Positions 1 to 64,000 of a stretch of DNA of 64,000 bases are shown in pieces (the stretch's first letter is position 1; every line of letters starts with the position of its first letter). The stretch is from Aphrocallistes beatrix (taxonomy: Eukaryota > Porifera > Hexactinellida > Sceptrulophora > Aphrocallistidae): assembly GCA_963281255.1 (NCBI GenBank), contig OY725504.1, positions 3,100,001 through 3,164,000 on the forward strand. Reading direction: 5' to 3'. The translations under genes and the position numbers were made by a program. Below the pieces are notes generated by a model. The model was not told the DNA's origin and did not search any database. It saw only the letters and a program-made list of their open reading frames with translations.

Positions 1-640
1 AAGTAGAGGTCGCAAGCCGTTTTTGAGTTTAGTTATCACAATTTCAAATATTCTACGAGTAGAATCTAGATTATTTCATTTCATTCCTTCCAGATTCCAA
101 GGTTGTATTTAATTCGTATTTCTCAGGTGATTACTGATTACTGTAGTACGTAAATTAAATGTTATTTCTTGGTCGGTTAACAAGTCATCATCCCTAGTTA
201 TTTTGAGAAACATGCTTTCCAGTATAGTTCAGGTAGACGCGGGCTATACGCTTGCTTGCTTTGGGTCGGGCCGAGAATTCAGGCCCGTTGCGACCCCTAG
301 AATTTATAGTTAGGAGAGTTGCATCTAGCCACCCCTGAAAATATTTTACCCCTCTCTGATTAAACTAGAAGTGTAACTATTAAATATTTTATAGATGAAC
401 TAAATTGCAACATTAATAATATAATAATAGCAATAAACACAAAGAATTGTAAACTAGGCTAATACAGATTGTAAGTTCTCTATACGACTAAATACTTACA
501 ATAATTTTACGAAAATAGATATTAGTACTAAAATAGGCGGTAGCATTTGAGAGTAGATGAAAATAATTTACACTATCAATAGCCAATAAACACAGATCTT
601 CACAAGAAAATAAATATGTGTGTGGATGTGAAGATTCGAA
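1..640. other. 3' flank of fascin, no gene seen
   Basis: AT-rich sequence beyond the fascin stop codon. I see no conserved ORF, RNA gene or clear repeat here. The 3' untranslated region and polyadenylation site of fascin (minus strand) should lie within it. Confidence 0.5.
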
Positions 641-3600
641 TCAGTACTCCCAGAGAGTTTTCATACTCACGACTCCTTTCTCTCCGGTGGCAGAGAAAAG
701 TCCGTTGCTCTCTCCCACGATGTACTTTCCGTTGTTGGCTACAATGCACATACGGGTGTGCGCACGGAGTTCAAAGAAAAAGTCCTAGAATTGATGGGGA
801 GAAATTAAATAATTGAAATTGGAGATTAGACATTGAGGCGTTTTCTATATATGTATACTTTTAAGATATGCTAAAATATGTTAAAAACTCAGGAGAAAAG
901 CTTCGACAGGCCGGTGTCTTCCACTACTTGGGATGATGACACAATAATCCATTGTTCTGTCATCATACAACAATGTGGAAGTACAAGGGTTGTCCCAAAA
1001 GTCTTAGACCGTTTAGAATTATCACTTTCATTATACGAGTCAAGTAGGCTTATAGTATATCAATTTGAAGCTTATTCAATTACGCTTCAGATTGACTACA
1101 GTAGAACTGTTCTAATTGCATAATTGAATTTCTATCTGAACTTGACCCAGCTTAAGTTTTCACTCTAATGGAACATTCTAGAGAAAGTATACGCAGTAAC
1201 ATTTGGTTTTTATTAAAACGCGGATATTCGCGCAGAGAGATCCTAGAAGAGATGCAGATCGTGTATGGGGATGAGTGCCCTAGCAGAAGCACTGTATACA
1301 GATGGGTTGAAAGGTTTGAGGATGGGTGGGATACCTTCGAGGACTCTGTCCGCACAGGACGTCCGAAAAGCTCCAGGCTCAAAGGTAACGTCGAACTAAT
1401 TGAGAGGATAATGGATGAAGACAGGCGTGTTACTATCAGGGAGTTAGAAGAGAGGGTAGGCATTCCAAAAACAACGATTCATAGAATTATTCGAGAAGAT
1501 TTGGAGATGAGTCGAGTTGTTGCGCGATGGGTGCCAAAACTCCTATCTGAAGAAAACAAACGAGAAAGGGTGAAATCTAGTCGCGAACTCCTTGCAGCCT
1601 GGAGGGGTGAGAAAAACTTCCTCGATCGCATTGTGACAGGGGATGAAACGTGGTTTCATTATTACGAACCGGAGACTAAATTTCAAAGCAGTCAATGGAA
1701 GCGGAAGCATGAACCAGTCCCTATCAAACCGAAGAGTGCGCCGTCCGCCGGTAAGCGGATGGCTACAGTATTCTGGGATATGCAGGGGATACTTTCCATT
1801 GACTGGCTCCCTGAGAAGACCACTATAAACAGTGATTATTATATCCAAGAACTTGAAGATTTGAGAGAGGCAATCAAGAGAAAGAGACGTGGGAAACTTA
1901 GCCGTGGAGTGTTACTCCAACATGATCATGCGAGACCGCATGTCAGCAAGCAAACGAAGGAGACCATTCATCGCTTGGGGTTTGAATGTGTTCCCCACCC
2001 ACCCTACAGTCCAGACCTAGCCCCGAGCGACTACTGGCTGTTTGGGGAGATGAAGAGACCGCTTCGTGGGAAGAGATTTACTGCATTTAAGGACCTGGAG
2101 CGTGAGATAAATCAGTGGGTAAAAGGGACCCCTCCCGATTTCTATGCCACGGGTATAGGTAAGCTACCGGAAAGATGGGAACGCTGCAGAAAGTTGAAGG
2201 GGGAATATATTGAATGTTTTGACCAATAATTTATTTGATTGTAATGTGTATACTAGTTTTATAATAATTCGGTCGAGGACTTTTGGGACAACCCTTGTAT
2301 TATACACACGCACATCTGTGAGCTTTTTCTGTGACAAATTTTACGTGTATAACATGTCATAAAAACACTGAATACAAGGCATACAAGGGGTATTCTAGCA
2401 ATTATTTCGAGTTAGTATAGTGCACTAACCTGAGGATGAGCTCCGTTGGTAGAGAACGTGTTGTCAGGCTGTAAGTTCCACCAACCAGCCTTCCCCTTCA
2501 TACGGTACACACCTTTGTTATCATGCACCTCGAACACGTCATAAGTAGACCTGTGTTGAACAGACATAGAAGGCCATTCGGCTACATAATAACGCGGGAA
2601 ATCGAAATGTTGACCCGATTAATTGGGTACTACAAGGTCTCGATATTTTGACCAGATTAAGGAGCTCCGTTTAAGTGATATCATTTAGTATTAGCTTCTA
2701 TGTTTGCCAACTTGAGTAATGGTAGAAGCGGGACGCGGCGTTGAATTTCGTGGCACGGGAGGCAATAGAAAAGTATGATTCATGTAAATGTAATCCATAA
2801 AAGCGGGAATAATCAAGAAATTTCAAGTAAAAACGGGACATTCGTGAAAATTAGCACAGTCGAGGAGTGAAAATTGCATGACGCCCCGCCAAAAACGGGA
2901 CGGTTGGCATGTATACAACTATTCCGGTCCTGCCAAAAGTGGTCCAATTAAGCGTCTACCTATGAGGATTGCACACCATTAAATACACAGTATCTGTACC
3001 TCGTGCACTCCAACTGAGGATGTTGAGCTTTCTCTCCCACAAATCCATTCTCACATCTCAGGATGAGTCTGGGTCTGTTGATGAATTCAAACACGAACTT
3101 CGCGTCTTCCACTGCCTCGGGACTGGTGGCACTCAGCTGCCCGTTCCTCTTCATCAGGACGTAGTGCCCGTTGTCCGCTTTCATGCAAATCTAGAAGAGG
3201 AACATTTTTAAAAATTATTCTGGTAATAAGTTTTTTTAAAATAATTTGTATTGTGACTCCTATCTTGGGTGCAAAATAATAGAATTTATTCCCTAAAATA
3301 ATGACATCTCCGTTTTCTTGCCAAAAGAACACAATTTAGCTGCCAAAATTATGGTACATCCATTTTTAAACAGACAGTCATTTATTCGAGGAATCATTTA
3401 TCCGTGAATTAGAAGTTTTGAATATGGATGCTGTATGTTTATCATTATTTAATTGGATCAAAGAGAATGAGAAGGGAAGCTATCGTTGAAGCATTTTGTA
3501 AAATCTCTAACTCAAAAGTACAGTTTTTTCATAAGATTGAGACCTTGGTAACTCACCTTAACCGTGGTGTTAACTAACCACCGAAAAAATAAGAATTGTG

Positions 3601-6600
3601 GTGTAACTTTTACATCAAGATCGCCCAAAAAACATGCAGCGGTAGCATATTATCTGATTTTTCAGCGTTTAATTTGTAAAAAAAGAGTAACAAACCTGAG
3701 CTCCATGCCATTCAATAGCGAAATGAGCCTTCGGTTCAGAGAAGTTGGCTGAATCGCAGACAATGTTACAGGAGCCAGCACCCAGCTGCCAGTACTTCTT
3801 GTTCTTGCCTCGAATTGCCCACTTCACATTCCCTGACATGTCAGTGCGGTCGATAGCCTCCAGCTGCCAAATCTCATCGTCTTGTGTCCCGTCCTGACCG
3901 AATCAAGAAAATTTCAAAATATTTTAAAGTTAATTTTGGAGTCATATAACTGCCGTCTAGATTTCAGAGATGAATTTTGTTGAATTGGAAGGAAGGTTAA
4001 ATCGTGTTTTGCATTTTATATATTAAGGTTATTCCTGCTTAAACGGAAATACAAAAAATGTTTGATCTGATTTTCTCGACATATTGTAGCAGTACACCCG
4101 TACCATCATGTAATCTATCAATACGCAATGTTGTTACATAGATTCGTATATCATAGAATTATTAAAAATCAACTACTTTCTATATTCAAAATATTCGTAT
4201 TAAGAATTCTGGCATCCTCCGTATAATTTTCAATGGGAGAAGTTTTCGGGAATTGAATAATCACCATACTCAACATAAAAGCTAACGTTGAAAATTTGGG
4301 ACAAAATGCGAGCGCCAAAAATGGGGCATGCCTAATTTCCGGGACGGGACGGAACCATCAGGTACCTAATTTCCGGGACGAGACGAGTCAAGATGCCTAA
4401 TCTCCGGGACGGGACAGAAAAGGTACCTAATTTCCAGGACGGGACGGGTTAAGATACCTAATTCCCGGGACGGGATCCCGCCCCGTCCCGGAAATTAGGC
4501 ATGCCCCCAAAAATGTGTCCATGTCAAGTGTAAGAAAATGTTGTTGTTCTTTACTATTATTGTAGAATAAATATTTATCTGTTTACAGAGCTTTTCAAAG
4601 TGTATTCCAAAGTATGTAATTTCAAGGCATTAGTAAATGTGTGAAAACGATCTGGGGGAAATCTTCTGTAATGCAATACAAGTGCAAATCATTCATACAA
4701 TTTCAATACCTTTCACGAGCAAACTCAGAAAGAAGAAGAATCAACATGTACTGTAAAATCATGTGAAATTCATCCTCAGAGGCCGTATATACTTCACAGA
4801 AGAAATATAATGACAATACATTCCATGTTACAATAATTAACACTTGGCAATGAAACTTCATTGGGAAATAGAAATTCAGAGTAGGGTATAAAGTTCTGTT
4901 TTGAATAAGTGCTGAATCATGCATATGCTGGGGAAAATTAGAGTAGATTTTGCTTGTTTCATTCAAATAATGAGAATGTTGAGAAGAATTAAAACAATTA
5001 CCACGAGCGTTATTGAACTTCACAAGCACAGCTAACATCATTATAATGACGAGGAGTTTTAAGAAATCAGAAATCAAGGGCAAATCCAGTGGAACTTAAC
5101 GTGTCTTAGTATAATGCAACAAATATGAGCGATAATGAGAAGCAAGTAAATAAAAATAAAAATAAAAACCTGTTTCGCCTGCACTTCAATCGTATTGCCG
5201 CGAATAGAGCAATAGAGCCCAGTGGAGGCCATCAGCTTGCACTGAGGATGCGAATCTTCCAGCATGAACAACTCATCCTTGGAAACCTGAGCATTTCGAC
5301 ACTGCATTGTAGCCGTGATGCCGACAGCTGTGAGGAAGAGTTGGTCTTTATCCTTGAATGCAACCTGTCCTTCTCTGAAGACCAGCACGTAGAGACAATC
5401 GTCAGCTAGGAGTAGAGAGTAGTGACGGACTGGCTCATAAATCGTCCCGAGAAAATGCCCCCCCCCACAGCCTACTCATACTAGCCCATTTCCTGCTCCC
5501 ACCGGGCCTACCGAAATAAATGAGAGAGTAAACTTACTTAGCTCCTCGGATAGAGTTCCATCCTTCACGAGGTAGAGTCCGTTGAATGTACGGATAGCGT
5601 ACTTCCCATTGTGGAACTCAAGGATAATCATAGCGTCTGAACCCCACGGGATGTCCTCGCTCACCTAGAATCAGGAATGGGCATTATTAGACTGTGAACG
5701 GAAGTAGAGTGCAAGATAGAGTCATTGTTTTGAATGGAAACTTAGTCAAGGGCATATATAGTCTTGAACCTGAAACGAATTGGTACAGAACAAGGGAAAG
5801 TAGGGATGAATTACAGGAATTAATTTATGCTAGAATTTGCTATTTCCATTTTAAATCCTGAGGTATCAAAGGTGAAATATTTAGGGACAAACCTTGATGG
5901 ATTTTCCATTTGCGTCCTCGACGTAATGAGCATAAGTCCGTCTGTTCACGTTACGAAGGTTGATCTGGGGGTGGAAGGCTAGGTGGATGGTCCAGAGAGC
6001 TTCCGGCTTGATCTCCTGCATGTAGCAGTCCATCTTGTCGTCTGTCCCGTTCAGGAAGCGGCAGTGCACACTCTTGATGGCTACGCGGCCGTCGTCTGGA
6101 AATGTGGTACAAAGATCGATCATTAGATTTATAGGTGGGTTTTCGCATTTTTTTGCATCATACATAACAACTAGAGCCATGATAAAAGCGGGGCGTGCGT
6201 TGAATTTCGCGGGACATGGCGGGTAGCTACACATGGATCCAAAAATGTGGGACATAATGGGGAAATTTCATGTAAAAACGGGACAGTCTAGAAAATTAGC
6301 TAAATAGAAGAGTGGAAAAAGCGGGACATCCCGCTGAAACGGGACAGTTGGCAACTTGGCATGTATGCAGCTATAGGTAAATATGAAGTAAAGCTCGGAA
6401 TAAACTGTCATAAACAAAACGTAAATTTGTAAATAATATGAAAATTTGAAACGAGTCTCTAACCTTGGGTGATGACATCGAAGGTGTTGTTGGTGTCCAC
6501 CTCATCAGCATCACCACTTATCTTCCCGTCCTTATCCGCTCCCAGGTACTTGTTGAGGTAGCTCTTGAAGGCAACTTTCCCGTTATCTTGAGGCTCAAGT

Positions 6601-6758
6601 GTCCACACCTGTTTCTTCCTCAAACTGCCGCCGCCTACGCTCACTCGGGATTGAAATTGTTCGCAGGTGAGATATTTCGATTGGTGGTTGATCAGGCCGA
6701 ATTGCCATTTCAAAGTCTCATTGAATCCCTCAAGATGACCTGGCTTGCCCTGTGCCAT
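641..6758 (-). CDS. FSCN: Fascin (actin-bundling protein), eight exons
   Basis: Fascin cross-links parallel actin filaments in filopodia, microvilli and similar protrusions. The gene reads on the minus strand in eight exons: 6758-6464, 6095-5893, 5664-5538, 5405-5170, 3893-3696, 3190-3000, 2550-2430 and 784-641. All introns are GT-AG with compatible phases, and the exons sum to 1,515 nt (504 residues plus TGA), close to vertebrate fascin (493). The product aligns end to end with fascin: the N-terminus carries QFGLINHQSKYLT, SLRKKQVWTLE (Ser45 matches the regulatory PKC site Ser39 of human fascin-1) and YLGADKDG. Later landmarks are DDGR, PWG, KDELF, INRP and a C-terminal LWEY. These cover all four beta-trefoil folds. 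The start at 6758 is the first Met before the conserved region. The last intron (785-2429) holds an antisense mariner, and two introns hold GTTGGCATGTAT-family elements. Splice sites are my reading and are not supported by transcripts. Confidence 0.95.
984..2297 (+). mobile_element. Full-length mariner transposon
   Basis: The element is 1,314 bp long and bounded by inverted repeats. The left end starts CAAGGGTTGTCCCAAAAGTC at 984, and the right end gives the same 20 bases on the complementary strand, ending at 2297. TA dinucleotides at 982-983 and 2298-2299 are the target duplication expected for Tc1/mariner. It encodes one uninterrupted transposase (1168-2229). It sits in the last fascin intron, opposite to fascin transcription. 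Perfect ends plus an open transposase suggest recent insertion. Confidence 0.95.
1168..2229 (+). CDS. Mariner transposase, DD34D, intact
   Basis: This 353-residue transposase would excise and reinsert its own element at TA sites. The N-terminal ~115 residues form two helix-turn-helix regions that bind the inverted repeats; GRP at 64-66 is the AT-hook-like linker. The mariner signature WVPKLLSEENK follows at 121-131. The catalytic triad is Asp159 (TGDE), Asp253 (QHDHARPH) and Asp288 (YSPDLAPSDYW). The last two are separated by 34 residues, which defines a mariner (DD34D). Length matches active mariners (about 345-355). No stop or frameshift is present, so the protein may be functional. Its codon use and orientation are unrelated to the host gene. 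Confidence 0.95.
   Translation: MEHSRESIRSNIWFLLKRGYSRREILEEMQIVYGDECPSRSTVYRWVERFEDGWDTFEDSVRTGRPKSSRLKGNVELIERIMDEDRRVTIRELEERVGIPKTTIHRIIREDLEMSRVVARWVPKLLSEENKRERVKSSRELLAAWRGEKNFLDRIVTGDETWFHYYEPETKFQSSQWKRKHEPVPIKPKSAPSAGKRMATVFWDMQGILSIDWLPEKTTINSDYYIQELEDLREAIKRKRRGKLSRGVLLQHDHARPHVSKQTKETIHRLGFECVPHPPYSPDLAPSDYWLFGEMKRPLRGKRFTAFKDLEREINQWVKGTPPDFYATGIGKLPERWERCRKLKGEYIECFDQ
2616..2960. mobile_element. Decayed Tigger-like MITE with nested insertion
   Basis: Sequence on both sides of the 2698-2915 element (TTAGCTTCTATGT before it, ACTATTCCGGTCCTGCC after it) matches the uninterrupted miniature element at 36295-36449. A Tigger/pogo-like MITE was therefore split by a later insertion. 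Its outer ends are degraded, so the boundaries are approximate. Confidence 0.45.
2698..2915. mobile_element. GTTGGCATGTAT-family miniature element, copy 1
   Basis: Non-coding element of about 215 bp with ends related by inversion (TTGCCAAC ... GTTGGCATGTAT) and internal runs of CGGGAC/GTCCCG, AAATTTC and CGTTGAATTTC. The same order of motifs recurs at 6159, 7457, 21025 and 62355. This copy lies in a fascin intron and interrupts an older MITE. Confidence 0.7.
4323..4506. mobile_element. GGGCATGCC-family modular MITE with 8-bp TSD
   Basis: A 184-bp element that begins GGGGCATGCCTAATTTCC and ends with the inverted form GGAAATTAGGCATGCCC. It is flanked by a perfect 8-bp duplication CCAAAAAT (4315-4322 and 4507-4514), the size made by hAT transposases. 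The interior repeats the module CTAATTTCCGGGACGGGACGG several times. It sits in a fascin intron. Confidence 0.85.
6159..6367. mobile_element. GTTGGCATGTAT-family miniature element, copy 2
   Basis: It starts CATACATAACAACT and ends CTTGGCATGTATG, with internal AAAGCGGG, GTTGAATTTCGCGGGACATGGCGG and AAAACGGGACAG motifs in family order. It lies in the first fascin intron. Confidence 0.7.
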
Positions 6759-7909
6759 TGCGCACGCTAGTATATCAGTGAGAAAAAATAAAAAATTGAG
6801 AGGGAACTAAAGCAATCTGACGAAGGACGTAATTCCAAGCCTAATTCGATTTCAATATTTATACACTTCAACCTGGGAGGTAAGGACAATAGGCTTACAC
6901 AGATCTGCTTTCACATTGGCTTCTTGATGGAATGTACGAAGATGATACAGTTCAATGGTCACAGTAACACTATCTTCTGTATGGAAATCACATTCACGGA
7001 ACTGTGAGTACGTAGTATGATGAAAAAGGTTGTATAAAAAGGCATTGAAAGTAATGCTGAATTCATTGGGATATTTCGCTCTGGCGTTGACAAATTTCTG
7101 GCCGAATAATTGGCACAGTACAACCTTTAATTTAGTGATTCTTGTTGATACTTGTTGTTAGCCAACAAATTCGACGAGTATAATCGCCAATATTTAAATT
7201 GAGAGGAGAGCAATTTCAGAAAATTGAATTATTATAACAGATATCCAAATATTGATGTTACAAACTGTTAGCATAAGATATATTTGGTCGATCGATCTCA
7301 CCAGTGTCTTCAATGCGTTTACGTAATTACAATTATACACCGAATTATCAGCCTCGTTGATGTCATCAAATAATGGGATAATAATAATAATAGTGAAATG
7401 CCGCCCGGCCGCATCCCCACCCAGGGTCCTTTTGGCATATGTTTTTTATTAACAGGCATACATGCCAACTGTCCCGTTTTGGTAGGGGGTCCCGCTTTTT
7501 TCACTTTTCTATTGAGGTAATTTTCATGAGTGTCCCGTATTTACATTAAATTTCCTCATTTTGTCCCGATTTTTTAAAATTCTATGTATAATTCTTTTCT
7601 ATTGCGTCCCGCCATGTCTCACAAAATTCAACGCTGCGTCCCGCTTTTATCATAGCTCAAGTTGGCATGTATGGACAGTGACCTTAAGATTAGCTCATAC
7701 GTCAGTATAGAAAGTGGAAAAACGAATGTGTAAATTTGATTTCAACACGGTACAGGTACATACTAATAAGAAAGTTTATACAAAATACTTGTAGAGGAGC
7801 ATACTTGCTATGGATCTACTATTACACCATAAAGCAATCTCAAGTTCTACAAAAAAACTATACGAAACAAAGTTCAATAAAGTATGGCATGAAATTCATT
7901 AGAGGGAAG
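6759..7909. other. Spacer between fascin and the NHL array
   Basis: This spacer holds the fascin 5' flank and promoter region (minus strand, start at 6758) and the 3' flank of the first NHL gene. One miniature element lies at 7457-7673. I see no additional gene. Confidence 0.5.
7457..7673. mobile_element. GTTGGCATGTAT-family miniature element, copy 3
   Basis: The clearest copy: CATACATGCCAACTGTCCCG at the left and AGTTGGCATGTATG at the right, 14-bp near-perfect inverted ends, 217 bp in total. Its interior carries GTCCCGC boxes about every 50-60 bp. It has no coding capacity. Confidence 0.75.
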
Positions 7910-9112
7910 TTAGAATATCTGTAGCCCATCGTCCATATCCTCCGATGCTAAAATGAGATTACCACTTCTTGTCGTAGTTAGTCCATAGGGGGAGAAGGAC
8001 TGATTTCCTACAGTGTGCAGTAGCTCTCCTTCTTCACTGTAAACCTGCACTGATTTATTGCCATAATTGCTGACTACAATGTTATTCGCTCTGTCTAGGC
8101 AGAAGAACCAAGTCCTTAATAGGGGATCAATTGGTACGATTGAGTTAAGATATTTGCCCTGCAAACTCAATAAATGAACACGGAAGGAAGAATTTAGGGA
8201 GAGAATTAGCATGTTTGTATGAGTAAATTGAACAGCTTGAGGAAAAGGAACCTTTTTATGTTCAATAAATCGTTTAAAACTGAAATTAAGATCGAGAACA
8301 GAAATTCTGCTATTCTGAAGCTCGGCTACATAGAGATCGCCATCTGGTCCTATAGCCAGTGACCGAGGACTATTGAATTCACCTTTCCCTGAACCCTGAC
8401 TCCCTACTTTCCTTATTAACTTACGAGTACTTAGCTTAAAATGAAAAATAGCACATTTCCTAATGTCTGTCACATAGATACTATTTTTATATAACAGTAT
8501 ACCCCATGGTCTGTCCAATTCATCATCTCCGAACTCACCGATGAACTCGCCAGTCATTAACACCATTTTAATACGTGAATTCAACGTATCACACACATAA
8601 ATTAACTGAGTTTCCTCATTAAATGCGATACCTTTGGGAGAATCGAATTCATCCTTCCCTTTCCCTCTCTTTTCTACAGCTACAACAGGGGTAATCATTT
8701 CCGAGTAATTCGGTAACTTATAATCTAATCTAACTAACTCACCCAATGTAATGAGTTTATTCTCCAATTCTCGACTCTCACATTCAAATTGAATGAAAAA
8801 GTTAGCAGTAGAGATTCGTAATTTGCGCAATTTCGGTTCAAATTTATCTAAGATCACCTGCTGTGCCTTCTTCAAGTCATTATCTTTGATTCTCTCAATG
8901 TGCTCTTTAGTAGATTTCAACTCTTGTTCTGTCTTGTCTCTGTTAGAAAGGAGAGTGTCGTATTCTTCACGGAATTCAGATAATTGTGTGAGGAGTGTTC
9001 GTTTACGTTCTCTCACAACATTCACAATTCGCTCGTATCTGTTTTCAATGTCAACAGCTATTGCATCAAATGGATGAGGTGGTGGTGCATTCTCAGGGAG
9101 TAGAGTGGCCAT
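7910..9112 (-). CDS. Coiled-coil/NHL-propeller protein, array copy 1 (intact)
   Basis: An intronless gene of 400 residues. Residues ~20-135 are charged heptad-like helix (VVRERKRTLLTQLSEFREEY, then repeated E/K/L) predicted to form a coiled coil. Residues ~150-400 form about six NHL blades with the signatures F.SP.GIAF, IYVCD, R.WGILLYK, IYVTDI, SPRSLAIGPDGDLYVAE and YGLTTTRSGNLI. This is the coiled-coil plus NHL half of a TRIM-NHL protein; no RING or B-box is present and none is visible upstream. Cytosolic scaffolding or ligand/RNA binding is possible by family, but the ligand is unknown. It is the array copy nearest fascin, with a propeller clearly diverged from its neighbours. A TATA-like TTTATAAG lies about 45-50 nt upstream of the ATG. 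Confidence 0.85.
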   Translation of the reverse strand: MATLLPENAPPPHPFDAIAVDIENRYERIVNVVRERKRTLLTQLSEFREEYDTLLSNRDKTEQELKSTKEHIERIKDNDLKKAQQVILDKFEPKLRKLRISTANFFIQFECESRELENKLITLGELVRLDYKLPNYSEMITPVVAVEKRGKGKDEFDSPKGIAFNEETQLIYVCDTLNSRIKMVLMTGEFIGEFGDDELDRPWGILLYKNSIYVTDIRKCAIFHFKLSTRKLIRKVGSQGSGKGEFNSPRSLAIGPDGDLYVAELQNSRISVLDLNFSFKRFIEHKKVPFPQAVQFTHTNMLILSLNSSFRVHLLSLQGKYLNSIVPIDPLLRTWFFCLDRANNIVVSNYGNKSVQVYSEEGELLHTVGNQSFSPYGLTTTRSGNLILASEDMDDGLQIF

Positions 9113-9754
9113 TCTATTCTGTTATATCGAGTTCGAATATTTTTAGACCAAAACATCTTATAAATACAAGCAACTGTAAGCTTACACCTTGTGTATCGAA
9201 TTTTAATTATATAACGTAGTTACATTTTCTCTAAACAGATAGTGTTACAATAACATCTAAGCATACATATCAGTTGACAGACACCAGTCTAGCTCCAGAA
9301 GAACACGAACTACTAAGAGATGTGAGTATGGCACATTTCATTTTAATCGTACTCTTAATCTATTAAGCAAATTCAGTCTTGAAAATGTTAATTCAACTCC
9401 TCCTCACCCAACTTAATTCTACGAGCTGTGAAGCAAAATATGCGAAAATACTTGCAATTAAACATACGTATATATTTTGATTAGCGTTTTAGAGATGCAA
9501 TTTCTGATTGTAAACCTTTTCACCTATAACTACTACGTACATAGTTATTTTACATATGAAGACTTTGCATAGACGTAGTACAGTCTTACACTTGTATACG
9601 TATGTCTAGCTAAATTATAATAAACTGAAAGCCTATGTTCCCCCATGAGCGCTGTCTCAGATCTAATAGTTTATGTTGGTCAATAATACTATAATCACAA
9701 TCACAGCACACAGATATCTATTTGTTTACTAAACAAAAATAAAATAATGAGTAG
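9113..9754. other. Spacer between array copies 1 and 2
   Basis: Contains the promoter side of copy 1 and the 3' flank of copy 2. The latter includes the AT-rich, TCACAATCACAGCACAC-like 3' block shared by the array. No gene or distinct repeat is seen. Confidence 0.45.
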
Positions 9755-10948
9755 TTAGAATATCTGGAGTCCTTGGTTAATATGACTTGATACTACGATG
9801 AGTCTACCACTTCTTGTCGTAGTTAGTCCATATGGCCAGCCTAACTGACCTTCTCCTATTGTGTGAAGTAGCTTTCCTTCTTCATTGTAAACTTGTACTA
9901 AACGCTTGGTACTAAAGCTAACTAGAATGTAATTCGCTCTGTCGAGGCAGAAAAACCGAGTCCATGAAGATTGTTCAATGGAAATAATAGATTTAAGATA
10001 TTTTCCTTGTAGATTTAATAAATGGACACGATGGAGAGAATCAAAAGATAGAATTAACAAATTGCTTTCAGTGAATTGAACATCTTGAAGAGATAAAATC
10101 GTTTTATGCTGAATGAATCGTTTGAAATTAAGACTAACATCAAGAACTGATATTCTGTTATTATTATCATCTGCTACATACAGATCACCGTCTGGTCCTA
10201 TAGCTAGTGACATAGGGACATTAAATTCACCTTTCACTGAACCCTTCTTGCCTACTTTTCTTATTAACTGACGAGTATTTATTTGAAATTGAAAAATAGC
10301 ACACTGAGATATGTCTGTTACATAAATACTGTCTTTATGTAGCAATATACCCCATGGCTTGACCAACTAATTACTTCCAAATTCGCTGATGAACTCTCCA
10401 GTCATTGACACTATTTTAATACGTGAATCGCCCATATCACACACATAAATCAATTCAGTTACTTCATCAAATGCAATACCTCTTAGTCTATTAAATCCAT
10501 CCTTCTTCCCTACAGCTACAACAGGGGCAACCATTTCAGAGTAATTCGGTAACTTACAAACCAATTTGATTAACTCACCCAAAGTACTGAGTTTATTCTC
10601 TAATTCTCTACTTTCACATTCAAATTGGATACAATAGTCAGCAGTAGAGATTCGTAATTTTCTTATTTTCTCTTCAATTTTGCTTAAGAACTCCTGCTGC
10701 ATTGTCTTCAAGTCATTCTCTTTGATTGTCTCAATGTACTCTTTAGTAGATTTCAACTCTTGTTCTGTCTTGTCTCTGTTAGAAAGGAGAGTGTCGTATT
10801 CTTCACGGAATTCAGATAATTGTGTGAGGAGTGTTCGTTTACGTTCTCTCACAACATTCACAATTCGCTCGTATCTGTTTTCAATGTCAACAGCTATTGC
10901 ATTCAATGGATGAGCTGGTGGTACATTATCAGGGAGTAGAGTGGCCAT
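9755..10948 (-). pseudogene. NHL array copy 2, one nonsense codon
   Basis: The frame runs for 398 codons, with the same coiled-coil start (MATLLPDNVPPAHP) and the same end (GLQIF) as intact copies. A single TAG at 10367-10369 replaces the GAG found in the ELVKPWGILLHK context of its paralogs (codon 194). There is no frameshift before or after it. The stop falls between the first and second blades, so the encoded product would be a coiled coil with about one blade. It could be a young pseudogene, a segregating null allele or a sequencing error. The downstream half (9755-10366) stays fully open, which argues for recent loss. Confidence 0.85.
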
Positions 10949-11365
10949 TCTATTCTACTATATAAAGTTAGAATCTTTTAAGACTGATACAATGTATAAC
11001 TACAGCTATGATGAGCATAATATAGGAATTTAATCCTCTAGTTAAGTATTCTACAAGTACATTACGAGTACGTATACTTCACAGTAGATCGTGTGGTCCT
11101 ACATATCTCAAGTACCATATAAAAGTAGCTTTGAAGTGCAGTGTGTAGTGAAAATTGAAATTTTATCAATGTACTATTCAAAAGGACAAAATATGTTGGG
11201 CAATAATCAGAAAATACGGAACTGGTACATACATGAACGGACACAGATCTAGAGTGTCTGTACAAATATTATAATTGTTATCACACAACAAAAATCTATC
11301 AAATGATTAACAATAAAGTACGCTGTCAACAATGTACATATGACATTGTAATTTTCAGAAGGAAA
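10949..11365. other. Spacer between array copies 2 and 3
   Basis: Duplicated array flank. It contains the AAGGACAAAATATGTTGGGCAATAATCA block that recurs upstream of other copies (near 15060, 28850 and 33620) and the 3' flank of copy 3. No gene is seen. Confidence 0.45.
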
Positions 11366-12565
11366 TCAGAATATCTGGAGCCCATGGTCTTTATGATCTG
11401 ACACTACGATGAGTCTACCACTTCCTGTCGTAGTTAGTCCATATGGCCAATCGAACTGACCTTCTCCTATTGTGTGAAGTAGCTCTGCTTCTTCATTGTA
11501 AACTTGTACTAAGTTATTTCCACAAAAGCTAACTAGAATGTTATTCGCTCTGTCGAGGCAGAAGAAGTAAGTCCATGAAGATGATCCAATTGAAATTAGT
11601 GATTTAAGATATTCTCCTTGTAGAGTTAATAAGTGGACACGATGGAGAGAATCATGAGATAGAATAAGCATATTGATTGTAGTGAATAGAACATCTTGAG
11701 GAAATAGAATCGTTTTATGCTGAATAAATCGTTTGAATTTAAGACTAACATCAAGAACTGATATTCTGTTATTAGCTTGTTCAGCAATATACAGATCACC
11801 ATCTGGTCCTATAGCTAGTGATCTAGGATAATTAAATTCACCTCCACCTGAACCTCTTTTCCCTACCTTCTTTATGAAGTGATGAGTATTTATTTGAAAT
11901 TGAAAAATAGCACATTGATGTACATCTGTTACATAAATAATATCTTTATGTAGCAATACACTCCATGGGCCGAGTAGTTCATTACCTCCAAACTCACTGA
12001 TGAACTCTCCAGTCATTGACACAGTTTTAACACGTGAATCATCCATATCACAAACGTAAATCAAATGAGTTTCTTCATCAAATGCAATACCTCTTGGACT
12101 ACGAAACATATCTTTCCCTTTCTTCCCTGCAGTTACAATAGGGATAACCATTTCTGAGTAATTCGGTAACTTATAATCCAATTTGACTAACTCACCCAAT
12201 GTACTGAGTTTATTCTCCAATTCCTTACTTTCAAATTCAAATTGGATGAAATAGTCAGCAGTAGAGATTCGTAATTTTCTTATTTTCTCTTCAATTTTGC
12301 TTAAGAACTCCTGCTGCATTGTCTTCAAGTCATTCTCTTTGATTCTCTCAATGTGCTCTTTGGTAGATTTCAATTCTTGTTCTGTCTTGTCTCTGTTAGA
12401 AAGGAGAGTGTCGTATTCTTCACGGAATTCAGATAATTGTGTGAGGAGTGTTCGTTTACGTTCTCTCACAACATTCACAATTCGCTCGTATCTGTTTTCA
12501 ATGTCAACAGCTATTGCATCAAATGGATGAGGTGGTGGTACATTCTCAGGAAGTAGAGTGGCCAT
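11366..12565 (-). CDS. Coiled-coil/NHL-propeller protein, array copy 3 (intact)
   Basis: A complete 399-residue paralog, intronless. The coiled coil covers residues ~20-135 and the NHL propeller ~150-399 (MFRSPRGIAF, LIYVCDMDDSRVK, GPWSVLLHK, YVTDVHQCAIF, YPRSLAIGPDGDLYIAE, WPYGLTTTGSGRLI). The N-terminal block is nearly identical in DNA to its neighbours, but the propeller is individual: blade-loop residues HQ in VTDVHQCAIF and QAN in the next blade differ from all other copies. Function is unknown beyond the fold. Confidence 0.85.
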   Translation of the reverse strand: MATLLPENVPPPHPFDAIAVDIENRYERIVNVVRERKRTLLTQLSEFREEYDTLLSNRDKTEQELKSTKEHIERIKENDLKTMQQEFLSKIEEKIRKLRISTADYFIQFEFESKELENKLSTLGELVKLDYKLPNYSEMVIPIVTAGKKGKDMFRSPRGIAFDEETHLIYVCDMDDSRVKTVSMTGEFISEFGGNELLGPWSVLLHKDIIYVTDVHQCAIFQFQINTHHFIKKVGKRGSGGGEFNYPRSLAIGPDGDLYIAEQANNRISVLDVSLKFKRFIQHKTILFPQDVLFTTINMLILSHDSLHRVHLLTLQGEYLKSLISIGSSSWTYFFCLDRANNILVSFCGNNLVQVYNEEAELLHTIGEGQFDWPYGLTTTGSGRLIVVSDHKDHGLQIF

Positions 12566-13652
12566 TCTATGAATTCAGTTTAAAACGTTTTAGAAGTACA
12601 AGCTATATGATGAGCTATATATTTACATAGAAGTTAAATCCATAATCGTATAACAAGAATATACTATTACAGTAGAGGTGACAGGTTACATCGTATAAAA
12701 ATATATCCCAGGTTCCTTCACCTTAATCATGCAGTACCATCCAGACATCCCACAAATTTGCTTTTTGATTGTGCAGTCCAGCACAGTCAAACTATTGCTG
12801 CGAGCAATAACAGCGCTAGACTAGACTCACTTGATATTGGAGCGAGTCTGTGGGATGTCTGGATGGTATATGTACTGCAAGGTGAAAGGTGGAAGCAACC
12901 AGGGATATATTACTAATATATTTTTTGTATTTAAAGAAATAATTAGTCTGTGCATCTTAAATTAGCTTTGCTGTTAGTAAAACATAATTCAATGCAGGAT
13001 TAAATTCAAGAAATAGACTCAGCATCGTTTGTTCTATCTGAAATCTCGATTTCAATTGCGTTGTAATAAACGTACTTATATTATAGCAGAAAGACACATA
13101 GTGCTGTAACTTAGTTGTGATAAAGCGAATTTCAAATTTCATACGGAGACTGTTTTCTAAGGTAGCATTCATGAATTGTTACTTGAATGGTTTTCTTCAT
13201 CCTCAATGACTGATTTTCAAATACTGTTCATTAAAATAAGAAATCAAATCATTACACTTCATGTCAAACACCCTAGATTCACTCACCAGGAGATAAAGAC
13301 AAAGTGCTTAAACAAAATCATAAATTTTGTTGTGATCTCTGGGATTTATTTATCTCCTTGAAATTTGATCACAAGGGAAGTGTCGTGATGTCAACATACT
13401 ATCTACATTACTATCTACAATCTCTAATTTAAGAGTGAAAATTCATAAACTTTACAAATCTAATATATTCACACTGCAGTCACAAGCAGATCTGAGTCCG
13501 AGTTCGATACACCGGGATTAAACTGTAGTAACTCGATTTATTGGCTTAGCCAAAAATAAATAAAATGTCTTTCACACCACACAGCAATTTATTGGGTTAT
13601 TACAAAAAAAAGTTCAGAAAACTATTTGGTAGGCACAATGTCTTTAAGTAAG
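12566..13652. other. Spacer with an inverted-repeat element
   Basis: Holds the copy 3 promoter side, an inverted-repeat element at 12703-12909, and then AT-rich DNA leading to the 3' flank of copy 4 (CACACCACACAGCAATTTATTGGG block). No coding gene is recognised; short ORFs here are not conserved. Confidence 0.45.
12703..12909. repeat. Inverted-repeat (MITE-like) element
   Basis: ATATATCCC-AGGTTCC plus CCATCCAGACATCCCACA at the left reappear inverted at the right as TGTGGGATGTCTGGATGG ... GGAAGCAACCAGGGATATAT. The arms are about 70 bp around a ~60-bp centre. No ORF. The transposon superfamily cannot be assigned. Confidence 0.6.
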
Positions 13653-14852
13653 CTAGAATATCTGGAGTCCATAGTCCGGATGCTCTGATATAACAATGAG
13701 TCTTCCACTTTTTGTCGTAGTTAGTCCATATATACGGCTTAATTGACCTTTTCCTATTATGTGAAGTAGCTTTCCTTCTTCATTGTGAACTTGTACTAAG
13801 TTACTCTTACCATTGCTAACTAGAATGTTACCCGCTCTGTCGAGGCAGAAGAAGTAAGTACATAAATATGGTTCGATTGAAATAATAGATTTAAGATATT
13901 CAGCTTGTAGAGTTAATAAATGGACACGATGGAAAGAATTAAAAGATAGAATTAGCATATTGCTTGCAATAAATTGAACAGCTTGAGGAGATATAATCGA
14001 ATTATGCTGAATAAATCGTTTGAAATTAAGACTAACATCAAGAACTGATATTCTGTTATTATCATCTTCTGCTACATACAGATCACCATCTGGTCCTATA
14101 GCTAGTGACATAGGATCATTAAATTCACATTTCCGTGAACCTTTCTTGCCTACTTTCCTTACTAACTGATGAGTATTTATATCGAGTAAAAATATAGCAC
14201 ACTTTGATATGTCTGTTACATAAATCCTATTTTTATGCAGCAATATACCCCATGGCTGAACCAACTCATTACGTCCAAACTCACTGATGAACTCTCCAGT
14301 CATTGACACAATTTTAACACGTGAATCACTCATATCACACACATAAATCAATTGAGTTTCTTCATCAAATGCAATCCCTCTAGGACTACTAAACCTATCT
14401 TTCCCTTTTTTTCCTACAGCTACAACCGGGGTAAGCATTTCGGAGTAATTTGGTAACTTATAATCCAATTTGATTAACTCACCCAATTTACTGAGTTTAT
14501 TCTCCAACTCCCTACTCTCACATTCAAATCGGATGAAATGGTCAGCAGTGGACAGTTTTAACTTCTGTATATTATCTTCAATTTCTAATAACAACTTTTC
14601 TTGCATCTTTTTCAGGTCATTCTCTTTGATTCTCTCAATGTGTTCTTCAGTAGATTTCAACTCTTGTTCTGTCTTGTCTCTGTTAGAAAGGAGAGTGTCG
14701 TATTCTTCACGGAATTCAGATAATTGTGTGAGGAGTGTTCGTTTACGTTCTCTCACAACATTCACAATTCGATCGTATCTGTTTTCAATGTCAAAAGCTA
14801 TTGAATCAAATGGATGAGGTGGTGGTACATTACCAGGGAGTAGAGTGGCCAT
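13653..14852 (-). CDS. Coiled-coil/NHL-propeller protein, array copy 4 (intact)
   Basis: A complete 399-residue paralog. Its constant block shows a few unique changes (YDRIVNV and FDSIAFDI instead of YERIVNV and FDAIAVDI), and its coil from residue ~75 (LKKMQEKLLLEIEDNIQKLKLS) is the most divergent of the intact copies. Propeller signatures run from SSPRGIAF to YGLTTTKSGRLI, with loop residues SK in VTDISKCAIF. A TATATAAAA box lies at 14897-14905 on the minus strand, ~45 nt upstream of the start. Confidence 0.85.
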   Translation of the reverse strand: MATLLPGNVPPPHPFDSIAFDIENRYDRIVNVVRERKRTLLTQLSEFREEYDTLLSNRDKTEQELKSTEEHIERIKENDLKKMQEKLLLEIEDNIQKLKLSTADHFIRFECESRELENKLSKLGELIKLDYKLPNYSEMLTPVVAVGKKGKDRFSSPRGIAFDEETQLIYVCDMSDSRVKIVSMTGEFISEFGRNELVQPWGILLHKNRIYVTDISKCAIFLLDINTHQLVRKVGKKGSRKCEFNDPMSLAIGPDGDLYVAEDDNNRISVLDVSLNFKRFIQHNSIISPQAVQFIASNMLILSFNSFHRVHLLTLQAEYLKSIISIEPYLCTYFFCLDRAGNILVSNGKSNLVQVHNEEGKLLHIIGKGQLSRIYGLTTTKSGRLIVISEHPDYGLQIF

Positions 14853-16239
14853 TTTATTCTGCTATATCAAGTTAGAATCTTTTAAGGCTGAACTTGTTTT
14901 TATATAAGTGTAAGCTACGATGAGCATATATAGGAATAGTATTTTACAAACATATACTATTATACAAGTACATGTGATCCTATGTATATCAAGTATCATA
15001 TAAGTAGCTAAGAAGTGCAGTTGTAGTGTAGTAAAATGGAGGTCATTTTCGAGCTATTCAAAAAGACAAAATGCTAGGCAATAATAAAATCAAATGCAGT
15101 ATTCATAATTGAAAACTGAGAGACAAGCACAGAAAACGCGTAACTTGAGAACAAATGTACACTTCTTACCGCCTGACATCACTCATGAACATAGAAACAA
15201 TGCAGGATTGTGATAAGATCGTCCAAGTTAAGATCTCAGGGTACTCCTTTTTCAAAAAATAATCGTAGATATGCAATTGACTCCGCTTAATCGAATTAAT
15301 GTAATATGATGCATAATATATGTGCTAGAACTATTTAGGATCTGCAAGAAGTGATTGTTTAATAATTGCATCCAGTTTTCCCTCTAACTTTCGGGGGTTT
15401 GGACTTTTAATGGGGGTATAGGCAATAATCTGGAGACCCAAGCGAATTTTAGTATTATTATCCAGGGGGGTTGTAATGATTAACATTGACCATAAATAAT
15501 CCACTGCTTAAGATTTTCGGATGCGTCTTTCTCCATGTTTGATAGAAAAGGAGATGGTGTATATGTATTAGCTGGGAATGTTAAATCGACGCATTGAATT
15601 GCGGCACATGAATTAAGTCAAATTTGATGGTAGATATATTGAATTGTATTTGAGTCATGTTGCTAATAGATGGAGTAACAGGTGCATCCACTCGGAAAGA
15701 GGTACAGCGAAATACGACCACATTTTTGAAGTTGGTAAACACCATATCAAAGCAATTTAGACTGATTCATTATTTCCTTTATTATATCTTATCGGAAGCT
15801 AATATACAAATTGGTTCGCGAATTAATTCAGAGCAGGTGAAAGTTTCCTATTATCCATTCTACATTCAACAAAGCTTCAGTGCTCGCTGTACCAGCGGCA
15901 CCGCGTACGCCACCACTGAGCATAATTTGAGGAATATTTTCGAAAGAATTGTGTTTAATCAATGTCGATAGATTGAATTGATAAACAGACTGGATTGCCA
16001 TTATATTTTTCTTAAAAATACGTGCACCAGGACCAAACAATATTTTACTCTTCATCTGGAATTACAAACTAATTGAAGGGTTCCGTTCACTCATAAACAG
16101 AGGCAGATCTAGAAGTATCTGCATAGATATTATGATTGTTATCACACAGCAAAAATCTATCAGCTGATTAACAATAAAGTACTATATGTTGTTAACTACC
16201 TAAATATAACAATATAACATACGTATGTCAATAAGGAAA
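14853..16239. other. Spacer with segmental duplication
   Basis: Contains the copy 4 promoter flank and a block at about 15635-15930 that is a diverged duplicate of ~28520-28830 (shared GATATATTGAATTGTATTTG, GGTGCATCCACTCGGAAAG and ACCAGCGGCACCGCG-like segments). This shows that array spacers were duplicated with the genes. No conserved ORF is seen. Confidence 0.5.
14897..14905 (-). promoter_or_regulatory. TATA-like box of array copy 4
   Basis: TATATAAAA on the minus strand, 45-53 nt before the ATG at 14852. Equivalent TATA-like sequences occur at the same distance in several copies, within a conserved 5' flank that also has AGCTTRTACTTATA and TATATGCTCAT motifs. Confidence 0.45.
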
Positions 16240-16412
16240 TTATAATATCAGGAGTCCATGGTCTTCATGATTTGATGCTACGATGAGTCTACCACTTCTT
16301 GTCGTAGTTAGTCCATATGGCCAACCAAACTGACCTCCTATCGTGTGAAGTAGCTCTCCTTCTTCATTGTAAACTTGTACTAAGTTCTTGTTAGTAAAGC
16401 TAACAAAAACTG
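16240..16412 (-). pseudogene. C-terminal fragment of an NHL array gene
   Basis: Only the last ~55 codons of the propeller remain (NLVQVYNEEGELLHTIGG, WPYGLTTTRSGRLIV, ending GLLIL instead of GLQIF). Homology stops abruptly at about 16412 and is followed by unrelated repeat sequence (AACAAATATTGTCAGCTTCCA..., similar to 44462-44540). A truncated duplicate. Confidence 0.8.
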
Positions 16413-17006
16413 GGTCGATTATGAAACAAATATTGTCAGCTTCCAGGACCTTTGCTCCTGAACCCAGCATCCCCTAGACCTCCTAATAGCCTCCGCAATG
16501 TAGAATTCTGGCTAAGGCACTATCGAATGGGAGGTGTTGTCAAACCGGAAGCCACAAGTCTGACACAAACAACCTCCGAGGGAGACAGCCTAGGAGCGTA
16601 TTGCAGTGGTGCTTGTACTCCACAGGTGCTGGTTGAAAGGACCTGTCTCTCGAAGGAGAGACTGGTGTCCTGTGGGTAGCAGGCAGCCGCTTCCAAGCTG
16701 GAAGTGTAGCAAGGTTGTGAGTTTGCGAAATGTGCACATATTATCAGGAATACAGGTGTGAATATTCGGTTCATTGTTACATTGCTGCTGTTTGGAGATA
16801 TGGAAACATAATTACGAATCTAGAAATGGTAAACAAAAAATACGATTTCGACAATATAGGATTTACTGTGCTAATTCAATTGTTTAGCAAAGTCCAATTA
16901 CAATTTGAACTACAATATTCACACCACACAATAATCTATCAGTTCACTATAAAGTTAGTTTAGAAAACTATTAGGGAGTCATAATGTCCATAGGGAAATT
17001 AGGAAA
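16413..17006. other. Spacer with duplicated 3' flank of the array
   Basis: Holds the breakpoint repeat and then the array 3' flank (GCAGCCGCTTCCAAGCTGG ... GATATGGAAAC ... CACACCACACAATAATC), also found at 20880, 26020 and 34540. No gene is seen. Confidence 0.5.
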
Positions 17007-18212
17007 TTAGAATATCTGGAATCCATGGTCTTCGTGTTTTGATACTACAATGACTCTACCACTTCTTGTCGTAGTTAGTCCAAGTGGATAGACTAACTGA
17101 CCTTCTCCTATTGTGTGAAGTAGCTTTCCTTCTTCATTGTAAACTTGTAATAGGTTCATGTCACCATTGCTAATTAGAATGTTATTCGCTCTGTCAAGAC
17201 AGAAAAACCAAGTCCATGAAGATGATTCGATGAAAATAATGCATTTAAGATATTCTCCTTGTAGAGTTAATAAATGGACACGATGGGGAGAATAAAAAGA
17301 TAGAATGAACATATTGCTTTTAGTGAATAGGACATCCACAGGATATAACATCGTTTCATGCTGAATAAATCGTTTGAAATTAAAATCAACATCAAGAACT
17401 GATATTCTGTTAGTACGATCTTCAGCTACATACAGATCACCATCTGGTCCTATAACTAGCGATCTAGGAATATTAAATTCACCTTTCCCTGAACCCTGTT
17501 TCCCTACTGTTCTTATTAACTGATGAGTATTTAGATGAAATTGAAAAATAGCACACTGATCTATGTCTGTTACATAAATACTGTCTTTATGCAGCAATAT
17601 ACCCAATGGCTTAACCAATTCATTACTTTCAAACTCACTGATGAACTCTCCAGTCATTGATACAATTTTAATACGTGAATTCCAGCTATCACACACATAA
17701 CTCAATTGAGTTTCTTCATCAAATGCAATACCTCTTGGATTATCGAACTCATCTTTCCCTTTCCCTCTCTTCCCTACAGCTACAACAGGGCTAACGATTC
17801 CAGAGTAATTCGGTAACTTATAATCCATTTTAATTAACTCACCCAATGTACTGAGTTTATTTTCCAATTCTCTACTTTCACATTCAAATTGGATGAAATA
17901 GTCAGCAGTTGAGATTCGTAATTTTCTTATTTTGTCTTCAATTTTGCTTAAGAACTCTTGCTGCATTGTCTTCAAATCATTCTCTTTGATTTTCTCAATC
18001 TGCTCTTTAGTATAGTTCAACTCTTGTTCTGTCTTGTCTCTGTTGGAAAGGAGAGTGTCGTATTCTTCACGGAATTCAGTTAATTGTGTGAGGAGTGTTC
18101 GTTTACGTTCTCTCACAACATTCACAATTCGCTCGTATCTGTTTTCAATGTCAACAGCTATTGCATCAAATGGATGGGGTGGTGGTACATTCTCAGGGAG
18201 TAGAGTGGCCAT
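17007..18212 (-). CDS. Coiled-coil/NHL-propeller protein, array copy 5 (intact)
   Basis: A complete 401-residue paralog, intronless. The coiled coil contains KEQIEKIKENDLKTMQQEF, with small unique changes in the constant block (LTEFREEY). The propeller starts at KDEFDNPRGIAF and ends GFQIF; loop residues are DQ in VTDIDQCAIF and DRT in the following blade. The two extra residues relative to copies 3 and 4 come from GKRGKGKDEF before blade 1. TATAAAAGG lies at 18256-18264 upstream. Confidence 0.85.
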   Translation of the reverse strand: MATLLPENVPPPHPFDAIAVDIENRYERIVNVVRERKRTLLTQLTEFREEYDTLLSNRDKTEQELNYTKEQIEKIKENDLKTMQQEFLSKIEDKIRKLRISTADYFIQFECESRELENKLSTLGELIKMDYKLPNYSGIVSPVVAVGKRGKGKDEFDNPRGIAFDEETQLSYVCDSWNSRIKIVSMTGEFISEFESNELVKPLGILLHKDSIYVTDIDQCAIFQFHLNTHQLIRTVGKQGSGKGEFNIPRSLVIGPDGDLYVAEDRTNRISVLDVDFNFKRFIQHETMLYPVDVLFTKSNMFILSFYSPHRVHLLTLQGEYLKCIIFIESSSWTWFFCLDRANNILISNGDMNLLQVYNEEGKLLHTIGEGQLVYPLGLTTTRSGRVIVVSKHEDHGFQIF

Positions 18213-18255
18213 TCTATCCTATTTTGTTATAAGTTAGAATCTTTTAAGGTTGAAA

Positions 18256-18264
18256 CCTTTTATA
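18256..18264 (-). promoter_or_regulatory. TATA box of array copy 5
   Basis: TATAAAAGG on the minus strand, 44-52 nt upstream of the ATG at 18212. The same sequence and spacing are found before the truncated copy at 36143 (36187-36195), in a duplicated promoter flank. Confidence 0.5.
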
Positions 18265-18372
18265 AGTACAAGCTATGGATGAGCATATATAGAAATTCAA
18301 TCCAATGGTTAGTTTCTATAAATCCTTACTATTAAAACTCGATTATTGTGTATGTATATATATATATATATA

Positions 18373-18846
18373 TCTGTAACGAATTGATTGAAGAAACTGC
18401 CAGGCGTAGAAGGCTGATTTTTGGCATGTGGAAGTCTTTTGGATATGGCTCCAGTAAGTTCTGAGCTCAGAGCAAAATGTCGACTCATCATGGAAATATG
18501 ACGTCATTGTCACATTTTTAAAAGTTAAGCAACACAGTTATTCGGGCATAACTCAGCCATTATAGGAGATAGAAGGCTGAAATTTTAATAGAATCTGTAT
18601 ACTAACACGTCTCACATATGATGCAATCACTTTGCTATGACGTCATCATTACTCATCAAAATTTTAAAAATTGACAAATTTGGTGTTTTTTCGAGTGATA
18701 TCGATTTTAAAACTAAGATGGACATATTTAGAGATGATATATCCCGTTTAATTAACCAATGTCACCTCCAGGCGACCGAAGGGAGCCTCCGGCGGACACG
18801 AAGTGTCCGCCAGCCGCGCAGCGCAAGCAAGCGAAGCGCGCTTGTA
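18373..18846. repeat. Single arm of the GCGCGCTTCGC palindromic element
   Basis: One arm, read outward: GAAGAAACTGCCAGGCG, GGCATGTGG, GACTCATCATGGAAATATGACGTCATTG, GCTATGACGTCATCATT, AATTAACCAATGTCACC, then GCGCAGCGCAAGCAAGCGAAG at 18817-18837. It matches the right arm of the full palindrome at 30386-31557. Two TGACGTCA sites lie in the arm. No coding content. Confidence 0.7.
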
Positions 18847-18989
18847 TTGTATAAACTACACGTATTACATTAGTTGTGTTCTACTATATCAAGTAGCATA
18901 CACAGGGTGTCCCAATATTATTGTCGTCATCGTCATGATTATTTTATAATCGGTAAAAAGTGTCAAATGCAAGCCATTATTTGCCAATA

Positions 18990-19105
18990 CAGTTGACTCT
19001 GCTTAATAGGGTCATTGTTTAATCGGGTCAACCGCTTAATCGAGCCACTTTTGGAAGGACCAGAATAGCTCTCACAGTGTATGTGTGAGAGCTAGCCTGG
19101 CCAAA
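18990..19105. mobile_element. Tigger/pogo-like MITE fragment
   Basis: Starts CAGTTGACTCTGCTTAATAG, the degenerate end typical of Tigger-type elements, then CCGCTTAATCGAGCCACTTTTGG. The right terminus is missing or degraded. Compare the complete copy at 36295-36449. Confidence 0.5.
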
Positions 19106-19580
19106 AGTATTGGAACAATCATTTGCATTACAAATAGCACTAAACAGGTTTTCCATTAAGTCAAATCCATTCAAATCATGGCAGCTACTGTATATTTGAA
19201 ATCAATTTCCAAATTTATATATTCGAATTACTCTATTTAGAAGTTTTTAAATTCTTTAACAATTTTTAAGGCGAAATGTTGCCACATATACCACCCTGAG
19301 CAACTTGTCACTGCTCGCGACCATTATATATGATGGTGACAGGTGGATCAAGGAAGTAAATACAAAGTACTTTATGGAAGAATTATTCAATATAAAGCAT
19401 CCAAATATGAGTAATCAGATGTTAAAAAGACGAATTTGATATCAGATATGACATATTTCCAGGGCCCCCGAAACAAATAAAAAGACCCGGGGGGCAGCAC
19501 GTATCGATGGGCCCATCAAATGCAGAGATAATTTTGGATACTCAAGTAATACTGAATATTTACAAACAGAATGCTACGTA

Positions 19581-19750
19581 TAGTCAGGGTCGCTTATTGT
19601 GATTCACCAGGGGACCAAAAAATTTGTTCATAATAGAGATACTTCATATCAAGCGAACTTGATTCAATACAAATCCTATCTAAAAAATGAAATAGGGACC
19701 AGGAGTTAAGTTCATAATAAACGGATGTTCATATTAAGCGACCCTGACTG
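19581..19750. mobile_element. CAGTCAGGGTCGCTTA-type MITE, copy 1
   Basis: Non-coding 170-bp element with terminal inverted repeats (AGTCAGGGTCGCTTA ... TAAGCGACCCTGACT) flanked by TA. The TA target and terminal sequence fit a Tc1/mariner-pogo group MITE. A second copy is at 25818-25969. Confidence 0.75.
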
Positions 19751-21024
19751 TATATAAATAATGATCACGTTCACAGTGCCTATTTAAATTATCTCAAAAT
19801 CCCTGGATTCAGGTAATATCTCGGGGTCCCAGGATTGTTGGAACTATACTCGACTTCGCGAGTGTTTCGCTGAGAATTATAGCGAATAGCGAATCCGCAG
19901 ACGGCGAGACCAATGAGAACCGGGGTTAGGCTACTAGATTTCAAAACTATGTCTTTATTCATACTTGTCACTTTGTGGCACTTTTCACTCCCATTACCAT
20001 TAGACATGATGATCTCTGCTGTGAAGAGGATTAAGCCTTGGCTGCGAGCTGCAATGGACAACAATCTAAGTCAGGAGTCGGCAACCTATGGTACGCATGC
20101 CACTGGCACACAAGGTCATAAATATATTAATATTATAGGTAAACTGGTACACTTCATTCAAAAGGTTGCCAGCCTCTGGTCTATGTGATCTTGCAGTAAT
20201 CAATGTAAATCCAGATGTGAATGAACAAGATTGAAGGCCAACTAGACACTATTATAGATCACTTCGCTAAAGGGGAAATCGTCGGATTCAGGCTTTCATC
20301 CAGGCTTACTAGGCGCGCCTAGAGGCGCGTATTTGATCTCATCGGAGTATGATTTTTGAGGGCTAGGCGCGCGGCATACGCCTACTTAGGCGCGTGGCAC
20401 GAAACATATATAAAATTGTTATATAAAAATGAGTCTAGGCGCGTCGAAAAAATGGTGACGTCCATTTAGGTGTATAACTTTGGAAAGCGGGATGAAACCT
20501 TGGTTGCACTGGACAAACAAGCAAAAGTATTTTGTGATATGCATACGATAGTAGTATTGTATTACAAAATAATCACTTGGTATATTTAGTTACATTCCTG
20601 AAAGTCTTCTCACAGCCAATTTTCACGAAATTTCCTTTCTGCTGAGTCCCCCCCATGCTCCCCATTAGCCCCGCCACTATCTATAACCTCCTTACACCAC
20701 CACTCTTCTCCCATAATCCAGCCAATCATCAACCATAAAAATCGGAGCATTTCTATATGTGTCATCACGGGAGTAGGGAGGGGAGATCGAACAGAGCAGT
20801 TATGATAATTATCCTCCTCACCGCTTATGTTATTCAAATGTTGCTCAGTGGAGACGAATCAACCAATGGCATTTCGACGCAGCTGCTTCTAAGCTGGAAG
20901 TGTACTAGCAATGTTGTGAGTTTAGAAATGTATATATATTATCAGGAGGAAGACAAGTGTGAATAGTCAGTTCGTTGTCACGTTAAATTGATAATGCTAC
21001 TGTTTGGAGATATGGAAACAATAG

Positions 21025-21239
21025 CATACTTGCCAACTGTCCCGTTTTTGGCGGGACGTTCCGCTTTTTTCACTCTTCTATTGATCTAATTTTCTCGAAT
21101 GTCCCGCTTTTACATGAAATTTCCCCATTATGTCCCGCTTTTTTAATTCATGTATAATACTTTTCTATTGCGTCCCGCCATGTCCCGCGAAATTCAACGC
21201 TGCGTCCCGTTTTTATCATGGCTCAGGTTGGCATGTATG
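21025..21239. mobile_element. GTTGGCATGTAT-family miniature element, copy 4
   Basis: CATACTTGCCAACTGTCCCG ... GGTTGGCATGTATG, 215 bp, flanked by CAATAG on both sides (21019-21024 and 21240-21245). The insertion lies inside the duplicated array 3' flank. The same flank at ~26160 and ~34725 lacks it, so those loci serve as empty sites. Confidence 0.8.
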
Positions 21240-21498
21240 CAATAGTTAAAAATAATTAACAAGAAAATTCGATTTCGAAAGAACGGGGTTTAACTGTGCT
21301 AACTCTATTGTTTAACCCGCGGTTTTGAACCTTTTTTTGGCTGTGGACACCCTATAGCAATTTCCTATATTCTGTGGACTCCTGCTATTAACTCAAAGTA
21401 ATCAAATAATTATAATCACACCACACAATAATCTATCAATTCTCTATAAAAATTTGGTTCAGAAAATTATTAGAGAGTCATAATGTCCATAGGGGAAG

Positions 21499-22698
21499 TT
21501 AGAATATCTGGAGTCCATGATCTTCATTATCTGACACTAGGATGAGTCTACCACTTCTTGTCGTAGTTAGTCCATATGGCCAGTAAAACTTACCATTTTC
21601 TATTGTGTGAAGTAGCTCTCCTTCTTTATTGTAAACTTGTACTAAGTTCTTGTCACTAATGCTGACTAGAATGTTATTCGCTCTGTCGAGGCAGAAGAAG
21701 TAAGTCCATGAAGATTATTCAATTGAAATTAGTGATTTAAGATATTCTCCTTGTAGAGTTAATAAGTGGAGGCGATGGAGAGAATCAAAAGATAGAATTA
21801 GCAAATTGTTTTCAGTAAATTGAACATCTTGAGGAGATAGAATCGTTTTATGCTGAATAAATCGTTTGAAATTAAGACTAACATCAAGGACTGATATTCT
21901 GTTATTATCTTCATCTGCTACATACAGATCACCATCTGGTCCTATAGCTAGTGATCTAGGATAATCGAATTTACCTTTCTCTGAACCTTCCTTGCCTACT
22001 TTCCTTACTAACTGATGAGTATTTAGATGAAATTGAAAAATAGCACGCTGAGTTATGTCTGTTACATAAATACTGTCTTTATATAGCAATATACCCCATG
22101 GCTTAACCAATTCCTTACTTCCAAACTCACTGATGAATTCCCCAGTCATTGACACTATTTTAACACGTGGATTACCCATATCACACACATATATCAATTG
22201 AGTTTCTTCATTAAATGCAATACCTCTTGGATTATTGAATTGATCTTTCCCTCTCTTCCCTACAGCTACAACAGGGATAACCATTCCCGAGTAATTCGGT
22301 AGTTTATAATCCAATTTGATTAACTCACCCAATGTACTGAGTTTATTCTCCATTTCCCTACTTTCACATTCAAATTGGATGAAATAGTCAGCAGTGGAGA
22401 TTCGTAATTTTCTTATTTTCTCTTCAATTTTGCTTAAGAAGTCCTGCTGCATTGTCTTCAAGTCATTCTCTTTGATTCTCTCAATGTGCTCTTTAGTAGA
22501 TTTCAACTCTTGTTCTGTCTTGTCTCTGTTAGAAAGGAGAGTGTCGTATTCTTCACGGAATTCAGATAATTGTGTGAGGAGTGTTCGTTTACGTTCTCTC
22601 ACAACATTCACAATTCGCTCGTATCTGTTTTCAATATCAACAGCTATTGCATCAAATGGATGAGGTGGTGGTACATTATCAGGGAGTAGAGTGGCCAT
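21499..22698 (-). pseudogene. NHL array copy 6, one nonsense codon
   Basis: 1,200 nt, exactly the length of the intact 399-codon copies. A TAA at 21715-21717 (codon 328) replaces the TCA that encodes the first Ser of SSWTYFFCLDRANN in paralogs. The frame then stays open to GLQIF and the normal TAA at 21499. The truncated product would lack the last one to two blades and could not close the propeller. One C-to-A change explains the loss, so it is recent, polymorphic or a sequencing error. Confidence 0.85.
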
Positions 22699-23271
22699 TC
22701 TATCTCAAGCTAATAGTATCCTTTATTAAAATTAAGATCAAAATGTTTTAGAAATACAATCTACGATAGACATATACATTATAGGAACTTATGAATTAAG
22801 ATGGAAATAACAGAGTATCATATATCCAACTGAGTACTCTTTGTATCCTATGTAAATTAACACGGTAATCTTTTTATAAGGAACTTTTCATAAGCACCAA
22901 TTGTAAGTTCTATCCGATTGGAATAGTAAGCTTGTACACTCTAATATCATTACGAATTATAATCCTGAAAATTTGAACAAAGTTAGAATTACTTTCTTGG
23001 CTATCCATTGCGTTTATCCTTATATTTAGTTTGCCCGAGCTTCCCAACTTTCTGAGAAATTCAGACCGATTATTTCAAAATTAATCCGTTTGATTGCATT
23101 GTACGATTTAGTTATGTTATTTCTTGAACGTTTCAGATCTTCATTGATTTTTGTCCGGATATATATCCTACTTTGAATATTAGATAGAACAAAGCAGTAG
23201 GTAAATGCACGTACAAGCTATATATTGCTCGTTTGCCTAATTAAAACACTTCACGATCATACATCAGCATA
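22699..23271. other. 5' flank of array copy 6
   Basis: AT-rich flank that has drifted from the common array promoter sequence; the AAATACAATCTACGATAGACATATACATTATAGG remnant is recognisable only loosely. No gene is seen. Confidence 0.35.
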
Positions 23272-23750
23272 TATTTAAAATATTTTAGCGCATGCGCTGT
23301 TTTACTTTAGCGCATGCGCTGTTTTCATTTTAGCGCATGCGCTAAAACACTGTAGTGTTTCATATATTTAAAATATTTTAAATATATGAAACACTAGTGT
23401 TTTAGCGCATGCGCTAAAATATTCGACACGACACGACACGACACGACACGACACGACACGACACGACACGACACGACACGACACGACACGACACGACACG
23501 ACACGACACGACACGACACAACACAACACAACACAACACAACACTTTCCATGACATTTTACAAAATGCAATATGAAATATACATACTTGTCATATATTTA
23601 AAATATTTTAAATATATGAAACACTAGTGTTTTAGCGCATGCGCTAAAATGAAAACAGCGCATACGCTAAAGTAAAACAGCGCATGCGCTAAAATAAACA
23701 GCGCATGCGCTAAAGTAAAACAGCGCATGCGCTAAAATATTTTAAATACC
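23272..23750. repeat. GCGCATGCGC palindrome around an ACACG satellite
   Basis: Two inverted arms (about 23272-23416 and 23591-23750) carry AGCGCATGCGCT boxes, eight exact plus one variant, separated by TAAAATGAAAACA-type spacers, and an ATATTTAAAATATTTTAAATAT palindrome. Between the arms lies a pure (ACACG)n array (about 23424-23519) followed by (ACAAC)n. GCGCATGCGC is the palindromic core bound by NRF1-type factors in animals. Whether it is bound here is unknown. Confidence 0.8.
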
Positions 23751-23782
23751 TCACATCAGAGGACTATGGAGATTTACTCCGC

Positions 23783-25020
23783 CTATATATGAGAGGGTCT
23801 GCCACGAGCATTTCTTCCAATTTTCCAGAAATTTCGGGCTCCCTCAAAGAGGTACAATATATACGTTTGGGGTGTTCTTTGGGGTGGTGCGTCTCCTGTT
23901 AAAATTGAATGAGACTCATGAAGCTTACATCGATTCGAGCGTTTGTGATGCTGTGCAAACAAGAACTCGTATTCCGAATTCAGCTCGTCGAGCTTGTATA
24001 GACTGCTAACATCTAATTTGGCAGATAAGTGTTCCACTTCCACAAGTTCATCTGCTGTCTTCTCCACGTCTTGTTGCTTCACCATTGCTACACTGGTAGG
24101 CATCAGGGGGTAGCTCAACTAAGAGAGTCTTCTACGGAATCCATACTCGCCCGAGTCGAATCCGTGGATTAGCTCAGTCTAACGTGACAGTACCATGCTG
24201 TTCCATGAAGTGTCTGCTCAGAAGCAGGAGTGGTTCCTTGCTATCGAGGACCTGGATTCGTTCCAATTTCGTTTCGAGTTCTCGATTCGGACTGAAGCGT
24301 CGACATAACCATGAACTCGCAGAGTTATCGTACAGTGCATATGCCTCACTCATTGACGGTACGATGTCCCTAGTTAGTTGGAGTTGTGCTGCCGTGTCGT
24401 AGTCCTTGAATCTGGGTTTCGTACCTTTCCGACCAGAACTGTTACGGATTGTTCTCCTGTAGCTACTTGGTATCTCCTGCGTCGATCTTCGGTCTTCCTG
24501 GTTTCCGGGGACATTCAAACGGCTTGTGACCTGCTTCCCCGCAAATATAGCAGTGACTGCTAGGACAACTCGAATCACACACATAACACTTCAGGAGCTC
24601 AGTTCTAGGTTCCTGGGGATCGTGGACTTGACCCGGATAATCTGAACTTTTGGTGAAGTGGACTCTCTCACGCTTGATTCATCACTCCCGAGGTCTTCAG
24701 GTGTTGTTTTCTGCTCAGTGCCTTTTCATGAACGCGTTGTATGCGACATCTCCGATCCAATGGAATCCTCTTTCTTGCGAGTGCTTTCGAATCGCTGTAC
24801 TAAACTGCAGAGCTCAGTCCAATGATAGTTCTTCATCCTTGGTCCTCACCCATTCTTTCAGCTTGTTTTACACTTGCGAGGCTACTTAGACACCTTAATC
24901 CACAACTGTATCTATTTGGATCCCAGCTTTCAACACTTCTTCAAGATCCTCACCCCAAATAAGTCTTGGACTGGAGAGTTCTCCAGGGATCCATGCTATG
25001 CAGTCTTCCTCTGGATCCAG
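23783..25020 (-). mobile_element. Decayed Ty3/gypsy retrotransposon fragment
   Basis: On the minus strand, degenerate frames show a CCHC zinc knuckle (CYICGEAGHKPFEC at 24552-24511, C-X2-C-X4-H-X4-C) typical of Gag nucleocapsid. Downstream, near 23900, comes TGDAPPQRTP, the linker just before the reverse transcriptase of Ty3/gypsy polyproteins. It is followed by an EEMLV ... SP stretch in a shifted frame. Stops and frameshifts are frequent and most of pol is missing. It directly abuts an NHL gene fragment at 25075-25260. A related gag-region copy is at 29560-29960. Confidence 0.65.
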
Positions 25021-25074
25021 ACCTTATTTCAGATAAGCGAAAGCTTCCGTTAGGTGAGACCACTTTCTCTTCGA

Positions 25075-25260
25075 ACCATACAGATCACTATCTGGTGCTA
25101 TAACTAGTGATCTAGGAGTCATACATTGACCTTTTCCTGAAGCTCCTCTCCCTACCTTCTTTAATAACTGATGAGTACTTGTTTGAAATTGCAAAATAGC
25201 ACATTGATATATGTCTGTTACATAAATACTGTCTTTATGTAGTACTTGTGCCCCAGTCAA
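25075..25260 (-). pseudogene. Internal fragment of an NHL array gene
   Basis: About 60 codons from the middle of the propeller: VLHKDSIYVTDIYQCAILQF, THQLLKKVGRGASGKG and PRSLVIAPDSDLYGS. It has no coiled coil and no C-terminal blades. It is bounded by the gypsy remnant on one side and by a GCGCGCTTCGC element arm on the other. Confidence 0.75.
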
Positions 25261-25287
25261 TGGCATTCCATACTACTTTTATTGGAC

Positions 25288-25732
25288 AAGCGGCTTCGCT
25301 TGCTTCCGCTGCGCGGCTAGCAAACACTTTAAGTCCGCCGAAAGCGCCCTTTGGGCGCCTAGGCTCACAATGATTAATCAAGAGCTAATTAGATAATATC
25401 TCTAATTGCGCCCGTCTTACTGTCACAATCGATATCACTCGAAAAATCACAAAATTTGTCAAATTTTAATTTTTGATGCGTAATGGCGAAGTCATAACAG
25501 AGTGAAGAGTCATCATTTTTTATGATAGTTGTATCATATGTGATATATATTAATATACACATTCTATTAAAATTTCAGCCTTCTATCACTTAAAATGGCT
25601 TAGTTATGGTCGAAAAACTGGAATTTCTAATTATAAAAAGGTGACAATGACGTCACAATTCCATGATGAGTCGACAATTTGGTATGAGGTCAGAACTTAG
25701 TGGAGCCATAGCCAAATTTTTGGCATGTGGGA
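25288..25732. repeat. Left arm of the GCGCGCTTCGC palindromic element
   Basis: Begins GCGGCTTCGCTTGCTTCCGC and contains the arm motifs in order: GCCCTTTGGGCGCCTAGG, ATTAATCAAGAGC, CACTCGAAAAATCAC, AATTTCAGCCTTCTATCAC, AATGACGTCACAATTCC, TTTTTGGCATGTGG. It ends where the perfect GC-rich hairpin at 25733-25800 begins; the opposite arm is absent. Confidence 0.7.
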
Positions 25733-25800
25733 AGCGCCGGCGCCACCGGTCCGGTTGGTCCGGTTTTCACCGGACCAACCGGACCGGTGGCGCCGGCGCT
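25733..25800. repeat. Perfect 31-bp GC-rich hairpin
   Basis: A 31-nt stem starting AGCGCCGGCGCCACCGGTCC pairs perfectly with 25770-25800 around the 6-nt loop TTTTCA. Its GC content is far above that of the surroundings. It contains GGTCCGG/CCGGACC modules also seen at 30168-30322. A very young insertion or an active hairpin is likely, because no mismatch has accumulated. Confidence 0.85.
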
Positions 25801-25817
25801 GTATATATGCGTATATA

Positions 25818-25969
25818 CAGTCAGGGTCGCTTATTGTGAACCATCAGGGGACCAAAAAATGGTTCATAATAGAGATACTTCATATTAAGCGAGCTTGATT
25901 CAATACAAATCCTATGTAAAAAATGAAATTGGGACCAGGAGGTTAGTTCATAATAAGCGACCCTGACTG
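25818..25969. mobile_element. CAGTCAGGGTCGCTTA-type MITE, copy 2
   Basis: CAGTCAGGGTCGCTTATTG ... TAATAAGCGACCCTGACTG, 152 bp, flanked by TA. Internal GGGGACCAAAAAAT and GGGACCAGGAG match copy 1 at 19581-19750. Confidence 0.8.
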
Positions 25970-26364
25970 TATATATATATGAATGAAAGAACTAAAGAGA
26001 AAGTATACGAAGCAGTAAAAGGGAGCAGCTTCTAAGCTGGAAGTGTAGAGCAAGGTTGTGAGTTATGAGCGAAATGTGCATTCTCAGGAGGAAGACAGGT
26101 GTAAATAATCGGTTCGTTGTGTCATGTTAAATTGATAATTCTACTGTTTGGAGATATGGAAACTCGTGAATAATATCTAAAAATAATTAACAAGAAATTC
26201 GATTTCGAAACAACTGGATTTAACTGTGTTAACTCTATTGTTTAACCAAATTCATTTACAATTAATACCTATAATTGTAATCACACCACACAGTAATCTA
26301 TCAGTTCAATACAAAAAAAATATTTCAGGAAACTATTAGGGAGTCATAATGTCCATAGGGGAAA
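25970..26364. other. 3' flank of array copy 7
   Basis: Duplicated array 3' flank (GCAGCTTCTAAGCTGGAAGTG, GATATGGAAAC, CACACCACACAGTAATCTATCAG, CTATTAGGGAGTCATAATGTCC) without the miniature element found in the corresponding place at 21025. No gene. Confidence 0.5.
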
Positions 26365-27564
26365 TTATAATATTTGGAGTCCATGGTCTTTATGATCTGA
26401 CACCACGATGAGTCTACCACTTCTTGTCGTAGTTAGTCCATATGGCCGGCCTAAATGACTTTCTCCTATTGTGTGAAGTAGCTTTCCTTCTTCATTGTAA
26501 ACTTGTACTAAGTTCTTGTTACTAAAGCTAACTAGAATATTATTCGCTCTGTCGAGGCAGAAGAAGTGAGTCCATGAAGATGATTCTTCTGAAATTACTG
26601 ATTTAAGATATTCTCCTTGTAGAGTTAATAAATGGACACGATGGAGAGAATTAAGAGACAGAATTAGCAAATTGCTTTCAGTGAATCGGACATCTTGAGG
26701 AGATAGAATCGTTTTATGCTGAATAAATCGTTTAAAATTAAGGCAAACATCAAGAACTGATACTCTGTTATTATTATTTTCTGCTACATACAGATCACCA
26801 TCTGGTCCTATAGCTAGTGATCTAGGAATATTAAATTCACTTTTCCTTGAGCCCAATTTCCCTACTTCCCTTACTAACTGATGAGTATTTAGATGAAATT
26901 GAAAAATAGCACACTGATCTATGTCTGTTACATAAATACTGTCTTTATGTAGCAATATACCCCATGGCTGAACCAATTCATTATTTCCAAACTCACTGAT
27001 GAACTCTCCAGTCATTGATACAGTTTTAATACGTGAATTTAACATATCGCACGCATAAATCAGTTGAGTTTCTTCATCAAATGCAATACCTCTTGGTTCA
27101 CTGAATTTAAATTTCCCTTCCTTCCCTACAGCTACAACAGGGGTAACAATTTCTGAGTAATTCGGTAACTTATAATCCAATTTGATTAACTCACCCAATG
27201 TACTGAGTTTATTCTCCAATTTTCTACTCTCACATACAAATTGGATACAATAGTTGGCAGTAGAGATTCGTAATTTTCTTATTTTCTCTTCAATTTTGCT
27301 TAAGAACTCCTGCTGCATTGTCTTCAAGTCATTCTCTTTGATTGTCTCAATGTGCTCTTTAATAGATTTCAATTCTTGTTCTGTCTTGTCTCTGTTAGAA
27401 AGGAGAGTGTCGTATTCTTCACGGAATTCAGATAATTGTGTGAGGAGTGTTCGTTTACGTTCTCTCACAACATTCACAATTCGCTCGTATCTGTTTTCAA
27501 CGTCAACAGCTATTGTATCAAATGGATGAGGTGGTGGTACATTATCAGGGAGTAGAGTGGCCAT
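26365..27564 (-). CDS. Coiled-coil/NHL-propeller protein, array copy 7 (intact)
   Basis: A complete 399-residue paralog, intronless, with the constant N-terminal block (MATLLPDNVPPPHPFDTIAV) and a coiled coil to residue ~135. The propeller starts at KFSEPRGIAF; the other signatures are LIYACDMLNSRIK, QPWGILLHK, IPRSLAIGPDGDLYVAE and RPYGLTTTRSGRLI, with a terminal GLQIL. Loop residues are DQ in VTDIDQCAIF and NNNN in the next blade. It is the intact copy farthest from fascin; all later minus-strand copies are broken. Confidence 0.85.
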   Translation of the reverse strand: MATLLPDNVPPPHPFDTIAVDVENRYERIVNVVRERKRTLLTQLSEFREEYDTLLSNRDKTEQELKSIKEHIETIKENDLKTMQQEFLSKIEEKIRKLRISTANYCIQFVCESRKLENKLSTLGELIKLDYKLPNYSEIVTPVVAVGKEGKFKFSEPRGIAFDEETQLIYACDMLNSRIKTVSMTGEFISEFGNNELVQPWGILLHKDSIYVTDIDQCAIFQFHLNTHQLVREVGKLGSRKSEFNIPRSLAIGPDGDLYVAENNNNRVSVLDVCLNFKRFIQHKTILSPQDVRFTESNLLILSLNSLHRVHLLTLQGEYLKSVISEESSSWTHFFCLDRANNILVSFSNKNLVQVYNEEGKLLHTIGESHLGRPYGLTTTRSGRLIVVSDHKDHGLQIL

Positions 27565-27746
27565 TTTATTGTGCTATATCAAGTAAGAATCTTTTAAGGT
27601 GGATACGCTGTATAAGTATAAGCTAAGATGAGCATAATATATAGGAATTTAATCCTCTAATTAAGTATGCTGCTGTCGCGTGATATCTTAAGATCGTAAT
27701 ATCTGGAGATCATAGTGTTAAGTAACCATGGATGATTTTGTACCGT

Positions 27747-28220
27747 GAGAGTTCTGACTTTGTCAGAATAGTTTTTATTGCGTTCTGACTTTGTCAGAAT
27801 AGTTTTTATTGAGTTCTGTCTTTGTTAGAATGGGAGTCAGGTTCTACTCTAGTTTCGTGGGAGTGTGGTTGAGTGGCATTTTGTTTCTTTCAGAATGAAT
27901 GGGAGAGCGAAAGTGAGCATTTTCGAGAGTAATATGTGAAAGAAAGGTGTGAAAAGGAGCATTGTATGTTCGAAATAGTGTCCATTTGAATGTGAAAGTG
28001 GCATTTTAATTTCGTGACGGGGTGTTTGAGTGGCATTTAGTAGAATTCTAGAAATTCCATTCTAACAAGTGCAGAACTCTAAAAATCTCATTCTAACAAG
28101 TGCAGAATTCGATAAAAACCATTCTGACAAAGTCAGAACGCAATAAAAACTATTCTGACAAAGTCAAAACTCGATAAAAACCATTCTGACTAATGCCAGT
28201 GATGGAAATTCTGACAAATG
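27747..28220. repeat. Inverted element built of TTCTGACTTTGTCAGAA modules
   Basis: Left arm: GTTCTGACTTTGTCAGAATAGTTTTTATTG modules in tandem. Right arm: the inverse, CATTCTGACAAAGTCAGAAC plus CAATAAAAACTATTCTGAC. Each module is itself a short palindrome (TTCTGAC-TTT-GTCAGAA). The ~300-bp centre is unique, with no ORF. Confidence 0.7.
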
Positions 28221-28344
28221 CAGGCGCCCCATATCTTATTTTGAGATATCGTAGCATTCTGAGATTTTGTTTGGCTTACTCAAATGGCCTTGTGGTTCGA
28301 TCGGTTTCATCGTGGCACCAAATTTCGGCACATGACAAAATTTG

Positions 28345-28490
28345 ATGGCACGCGGCACAATTTAGTGGCACGCGACACAATTTACTATGGTAGAACCCCA
28401 TATGGACCATAAATTAAAATATAATTGATCCATGGTCCATATGGGGTTCTAACATAGTAAATTATGTCGCGTGCCACTAAATTGTGTCAG
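28345..28490. repeat. Inverted repeat, GTGGCACGCG arms
   Basis: TTTAGTGGCACGCGACA, AATTTACTATG and AGAACCCCATATGGACCAT are repeated in inverse order and orientation across a ~25-bp AT-rich centre. Hairpin-like, non-coding; superfamily not determined. Confidence 0.65.
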
Positions 28491-28983
28491 ATACAAACCT
28501 CCGTTTGTATTTATGTAACAGTCGATATATTGAATTGTATTTGAGCCATGTTGTTAATAGATGGAGTAGTAGATGCATCCACTCGGAAAGTGGTAAGGCA
28601 AAATTCTACCACATTTTTGAAGTTGGTAAACACTATGGCAATTTTGATTGATGTATTACCTTTGATATCTTATCGGAGCTAATATACAAATTGGTTCGCT
28701 AGTTAATTCAAAAAGGGCGAAAGTTATCCATTCTACATTCTATAAATGTATCCCATAGAGCTACGCAAAAAGGGTACAGTACTGTACTCGCTGTATCAGC
28801 GACACCGCGCACGCCACCACTGAGTTGAGGTGATCATATTATTTTCGCTAATAAAAAATAAAACAATTTGCTGGGCAATAATAATATCGGACATGACTAA
28901 ATTCCAGGACAGGACGAGACGGAAATTAGACATCTTCATAGATCCCAAGTGGCCCAACCCAAGTGGGTCAGACCCGCATGGTG

Positions 28984-29070
28984 GGTATGCTTAATTTCCG
29001 GGACGGGACGGGTTAAGATACCTAATTTCCGAGACGAGATGCCGCCCAGTCCCGGAAATTAGGCTGCCCC
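28984..29070. mobile_element. GGGCATGCC-family MITE, copy 2
   Basis: GGTATGCTTAATTTCCGG ... CCGGAAATTAGGCTGCCCC, 87 bp, with flanking GCATGGTG (28976-28983) and ACATGGTG (29071-29078), an 8-bp duplication with one mismatch. Ends are slightly decayed relative to other copies. Confidence 0.7.
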
Positions 29071-29559
29071 ACATGGTGCATAAAGTATACTTTTCACGAA
29101 AATCTACTTAAAGGTCTTTCTTAAGGAGATGAATTTCAGCTCAGACTATTTAGTAAGTCTCTATAGCTGCCATTTGGGAGTAAGGAACGTTTAATTTGCT
29201 TCTGAATAGTCTCGAAATTCGGGAAATAACATTTAGCAAGAAAATTTTGAAAATTATGTCCAGAATTCCCCTAAGAACTCACATCTTTGATGCGAATAAT
29301 TCCTAATATAGGAGTGACGGTTCAGAAAAATAATACCAAACCTGGTTTCGGAATGATTCCCGGGCTTCCAGAATCCTAAACCTGGCGGATAGGGTACCTA
29401 GTGACTAGGGTGACCGCATTGGGCCTACTCAAACTTGATACCTAAAAGTAAAGTTTATAGATGAGAAGAGACAAGAAGAGGAAATGCAAGACTGTAGATC
29501 CGTTAAAGTCAAGTCCATCAGATGATCTTTTTACAAACCTTTATAAATATATGTAATAC

Positions 29560-29960
29560 CATGAACTCGCACAGAGTAATCACAGTTCGTATACCTTACT
29601 CATTGACGGTACGATGTCCCTAGCTAGTAAGAGTTGAGTTGTTGTGTCGTAGTCCTTGGACACTCTCACTTGACTCATCACTCCCGAGGTCCTCAGGTGT
29701 TTTCTCCTCAGAGGATTTCCATGAATGAATTGTATGCGACATCTCCGATCCAATGGAATCTCCCTTCTTGCGAGTGCTTTTGAATCGCTGTACTGAACTG
29801 CAGAGCTCAGTCCACTAGTTCTTCATCCTTGGTCCTCAACCATTCTTTCAGCCTGTTTTTTACACTTGCGAGGGTACTTGAGACACCTTAAATACACAAC
29901 TGTATCTATCTTGATTCCAGGTTTCACCACCTCTTCAATTAAAATCGGTCCTAAGGTGAA
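29560..29960 (-). mobile_element. Second copy of the gag-like retroelement remnant
   Basis: Closely matches parts of 24290-24900 (CTCATTGACGGTACGATGTC, TCATCACTCCCGAGGTC, GACATCTCCGATCCAATGGA) but lacks the zinc-knuckle segment between them. Non-coding remnant. Confidence 0.55.
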
Positions 29961-30027
29961 TGATACCAAGTCCCAGTGAACAGTTCATTTCGCTATTGAG
30001 CTGGTTTCAGGTGAAATCAATTTATAA

Positions 30028-30124
30028 GGGCATGCCTAATTTACGGGACGGGACAGTCCCGTAAAATCTAGATGCCTAATTTACGGGACAGGACAGCATC
30101 CCGTCCCGTAAATTAGGCATGCCC
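30028..30124. mobile_element. GGGCATGCC-family MITE, copy 3
   Basis: GGGCATGCCTAATTTACGGG ... TAAATTAGGCATGCCC, 97 bp, with a perfect 8-bp duplication ATTTATAA (30020-30027 and 30125-30132). The T-to-A change in AATTTACGGG is present in every module of this copy, so modules within one copy are homogenised or were copied after the mutation. Confidence 0.85.
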
Positions 30125-30167
30125 ATTTATAATTGCTTTTGTTTAATACTCAATGCCAATAATTCAG

Positions 30168-30322
30168 GGCCGGCGGAACTGGTCCGGCTTTGGCCGGACC
30201 AATTTTATGCAATTATGGCTTATTTTCATATGCAAATTTGCTTTTGGCCGGACCAACTTCCACTTTGGCCGGACCAACTTTCGCTTTGGCCGGACCAATA
30301 AAAAGTTGCTTCCGCCGGGCCT
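30168..30322. repeat. TTTGGCCGGACCAA repeats
   Basis: GGCCGGCGGAACTGGTCCGG at the left and GCTTCCGCCGGGCC at the right enclose four TTTGGCCGGACCAA units. It looks like a miniature element whose sub-terminal motif has amplified; the GGTCCGG/CCGGACC core is shared with the hairpin at 25733. Confidence 0.55.
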
Positions 30323-30385
30323 GCAATAATAATTATAATTATAATTTAGTGTGCTAGCCCTATGGTTTAACCAAATTCATTTACA

Positions 30386-31557
30386 AGCGCGCTTCGCTTG
30401 CTTGCGCTGCGCGGTTGGCAGACACCTTGTGTTCGCCGAAGGCGCACTTTGGGCGCCTAGGCTTACATTGATTAATTATAAGGTATATAACATCTCTAAA
30501 TACTGTTAGAATCAATTTCACTTATAAATCACAAAATTGGTCAAGTTTTAAGTTTTGATGCGAAATGATGACGTCTTGACAGAGTGATGAGCAATCATTT
30601 TTTGATGAAAGTTTCATATTTGAGATATATTAATATACACATCCTCATAAAATTTCATTCTATCACCTAAAATGGCTGAGTTATAGTCAAAAACTGAAAT
30701 TTCTAATTATAAAAAAGGTGACAATGACGCCATAATTCCATGATGAGTCGACATTTTCGCCTGAGGTAAGGACTTAGTGGAGCTGTGTCAAAAAAATTTT
30801 GTTCTGCTGGAAAATTGGTCCGGGGGTGCAATTTTTTCATGGAATATATTGGTCCTATGCTGAAAACTTTGGCCCTGCAATGGACAAATTTTCCATGGAA
30901 TATTGTTCCGGGGACCATTTTTTTCATGGTTTCCCTGAGAAAATTGGTCACCCGGATCAAAATTCCATGGAAAATTGGTCCCCCAGACCAATTTTCCAAT
31001 GACAGAGCCATTGCCAAAAGATTCCCACATGGCAAAAATCAGCTTTCTGGGCCTGGCAGTGTCTTTCAAATCGTTATATACTATATAACGAATTGTTTGA
31101 AGAAACTGCCAGGCGCAGAAAGCTGATTTTGGCATGTGGGAGTCTTTTGGCTATGGCTCCACTAAGTTCTGACCTCAGACGAAAGTGTCGACTCATCATG
31201 GAATTATGACGTCATTGTCACCTTTTTTTAATAATTAGAAATTTCAGTTTTTCGACTATAACTCAGCCATTTTGGGTGAGAAGGCTGAAATTTTAATTAT
31301 ATTAATATATCTCAAATATGACACAACTCTCATCAAAAATTATGACTCATCACTCTGTTATGACGTCATCATTATGCAGCAAAAATTGACAATTTTTGTG
31401 ATTTTTCGAGTGATGTCGATTATAACAGCAAGACAGACGTATTTAGAGATGTTATCTTTTTTACAATGAATCCATGTGAGCCTAGGCGCCCAAAGGGTGC
31501 CTCTGGCGGACACAAGGTGTCTGCCAGCCGCACAGCGCAAGCAAGCGAAGCTCGCTT
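30386..31557. repeat. 1.2-kb GCGCGCTTCGC palindromic element
   Basis: Arms of about 390 bp in inverse orientation. The left begins GCGCGCTTCGCTTGCTTGCG at 30386; the right ends with the complement (CGCAAGCAAGCGAAG) near 31550. The arms share GACGTC sites, AATTTCAG...CTATCACCTAAAATGGC and GCCAAAAGA...CACATG blocks. The centre (about 30790-31070) has degenerate GGAAAATTGGTCC/CCATGGAA repeats. No transposase is present. Related arms occur at 18373, 25288, 56734 and 58090. Confidence 0.75.
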
Positions 31558-31803
31558 ATATATATATATTACCGTCTCTATCGAGGAACCGTCCATAGTG
31601 GGAAATCCTCGCTATGGACTAGTCTATAGCGAGGATTCTCTCACTATGGGCGAGAACATATATATATATATATATACAAATATTAAAGTTTTAATAGTAA
31701 GGATGTTAAACCTATAACATTCACACCACACAGTAATCTATCAGTTCACTACAAAAGATTAGTTCAGAAAACTATTAGGGAATCATAATGTCCATAAAGG
31801 ATA

Positions 31804-33007
31804 TTAGAATATCTGAGGGCCATAGCCTTCATGATCTGATACTACGATGAGTCTACCACTTCTTGTCGTAGTTAGTCCACATGGCCAGACCAACTGACCT
31901 TTTCCTATTGTGTGAAGTAGCTTTCCTTCTTCATTGTAAACTTGTACTAAGTTCTTGTTACTAATGCTGACTAGAATGTTATTCGCTCTGTCGAGGCAGA
32001 AGAACCAAGTCCATAAATATGATTCAATTGAAATGAGCGAGTTAAGATATTTTCCTTGTAAAGTTAATATATGGACACGATGGAGAGAATCATCAGATAG
32101 AAGTAGCATTTTATTACCAGAAAATTGAACAGCTTGAGGAGATAGAACCATTTCATGTTGAATAAATCGCTTGAAATTAAGACTATCATCAAGGACAGAT
32201 ATTCTGTCATTATTATTTTCTGCTACATACAGATCACCATCTGGTCCAATAGCTAGTGACTTAGGAACATTAAATTCGCCTTTCTCTGAACCCTTCTTGC
32301 CTACTTTCTTTATTAACTGATGAGTATTTATTTGAAATTGAAAATAGCACACCAGTTTATGTCTGTTACATAAATACTGTCTTTATGTAGCAATATACCA
32401 CATGGCTTAACCAATTCCTTATTTCCAAACTCACTGATGAATTCTCCAGTCATTGATACAATTTTTACACGTGAATCACCCATATCACACACATAAATCA
32501 ATTGAGTTTCTTCATCGAATGCAATGCCTCTAGGACTGCCAAACCTATCTTTCCCTTTCCCTCTCTTCCTTATTGCAACAATAGGGGTAACCATTTCTGA
32601 GTATTTCGGTAGATTATAGTCCAATTTGATTAACTCACCCCATGCACTGAGTTTATTCTCCAATTCTCTACTCTCACATACAAATTGGATGGAAAATTTG
32701 CAGTAGAGATTCGTAATTTTCGTATTTTGTCCTCAATTTTACTTAAGAACTCCTGCTGCATTGTCTTCAAGTCATTCTCTTTGATTCTCTCAATGTACTC
32801 TTTAGTAGATTTCAACTCTTGTTCTGTCTTGTCTCTGTTAGAAAGGAGAGTGTCGTATTCTTCACGGAATTCAGATAATTGTGTGAGGAGTGTTCGTTTA
32901 CGTTCTCTCACAACATTCACAATTCGCTCGTATCTGTTTTCAATGTCAACAGCTATTGTATCAAATGGATGGGGTGGTGGTACATTCTCAGGGAGTAGAG
33001 TGGCCAT
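31804..33007 (-). pseudogene. NHL array copy 8, two frameshifts
   Basis: Full-length by homology, from MATLLPENVPPPHPFDTIAV to GPQIF, but the frame breaks twice. A one-base loss near 32690 after RISTAN shifts the end of the coil, and a one-base loss near 32342 (an A missing in the run before the CAIF codons) shifts blade 2. Correcting both would give about 402 codons, as in intact copies. Without correction the product ends after 125 codons. The first ~60 codons remain identical to those of intact genes. Confidence 0.85.
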
Positions 33008-33124
33008 TCTATTCTCTACAGTTCTATATTAGAACATTTTATGGTTGAAACATTGTATAAGTACAAGCTAAGTTGAGCATACGTATATAGAAATTCAATC
33101 CAATGGTTAGTTTCTACTGTAATC

Positions 33125-33275
33125 AGAGGCGTAGCCAACTCAATTTTTATGGTGCGGCAATTCCGTGAGAGAGTTGCGGCACCCAATGCTAATTAGTGAA
33201 TTTTAGTGGGCACAGCCTTTGCGGTTGTGGCCTAGGTCGAATGTGTCGCACCCTAGCCACGCCTCTGCCTGTAAT
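33125..33275. mobile_element. GAGGCGTAGCC-ended miniature element
   Basis: CAGAGGCGTAGCCAACTC at the left and CTAGCCACGCCTCTG at the right are inverted ends of a ~150-bp non-coding segment. Such termini are common on hAT-like non-autonomous elements in animals; the assignment is tentative. Confidence 0.5.
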
Positions 33276-34304
33276 ATAAATTCTAAGCTAAATGCTGTAT
33301 CTGCCATACCGCTTCCTCCGGCCCTGCATTCAGATTTACTATGATTGTACTAACCAAAAGATTAGAAACACAATTTTTAGGTTAATTGATCGTCTAAAAT
33401 ATGAAATGATAGATTTTACTGTTTATCATACTGCTTAAGCACTCAAACATGCAAGCATATTTCTGTATAATTATTAACATGGGATAGCAAAACAGGACCA
33501 GTATTTGAACACTCCGTTAGCTGGGATTGTATCTTCCTATTATATCAAGTAGCATGCGTATATAAGTACATACGTAGCTACAAATGAACTGTGTAGGGTT
33601 AGGTGTTCCAATTATTTTCGCGTATAAAAAATAAAACAATTTGTTGAGCAATCAATAAAGGTTGAATACAGAGACATGACTAATTCCAGGACGGGACGGA
33701 ACGGAACGGAAATCAGGAATCTTGATTCGCCTCGTTCGACCGGGGGTGTCCTGGGTGTCCAGACACCCACTGCGTCCTGTTTTATCATATTGTACAATAT
33801 ATATCCCTCCATAAATGGACACCCACTTTCAGAGAAATCCCTCTTAGGACACCCACTGCCGTTAAAACATGGCGCCGGTAAATGTGTAATAATGGAGGAA
33901 GTGGGAGCTTTTAGGTGTGGAAATATGATGAGGGGGCCCGAAGGCCGAATTACATTTGAAAGGAGGAATGGAGCTCGAAACCACAGGTGTCAAGGAGGCT
34001 TTTGAGGAAGATAATTAAAGTAGTCACGTGTTGTCGTGGTATTTTAGACACATGACAATGTAATCATGGGATTTTGCACTACATACAGCTGTAGCTTATG
34101 TAAAGCTTGTACTGTCTGTTGTTGTCTTGGTTTTTAGTTGACAAAATTTCAGAGGACGAAATTTCCAGGTGATGAAACTTCCGGGATTAGTGCTGAATAG
34201 AGCGCAAAATTGAAAGATGTGGAAAGAAGAGACAGGATCTGTAAAATGTGAAACAGATAACAATTTCATCAGATGATCCTTTTGCAATATTAATAACCTT
34301 GAAA

Positions 34305-34480
34305 TCAATGAAAAAGTTTACAGTAGTGATGCGCAAGTCTGTATTTTTTTCTCAATTTAAGAAATAATTTCTCCTGCATTGTCTTCAAGTCATTATAATC
34401 GTTTAAGGAGTTTTCGTTTACATAATATTCCCAATTCGCTCGTATCTGATTTCAATATTAAAAGATATCGCATCAAATAG
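34305..34480 (-). pseudogene. N-terminal fragment of an NHL array gene
   Basis: Degenerate remnant of the start and coil: FDAIS-NIEIRYERIGNI-like codons near 34435-34475 and the CTCCTGCATTGTCTTCAAGTC block near 34370-34390. It resembles the diverged copy at 36668-37872 most. Unlike the other copies, its constant block is heavily mutated and partly deleted, so it is an older relic. Confidence 0.65.
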
Positions 34481-34838
34481 ATAATATTTATATTAATGAA
34501 TTATAATTTTTTTAGCAACCAATCTCGCCACAAACTGACCTGTCTTTCAAAGGAGAGACTGGTGTCCTGGGGGTAGCAGGAAGCCGCTTCGAAGCTTGAA
34601 GTGTCGCAAGGTTGTGAGTTTGCGAAATATGCACAGATGATTAGGAGGAATACAGGTGTGAATAGTCGATTCACTTCATTGTCATGTTACATTGATAATG
34701 CTACTGTTTGGATATGGAAACTTAAGAATAATGTCTAACCGACTAATATCTTAAAATAATCAACAAAAAATTCGATTTCGATACAACTGGATTTAACTGT
34801 GCTAACTCTATTGTTTTACCAAATTCATTTACAAAGTA

Positions 34839-34972
34839 GGGCATGCCTAATTTCCGGGACGGGACGGGTTAAGATACCTAATTTCCGGGACGGGATGCCG
34901 TCCCGTCCCTGAAATAAGGTATCTAGATTTTCCGGGACGGTCCCGTCCCGTCCCGGGAATTAGGCATGCCCC
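34839..34972. mobile_element. GGGCATGCC-family MITE, copy 4
   Basis: GGGCATGCCTAATTTCCGG ... GGGAATTAGGCATGCCCC, 134 bp, with an 8-bp duplication ACAAAGTA at 34831-34838 and 34973-34980. Contains the modules GGGTTAAGATACC and TATCTAGATTTTCCGGGACGG. Confidence 0.85.
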
Positions 34973-35009
34973 ACAAAGTAATCCTATAATTACACCACAT
35001 AGTAATCTA

Positions 35010-36143
35010 TCAGTTCACTACCAAAATATAGTCTAGAAAATTGAAGAGAGTCATACCTTCTTCATTGTAAACTTGTACTAAGTGCTTGTCACAAATGCTA
35101 ACTAGAATGTTATTCGCTCTGTCGAGGCAGAAGAACCAAGTCCATGAAGATGATTCAATGGAAATAATAGATTTAAGATATTTTCCTTGTAGAGTTAATA
35201 AATGGACACGATGGAGAGAATCAAAAGATAGAATTAGCATATTGCTCTCAGTGAATTGAACATCTTGAGGAGATAGAATCGTTTTATGCTGAATAAATCG
35301 TTTGAAATTAAGACTAACATCAAGAACTGATATTCTGTTATTCTTCACTTCTGCTACATACAGATCACCATCTGGTCCTATAGCTAGTGATCTAGGAATA
35401 TTAAATTCACCTTTCTTTGAACCTTTCTTGCCTACTTTCCTTATTAACTGATGAGTATTTATTTGAAATTGAAAAATAGCACACTGGTTTATGTCTGTTA
35501 CATAAATACTGTCTGTATGTAGCAATATACCCCATGGCTTAACCAACTCATTATTTCCAAGCTCACTGATGAACTTTCCAGCCATTGACACAATTTTAAT
35601 ACGTGAATTACCCGTATCACACACATAAATCACTTGAGTTTCTTCATCAAATGCAATACCTCTTGGATCATCGAACTCATCTTTCCCTTTCCCTTCCTTC
35701 CCTATAGCTATAAAAGGGGCAACCATTTCTGAGTAACTCGGTAACATAGAATCCAATTTGACTAACTCACCCAATGTACTGAGTTTATTCTCCAAATATC
35801 TACTCTCACATTCAAATTGGATGAAATAGTCAGCAGTGGAGATTCGTAATTTTCGTGTTTTCTCTTCAATTTTGCTTAAGAACTCCTGCTGCATTGTCTT
35901 CAAGTCATTCTCTTTGATTCTCTCAATGTGCTCTTTAGTAGATTTCAACTCTTGTTCTGTCTTGTCTCTGTTGGAAAGGAGAGTGTCGTATTCTTCACGG
36001 AATTCAGATAATTGTGTGAGGAGTGTTCGTTTACGTTCTCTCACAACATTCACAATTCGCTCGTATCTGTTTTCGATGTCAACAGCTATTGCATCAAATG
36101 GATGAGGTGGTGGTGGTACATTATCAGGAAGTAGAGTGGCCAT
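35010..36143 (-). pseudogene. NHL array copy 9, C-terminus deleted
   Basis: Open for 377 codons, with one extra Pro in MATLLPDNVPPPPHPF. The normal sequence ends at VQVYNEEG. A deletion joins this point to the array 3' flank (AGAGAGTCATACCTTCTTC), removing the HTIG...GLTTTRSGRLIV...GLQIF segment, and 13 unrelated residues follow. The last strands that close the propeller are missing, so a stable fold is doubtful. It could still be transcribed, since its TATAAAAGG (36187-36195) and promoter flank match those of intact copy 5. Confidence 0.8.
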
Positions 36144-36667
36144 TCTATCCTATTTTGTTATAAGTTAGAATATTTTAAGGTTGAAACCTTTTATAAGTAC
36201 AAGCTATGGATGAACATATATAGAAATTCAATCCAATGGTTAGTTTCTACAATTTTGCATAATCTACACGTATTAAATTAGTTGTGTCAATATACAGTCG
36301 ACTCCGCTTAATATGGTTACATCAGCCAGAGGACATTATAGCCCGATTAAGCGGAGAACCCTATTAACCGAAAATAATTTGTGTTAGCTTCTATGTATGA
36401 GAGCTATTCCGGTCCTGCTAAAAGTGGCCCTGTTAAGCGGAGTTGACCGTATATCAAGTAGCATATATACGAGTATACGTAGCTAAGAAATGAATTATAA
36501 AATGTAACTACCTAATGTGATCAAATTATTCGTTACTATTACATTTAATATATCCTGACGAGAAATGTGTTAAGCTCATACAAATGCAATCAATAACGAC
36601 TTAGAAAATTGTAAAAGAAGCATAAACTCATCAAAGATAAAAAATTGACAGTATATATGATCCCTTT
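36144..36667. other. Spacer between array copies 9 and 10
   Basis: Contains the copy 9 promoter flank and a complete Tigger-like MITE at 36295-36449. The remainder is AT-rich with no gene. Confidence 0.5.
36295..36449. mobile_element. Tigger/pogo-like MITE, complete
   Basis: CAGTCGACTCCGCTTAATA ... TTAAGCGGAGTTGACCG, 155 bp, flanked by TA on both sides. Terminal sequence and TA target match Tigger/pogo-group elements. Its interior provides the undisturbed reference for the split copy at 2616-2960. Confidence 0.8.
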
Positions 36668-37872
36668 TCAAAGATAGAACATTTTGAGACCGTTCTTCTT
36701 TTGATTCGAAACAATGAGTTTTCCACTTTGTGTAGTAGTCATTCCATATGGACAGTGTAACTCATTTGCTCCGATGTTGCGAAGTAGCTTTTCTTTCTCA
36801 TCGTAGACTTGTACTAGTCGTCATTCCAGAGGCTGACTAAAATATTATTCCCACTGTCTAGACAGAAGAAGTAAGTCCATGATTGGGATTCAATGGAAAT
36901 TATTGATTTGAGATATTTTCCTTGTAGAGTCAATACATGGATACGATAGGGAGATTCAAGATTGAGAATAAGCATGTTAGCTGTGAATTTAACATCGACT
37001 GGAGATTGAATCCTTTTATGTTGGATAAATCTTTTGAAATTGAGATTAATGTCAAAAACTGACAGCCTGTTATTATTCTCTTCTGCTACATACAGAGCAC
37101 TATCTGGTCCTATAGCTAGTGATCTAGGGGTACTAAATTCGCCTCTCCCTGAACCTTGTCTACCTACTTTCTGTATTAATTGATGGGTGCTTATATGAAA
37201 CTGGAAAATAGCGCACTTAATCCAGTCTGTTACATAAATACTTTTTTTAAAATAGAATTACACCCCATGGTTTATCTAAATCATCATGATCGAAATCACT
37301 GATGAGGTCTCCAGTTTTTGATACAATTTTAACACGTGAATTCTGCATATCACACGCATAAATCAGTTGAGTTTCTTCATCATAGGCAATTCCTCTTAAT
37401 GCACATACCTCAACTTTCTCTTTTTCCTTCTGCCTTCCAGTGACAATAGGGGTAACTATTTCCGAGTAAATCGGTGGTTTACAATCTACTTTTACTAACT
37501 CACCCAATTTACTGAGTTTTGTTTCCAATTCGATGGTTTTACAATCAAATTGGATAGAATAGTTAGTAGTAGAGGTGCGTAAATCTTGTATTTTTTTCTC
37601 AATTTCAAATAATAATTTCTGTTGCATTGTCTTCAGGTCATTCTCTTTGATACCTCAATATACTCTTTAGTATATTTCAACTCTTGTTCTGACTTATCTC
37701 TGTTAGAAAGGAGAGTGTCGTATTCTTCACGGAATTCAGATAATTGTGTGAGGAGTGTTCGTTTACGTTCTCTCACAACATTCACAATTCGCTCGTATCT
37801 GTTTTCAATGTCAACAGCTATTGCATCAAATGGATGAGGTGGTGGTACATTCTCAGGGAGTAGAGTGGCCAT
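36668..37872 (-). pseudogene. NHL array copy 10, diverged and frameshifted
   Basis: The most divergent array copy. The coil after residue ~65 and the propeller differ strongly from other copies (CALRGIAYDEETQLIYACD, VSKTGDLISDFD, SGKLIVSNQKKNGLKMF). Frameshifts occur near 37650 (a one-base loss in the coil), near 37245 (ATG-proximal AAAATAGAAT replaced sequence in blade 2) and probably near 36825. Yet from the ATG to about codon 60 the DNA is nearly identical to that of intact copies. This contrast suggests that the 5' end was overwritten by gene conversion after the rest had decayed. Confidence 0.8.
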
Positions 37873-39012
37873 TCTATTCAGTTTAGATTTAGTATTCAAT
37901 ATCTCACATTAAACTTTATATATCTTTAGCTTGATCATCAGAAGTTAGTCATCTCCTACTAGTTTCAAATAACATTTATGAAATGCCAGTGGTCGAGGAC
38001 ATAATTGTGTCATTACTTTTGCAATTTTGTTATGTGCCAGTTTACTGTGATGTAATATATTACTCATCGATTTACTCAGACATAAATTACATCGATTTAC
38101 CGCTTCCTCTAATTTTGTTTGTGTGCCAGTTTAGTCTGCTTGTTCTACACAACATATCACCAATTTGCTTGACTTCAATTTTAAACTACGTAGATAACTT
38201 AAGATTTGCTTTAATTAATTGAATTGCTATTTTGATCATTTTGTATTCCACGCAGGCATATGATACAGTCGAAACCGGTTATTTTTTACTATTTCTTTAC
38301 AAATCAAACAATAAGAAAAACGACAGAAAGAAAAAACGGGTTTGACTGTATATATATTATGTATTTTGAAAAAAGTTAAATAACTCGAACTGTAGATAAC
38401 TTTTGTTTTTCTTCCTATAGCCGCTAGTGACCTAAGGGTCTCAGATTACCTTAGTCACAATGCAGTTTCCCTAAAATCCCTGATAAGTATTATCCTTTCC
38501 CATTCCTACCATCCTTCATTATAATTTTTAAAACAATACCAAGATCGAATGAACTGATCATAAAATAAAGAAATAGGTACATTTAAGCTACGTAGATTCT
38601 GAAATAATCCATGGGAGAAAATCAAAAAGGGGTAAATCTGAAATTCGTGGCGTTGTAATGTTTATTTAGTAGTGATATCACGTTTCAAAGAAACCAATAC
38701 ATCCAATATTAGTTTAGCAGGTTAACATGATATGATGTCTACCACTAATGCATTACATCATTTCAATTATAGGAAGCACACTAAAAAGTATTATCAATGA
38801 CATAATATTGATGAAAGAGATAACACAAGTAAGCTTTATTGGAAAATGACATTGATGAAGAAGAGATAATTCCCCTCTGTTGAAATCTATTTCCCAATTA
38901 AACACTTGTATAATCTTCGTGTTTTAATGAATTATCCTATCTTGAAATTGTATAAATATATTTGTTAGATTATATTGAATAATTAAGATCTCGACTGTAT
39001 TTTGGAAGAAAA
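37873..39012. other. Spacer between NHL array and seven-TM genes
   Basis: AT-rich DNA of 1.1 kb. It holds the copy 10 upstream flank and the promoter region of the seven-TM gene at 39013. A hydrophobic ORF at 37983-38222 has no similarity that I recognise, and I do not call it. No clear repeat. Confidence 0.45.
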
Positions 39013-40191
39013 ATGTATTATTCTCAATTAAAATTTAATTTGGTCATATCAGCACTAAGTATGATTATATTCTGTATGCATGCTTTCCTATCATGTACGT
39101 GGATGTTAGTTATATGGAATAAACTCTATCAATTAAAAAAACAGAGAAAATATTTTCATAAGAATTCTTGTTTCAATTCTGAGGCTTTAAATATTGAAGT
39201 TGAGTACCGTAAGAATATCTTTTTTTTCTTCATCTCTCTTTCAGAGTTTATTTTCTGTATTGTGAATTTGATTGTTGTTAGCGAGTTCATTTATAGTATA
39301 TATATTCATGATGCGGCAAATCATTTGAAACAAATACATAATATTTCTGATAGTCCGGCAAGCTTTCCACCAACAAACGCCTCCATTTGCAATCCTAAGC
39401 AGCCAGTCCCAAATTTATACATCAACTATGGAATTCAAGGATTCCGAACTGTCATGGCGAGTAGCCTCATTACATTTAACATTATGATTAGCCTGGTGTA
39501 TGTACTGATGTCCTACATTGTGGAGGTGTTAAGAAGTTCATTCAACTATCATCAATCAATGAAATCAGCATATCTCACTCTCAGTCACAAGATTATGTTG
39601 AGTGTCCTGGTATTTGTTGGGGTTTCTACCTTCATTGTTTCATGGATAGACGAATTCGTTCTTCTCTTCTTCCCATTCACAATCATACCTGTTTCCATGC
39701 AAACTTATCTGACTGTAAGATACTCTGTTAAACTGAACCGCGTCCTCAAATGGAAATTAGCAGATATCAGAGTAGCGAATGGTCGTGATAGCATTCAATA
39801 CAGAATTAATGACAAGAAAAGAAAAAAGTTCAAACGCTTCATTATCTGTTACAACGTGATGGTAGCCTTTTTCAATTTTGGTATTTGTATCCGACTAATC
39901 AGAGCCGTGTTGTTCATTATTCGCAAACCTTCACAACTTAATGCATTGAGATTTATTTGTATCCATGATTCGCTCCCAACTCGATATCAACATGCATTTA
40001 TTATTGTTGATATTATCCTCATTTTCTTTGAGAAATTTGGCTATTTTTTTGCCTTTCTACTTATATTTCTCTTAAACATTTGCACAATCCCCTACTTGAT
40101 GAGAAGAATCAACCTAAGAAAAATTAACCTCAGAAGTATATCGTTAAATGGATGGAGTGCCCTCAAGATACCGCTATTAGCCAACAAATGA
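39013..40191 (+). CDS. Orphan seven-transmembrane protein 1 (intact)
   Basis: 392 residues, intronless, family not recognised. Hydrophobic segments: TM1 ~8-35, TM2 ~68-97, TM3 ~146-172, TM4 ~194-211, TM5 ~214-236, TM6 ~276-303, TM7 ~327-362. The loops after TM1 (KLYQLKKQRKYFHK), TM3, TM5 (WKLADIRVANGRDSIQYR, DKKRKKFKRF) and TM7 are basic and so probably cytosolic. The TM2-TM3 loop has sequons N110-IS and N122-AS and Cys126, which places it and the N-terminus outside. This is GPCR-like topology, but DRY and NPxxY motifs are absent. A lineage-specific receptor is plausible, ligand unknown. The TM3-TM6 core is nearly identical to the inverted copy at 42444-43658. Confidence 0.75.
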   Translation: MYYSQLKFNLVISALSMIIFCMHAFLSCTWMLVIWNKLYQLKKQRKYFHKNSCFNSEALNIEVEYRKNIFFFFISLSEFIFCIVNLIVVSEFIYSIYIHDAANHLKQIHNISDSPASFPPTNASICNPKQPVPNLYINYGIQGFRTVMASSLITFNIMISLVYVLMSYIVEVLRSSFNYHQSMKSAYLTLSHKIMLSVLVFVGVSTFIVSWIDEFVLLFFPFTIIPVSMQTYLTVRYSVKLNRVLKWKLADIRVANGRDSIQYRINDKKRKKFKRFIICYNVMVAFFNFGICIRLIRAVLFIIRKPSQLNALRFICIHDSLPTRYQHAFIIVDIILIFFEKFGYFFAFLLIFLLNICTIPYLMRRINLRKINLRSISLNGWSALKIPLLANK

Positions 40192-40757
40192 CTTAATATG
40201 TCATCTTTCACTCTTGGGCATACAGATATTATGAAAAACGATATCATGAAAAGTTATTTCCGGTTTAAAAGATTTTTATTCACACCTTCTTCATGTATAT
40301 CGTATATTATTAATTAATAAAATCTGGTACTAGTAAAATAGGTGTATATTGTCTTAATTTCGATAATAAAAATTACCACATAGCAGATGACAATGTCTAT
40401 ATTTAGCACTACATATACTGTAATTAAACACTCAAATAAAAACAGTGATTTTTCAGGTTCCCCCCAGCCCCAAACCTGGGGACGGGGGTCGGCCCCCTGA
40501 GTTCACCCATCATCGACGCCTATGACCCATTTCATTCCATCTTTGTTTGAATTAATTGGCGAGATGTAACAGCAAGCCCAACTCTAACGATAGTATACAC
40601 TCAAGTTTATTTTAGTTTAAATTTTAAGTTAAAAAAATACGAACAGAGAACCCTTTTACATTATACAATAAAATAATATACCAAATTAGTTAAGTATTAT
40701 TAAAACAAAATGCGAGTATGATCAATTACTCTGGTAGGTAGTAAATCATTTTTGGAT
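40192..40757. other. Spacer between convergent seven-TM genes
   Basis: Shared 3' region between 39013-40191 (plus) and the minus-strand gene ending at 40758. It includes a short GC-rich CCCCCCAGCCCC segment near 40460. No gene is seen. Confidence 0.45.
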
Positions 40758-41842
40758 TCAATCATGCAGTTTGATTGCATCCTTCTTCGCACTCTTCTTT
40801 AAGCTATCAGGATGGTGACATTTCCACTGTTTCTGCCAGCGATAAGAGATAAGGAAAATTCCTACTACAAATTGATAGAACAAAATATTGAATACGTTCC
40901 AAGTGTGCAGCACATCGTAAACTATCTCTTGATAATCTTGCATTAGATTAAACGCATAGACAGCCAGAGGCCAGACCAGAGGAGTTAACATAAAGATAGA
41001 TATGAACTGTACGTCAAGTTTGAGGTTAAGGAAAGTGTGAAATGAACTAATGATCTTACCGAATAATGAAATTTGTATAAGATACAAGGCATATGCATTA
41101 CCAGCAGCCAACAAAACCTTACTATCGAACTTAAATTCTCTAAATCTGAAGCAATGAAATTTTGATCCGTTCAAGGTGCTATTGTTCAATTCGTCACAAG
41201 AAAACATTCTATTCTTGGTATAGTACGAGACTACTATCATGAATAGAGTTATGCTGCTCAGTATGAGTACGGGTGGAAACAGACCGCTGGTAAATTCTAC
41301 TATGATATACGCGTATCCAGAAACGACATGGTGCTTTTGATGTAGTGCAAGACTGCTATGGCACAAGCGAATGAGGTTATTCCTAAGAACAGGAAGGTGA
41401 GGAATACGTAAATGCCTAGAATTGATAGAAATGTATTTTCACTGATATCATAAACATCTTGAATCGTATTTTCAATGCTAGACCTCTCTTTAACAGTGGT
41501 TATTCTCGATTCTCTATTGTTAACATTATTCCTGCTTGAAATGTCGATGGTTTGTCCCGCATGTCTAATGGACTTCAGAAAAAGACCAGCATTTATGGTG
41601 AAAACTAAGTTCATTATGAAGACAAACAACGTTGCAGCTATAACGTATGCAAAATACAAGTCATCTCCCATATCTGCACGAGCGAATGCAGACATTATCA
41701 ATAACGAGTACAGTAGAAAACATACTAATGATATGATTGTGACTATTAAAAGGATGGCATTAAGTTGCTTTCTCTTATCGTTGTTATTCTCAGTTTCAGT
41801 TAGCGCCGCTTCTTCACTGTTTTCTATATCCTTTGTTGCCAT
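40758..41842 (-). pseudogene. Orphan seven-transmembrane protein 2, one frameshift
   Basis: Two overlapping open frames. The first runs from ATG 41842 for 180 codons (hydrophilic N-terminus, hydrophobic segments at ~28-52, ~62-88 and ~137-165). The second, open from ~41366 to 40758, carries the remaining segments (YIIVEFTSGLFPPVLILSS, LAAGNAYALYLIQISLFG, FISIFMLTPLVWPLAVYAF, NILFYQFVVGIFLISYRWQ). They overlap at 41300-41366 within a predicted TM3-TM4 connection, which implies one single-base shift. Joined, they make ~361 residues with seven hydrophobic segments. Sequence similarity to the neighbours is weak. It may be a pseudogene, a sequencing error or an unrecognised splice. Confidence 0.6.
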
Positions 41843-42443
41843 TCTGCTTAGGAAATTGGTTTAATTTTGTATTGCATTGAGAATTTCATATTTATACAAA
41901 ATTTATACCAATGAGTGTAACATCAATACATCGTATATCTGTAAAACATTTATTGCGATTTTACCTCTGTTTCCATTACTAATCAATGTTTTTAAGTATT
42001 ATCTTGCATTCATTTTACTTTCCTAGTCTAAATTTCGTCTATATTTAGTTTAATTAGATTTGTGTAACTGACAGCGAAGCAACTTTTCAACACTTTTGAT
42101 AACAAATATACTATGTCTACGTATATACGTATATATGATATGCTCCAGTCGCTGAGATGTTTTGTGGAGCTGCATTATCTGACTGTCGACCGAATTTTTT
42201 TGCAAAGTACTGAATTTTGTCTACTAATGTTGACACATCTTTTTAATTTAAAAATTGTAAATTAATTGCCTCAATGCTAGGTTCTTACGTCAACACGAGA
42301 AGAAATAATTAAATCTGTTAGATTACTTATTTTATTATTTGAGCAGATAAACAAACACATCAGTATTAATAGTAATAATGTAATCTTAAACTCTTTTGCA
42401 GTGTCTACAAGCTTATTTGTATTGTAAGATTTTGATCATCGAA
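41843..42443. other. Spacer between seven-TM genes 2 and 3
   Basis: AT-rich promoter side of gene 2 and 3' flank of gene 3. No gene or clear repeat. Confidence 0.45.
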
Positions 42444-43658
42444 TCACTTTCTTTCGGAAAATAGAGGTATTTTGAGGAGACTCCAGCCTTTTGTTGATAT
42501 GCAACTTCTTAGGTTGATTCTTCTCATCAAGTAAGGTATTGTGCAAATGTTGAAGAGGAACAGAAGTAGAAAAGCAAAAGAATACCCAAATTTCTCAAAC
42601 AAAATGAGAGGATATTCAATATTCTTCAATACTTTTCGAAACTTGAAAGCGATCGGAAGCGGACCATGGATGCAAATAAACCCCAACACATTAATTTGTA
42701 AAGGGCAGTAAGTAATGAACAACACGACTCTGATTAGCCGGATACAAATACCAAAATTGAAAAAGGCTACCATCACGTTGTAACAGATAATGAAGCGTTT
42801 GAACGCTTTTCTTTTCTTGTCATTAATTCTGTATTGAATGCTATCGCGACCATTCGCTACTCTGATATCTGCTAATTTCCATTTGAGGACGCGGTTCAGT
42901 TTAACAGAGTATCTTACAGTCAGATAAGTTTGAATGGAAATAGGTATGATTGTGAATGGAAAGAAGAGAAGAACGAATTCGTCTATTCCTGAAACAATGA
43001 AGGAAGAAATTCCAACAAAAACCAGGACACTCAACATAATCTTGTGACTGAGAGTGAGATATGCTGATTTCATTGATTGATGATAGTTGAATGAACTTCT
43101 TAACACCTCCACAATGTAGGACATCAACACATACACCAGGCTAATCATAATGTTAAATGTAATGATGAAACCGCTCAATATGATTCGGAATCCCTTAGTT
43201 TCAGGGTCAATGAATAAAAGTGGGACTGGATACCTACCATTACAAGTAGTGGTGTTCGAAATATTTGTTGAAAACGTATCCAGCGTTACACTATCAGAGA
43301 TATTGGGTATTTGTTTTGATTGAATCTGTGTATCCATATTTTTAAGAGCTTTAACAATGACTAAAGGGATGTACTCGCTACAAAAGATAGGAATTAATAT
43401 ACACATAATAAGTTCTGAAAGGGAAATGAAGAGAAAAAATATATTTTTGCGATACTCAACTTATTTATTTAAAGCTTCTGAATCAAACAGGGAAGATTTA
43501 TGAAAATAGTTCCTCTGTTTTTTTAATTGATTGAGTTTACTCCAAATAACTATTGTCCAGGTACTTGACAATACAGCATGCGCACAGAATATTATTATAT
43601 TCAATGTTGATACCACCAAATCAAATAACAATCTAGTAAACTCAAATTTTTCTTCCAT
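42444..43658 (-). pseudogene. Orphan seven-transmembrane protein 3, one nonsense codon
   Basis: Inverted paralog of the gene at 39013. From ATG 43658 (MEEKFEFTRLL) the frame covers 405 codons with the same seven-TM layout. A TAA at 43461-43463 (codon 66) stands where the paralog has Glu in the EVEYRKN context just before TM2. The frame after it stays open to the end (320 codons). The TM2-TM3 loop is unrelated in detail but again has sequons (NIS twice, NTT). The core from the end of that loop to TM6 is almost identical in DNA to gene 1, while both ends differ strongly. Single GAA-to-TAA change: recent loss, null allele or error. Confidence 0.8.
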
Positions 43659-44914
43659 TATACAGAATTGATTATCACACAAATATATTCATTCTTCCTA
43701 ACATATTTATAGATTTCAATTCAAAGGTAGGGCATTTACATCAAATGATTTTATTTGGGATAAATCTCATGTCTAGGATAATATGGTCATTTTTGAATAT
43801 GTTATTGATGTAATTTCGTGTTTCAACTTATTAAAGTCCATTTTCTAGATTCGACATCATGTCATTGTTAGTTTGATGAAATATATTAAAAAAATGTATA
43901 TTATTATTATTATTATTATGCTCAAAATTTGAGCATATACTGCTTAACTAATTTTATTTCAAATATTCATTTACCTACTAGTTAAGTAAGGTACAATTAG
44001 AACAAATAAAAAATCCCGATTTTGTCACTATTGTGACTAAGTCTAAGAAATCGCTATAATTTTTATGACAAATTAACCTACTGGATATAGTAACAAGTTA
44101 TCCAAGATTTTGTCATCATAAAAATTATAGCTATTTCTTCAATACTGACAAAATCGGGATTTTTTTTTCATGTAGGCTTATTGTGTAATGATAAAATTAT
44201 TGGGTATACTGATGAATTCTGCTTGCATAATTCCCCTGGCAGAACGATCCCAGATAATCTAGATACCTAATTACATAGAGGGACAAGTCAAGACACCCAA
44301 TTCCCGGCGGGGACGTCGTCAGGGAAGAAAGGTTCGCAAAATGTATTTCTTGATCTAATATTTCGTACTCAGGATTTAATTAATAAACTAAATTCTTGTC
44401 AAATTTGGAATTTATTTTGTCCAAATTTGAGGAATCTGGTCATGTTATGAGTCAAGTACTGTCAGCTTCCACGGACTCTACCCCCAGACTCCCAACCGGG
44501 TGCTGTGCCCCTTATCAGAAATCTGTTTTGTGGTTTGCCCCCTAGAGGAAAATCCTGGTAACGTAATATCCTAAGATTAGCCTACGTACAAATATGTTAT
44601 CATGGCTTGTGACCATGTTATTGTTGTTGAGTGGTTGCTTCGGGAATTACTGGAATTTGGACGAGTAGTTACTTGGTTAGATAATCATTTTTCCTCATGT
44701 CGTAAAATCCCACTCTATCACTCTCGTATAAAATGTTACATAAGTTTGTTCTCTACTCTTGTATTGTTAACCTTCGTTTATTATCTCTCAGCAAACATTT
44801 TGAAATTCATCTTCTAAAGACCAATGGCAATGAGATTCCCTGAAACTTCACAGCTTGTAGACAGAACAGAAGAGCATACCGACCATTGTTACGAAAACTT
44901 GATTGGAGTAGCAA
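43659..44914. other. Spacer with palindromic element and unknown repeat
   Basis: AT-rich DNA with the palindrome at 44008-44165, a degraded GGGCATGCC-like segment near 44235-44320 (GATACCTAATTACATAG, CCCGGCGGGGAC), and CTGTCAGCTTCCACGGACTC (44460-44540), also found near 16430. A short frame from 44824 (MAMRFPETSQLVDRTEEH) precedes the NHL gene out of frame. Confidence 0.45.
44008..44165. repeat. AAAATCCCGATTTTGTCA inverted-repeat element
   Basis: AAAAATCCCGATTTTGTCA at the left and TGACAAAATCGGGATTTTT at the right, plus an inner pair around CTATAATTTTTATGACA. 158 bp, non-coding, probable MITE. The surrounding AT-rich sequence obscures any target duplication. Confidence 0.65.
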
Positions 44915-45727
44915 ATGAAGGACGAAAAGCCTGGACAGTTATGGAGACCAATGAGTATTGCTATCGATTCTGACACCAATAACATTTATGTCGTAGATGG
45001 ATCGGATAGCTATTCACGGTTGTCAATTTTCACAGATACTGGCGAGTTCTTTAAAGCTTTCCCACTTGACCACATGAAGTGTCCGTATGGTTTAGCGATC
45101 TATAAAAACAAGGTTTATGTGACAGACATAGTAGAACATTCGGTGTTTAATTTCAAAGTTGCAGCCAACATCAATTTCGTGTCTAGGCTAGGAGGAGAAG
45201 GAGACGGTATTGGACAGTTCAAAATACCCAAACAGCTCACTGTCTCTACTGACGGAGATATCTTCATCACTGACCGCAACAATAATCGCATCCAAATCCT
45301 GGATAGCAACCTCCGCTACAGACGATGCATCTCACACAAGTCCATGTTGCGACCCTGTGATGTTAAGCTGACTCCAAATGAAGTATACGTCCTTTGCCGA
45401 GCCAATCCCTGTGTCCACATATTTTCTTACAGCGGAGAGAAAATACGTTCCCTGATCACTTGTGGTGCGAGAATGCAGATTACTGCTCCATCCATCTTCT
45501 GCCTGGATCTTAATCAGGATTTAATCATCACTGATTTAGGAACTCATCAAATTAAATTTTTTTCAAAGGAAGGCCAACTCCTCCGAACGCTAGGAGGATT
45601 AGGTAGGTGGGACTTTGAAGTTGGAAAGTTTTACTCACTGCACGGAATTGGTCTAGCTAACAGTTCTAAATTAGTTGTTGCGTCTTGTAGTAGTTATTTT
45701 GGACTAAAGATTTTTTATCGTTTATAA
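44915..45727 (+). CDS. Divergent NHL-repeat propeller protein
   Basis: 270 residues on the opposite strand from the array. Six NHL-like units: WRPMSIAIDSDTNNIYVVD, CPYGLAIYKNKVYVTDI, IPKQLTVSTDGDIFITDRNN, RPCDVKLTPNEVYVLCR, ITAPSIFCLDLNQDLIITD and LHGIGLANSSKLVVAS. Blade order and spacing match the array propeller, but identity is low and no coiled coil precedes it. An upstream frame from ATG 44824, +1 relative to this one, ends in NLIGVANEGR, which resembles the TPVVAVGKRGK lead-in of array proteins. The gene may therefore have lost its 5' part by a frameshift near 44930 or use an unseen splice. As it stands, Met at 44915 gives an almost complete propeller. Confidence 0.6.
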   Translation: MKDEKPGQLWRPMSIAIDSDTNNIYVVDGSDSYSRLSIFTDTGEFFKAFPLDHMKCPYGLAIYKNKVYVTDIVEHSVFNFKVAANINFVSRLGGEGDGIGQFKIPKQLTVSTDGDIFITDRNNNRIQILDSNLRYRRCISHKSMLRPCDVKLTPNEVYVLCRANPCVHIFSYSGEKIRSLITCGARMQITAPSIFCLDLNQDLIITDLGTHQIKFFSKEGQLLRTLGGLGRWDFEVGKFYSLHGIGLANSSKLVVASCSSYFGLKIFYRL

Positions 45728-45991
45728 AAAATTTTGATTGTTTGTTTATGTGATATGTTATCATTGCGAACCAGGAATAATCGCATCAATTTCGCATGTA
45801 GAATTTCTCCATGATGTAGATCAGTTGTCTTTTTTCGAAGCGTACCACCAGACTGTGTTTGAACTTTCTGTGTAGCCCCAACAGTTAACTCATGCTATTA
45901 TTAATAATATGTTGAGGTGTAAAATTTAGCTGACTAATGAGAGTTTGAATACCACTGATGTAGCATGCCATTGAATACCACTGATGTAGCA

Positions 45992-46079
45992 GGGCATGCC
46001 TAATTTCCGGGACGGGACGGGATCCCTTCCCGGAAATTAGGTATCTTAACCCGTCCCGTCCCGGAAATTAGGCATGCCC
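45992..46079. mobile_element. GGGCATGCC-family MITE, copy 5
   Basis: GGGCATGCCTAATTTCCGGG ... CCCGGAAATTAGGCATGCCC, 88 bp, flanked by ATGTAGCA (45984-45991) and ATGTAGTT (46080-46087), an 8-bp duplication with two mismatches. Confidence 0.8.
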
Positions 46080-46799
46080 ATGTAGTTTCTGCTGTTATTT
46101 TTTCTTGGAATTTCATCAATTCCGATTATTATATCCTCACTTTCATTTCAAAATATTTTAAATCTTAGACGCTCAAATATCGATCTGCAGCTATTGTTGT
46201 CACCTAGAGAAAAGAAAATCTCGGACTATAGTAGAATAAAAATGTAATTGGGATATAGATCTAGACTCCATTAACATAATTTTAAGTTTGTGTGAAGTCC
46301 TGCCATACCACAGCTTGCTCCACTGCCCGGCACCACGGTCCCCCCCCAGGTACCCACACTTGGCGCCTATGTCTCTTACCATTCGTAAAATAGGCACCTT
46401 TTCAGTAAAAAAAGCATAAGTTTAGATTCTTGATGTGTCATCATGATGTCATCGAGGAGAAGGCAATAGCATAATTTTGTAGGAAAATCCATGGTACACC
46501 TTTGTTATCAATCCGGAATTGATATGTCAGATAGTTTTCGAGTTAGAATCAAAAGAATAAAGGCTTTACACCAACCCTCATTTTAGAACTGTGCTCCTAT
46601 ACTACTATATAAGAATCGTAGATCCATTTTTACGCTTATAACTATGACTGGCTTACCTGGTGGTCATACATTTTTGGTGTAATTTAGTCCGCAATCTTGG
46701 TTACTCAAATTCGGAGCATTTTCATCCAGAAACCTAGGTCCTGGGATTTCCATGTCGTAATATTTGCCTTTATTAAAACCCCCCAGTGACATAGGTAGT

Positions 46800-46980
46800 A
46801 AATCCCCCCACAGAAATTTTGGAGTCCTTTGTGACCCCACACGAAACCCTACACGGAATAATTTGGGGTCCTTTTTGACCCCACATGAAGCACTACACGG
46901 AATACTTTGGGGTCCTTTTTGACCCCAAAGTATTCCGTGCAGTGTTTCGTGTGGGGTCAAAAAGGACCCCACAAACTAAG
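46800..46980. repeat. GGGGTCCTTTTTGACCCC tandem and inverted repeats
   Basis: A ~58-bp unit (GGAGTCCTTTGTGACCCCAC, ACGAAACCCTACACGGAATA) is repeated two to three times and then inverted (CCCAAAGTATTCCGTGCAGTG, GGGGTCAAAAAGGACCCC). Each GGGGTC...GACCCC is itself a hairpin. It lies 70-250 bp upstream of the actin-like gene. Confidence 0.65.
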
Positions 46981-47045
46981 TTGGTCAGAGGTTAAGTTGA
47001 TATAAGAAAAAAGTCCCTTTTGTTAAATGCTTAGAAAATCTTTTA

Positions 47046-48176
47046 ATGGAGATCGGTGAGGAGGTCCCAGTTGTCATAGACAATGGCTCTAGCACGGTAA
47101 AGGCTTGCTCTGCAGCAGATAAACATGTTCGAGTAGTTCTCCCGTGCTCAATAGGAAACCCTCACTCCTCAGGATTGATAATTGGGATGGGACAGCCTCA
47201 TCCTTTGGTAGGAGAAGAACTTATAAGATATAGACATATTGTTGGTACTATCAGAACCCCAATTAAGGATGGCGTAGTATGTAACTATAACTGGGATGAC
47301 ATAGAGTATATCTGGCATCACATATTCTACAATGGATTGCGTGTAGCACCTGAAGAGCACCCCGTCCTACTGTCTGAAACTCTACACAATCTGAAAGCTC
47401 TCCGTGAGAAGACGACACAGATCATGTTTGAGACTTTTCAAACGCCAGCTCTGTACATCTCCAATACGGCCGCCCTCTCTCTCTACTCGACTGGACGTAG
47501 TACGGGGTTGGTGGTGGAGTCAGGTCATCAAGTCTCACGAGCTATCCCAATACACAGGTGGCACCCCCTGTCTACCTGCGCGGCACAACTCTGCATAGCA
47601 GGTGACGAACTGAATGGTTATATTCTTAAACTTCTGAAAGAAAAGGGCTATCCTTCCTTTGCCTGCGGAGTTAACAGAGAAGTCCTGACTGACATTAAGG
47701 AAAAGCTCTGCTATGTCTCTCTAAACGCAGATGAAGAAGCATTGAAATGTGATTTGAAGAGGTCCTATGAGCTACCAGACGGGCAGTGCATACAGATCAG
47801 TGATGAGCGGTTCAGATGCGTTGAGCCGTTATTCCAGCCTAAGTTACTAGGAAATGAGTCAGAGGGCATTCATGAGCTAGCTCACGAGTCTGTATTAAGC
47901 TGTGATGTGAGTGTACAGAGGCATTTGTATGGCAATGTTCTGTTGTTTGGTGGTAGCACAAACTTCCCTGGAATGTCAGGGAGATTCGAGAGAGAAATAA
48001 GTCTGTCTAATAAGTCTCCTTTCCCGATCAAGGTGAGAGCACCTCCTCACAGTAAGGAAAGTGTGTGCATGGGAGGAGCTATACTATCTTCATTGAGTGC
48101 ATTTAAAGATATGGCTATTCCAAAGAGAGAATATGATGAGACCGGACCTTCAATTGTCCACAGGAAATGTTTCTAG
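47046..48176 (+). CDS. Divergent actin-like protein with altered ATPase site
   Basis: 376 residues in one exon, full actin length and ending in the canonical EYDETGPSIVHRKCF. Actin landmarks are visible throughout: IDNGSS (phosphate loop 1, Asp12), MGQ, NWDDIEYIWHHIFYN, LRVAPEEHPVLLSE, QIMFETF, SYELPDGQ, ERFRCVEPLFQP and GGAILSSLS. Key active-site positions have changed: Gln137 of muscle actin is Thr141, Asp154 is Glu158, Asp157 is His161 and His161 is Arg165 (VVESGHQVSRAIP in place of VLDSGDGVTH.VP). These residues position the catalytic water and Mg-ATP, so hydrolysis is probably impaired. The hydrophobic-plug and DNase-loop regions also diverge. It is probably an orphan actin-related protein rather than a conventional actin, with role unknown. 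Confidence 0.85.
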   Translation: MEIGEEVPVVIDNGSSTVKACSAADKHVRVVLPCSIGNPHSSGLIIGMGQPHPLVGEELIRYRHIVGTIRTPIKDGVVCNYNWDDIEYIWHHIFYNGLRVAPEEHPVLLSETLHNLKALREKTTQIMFETFQTPALYISNTAALSLYSTGRSTGLVVESGHQVSRAIPIHRWHPLSTCAAQLCIAGDELNGYILKLLKEKGYPSFACGVNREVLTDIKEKLCYVSLNADEEALKCDLKRSYELPDGQCIQISDERFRCVEPLFQPKLLGNESEGIHELAHESVLSCDVSVQRHLYGNVLLFGGSTNFPGMSGRFEREISLSNKSPFPIKVRAPPHSKESVCMGGAILSSLSAFKDMAIPKREYDETGPSIVHRKCF

Positions 48177-48550
48177 TTGTAAATATGCGAAAAAATGAAA
48201 TGTTATTGTTTCTTATTTTTCAGGGTAACGGATGTCTTTTTCCCTGAAATACAAATGGTTCTAATTGATATTTCCAGGACACCCCTCCCATTGGGTCATA
48301 TATCAAGGCCAATTGTCCCCTTTTTTGTTGGATTATCTATGCATAGGCACAAGTGTGGGTCCCTGGGAGGTAGTTTGGGCTTGGGTTTCTATATAAGATT
48401 ATTTATTTAGGTGTTAACTACATTGTTCAATCTCTAATTTCGGGCGCTATAGAAGCTATTCTCTTAACACCGCACCCAAGACTTTAAGGACAAGTTCCTC
48501 TCAAATCAACCTTTAATTTAATTAACCATTTACCATCAGATCTAGAAATA
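48177..48550. other. Spacer between actin-like gene and ADRM1
   Basis: Short 3' flank of the actin-like gene and 5' flank of ADRM1. A 71-codon frame at 48195-48410 has no recognisable features. No repeat family from elsewhere in the window is seen. Confidence 0.45.
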
Positions 48551-49720
48551 ATGGCACTGTTCGGCCCTTCAGCTGTCCCTGCGAACAAGAATCTACTCGA
48601 GATAAAGGCGGGACAAGTGGTGATAAGAGATAAAAAGGCGGTTTCCAATAAAGAAAAAGGACTAATCTACCTCAAAACAGGCACGGACCAGCTTGTTCAT
48701 TTCTGTTGGCTGAACCGAGAGACGAAACACACCCTAGAAGATTTCACTATCATCCCTGGTGACGCAGTGTTCAAGAGCATCCCAGCTTGTAAGACAGGAC
48801 GCGTCTACGCACTCTACATCCCGAGTTCCAAGTCCAAGCACCTCTACTGGCTGCAAGACCCGGACAAAGAGAAAGACAAGGAAGTAATCGAGAAAATGAA
48901 CCAAATCCTGAGCAACCAAGCTCCACCCCCCGAATCAGAGCGAGGGCATAACATGATGGAAATGCTGTCCTCCCTGCGTTCCTCTGACATGTTTGAGGGA
49001 GTGGACCAGAGGGAACTGATAGAGCAGTTGCTGCAGGGGTCAGGGGGGGCGAACCCTCTGAGACAGTTTATGAACCTACCGGAATCCCTCTCCCGTAGTG
49101 GGGGGTCTGGCCCTCCGGTTCGCAATCTCTTCTCGAGCGGAGGTGACAACAGCACACCGTCCAACCCACCAGACACAAACCTGAGTACCGGCACCACCGA
49201 CAGCGAGTCCACCGGTTCGATATCCGGCATGGACTTACAGAACCTAATCTCAGGCATACAGCTCCCGCAGAACGTGATCAACCAGAGCACACCGGCTCTC
49301 TTCACAGATGTACTCACACAACCGGCGCTGGATAGTATTCTCTCTGACGCAGAATCCGCTGCGCGGCTAGAAACTCTGCTTCCTGACTCGCCTGAGCCGT
49401 TAAAAGACCTGCTATCATCGCCCCAATTCGCTCAAGCCATCGCTCTATTCAGTCAAGGCTTTCTCTCGCGGCAGTTAGCACCTCTGATGCATGAATACGG
49501 TGCTGATGCAGTCACAGCTGCGCAGAACGCGGATTTAGTGGGATTAGCTCGAGCCATCGAGACGAGTGTGGCTGCGGATATTGTAGATGAGGAGGTGGTA
49601 GGAGAAGGGGAAGGACAGGGGACAGGGGAAGGGGCAGGGGAGGGGACAGGGACAGGGGAGGGGACAGGGAAAGGGGAAGGGGGACAGGATATTGTTGATG
49701 ATAGCGACGAACTGGATTAA
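48551..49720 (+). CDS. ADRM1: Proteasomal ubiquitin receptor ADRM1/Rpn13
   Basis: A subunit of the 26S proteasome regulatory particle that binds ubiquitin chains and recruits and activates the deubiquitinase UCH37/UCHL5. The N-terminal Pru domain (residues ~12-122) has the family landmarks LLEIKAGQ, KGLIYLKT, LVHFCWLNR, GDAVFKSIPACKTGRVYAL and LYWLQDP. A Ser/Pro/Gly-rich linker follows. The DEUBAD domain (~255-345) has ALDSILSDAESAARLETLLP, LLSSPQFAQAIALFSQG and LAPLMHEYGAD. The tail is a repetitive GEG/TGEG run ending in acidic DDSDELD, which replaces the usual charged C-terminus. At 389 residues it is close to human (407). Single exon, whereas vertebrate genes have many. Confidence 0.95.
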   Translation: MALFGPSAVPANKNLLEIKAGQVVIRDKKAVSNKEKGLIYLKTGTDQLVHFCWLNRETKHTLEDFTIIPGDAVFKSIPACKTGRVYALYIPSSKSKHLYWLQDPDKEKDKEVIEKMNQILSNQAPPPESERGHNMMEMLSSLRSSDMFEGVDQRELIEQLLQGSGGANPLRQFMNLPESLSRSGGSGPPVRNLFSSGGDNSTPSNPPDTNLSTGTTDSESTGSISGMDLQNLISGIQLPQNVINQSTPALFTDVLTQPALDSILSDAESAARLETLLPDSPEPLKDLLSSPQFAQAIALFSQGFLSRQLAPLMHEYGADAVTAAQNADLVGLARAIETSVAADIVDEEVVGEGEGQGTGEGAGEGTGTGEGTGKGEGGQDIVDDSDELD

Positions 49721-49917
49721 CCAGGGCAGTATGTTCTTAGATTATAAACTATTAAGGACTAGAGTGCTTGCTGTTCTATCATGATCTAAGATAGTATGAT
49801 TGTGTATGGTATTAAAATCAAATTGTTCTTTGTTCCCATAATCCAATCTCGTATATTGAATGCAAACCTATTCAACAATGTATGCTCCTTTTTCCAGCTA
49901 AACATCCTAGCTTCCCA
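49721..49917. other. 5' flank of mL53
   Basis: Short AT-rich interval between the ADRM1 stop and the mL53 start. The close spacing suggests compact promoters. No repeat. Confidence 0.4.
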
Positions 49918-50244
49918 ATGCCTATTGGTAAGATTATTCGTCCACCAAAGATCACTTCATTCGAGTATATTTCCAAGATACGCATTCTATTCTCTCCTTT
50001 CACACATTCATCCCTCAATGCACGTCTATTCACTGCAATGCTACAGTCCAAAGTTCTGAGACGAACTAACGGCAGGACTATCATTGATGTCAAGGTGGGA
50101 GATGATCTTACTCACCCATCAGTTGAAGTGGAGTACTCGAACAAATCTAAATGGCAGTTTGAACCGCATAAATTCTCAATGGGAGGTTTGGTCAATTTAT
50201 TTGAAGCGAGGAGAAAAAAAATCGCTAAAGATGATATCATATAA
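49918..50244 (+). CDS. MRPL53: Mitochondrial ribosomal protein mL53
   Basis: Subunit of the mitoribosomal large subunit. From Met at 49918 (MPIGKIIRP) it is 108 residues, similar to human mL53 (112). Shared pattern: a basic N-terminus, then KIRILFSPFTHSSLNARLF (human V.VQFCPFEKNVESTRTFL), a short KVLRRTN segment, IIDVKVGDD..HPSVEVEYSN (human [20 protein letters not shown]) and a terminal helix. The fold is thioredoxin-like with a short basic tail. An in-frame ATG at 49882 would add 12 residues; I prefer 49918 because it starts just before conserved sequence. Intronless. Recognition rests on pattern, not on a search. Confidence 0.7.
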   Translation: MPIGKIIRPPKITSFEYISKIRILFSPFTHSSLNARLFTAMLQSKVLRRTNGRTIIDVKVGDDLTHPSVEVEYSNKSKWQFEPHKFSMGGLVNLFEARRKKIAKDDII

Positions 50245-50383
50245 ACTCACTTATTAGACTCAATTAATTTTAAATGAAATCGAATAATAATTTTCTGTTT
50301 TTGTTTTATCAATTACGTTATTAATGCAGTATAAAATTTACTTTCCTAGAAACCTTTAAAGTTGGCAGCTAACTAGATATCAT

Positions 50384-51559
50384 ATGGCAGAGTCAGGGAA
50401 GTCACCCAACAACCTTACAACTGTTGCGTCCGATCCGAACCAGAATACCCGGGTGCTAGCTCGCTTCACCCCACTCGCGACTTTTCTCAACTTACTCAAC
50501 TTACCAATCATTCGTACGATCACTGGCCTTATCCGTAATCCATTCCATCTTTTCCGAACTGTTATTACAAGAGTGTGGAGGTTCAGTTCTCTTATTCTCA
50601 AGTCTTACGTTCGACCGAATGACCCTCTCCATGACGTCACTGAGTTCATACAGGACTTCAACCGTGTTTATTCAGACAATCACTTCGCATTCCATGCTGG
50701 TTCATACGGGACAGCGCTAAACGAAGCAAAGAGAAACATTCGATTCCTTCTCGTGTACCTACACTCTCCTTCCCATTCGAATACTGATAAGTTCTGTAGG
50801 GAGACGATGCTATCAGATGAACTCACGGGTCTGCTTAACCAGTATAACGTTTTGTTGTGGGGAGTGTCAGTTCGAACTTTGGAAGGAATGCGAGTTAGTC
50901 GGATTATGCATGAGAATACGTACCCGTTCTTGGCGCTCATCCTACTGCGGAATCAGAGAATGGAGGTGGTGGAGAGGTTTGAAGGCTACCAGCCTACCAA
51001 CCTGTTCCTAGAGAGGCTACGGCCCCTGTTGGAATTGCAGGAAAATCAATTGATAGTAGCGCGAAACGAGATAGAAACGCGGCTACAAAACCGTCTATTG
51101 CGAGATGAGCAGGACAGAGAGTATCAGGACTCAGTGGCAGCTGACATGGAGAGGAAACGAGTGCAGGAAGAGTTGAAGGAACGGGAGATACGAGAGAAAG
51201 AGGAGGAAAATCAGAGAGTTGAAGAGGCTAAAGCAAAAAGAGAAAGGGTTCAAAGACGCAGGAGTGAGCTTGAAGTTTATTTCACTGAGAATACAACTGA
51301 TCCTAAAGATAGCAAAGCGGTACAAGTACGTTTTAGACTCCCGAATACCTCACCTGTCTCAAGATGGTTCTTAAAGTCAGACAAAGTTAATCTCCTCTAC
51401 GATTTTGTTTTCTCATCACAGAATTCTCCTGATAACTTCCAGATTGCAATGAATTTGCCTAGAAAAGTTCTCTACACTGTAAGAGATGGAGATTCTACAC
51501 TGGAAGATATCGGCATTAGTCAATCCTGCACCCTATTCGTTGAGGATCTGGACACATGA
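50384..51559 (+). CDS. FAF2: FAF2/UBXD8-like UAS-UBX protein
   Basis: FAF2 sits in the ER and lipid-droplet membrane by a hydrophobic hairpin and recruits p97/VCP for ERAD and lipid-droplet turnover. Here residues ~33-66 (LNLLNLPIIRTITGLI...FHLF) form the hairpin. The UAS thioredoxin-like domain spans ~95-225 (IRFLLVYLHSPSHSNTDKFC, MHENTYPFLALILLRNQRM). A charged coiled coil covers ~225-297 and the UBX domain ~310-390 (VQVRFRLPN, LLYDFVFS, NFQIAMNLPRKVL, LFVEDL). The p97-contacting loop is NLPR where the family consensus is FPR. The protein has 391 residues against 445 in human because the N-terminal UBA is missing; an in-frame TAA at 50357-50359 excludes it from this exon. Confidence 0.9.
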   Translation: MAESGKSPNNLTTVASDPNQNTRVLARFTPLATFLNLLNLPIIRTITGLIRNPFHLFRTVITRVWRFSSLILKSYVRPNDPLHDVTEFIQDFNRVYSDNHFAFHAGSYGTALNEAKRNIRFLLVYLHSPSHSNTDKFCRETMLSDELTGLLNQYNVLLWGVSVRTLEGMRVSRIMHENTYPFLALILLRNQRMEVVERFEGYQPTNLFLERLRPLLELQENQLIVARNEIETRLQNRLLRDEQDREYQDSVAADMERKRVQEELKEREIREKEEENQRVEEAKAKRERVQRRRSELEVYFTENTTDPKDSKAVQVRFRLPNTSPVSRWFLKSDKVNLLYDFVFSSQNSPDNFQIAMNLPRKVLYTVRDGDSTLEDIGISQSCTLFVEDLDT

Positions 51560-52289
51560 TAGTGCTAGGCTCCACTCGTCTATGTTTATAGAATGTTTGA
51601 TTGAATAGTCTGTAGTGATTTCTAATTTTACATGAGGACTGAATGCTACTTGTGATTAGATATACATATGCTACGTACCATTTGGTGTAACTTTGAACTT
51701 ACGGGCTAATAGTACGTAGCTTGAGAGATATAAATAGTTCGCTTGTTTGGGATAATCTCAATGTTTAAACAGATTTAGCCTTCACTACATATACGCCTAC
51801 GTAGATAAGTAATACTATACAGTCAACTCGGGCATGCCTAATTTCCGGGACGGGACGGGACCGTCCCGGAAAATCTAGATACCTAATTTCCGGGACGGGA
51901 CGGAATCCCGTCCCGGAAATTAGGTACCTTTTCTGTCCCGTCCCGGAGATTATGCATCTTGACTCGTCCCGTCCCGGAAATTAGGCATGCCCGTCAACTC
52001 CACTTAATTAATTGGGACACCGGTTAATCAGGACACAACCGCTTAATTGGGACAAGTCTCAGAATCGTTCAGGTTTAAGACTGTTAATATCTACACTTTT
52101 AAAAATATTTGTTTGTCAAGAACGATGAAGTGTGGACAATATCAAACGATTATGAATCACGAGTAGAATGGGTAATCACTCTTAGACAAGCTGTTATAGT
52201 TTACTTAGTAAAGTCAGAGAGAGAGAGAGAGAGTATCCTATTCTAAATATAATAAATAAATAAATAAGCGGGTATATGATGTCATCGAG
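51560..52289. other. Spacer with nested MITEs between FAF2-like and ACSL
   Basis: Shared 3' flank of two convergent genes. It holds a Tigger-like MITE (from 51820) that is interrupted by a GGGCATGCC MITE (51830-51992), and (GA)n and (AATA)n microsatellites near 52215 and 52250. No gene. Confidence 0.55.
51830..51992. mobile_element. GGGCATGCC-family MITE, copy 6, nested
   Basis: GGGCATGCCTAATTTCCGGG ... CCCGGAAATTAGGCATGCCC, 163 bp, with a perfect 8-bp duplication GTCAACTC at 51822-51829 and 51993-52000. The target lies inside the terminal repeat of a Tigger-like MITE (ACAGTCAACTC... continuing as CCACTTAATTAATTGGGACA after the insertion), which dates this copy as younger than that MITE. Confidence 0.9.
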
Positions 52290-54272
52290 CTATTTAGCTG
52301 CTGCACTCTCACTTTGTATTAGGAGTAGATCCTCGAGATCTTCTTTGTATAAATTGGCTACTTCGTTTCGCCGTAACTTGAATGTAGGAGTTAGCAAATT
52401 ATTTTCTATCGAGAATGGTTCAGGAATTAGTCGAAGGAATTTAATCCTCTCGAAAGAGTTCAGGCCATATTCCCTTGCATCCGTATCGACTTCTCGGAAA
52501 AGTGTGCAAACTAATTGTCTATCGGTGCACATTTCCTCCAAACTTCTGCCTTTCACTCCCTTCTTCTCTGCCCATCCCGGGAAGGTGTCAGGATCCGGCA
52601 CCAGGATCGCTATTGGGAAGGGGTAGAGTGAGTTAGCGTGTACGAATGCCTGCATGACAGCTGGATGACGTGTGTAGCAGTTTTCGATCTTTTCTGGTGC
52701 AATGTATTCTCCGTTTGAAAGCTTGACGATATGCTTCTTCCTGTCAATAATCTTGAGACAACCGTTGGCGCACCACTTCCCGATATCTCCTGAGTGAAGC
52801 CAGCCATCTGCGTCCAGAGCTTCACTGGTTTTCTCTTCATTAAGAAGATAACCTTTGAACACGTTAGGCCCTTTACAACAGACCTCTCCTTCACCATTTA
52901 TTGCGAAATATTCCATTTCCGGTACGTCCACCACTTTGACAATGTTACAAGGCAGAGGTGGCCCGACGTGACCAGGAGTCGACTCTCCAACCAGTGTGAT
53001 TGAAACCCCGGCAGTAGCCTCAGTCTGTCCGTACCCTTCCAGGACATGGCAACCTAACGCACAACGCAGGAATGTAATCACTTCCGGAGCAATCGGAGCC
53101 GCTCCGGTAAGAGCAAGTCGGACACGACCTCCCAAGCCCTCTTGAAAGCGCCTGAAGAGTAAACGATCCCATATTGTGGTCCTGGAAACGATGCCATTTT
53201 CGAGATCCTTCTTCTTTCTGCGCATTGCTAGATTGAATATTTTCCTTTTCAATAAACTTGAATTGACAATCGACATCGTTTTGTCGTACAATCGATTGTA
53301 CAGCCTCGGAACTGAAACGAATAACGTTGGTCTACAGGCTGCGATGTCGTCTACCAATAATTTCATGTCCCCTTGGAAAAAGCAAATCCTAGCTCCGTGC
53401 ATGTAAAGAATCGCTTGCATTTCCCTCTCCAGCATGTGGGCCAAGGGTAAATATGAGAGGTACCAGTCTTCTATTGAGATCGGCGCCTCTAAACCTGTCA
53501 TTATGACAGCAGCTGCTGAAAGGTTTGACACGATATTCTGGTGTGTTAACATAACACCTTTCGGTTTTCCTGTCGTTCCGGATGTATAGCATACTGTGGC
53601 TATGTCATTGCGACGAGGCGGTTTATGCTGTAGAGGCGACTTTCTGCCTTCTTCCTCTAGCTCTCGAATGGAAATTATTTCGATCCTGAACTCACTAGCT
53701 AAGGTTTTATCCACCATAGTGACCGAACCTATCTTCACGACTAGTTTAGGAACTTTTGTATTCGCGACTATCCTGAATCGATCTATAAACCTGTCAGCTG
53801 ACAGCACCACTACTTCCGTTTTAGCTTGAGTCACAATGTGTTCTATCGCCTCAGGTCCCAGAGTGTCGTAGAGTGGGACTAGCACCTGACTGTACGCGTT
53901 ACAAGCCTGCTCCACTATCACCCACTCAGGACAGTTCCTACTCGCTATTCCTACAAAGGTACCTTGTCCTGCAATGTGTCCTCGATTAACGAGTCCGCTC
54001 CCGAAGTTAGTGATCCTCTCCTGAACTTCTGCATACGTCTGGAATACATAAGGCTTGTTGAACCGTCTAGTTCCAAGACAGGGCAGATCTCCAGCCAGCC
54101 TTAGCCCCCGTCGGAAACCTTCATACAGAGTTCTGACATCATCATAGTAGTTTTCTATCAATTTACAATCTTCGCCTACAAGGCAACTGACTCGAACATT
54201 AGGATCATCTTCCAATGGTCTTGATTGCTGGTCTCTAGAATATGTATATTTGCCGTGACGAGTAGCAGCCAT
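52290..54272 (-). CDS. ACSL: Long-chain fatty-acid-CoA ligase (ACSL1/5/6 type)
   Basis: Activates long-chain fatty acids to acyl-CoA through an acyl-adenylate, at the ER or outer mitochondrial membrane. Positions below count from Met 54272 (MAATRHGKY; 660 residues). The P-loop/AMP motif YTSGTTGKPKGVMLTH is at ~229-244 and the LPLAHMLER linker region at ~275-283. Motif A5 EGYGQTEATAG lies at ~412-422, GWLHSGDIG at ~490-498, and the hinge and C-terminal DRKKHIVKLSNGEYIAPEKI at ~510-529. All are intact. The frame extends upstream to 54305 without an ATG. The N-terminal hydrophobic anchor of vertebrate ACSL1 is not evident. One exon, against ~20 in vertebrates. Convergent with the FAF2-like gene. 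Confidence 0.95.
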   Translation of the reverse strand: MAATRHGKYTYSRDQQSRPLEDDPNVRVSCLVGEDCKLIENYYDDVRTLYEGFRRGLRLAGDLPCLGTRRFNKPYVFQTYAEVQERITNFGSGLVNRGHIAGQGTFVGIASRNCPEWVIVEQACNAYSQVLVPLYDTLGPEAIEHIVTQAKTEVVVLSADRFIDRFRIVANTKVPKLVVKIGSVTMVDKTLASEFRIEIISIRELEEEGRKSPLQHKPPRRNDIATVCYTSGTTGKPKGVMLTHQNIVSNLSAAAVIMTGLEAPISIEDWYLSYLPLAHMLEREMQAILYMHGARICFFQGDMKLLVDDIAACRPTLFVSVPRLYNRLYDKTMSIVNSSLLKRKIFNLAMRRKKKDLENGIVSRTTIWDRLLFRRFQEGLGGRVRLALTGAAPIAPEVITFLRCALGCHVLEGYGQTEATAGVSITLVGESTPGHVGPPLPCNIVKVVDVPEMEYFAINGEGEVCCKGPNVFKGYLLNEEKTSEALDADGWLHSGDIGKWCANGCLKIIDRKKHIVKLSNGEYIAPEKIENCYTRHPAVMQAFVHANSLYPFPIAILVPDPDTFPGWAEKKGVKGRSLEEMCTDRQLVCTLFREVDTDAREYGLNSFERIKFLRLIPEPFSIENNLLTPTFKLRRNEVANLYKEDLEDLLLIQSESAAAK

Positions 54273-54797
54273 ATAGTAAATATTATTGTGAAAAAATGTA
54301 TACAAATGATTTCAGCTTGAATGAATATTTTGTGTATAGAAGTGAATTTTATACTTAAATGGAATAGGCTTGAAAGGAACAAAGCTTATTTAGAAACTTT
54401 TTGGTTTCATATTATAATGATGGCTACATGTGATTAGACTTGCATTCTTTGCTTTGGATTCAAATATGTTACACATACACTCCCATTCTTTGCATTTTAG
54501 TGGGTGCTAGTGAAAATATTCACACATACGTAGTTGCAAGGAAAATACTGTATCCCTTGTCATGATTGATTATAATTATTCTTTCTCCATTGGTACAGTT
54601 ATGGTGCACAAGTTCATGATGACTTATTCAATGAACTTGAACTATCACTGAATGAGCTAGTTATGTAGAAATACAAGTATCAGCATTTGAGAGTTCATAA
54701 TATCTCACATAATTAAATAACAATTTTCCGCTAAATTGTCAAAACTGGAATAAGGTCGAATTATTTCAAGACTGGAATAAGACCGAATTTACAAAAC

Positions 54798-54894
54798 TGG
54801 GGCCTTATTCACTAACAAAACTTAAGTTTTGCTTAACTTTAAGCAAAAACCAAGTATTTGCTTAAAGTTAAGAAGTTTAGTCAATAAGGCCCCT
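54798..54894. mobile_element. GGGGCCTTATTCAC palindromic MITE
   Basis: GGGGCCTTATTCACTAA ... TTTAGTCAATAAGGCCCC with inner AACTTAAG/CTTAAAGTTAAG pairs, 97 bp. It interrupts an AAAACTGGAATAAGG unit of the local repeat, leaving CTGG on both sides. Non-coding. Confidence 0.65.
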
Positions 54895-55549
54895 GGAATA
54901 AGGCCGAATTATTTAAGACTGGAATAAGGCTGAATTGTCAAAACTGGAATAAGTCCCAATGATCAATTTGGATCTAGAGGGAGAACAGTGTTTATTTTGT
55001 GAATTATTAAAGAATGGGGGAGGGGGTCGATTGGAGGCATTTTCTGGGTTTGTTAGGAACCACTGTAAGAAATAGTCTCTTTTTTTATTTCTAATTCGTG
55101 AACTACACATCCGAATTATTCAGTTTTGAAACTTTCAACACAAATACTTGATCTCATTTATCAACTCGTGCTACTTTGTGTCACTAATCCACCTCATAAT
55201 ATATAATGGCCTTGACTAGGGACAAGTAGCATCAGGTATCAAAGGTAGATAATTTTAAACTTGGGAGGTAGTAATTGATTTGATGTTCTCAATTATGACA
55301 ATAATTATGATTCGTAATCTACACATTAATTATAATTTGTAGATTAAGAATTTGAAATAGTGTTTCTTACAGTTTGAGTAGATATTCCTTTATAAAGAGA
55401 CCCACTTTAATACTATTTGTATTGGGGTTTTTGTGGTGGTCGAATACTTTTGTCGGGTACTGTATATTTAACTTGTTAGTCCACTTGTGATAAGTGTTAG
55501 CATTACGTACATATTATTCAGCTTTCCCAGTTTTGAAAATCGGCCTTTT

Positions 55550-55785
55550 CCGGATTGACAATTCGGCCTTATTCCAGTGTTGAAATAATTCGGCCTTATT
55601 CCAGTGTTGAAATAATTCGGCCTTATTCCAGTGTTGAAATAATTCGGCCTTATTCCAGTGTTGAAATAATTCGGCCTTATTCCAGTGTTGAAATAATTCG
55701 GCCTTATTCCAGTGTTGAAATAATTCGACCTTATTCCAGTTTTGACAATTCAGCTTTATTCCAGTGTTGGAATAATTTGAAATAT
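55550..55785. repeat. 27-bp minisatellite
   Basis: About seven to eight tandem copies of TTCGGCCTTATTCCAGTG plus TTGAAATAA (27 bp). Because 27 is a multiple of three, several frames stay open and give 9-residue peptide repeats on both strands; I do not regard these as coding. Related single units lie inverted at 54745-54960, upstream of ACSL. The array lies ~100 bp beyond the 3' end of the methyltransferase gene. Confidence 0.9.
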
Positions 55786-55884
55786 GTGGCGTAAGCTCAC
55801 TCGTCTGAGTAGCTCTTACCCTATGTACGTTTAATATGAACATAATACCATCAACTACATGGTGTTGCAAGATTAGTTACAAGT

Positions 55885-56673
55885 CTAAAACGACTTCTTC
55901 GATCCTAAAATCAAAACGATGATATCATCGAACTCAATCTTGTCACTTTCTTTCGAGACAAGATCAAACTTCTTTATTTCTTCTTCGATTGATCCATCAG
56001 TGAAAGCTTCTACACTGAATGTCGAGATGAATCTCTTCCTGAAATGATCGTACCATTGCTCTTTTGTCAGAGAATGCTTGTAGATTTCTTCTTCTGTGCC
56101 AACTTGAAAACCAGCTTCCCTTAGCAACTGTTCTAGTATCTTGATGTTATAACTTCTCCATAGTTTTTGTACTGACAAAGGTAATGGAATGTTTTGCACT
56201 TTATCATGACGTGTGATAACTAAAATTTTTCCTGTTGGGGGCAATTTTTTGTATACATATTTGAATGCAATTTCTAGTGATTTCTGATTGCAAAAGTGGA
56301 CACTGAAGCAGGAAATGAAAATGTCAAATGATGCATCAAATTTCGAAATGTTCTCCATGTCTAAGCATACGAACTCCAGTGACGTATTGAGATGATGTTT
56401 ATCTCTACCTACTGTAAGCATTTTATCGGATGGATCAACGCAATACGCTTTCACTTGCTTGATCTTCATAATCTCATTGAGTAAATCCCCACAGCCTCCC
56501 CCCATGTCAACAATTGTTTCTCCTTCTTTGAATTTCAGATAGTGCACAGCTTGTTCTGCGATCCATTTCATCTTGGACTGTCCATAAAACTGTAGTTCCC
56601 CGTAATCCTGACTTATCTGATCAAAGTGTTCGTAAGTATTGCTTGCAGGTTCAACTTGTAGTACATCAGACAT
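55885..56673 (-). CDS. Class I SAM-dependent methyltransferase
   Basis: 262 residues, intronless. Motif I VDMGGGCGD (55-63) is the SAM glycine loop; CVDPSDKML (78-86) supplies the acidic ribose contact; CLDMENIS (103-110) is motif II. DASFDIFISCFSVHF (113-127) is the strand-4 region of type-11/12 methyltransferases, and GKILVITRHD follows strand 5. The C-terminal ~70 residues (EQWYDHFRKRFISTFS onwards) form a substrate-side helical cap. The layout resembles small-molecule methyltransferases, including juvenile-hormone or ubiquinone-type relatives, but the substrate cannot be told. A truncated duplicate lies at 59281-59745. The end of a GCGCGCTTCGC repeat lies 61 bp upstream of the start, in the promoter. 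Confidence 0.8.
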   Translation of the reverse strand: MSDVLQVEPASNTYEHFDQISQDYGELQFYGQSKMKWIAEQAVHYLKFKEGETIVDMGGGCGDLLNEIMKIKQVKAYCVDPSDKMLTVGRDKHHLNTSLEFVCLDMENISKFDASFDIFISCFSVHFCNQKSLEIAFKYVYKKLPPTGKILVITRHDKVQNIPLPLSVQKLWRSYNIKILEQLLREAGFQVGTEEEIYKHSLTKEQWYDHFRKRFISTFSVEAFTDGSIEEEIKKFDLVSKESDKIEFDDIIVLILGSKKSF

Positions 56674-56733
56674 AATACATGTTCTAAAGTTTAATTTAAC
56701 ACTTATAGGTAATGCTATCTCCTTTTTAATTAA

Positions 56734-56813
56734 TCAATGTTACCACAGGCGCCTCCGGCGGACACAAAGTGCCCGCCAGCCGCGCAGCGCAAGCAAGCGA
56801 AGCGCGCTTGTAT
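56734..56813. repeat. Terminal piece of GCGCGCTTCGC element
   Basis: ATTAATCAATGTTACCACAG followed by GGCGCCTCCGGCGGACACAA and GCGCAGCGCAAGCAAGCGAAG. Only the outer ~80 bp of an element arm remains, directly in the methyltransferase promoter region. Confidence 0.7.
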
Positions 56814-57468
56814 ATATTTAGGGCTTTCAATAAGTTCCAGGAATGACTCTGTATATCTAAATGTAATAGAGATAGGCTATATCAATTTAATCCATTGAAC
56901 TCATTGAAGCCTTGCCTCCTGATTCGTATATAGGCTTGTTCTGTTCTGAAATTTTTTACTTTTACTCAACTCTATTTATAGACCTCAGTTTTGCGCACTT
57001 GATGCTAATTCCCGTTTTACCATTGAAAATCAATGCATTTATGTTTTCATAGATAGATAGTTCTAGGAATTACATAAGAGTAAAAGTTTGAGTCAGATAT
57101 GTAAGAACCGATGGGATTAATCGAACGGGAACTAGTCATTTGAATCCATTGAGGCAAATTCGAATAGTGTCACTTCCTATGGGATTTTAGCCACTTTTCA
57201 CCACTCAAAATGTGGCAAATAGAGTGGGTTACAAATAACATTACGATTGTTTCTGTGAAGAAGCGTTTAATAAATAAGGATACTATTTGCTAAGAGCAAC
57301 ACGCAGTAAAGAAAACAACACTAAGTACGAGTGTCTAGCTGCTAAGATATACATATACTATAACATCACACAGGACTATCCTAACCTAATACGCTCGTTA
57401 CTCTAAGTGTGGCGCCTAAGCGCCAAGTAAACTATTTCACATTTCGTAACTAGTTTAGAAACTTTGAC
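56814..57468. other. Spacer, no gene seen
   Basis: AT-rich unique sequence upstream of the methyltransferase. No conserved ORF or family repeat is recognised. Confidence 0.4.
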
Positions 57469-58013
57469 ATGAGGGGTATCGTAAAGTTTGAATTATTAAC
57501 ATGAAGTAAAGGAGACAAAAACTTCATTTAGTTTTTTACTTAAGACTTCTCTACATAGTCACCGTCCAGAGTCACACATTTCTCCCATCGTTTCTTGATC
57601 TTCCGCAGGCCGTCATTGTAGAAGTCCTCAGATTGCATTGAAAACCACTGTTCCACCTCTTGAATGACCTCATCTGTGTCATCAAATCGTGGAAATTCCT
57701 TTTCCACTCACAACAGTGTCATACGACGGACAATCATGACCATAGACAGCCTTCATTTCTTCATGGATTTTCCAGGCACTGTAACCCTTCAAATGCAGGA
57801 ACTTAATCACGCTGCGAGACTCAACCTTCCACTCCATCTTGCAGGTTACTGAAATCTAGCGTCATCAGTTAAAATAGTAAAAGAAGTTGAAAGAACATTT
57901 TCGCACCATCATGCGCATGAGGACCAGTGATTACACTGACAAAATGTCATCGACATAGCTCAATAACCTCCGGGTGATAATTAAAACTTTACGATAGCCC
58001 CTCGTACATTCAG
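57469..58013 (-). mobile_element. Internally deleted mariner remnant
   Basis: Ends GAGGGGTATCGTAAAGTTT at the left and AAACTTTACGATAGCCCCTC at the right are inverted repeats, with TA at the right flank. On the minus strand the N-terminal helix-turn-helix of a mariner transposase is readable (EWKVESRSVIKFLHLKGYSA, KIHEEMKAVYGHDCPSY). It is joined directly to the C-terminus (EQWFSMQSEDFYNDGLRKIK, RWEKCVTLDGDYVEKS). The catalytic core is missing, so the element is non-autonomous. It is a different mariner subfamily from the one at 984-2297. Confidence 0.85.
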
Positions 58014-58089
58014 TAAACCATCTAATTGATTTTCAGATGACTAATAAATCAATTTGAAAAGATAATATGTAGTCGACCTATCATTTTAT

Positions 58090-59135
58090 ACCCAACACGC
58101 TTCGCTTGCTTGCGCTGCTTGGCTGGCGGGCACTTTGTGTCCGCCAGAGGCGTCCCTTGAGCAACTATGTTCACATTGATTAATTATAAGGTAGATAACA
58201 TCTAATTAGGTCTGTCTTGCTGTTACAGTCACTCGAAATGACTCGAAAAATCCCAAAATTTGTCAATTTTTGAAGCGTAATGATGACGTCATAACAAAAT
58301 GATGAGTGATCATTTTTTCATGATAGTTGTATCATATGTGAAGAATATTAATGCACACAGTCTATTAAAATTTCAGCCTTTTATCACCTAAATTGGCTGA
58401 GTTAAAGCCGAAAAACTGAAATTTCTAATTATAAAAAAGGTGATAATGACGTCATAATTCCATGATGAGTTGACATTTTGGTATGAGGTCAGAACATAGT
58501 GGAGCCATAGCCAAAAGACATTTCTATGCCTTTCAGTTTCTTATGACGTCATCATTACGCATCAAAAATTTTACAAATTGGCAAATTTAGTGATTTTTCA
58601 TGCAATATCGATTATACTTAGTAATAGTAGGACATACGTATTAGAGATGTTATATCCCATATAATTAATCAATGTGACCCCAGGCGCCTTTTCGGCATGT
58701 CTTTTGCCTATGGCTCCACTATGCTCTGACCTCAAACCAAGTTGTCAACTCATCATGGAATTATGACGTCATTATCACCTTTTTTTAAATAATCAGAAAT
58801 TTCAGTTTATCGACTATAACTGCCATTTTAGGTGATATAAGGCTGAAATTTTAATAGAATGTTTATATTAATATATCTCAAATATGATAAAACTTTCATC
58901 AAAAAATGGTGGCTCATCACTCTGTTATGACGTCATCATTGAACATTTTTTAAAAAATTTCAAAACTGACAAATTTGATGATTTTTCGAGTGATATCAAT
59001 TATAACACCAAGACACATATTTAGAGATGCTATCTCCCTTATAATTACTAATTGTGAGCCCAGGCACCCAAAGGGTGCCTCCGGCGGACACAAAGTGTCA
59101 GCCAGGCGCGCAGCGCAAGCAAGCGAAGCGCGCTT
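58090..59135. repeat. Rearranged GCGCGCTTCGC palindrome
   Basis: A left arm starting CGCTTCGCTTGCTTGCGCTG and a right arm ending GCGCAAGCAAGCGAAGCGCG surround a partial third arm segment (58530-58690), so the palindrome has been duplicated or rearranged internally. Five TGACGTCAT-type sites occur. Non-coding. Confidence 0.7.
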
Positions 59136-59280
59136 GTTATATATGAATATTTAATAAATTTGATAAAGTTTGAAATCCAAAAAACTTAAAAAGATAAATA
59201 AGAATGGAAAATAGTTTAAACAAATCTAGTACATAGTATTAGTAAACAATAATCGAAAAGGGGATGGGTGTTGACCTTAA

Positions 59281-59745
59281 TATTTACATAATACCATCAA
59301 CTACTTAGTGTTGCAATATTTGAAAGTGCTACTCTAAAACGATTTCTTCGATCCTAATATAAAAACAATGATACTTAAGTATCATCGAACTCAATCTTGT
59401 CACTTTCTTTCGAGACAAGGTCCAACTTCTTTATTTCTTCTTCGATTGATCCATCAGTGAAAGCTTCTACGCTGAATGTCGAGATGAATCTCTTCCTGAA
59501 ATGATCGTACCATTGCTCTGAGAGAAACCAATTGTTGTCATGAAAAACATTAGCCTGTGTAACTAAGTATATTATAATATGCATCAAACAGTTCCCTCGT
59601 AAGGTTCTCTGTAAAGATACACAATGGGAAGGTCCCCAAAGACGAAAAAGCTGAGCAAATATGAATTTTCGGACTATATTGGAAAATAATTCTCAATAAT
59701 TATTATTCACATATGTTCTAAAGTTTAATTTAACACTGTAGGTAA
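59281..59745 (-). pseudogene. Internally deleted copy of the methyltransferase gene
   Basis: On the minus strand the 5' flank (ATGTTCTAAAGTTTAATTTAACAC near 59715-59738) and the last ~47 codons plus 3' flank (59281-59518; EQWYDHFRKRFISTFSVEAF..., then the TACCATCAACTAC block) match the gene at 55885-56673. Everything between, including motif I and the SAM site, is missing and replaced by ~190 bp of other sequence. It cannot be an active enzyme. Confidence 0.8.
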
Positions 59746-61484
59746 AATTTGTACTACGTTTCGTTTACGATACATAATTAGGGAAGCAATCGAGTGTGGA
59801 GAGACAAAAGAAAAACATCTGTATTTCTTTCGATGAAGGTTGTATTTCCATTCGTATTTGATCATTATCATCCCTGGTCTGGTCTGGTCTAGTTATGATG
59901 GACGGGGAATTCAAGGCAAGTGAAACGCTTTTTTTGCCGAAATACTGCATCATGTTATACACATTATTAACAGCATTCTAAAATAATATCATAATTAACC
60001 TTTTCCCTTATTAGTACATAGGCGTCGTAACCCACCCGGTTACCCGGCAATTGCCGGGCGGCCCAGAGTGAATGCCGGGTACTACCCGGTAAAAAGCTTA
60101 GTGCTATTATGTACTGGTAATTGACTGTTACTAATTCCTCATGTAGATCAAGGGTTCACGGCCCATTTGGCTGACGGTAACGCTGGATCAGCTGAAGATA
60201 CGGCCCGATTAACTGACTGAACGGCCCTGGATTATTGTGGCCGGGCAGTCCAAGGGTAGGAAATAAAGTTTACGACGCCTATGCTTATTACCTTTCAATA
60301 TTACCGAAAATTTATACAGCCAGCTTTGTTGTTAATCTTAATGATTTCCTTGCACTATTCGAATAACCAATTGCACTCAAAAGTTGGAATCGGGTCCAAT
60401 TTTCAGAACCTGACGCTGACCCGAACTGGAATTTGAATCCGCATGGAGCCTAAAGCCGCTTAATTTATCTTCTAGATATTGCTAGATTCGATTATAAGGT
60501 CACCTGCCTGTGCCCGAACCAATTCCAATATGGTTGCACTACTCGTAGTTCAGCATAAACTGTAATATATAGGCAATATGCAAGCGTGTAGAGATTATGT
60601 ATTATATCATCAAAAATAACGGTAGTGTGATTATACGAGAGATTAACGTCAGCCATTCTATGCTCGCAAATTCAAATATTTCCCAAATAAATCATGAACG
60701 TTTGTAATGGATTACAATCGAAAGTTGGGACCATTCGCAGCTTCAATAAACCCCCTCCCCCCCCCCATCCAAAAAGAATGCAAATATTGCATGTATCAGA
60801 CGCTGATATATCTGATTAAATTGACACAATACATAACATGGGAGATACAACAACGAGAAAAATGCAGTAAGAGTATAAAAGATAAAACGGCGTGCCGACT
60901 TCCAGTTAAACGATTAAAATTGCGCGAACAGCGCGAGACGCGGCCCTTGAGAAACACCGTGCCCATCGGAAAGGAGATGTGTGTGCAAGTGGAGTGAATG
61001 TTCAAACTCTAAGAGAGATACGGTAAAGCAGGTAAAATAAAATCAATTTTTTCCCCGTATTTGGGGTAAGCAGCGGAGTTCTCTATGTCTCATTGAAAAT
61101 AATTAAAATTCTTGATAAAGGTACGTAGGCAAAACCTGATATCAATCCTACTAATCAGAATTTCCATTATCAGGAAATGAATATAGTCCTGATCTGTTAT
61201 TAAGACGCCTTTTACTGAATTGTAAAGGAAATTCTCAGAAGTGGGAGTTAGAATAATTATCTTTTTATTCAAAAACGTATCAAATGACCTTCCTATTTAG
61301 ATTAATGGTTTTCAAGAGGCGTATTTAACTGATATCAAATGATAAGATATCTTAAGCTAAAATAATTGAGCATGATTTACATAATGCTGAAGTCCTCCAA
61401 ACAACTAGAATGATGGCACGAATGGAGTGAAGGGCAGTCTTAATTAAATGTTTTAGTTATCATCTTGTTATATAATAACTTACC
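59746..61484. other. Spacer with one TIR element
   Basis: Contains the CATAGGCGTCGTAA element (60018-60284) and otherwise unique AT-rich sequence. The 3' UTR or a final exon of the minus-strand gene beginning upstream of 64000 may lie here. TCTCTCTTAG at ~61010 is a candidate acceptor, but I cannot confirm it. Confidence 0.4.
60018..60284. mobile_element. CATAGGCGTCGTAA-ended non-autonomous element
   Basis: CATAGGCGTCGTAA at the left and TTACGACGCCTATG at the right are perfect 14-bp inverted ends. The 267-bp interior has GC-rich CCCGGTTACCCGGCAATTGC and GCCGGGTACTACCCGG hairpins. Non-coding; superfamily unknown. Confidence 0.75.
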
Positions 61485-64000
61485 ATTTGGAATCTAAGTC
61501 AGGCTGTGGCTGGACAAATGATCGCATTGCTCCTAGAAAGAGGAAAATTACTATTACACCCTGATATTGGATAGCTCGAGTCATGGTCTAAACAATGAAA
61601 TGTAATCGCTACGTACTTCGAACAAATGAAATTCTCCTGAAATCATTGGAATGTTAGCTTGTTATGGATGAATACTCTTGTTGGATAATGAGTTTCGTCG
61701 CGTGCATAGATAATATATGTGTTAATTTGTACAATAGAGGAAATGACCAGTCATAAGACGGGAAATATTTGGAATCGAGTAGAGCAAAAATAATATTTTG
61801 CATGTGGTAAATACAATTCCTAATCTAAACCTGAACTAAGCATAATTCGCCAGAACAATAGCTCACCTGTTGGATCTATTAAAGAGTAGAGAGCGGGATC
61901 GAATGGTATTGGAAAGTTCATGGTTGACATCTGCTGTAGAATTTCTGGTGTCTAAAAATAGAAACAGTATAATTCTACCCCATACGAATATGTTGAAGAA
62001 TTCCAGCTATCAACTCACCATGTACAAAGGGAACAGAGGAGGGACAAACCCATTGGGCATTTTTGAAGGTTGCGGTAGCGTGAGTAGCTGAGAATTCGGT
62101 GTAACAGGGACTTTAATATTGTTCGTGCTTGTACTGGTGACATTCTTTTGTTTGTATGTCTGTGGCAAGTTGACAGAATTCTGTTCGGATGTGTGTGAAT
62201 TCATGTCAGGTTTGGTGAGTAGGTGCTGTGGTATTTTGTTGTGGTAGAAGTCCTGTGCTTGCTGGTTGCTCTGTGTTGTCACCTCCTCTTGGGTTATTTC
62301 GTGGTTCGTCGATTTTTCTAGAAAATTGAACACTATCAAAACGTGTAACAAACGTACATGTCAACTAGAGCCATGGAAAAGCGAGACACGGCGTTGAATT
62401 TCACGGGACATGGCGAGCCGCAATAAAAAAGTGTTATACATCGAATCCAAAAAAACAAATTACTTCAGAAGAGTGAAAAAAGCGGGAAGTCCCACCAAAA
62501 ACAGGACGGGTGGCATGTATAAATTTCTGTCCATAAAAATAGTATTTTATAATTGAGAGCTCAACTAAATATAAATCCTTCTAGCCGTACCAGTTAATTT
62601 TCTGGAATTGAGGCTGGTGGTAGGTATTTTGGTTTTGTTGGAGCTATGGAGAGCAGAATGAGGGAATCCTTGATGCTTCACTTTATCTTTTTCAGTTGGA
62701 TTAACCATCATCGTCTGAAGACCAGGAATGGTTAGCCCTGGTGTCCCATCTTTAGATACAACAGGGAATGTCTGTCCATTCAACATGACAATTTGAGGAT
62801 TCATATTATTAAAAGCGTGTTGAGCGAGGTTATAGTTGGTGACGGGAGTTGGCGGTTGCTTGGTCGGCTTGGCCTAGAATAAGATTTATAAATTACTTCA
62901 CATGCATTGGAAGAGTAAAACGTAAACATGATGATTAACCAGAGCAAATTGATTGACCTCATACCGGATGGAATGTTACAGGCCACGAAAGTGTAAAACA
63001 TGACTTGTAGGCGATGACGAAACTTTGAATGACTGTGTGCAATACTATACAGTACAATATGATGATAGTAGCAAGTATGCGAAAGTATCTAAACTGAATT
63101 CTGCATTCCTGTCTACGTGTTATGATGTAGCAGAATTTGAAATGTGTATTGGAACTTGCCTTGTGAGTTGTTTGGGATTTCGGTTTGGATTTTTCAGGTT
63201 CAGTTTTGACTTCTGGCATAGAAATAAGACCGTGTTGTAACATGTTCTGTTGCTGATCAGGTGTCATCCCACCGATACCAGGCATTCCGGGGAGCAGCTG
63301 ATACACTTGGGGATGGTAGCCGAGGTAGTTATGGTACAATTCTGGGGGAATGAATGCGCTAGGGGTTTCGGTTTTTATCGGATTCATGTAGTTGGGCATC
63401 TTCGAGTCAGTCGAGGGTGGGATGAACGATGATTTGACGTGTCCTTCGGAATTGTGATCCTTCGGAGATCCCCCTTCTCTACCCCTTTTCGTTTTCTTCT
63501 CTTGTCGCATTTTTTCGCCTCTGTTCTGAGTATGGTGTGGTATATTCGGGGTTGAGAAACTTTGTTTTTCTCTTTCATACAGTTTGTTCGGTAATCCGCT
63601 CTCTTTATGTGAGATCTCAGGAGACGTGGTGTAATGTTTCCTCTCATGGATTGTCTGAGGTTTGGCCGGTTGGGAGGGGCTGGAAGAGAGGATGGGTTGG
63701 GGAAGAGAAGCAGATTTGCTAATAACCGCATGAAACTTTGAGAGAGAGGCTTCGTCTAACCGAGGTTTTAAACCCTCAGGCGGGTAGAATGAATACATAT
63801 CTAGAAATTGATAAACCGTTTAAATCTCCTATATACAAATTAACTCGTCTCTCAATCAGACACTTACTTGCAATGCCAATGCCCAGCGTTTCCGGACGCT
63901 TCGATAATGGATTTCCATCGCTAGTCTCCACTCTCCGTTTCTTTTGTAACAGTCTCTGCTCATTCGGACTTTCCGGTGTCATGGATTTGGGAGAGATAGT
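61485..64000 (-). CDS. 3' part of a multi-exon, low-complexity, probably nuclear protein
   Basis: Runs off the window at its 5' end. Exons read: 64000-63868 (partial), 63800-63160, 62873-62591, 62317-62019, 61951-61867 and 61533-61485, with phase-compatible junctions. The intron after 63160 has a GC donor (AAG|GCAAGT) and the others GT. The product is rich in Pro, Gln, Ser and Asn with no fold that I recognise. It has basic, NLS-like segments (LLQKKRRVE, RQEKKTKRGREGG) and two sumoylation consensus sites (PIKTETP, EVKTEPE). Later segments are PQIVMLNGQTFPVVSKDG and TPEILQQMSTMNFPIPFDPA. A transcriptional or chromatin cofactor is a guess from composition. The final exon and stop are not identified with certainty. 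Confidence 0.65.
62355..62520. mobile_element. GTTGGCATGTAT-family miniature element, copy 5
   Basis: TACATGTCAACTAGAGCCATGG ... GGGTGGCATGTAT with internal GCGTTGAATTTCACGGGACATGG and AAAAAGCGGGA motifs; shorter than other copies through internal deletions. It lies in an intron of the partial minus-strand gene. Confidence 0.65.

Follow-up and report, generated by a model that had tools for sequence, protein, structure and literature searches.

A coiled-coil NHL propeller gene family with a positively selected loop face in a genome whose markers fit a glass sponge

Why do genes that share a nearly uniform 5' end encode propellers that differ from copy to copy? This question is raised by an array between positions 7910 and 37872 of the window, i.e., the whole stretch of 64,000 nucleotides that was analysed. 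A tblastn search of the window with one of its copies (E up to 1e-3) revealed ten full or nearly full copies of a gene encoding a coiled coil and an NHL propeller (CC-NHL), all on the minus strand, as an earlier note on this DNA had claimed (at least ten on one strand). Five of them are intact open reading frames (ORFs) of 399-401 amino acids, and five are broken. The earlier note had also counted three fragments, of which two were found as isolated pieces. The genes appear to be intronless. The copies and fragments, together with a further NHL gene in the window, are the following (evidence in brackets):

7910-9112, minus strand: intact CC-NHL gene, 400 amino acids (ORF, tblastn)
9755-10948, minus strand, tblastn match from 9764: CC-NHL copy interrupted by a single stop codon (ORF, tblastn)
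11366-12565, minus strand: intact CC-NHL gene, 399 amino acids (ORF, tblastn)
13653-14852, minus strand: intact CC-NHL gene, 399 amino acids, source of the structure model (ORF, tblastn, AlphaFold model)
16246-16410, minus strand: isolated fragment, propeller end (tblastn)
17007-18212, minus strand: intact CC-NHL gene, 401 amino acids (ORF, tblastn)
21502-22698, minus strand: CC-NHL copy with a single in-frame stop, ORF of 327 amino acids (ORF, tblastn)
25078-25245, minus strand: isolated propeller fragment carrying the YQ pair (tblastn)
26365-27564, minus strand: intact CC-NHL gene, 399 amino acids (ORF, tblastn)
31807-33007, minus strand: CC-NHL copy with a frameshift (tblastn)
35010-36143, minus strand: CC-NHL copy ending early, 377 amino acids (ORF, tblastn)
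36677-37872, minus strand: degenerate CC-NHL copy with a frameshift, 5' block still 96% identical (tblastn)
44915-45727, plus strand: ORF encoding an NHL propeller of a different subfamily, 47% identical to L030 across the propeller, no adjoining coiled-coil part found (ORF, Pfam)

The variable residues that had been read from the propellers are all present, namely the nine pairs in the motif VTDIxxCAIF (RK, SQ, HQ, SK, DQ, TQ, NW, NQ, YQ) and the seven strings of the next blade (LQNS, DNNN, QANN, DDNN, DRTN, EDNN, VKNN). The HQ pair is preceded by VTDV instead of VTDI, and the TQ pair is followed by R. The NW pair lies in 32340-32690, the YQ pair in the fragment at 25078, and an additional window copy reads VTDWIK at the site of the variable pair.

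The product of the gene at 13653-14852 was modelled, and its parts, all on the minus strand, are given below together with the upstream region:

14475-14813: predicted long helix (coiled coil), residues 14-126 (AlphaFold model, pLDDT of the block 41-83 here)
13656-14426: six-bladed NHL beta-propeller, residues 143-399 (Pfam NHL above cut-off, model, Foldseek)
14115-14210: blade 2 to blade 3, with the selected residues 215, 216, 237 and 246 (site models)
14613-14852: 5' block, codons 1-80, near-identical DNA among 19 copies including broken ones (alignment)
14853-14972: proximal promoter region, the sole upstream flank common to the copies (alignment)

The model (mean pLDDT 80) contains 23 strands and a two-residue strand at 143-144, which, judged from the strand order, probably closes the propeller like a velcro, so that six four-stranded blades are predicted. 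The Pfam NHL family (PF01436) was matched with 52.7 and 60.1 bits by two window genes and with 51.4-71.2 bits by three others (cut-off 20), while WD40-type propeller models matched these five proteins only below their cut-offs. The best Foldseek match of the propeller is the NHL domain of TRIM71 (TM 0.80), and the nearest folds among solved structures are those of lncRNA-bound TRIM71, of Thin and of Lin41. The predicted helix at residues 14-126 would correspond to the coiled coil of TRIM proteins. When five CC-NHL proteins were scanned with Pfam, neither RING nor B-box was seen, in agreement with the earlier note; no B-box was found within C18:2.84-3.25 Mb either, the nearest among the matches listed being at C18:3371108. 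Neither HET nor NACHT was found in the same five scans. Of 19 copies, 14 have an in-frame stop at a distance of 6-12 bases upstream of the ATG, which counts against a further coding exon there. Inspection by eye gave no evident signal peptide at the N-terminus.

The array is part of a much larger family. At least 283 loci in the genome of 100.5 Mb match the coiled coil or NHL; this number is the union of two ranked searches that are not independent (at least 148 and at least 143 loci). Broken copies and fragments are counted in it, and some TRIM-type genes may be as well. An estimate of the family size from the overlap of both searches was dropped, because they are ranked and not independent. 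B-box matches, by comparison, number 24 genome-wide; NACHT matches number at least 94. The clade of the array (the focal clade) extends beyond the window over C18:2.84-3.25 Mb, and solitary members lie on C1 and on C16. The genome also contains a TRIM-type gene with a B-box (25.5 bits, cut-off 24.1), a RING-like match (21.8 bits, below the cut-off of 27) and NHL.

Are the differences between the propellers the result of selection? Site models were applied to 51 genes of five subfamilies (focal 12, C3 17, C6 10, C14sub 8, C14b 4), which are named after the location of most members; C14sub has further members on C1, C3 and C19, and one C3 member lies on C6. The models did not include single genes, the four-member group L002, L003, L004 and L006, the focal copy L020, which is truncated, and, from the larger C14-type group of 15 genes, L035, L076 and L077; codon columns filled in less than 80% of the rows were removed. 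The gene-wide dN/dS of the focal subfamily is 0.40, every 20-codon window of its propeller lies between 0.33 and 0.70, and dN exceeds dS in the propeller in none of 66 focal pairs. The gene average, however, mainly reflects purifying selection on the fold and is for this reason uninformative: the largest M2a class comprises 49-71% of the propeller sites with a dN/dS of 0.07-0.4, and therefore the fold is maintained. A dN/dS well below 1 throughout had been named beforehand as an outcome that would speak against diversification; this is indeed seen for the gene average and the focal 20-codon windows, but not at the level of sites, nor in 25-codon windows of C6, C14sub and C14b, which reach values above 1. 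With the propeller alone, M8 assigned 6-12% of the sites to a class with a dN/dS of 2.7-18 across the five subfamilies, and 2dlnL against M8a was 57 (focal), 109 (C3), 173 (C6), 161 (C14sub) and 76 (C14b).

For focal, C6 and C14sub, the propeller was also divided into six segments with their own trees, and the summed M2a-M1a 2dlnL was 41 (p 5e-5), 148 and 119, respectively, compared to a maximum of 3.9 when the null was simulated 20 times per subfamily (60 runs in total). The focal value dropped from 65 to 41 with separate trees and one of six segments was devoid of signal (0.15). Intragenic exchange may inflate the site tests to some extent. In the coiled coil, one of four subfamilies gave a signal (C3, 2dlnL 21.8, two sites); the focal coiled coil had a weak one (7.15, p 0.03) with zero sites above 0.95. 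A single pair of TRIM-type genes of the same genome, used as control, had a dN/dS of 0.36 in the NHL region. A mutation hotspot or targeted mutagenesis was rejected as the main cause, because synonymous divergence up to two codons from selected sites differs little from that of the remaining codons (0.370 versus 0.327, 0.145 versus 0.140, 0.112 versus 0.133, 0.071 versus 0.054). Inside the selected codons the counted synonymous divergence is higher (0.600, 0.286, 0.279, 0.126), which is taken to be a putative path-counting effect in multiply hit codons. A diversity-generating retroelement was likewise discarded, since neither the third-base pattern nor the abundance of Trp codons matches what is generally known of its signature.

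The selected sites are confined to one end of the predicted propeller. At P>0.95, 79 sites were found, of which 72 map onto a focal residue: 55 lie in D-A or B-C loops and 17 in the adjoining strand ends (first three residues of A, last two of B), while A-B loops, C-D loops, C strands and D strands contain none. Counted as 34 distinct positions, this placement has a p of about 1e-9; the face was assigned from the strand topology of the model. Thus, the proposal that the variable residues occupy blade loops on one propeller face agrees with the model, and scattering through the propeller core, which had been named as speaking against it, was not observed, with none of the 72 sites at the opposite end. 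Selected positions coincide between subfamilies in ten of ten comparisons (p 0.0014 to 3e-10), and residues 215 and 246 are selected in all five. Trp is enriched 16.9-fold at selected sites (four subfamilies, C3 excluded), Arg 2.4-fold and Lys 1.3-fold. The net charge, calculated for these sites only, ranges from -3 to +5, with averages between -1.0 and 1.5 in the subfamilies. The string of residues at its subfamily's selected sites is distinct in each of the 51 genes.

The 5' end behaves differently. In the focal clade its synonymous divergence is five-fold lower than that of the propeller and uncorrelated with it. Synonymous distances of block and propeller correlate in C14sub (Spearman 0.69, Mantel p 0.016) but not in the other three groups compared (-0.04, 0.17, 0.16; p 0.55, 0.19, 0.26). 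The coiled-coil start had been called invariant; it is constant, and already so in the DNA, but constraint on the protein alone does not explain this, as synonymous sites are homogenised too. These patterns suggest that gene conversion keeps the 5' end uniform. The earlier note had considered that broken relatives could donate sequence; in the comparisons made here, no sign emerged that they supply any to the propeller. The alternative that the synonymous sites of the block are constrained by a DNA or RNA element within it, e.g., a regulatory site or a small-RNA target, is rather doubtful. It would agree with the start of the block near the ATG, with upstream flanks that do not align between copies past -120, and with the retention of the block in degenerate copies. 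However, a merely slow block would yield correlated distances, and the block shows no excess of codon agreement at residues shared between subfamilies (60 of 172, against 300 of 731 for the propeller).

Taken together, the family probably represents a germline-encoded repertoire of cytosolic, oligomeric recognition proteins with a diversified propeller face. In the proposed mechanism, a long helical coiled coil, which is likely to oligomerise, would precede the NHL propeller of six blades, and the putative binding surface, diversified by recurrent positive selection, would consist of its D-A and B-C loops. Every gene would display its own paratope-like patch rich in Trp, Tyr, Cys and Arg, and the ligands would most likely be proteins of pathogens or of other non-self. 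New copies would arise by duplication with loss, and exchange among them may hold the coiled-coil part uniform, so that all could couple to one common output, while the divergence of the propellers would escape homogenisation. A partner protein would carry out the response; an RBCC-NHL TRIM and the numerous NACHT proteins of the genome are candidates. A role in immunity or in self/non-self recognition would be in line with this scheme.

Relaxed constraint, with mere drift of the loops while the tandem array decays, or an artefact of alignment or recombination is highly improbable. Half of the ten nearly full window copies are indeed broken, but the positively selected class persists with separate segment trees and exceeds the simulations in the three groups tested, the fold is maintained, and the A-B and C-D loops contain no selected site. 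It is quite unlikely that the copies are diversified RNA-binding regulators that recognise different RNAs, e.g., of viruses or transposons, with their top face, like Brat, Lin-41 or Mei-P26. NHL domains are described to bind RNA on a positively charged top surface (PMC9070667), and the nearest solved folds include lncRNA-bound TRIM71. Nevertheless, the net charge at the selected sites scatters around zero, and Trp is by far more enriched than Arg or Lys.

The repertoire might also police self versus non-self after fusion of cells or syncytia, like fungal HET-D/HET-E, instead of sensing pathogens, which we regard as unlikely. To our knowledge, known allorecognition systems use fewer loci than were found here, which counts against it. 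In its favour, no signal peptide is evident, and the same loops are selected as in fungal NWD genes. Furthermore, the genome has 19 homeodomain matches, DIX matches without a DEP match nearby and no Wnt match (though control genomes gave none either), and these indirect markers fit a glass sponge, a group for which syncytial tissue is described (PMC10280926). It is a speculative and somewhat improbable extension that an animal lineage, probably a syncytial glass sponge, independently evolved the fungal-type solution, with hundreds of cytosolic antibody-like propellers, a d-a/b-c paratope, a coiled-coil handle kept by conversion, and heterokaryon-type (allo)recognition together with defence in a shared cytoplasm.

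Constant coiled coils for avidity and variable beta-domain loops for recognition are characteristic of TRIM5-alpha, finTRIM and other group 2 TRIMs, which may thus work as is proposed for CC-NHL proteins. However, they have B30.2/SPRY instead of NHL and contain RING and B-box; the fast evolution of group 2 has been described (PMC2533329). TRIM-NHL proteins (TRIM2/3/32/71, Brat, Mei-P26, Thin) share the order of coiled coil and six-bladed NHL and give the best fold matches, whereas the scanned CC-NHL proteins are devoid of RING and B-box, the family is massively expanded and its loop face is positively selected. Relatives that have lost RBCC parts are described (PMC3503706). The fungal NWD/HNWD genes (Podospora anserina het-d, het-e, het-r), WD40 genes of allorecognition, are likewise a multigene family with a beta-propeller sensor. 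Concerted evolution of this family is described, as is positive selection on codons of the d-a loop and of the b-c turn on one face (PMC1805685, PMC12222747); the latter is matched by the 55 of 72 sites in equivalent loops. In contrast, HNWD proteins combine WD40 with HET and NACHT, ten genes face at least 283 loci in an animal-like genome, the blades within one CC-NHL protein are not near-identical (by eye), and it is the repeats that are homogenised in fungi and the 5' coiled coil here. Large NLR repertoires are similar in being expanded families with long single open frames, but no NACHT was seen in the five CC-NHL proteins scanned.

NHL propellers of animals are known mainly as RNA- or protein-binding modules of TRIM-type regulators, and here they form the variable part of a large repertoire. 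The selected loop positions match those of fungal WD40 allorecognition, a convergence of two propeller superfamilies. A diversified NHL repertoire in an animal was not described in the titles and abstract beginnings of the open-access literature searched; the accessible text of a coral transcriptome paper contains "NHL repeat" once (PMC11639872). The family is a candidate recognition system in an apparently early animal lineage, and a natural library of propeller positions that tolerate diversification, which might be used to design binders. A mechanism also becomes testable, in which a putatively oligomerising part kept uniform by conversion is opposed to a recognition face held apart by selection.

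Some features of the gene starts should be added. Two matches on C16 had been considered to be free-standing 5' cores, but L057 turned out to be an entire gene in a degenerate state, with 86-88% identity in the core and 67-73% over most of the remainder; L056 consists of the core only. An approximate query for a 14-base gene-start pattern, two bases off, gave ten matches in the window with two mismatches versus 0.63 expected from shuffles. A TATAWAW box lies 41-101 bases before the ATG in ten of 11 intact focal genes examined (raw count).

The array at 7910-37872 consists of one gene type, a coiled coil followed by an NHL propeller (CC-NHL). The window search found ten full or nearly full copies and two fragments, every one of them in minus orientation. 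Half of the ten copies are uninterrupted single ORFs of 399-401 aa; stops or frameshifts disrupt the other half. The earlier note had the ten copies and the single strand right, but claimed three fragments; the residue pairs and loop strings that it had read are present in the sequence. The clade of these genes, here called focal, extends along contig C18 from 2.84 to 3.25 Mb (the window itself is C18:3100001-3164000), and 12 intact members were used for the focal analyses.

Per-site dN/dS had been proposed as a check of the view that the propeller is a diversified recognition face. The averages alone would speak against it, with focal pairwise dN/dS values of 0.40 for the whole gene and 0.39 for the propeller (residues 143-399), and dN exceeded dS in none of 66 propeller pairs. 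However, our own implementation of the codon site models M0, M1a, M2a, M7, M8 and M8a (F3x4, FastTree topology, propeller codons only) revealed a selected class in five CC-NHL subfamilies. Two of these, C14sub and C14b, are not fully independent, since identities of >=50% link them within a larger group.

Tests of M8 versus M8a for the propellers of the focal clade and of four subfamilies named after the contig of most members
focal: 12 genes, 256 codons; 2dlnL 57; selected class 12% of sites, dN/dS 2.7
C3: 17 genes, 262 codons; 2dlnL 109; selected class 6% of sites, dN/dS 4.0
C6: 10 genes, 266 codons; 2dlnL 173; selected class 10% of sites, dN/dS 7.4
C14sub: 8 genes, 286 codons; 2dlnL 161; selected class 9% of sites, dN/dS 9.3
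C14b: 4 genes, 275 codons; 2dlnL 76; selected class 9% of sites, dN/dS 18

Two controls covered focal, C6 and C14sub. When each of six propeller segments was given its own tree, the summed M2a-M1a 2dlnL was 41 for focal (p 5e-5; single segments 0.15 to 15.7), 148 for C6 and 119 for C14sub, and simulations that lacked positive selection (20 alignments per subfamily, 60 in all) never exceeded 3.9. Synonymous divergence is not raised beside the selected codons, which argues against a mutational hotspot. For the coiled-coil codons the test was non-significant in C6 (p 0.32) and C14sub (p 0.45), where any listed sites stem from models that lack significance; it gave p 0.03 without any site above 0.95 in focal, and was significant in C3 (2dlnL 21.8, two sites).

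Five CC-NHL proteins were scanned with Pfam, and the only matches above the cut-off were NHL repeats and, in three of them, DUF5128, another six-bladed propeller model. RING, B-box and NACHT were not found in these five, and all 24 B-box matches of the genome lie outside the array, in line with the earlier statement that RING and B-box are missing here. An AlphaFold model of the gene at 13653-14852 (minus strand), built from 11 rows that were all window proteins (mean pLDDT 80, pTM 0.63), has a single long helix at residues 14-126, followed by 23 strands and a two-residue strand at 143-144; the modelled strands were grouped into six blades. Foldseek ranked the NHL domains of TRIM71, Thin, Lin41, TRIM2 and Brat highly, with TRIM71 bound to lncRNA first (TM 0.80 when normalised to target length, identity 24%).

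Sites with P>0.95 number 79 (18 focal, 12 C3, 22 C6, 16 C14sub and 11 C14b). When the subfamilies are aligned jointly, 72 of them have a focal counterpart residue and seven lie in insertions relative to focal. The mapped sites lie in B-C loops (29), D-A loops (26), the opening three residues of A strands (12) and the closing two residues of a B strand (5), while A-B loops, C-D loops, C strands and D strands, together 110 of 256 residues, contain none. Collapsed to distinct positions they number 34, of which 26 lie strictly within D-A or B-C loops versus 10 expected (p 1e-9). By the topology of a four-stranded blade, both loops are predicted to share one propeller face, and with 55 of 72 sites in them the expectation of variable blade loops on one face is supported. 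This face is presumably the top, or RNA, side of NHL domains. RNA binding on the top surface is described for NHL domains (PMC9070667).

All ten comparisons between subfamilies show far more coincidence of selected positions than chance would give (p 0.0014 to 3e-10). Residues 215 and 246 belong to the selected set of all five subfamilies, and 216, 237, 373 and 390 to that of four. In four subfamilies (C3 left out) selected sites are enriched for Trp (16.9-fold), Tyr (2.7), Cys (2.5) and Arg (2.4), and depleted of Val, Pro and Ala. The residue string at a subfamily's selected sites differs from gene to gene across all 51 genes, and its net charge ranges from -3 to +5.

A similar pattern has been reported for the WD40 repeats of the fungal receptors HET-D/HET-E, in which selected codons 7/9 are placed in the d-a loop, and codons 25/27 in the b-c turn (PMC1805685; PMC12222747). 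The loop positions agree with those of the CC-NHL genes, as does a selected pair flanking a conserved residue, e.g., 246 and 248 around Pro247. The domain content differs and rules out membership in that family; by analogy, CC-NHL proteins would work like these propellers from outside it. No signal sequence or membrane segment is evident by eye, and the proteins are probably cytosolic oligomeric receptors. With its many propeller faces, a coiled-coil oligomer would bind with avidity to a ligand that is repetitive or abundant, and the common coiled coil would allow every copy to use one output.

The first ~80 codons are nearly constant. Focal synonymous divergence is 0.02-0.10 in windows of codons 1-60 and 0.18-0.53 beyond, and CDS positions 80-160 are 98% identical among nineteen copies, degenerate ones included. 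Low blocks are also present at codons 26-50 of C3 (0.066 versus 0.15-0.43 in the propeller) and C6 (0.011 versus 0.09-0.43, and low again, at 0.049, in codons 101-125); in C14sub the effect is weaker and spread over the whole coiled coil. The block/propeller ratios are 0.19 (focal), 0.32 (C3), 0.26 (C6) and 0.50 (C14sub), and block distances correlate with propeller distances in C14sub but not in the other three. In C3 and C14sub the 5' end tends towards higher third-position GC; the trend is less clear in C6 and absent from focal. On contig C16, a whole degenerate copy (L057:4626-5609) and a lone 5' core (L056:5322-5462) have cores 83-88% identical to focal genes, the rest being mostly 67-73% identical or missing. 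The best reading of the block is gene conversion confined to where copies stay similar, with a local constraint on the DNA as the less likely alternative. A tandem pair of TRIM-type genes (C3:484800-497300; single ORFs of 633 aa) has the same gradient, with dS rising from 0.084 in the first 200 codons to 0.363 in the NHL part; 5' homogenisation may therefore be general among tandem genes of this genome. A TRIM-type gene at C3:494300-497300 has B-box and NHL above the cut-off and a RING-like match below it.

An in-frame stop 6-12 bases upstream of the ATG in 14 of 19 copies makes a hidden upstream coding exon unlikely. The 5' flanks of the 19 copies do not align past about -120, and past the stop codon identity among 11 copies drops to 44-51%. 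Of the genes examined, 10/11 focal, 8/10 C6, 6/8 C14sub, 5/17 C3 and 2/4 C14b have a TATAWAW box at 40-110 bases upstream, as raw counts in A+T-rich DNA. In several focal copies TTCTAAC occurs within about 35 bases 5' of the start codon, with CAG immediately ahead of that codon; this branch-point-like and acceptor-like pair, absent from some intact copies, could serve cis or leader trans-splicing.

The neighbours at 46000-56700 are long single ORFs of housekeeping type (by eye actin-related protein, ADRM1-like, FAF2/UBX-like, long-chain acyl-CoA synthetase and methyltransferase), and the genome looks intron-poor. Wnt has no match in the genome, with a model silent in control genomes too; DIX has two matches, neither with a DEP match nearby, TGF-beta 5 and the homeodomain 19. 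A fibrillar-collagen end is present, and COX1 on contig C28 reads through 11 TGA codons. Glass sponges are described as lacking wnt and dishevelled, with syncytial tissue and numerous tandem genes of a single exon (PMC10280926; PMC10282587), which the markers and long ORFs seem to resemble; a word search of both main texts gave no mention of NHL. Between 38900 and 43410, proteins that look by eye like multi-helix membrane proteins form a small family, nearly identical in part and with differing ends:

39013-40191, plus strand, multi-helix membrane-like protein by eye, no family in the Pfam scan
42444-43406, minus strand, multi-helix membrane-like protein by eye
41300-41842, minus strand, neighbour of this family, Pfam match to Solute_trans_a below the cut-off

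An intact 353-aa ORF at 1168-2229 resembles a mariner-like transposase by eye, and a 116-aa ORF that looks similar to it adjoins the isolated 5' fragment of L056. At L057:6989-10000 there is an open frame of >1,000 aa with tandem repeats (MNLPKNQRISKQIQVP...).

Genome searches with the N-terminal 143 residues and with the NHL model gave at least 150 matches each, which joined by distance into at least 283 loci on 20 contigs, broken copies counted (genome: 100.5 Mb, 28 contigs). Among the matches listed, many occupy one open frame of roughly 400-450 codons, and identity to the focal N-terminus outside the clade is about 24-37%, except for two short C16 matches (61-65%). Four NHL matches at C12:4254386-4264612 have equal scores and a spacing of exactly 3,380 bases, which would fit either a tandem array of very recent origin or a repeat in the assembly. 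NACHT has at least 94 matches genome-wide (176 first-look candidates, 94 scored), many of them within one open frame of roughly 1,100-1,200 codons and spread over many chromosomes; they form a second large cytosolic receptor-like expansion, and some interleave with CC-NHL arrays at 6.08-6.27 Mb of C3.
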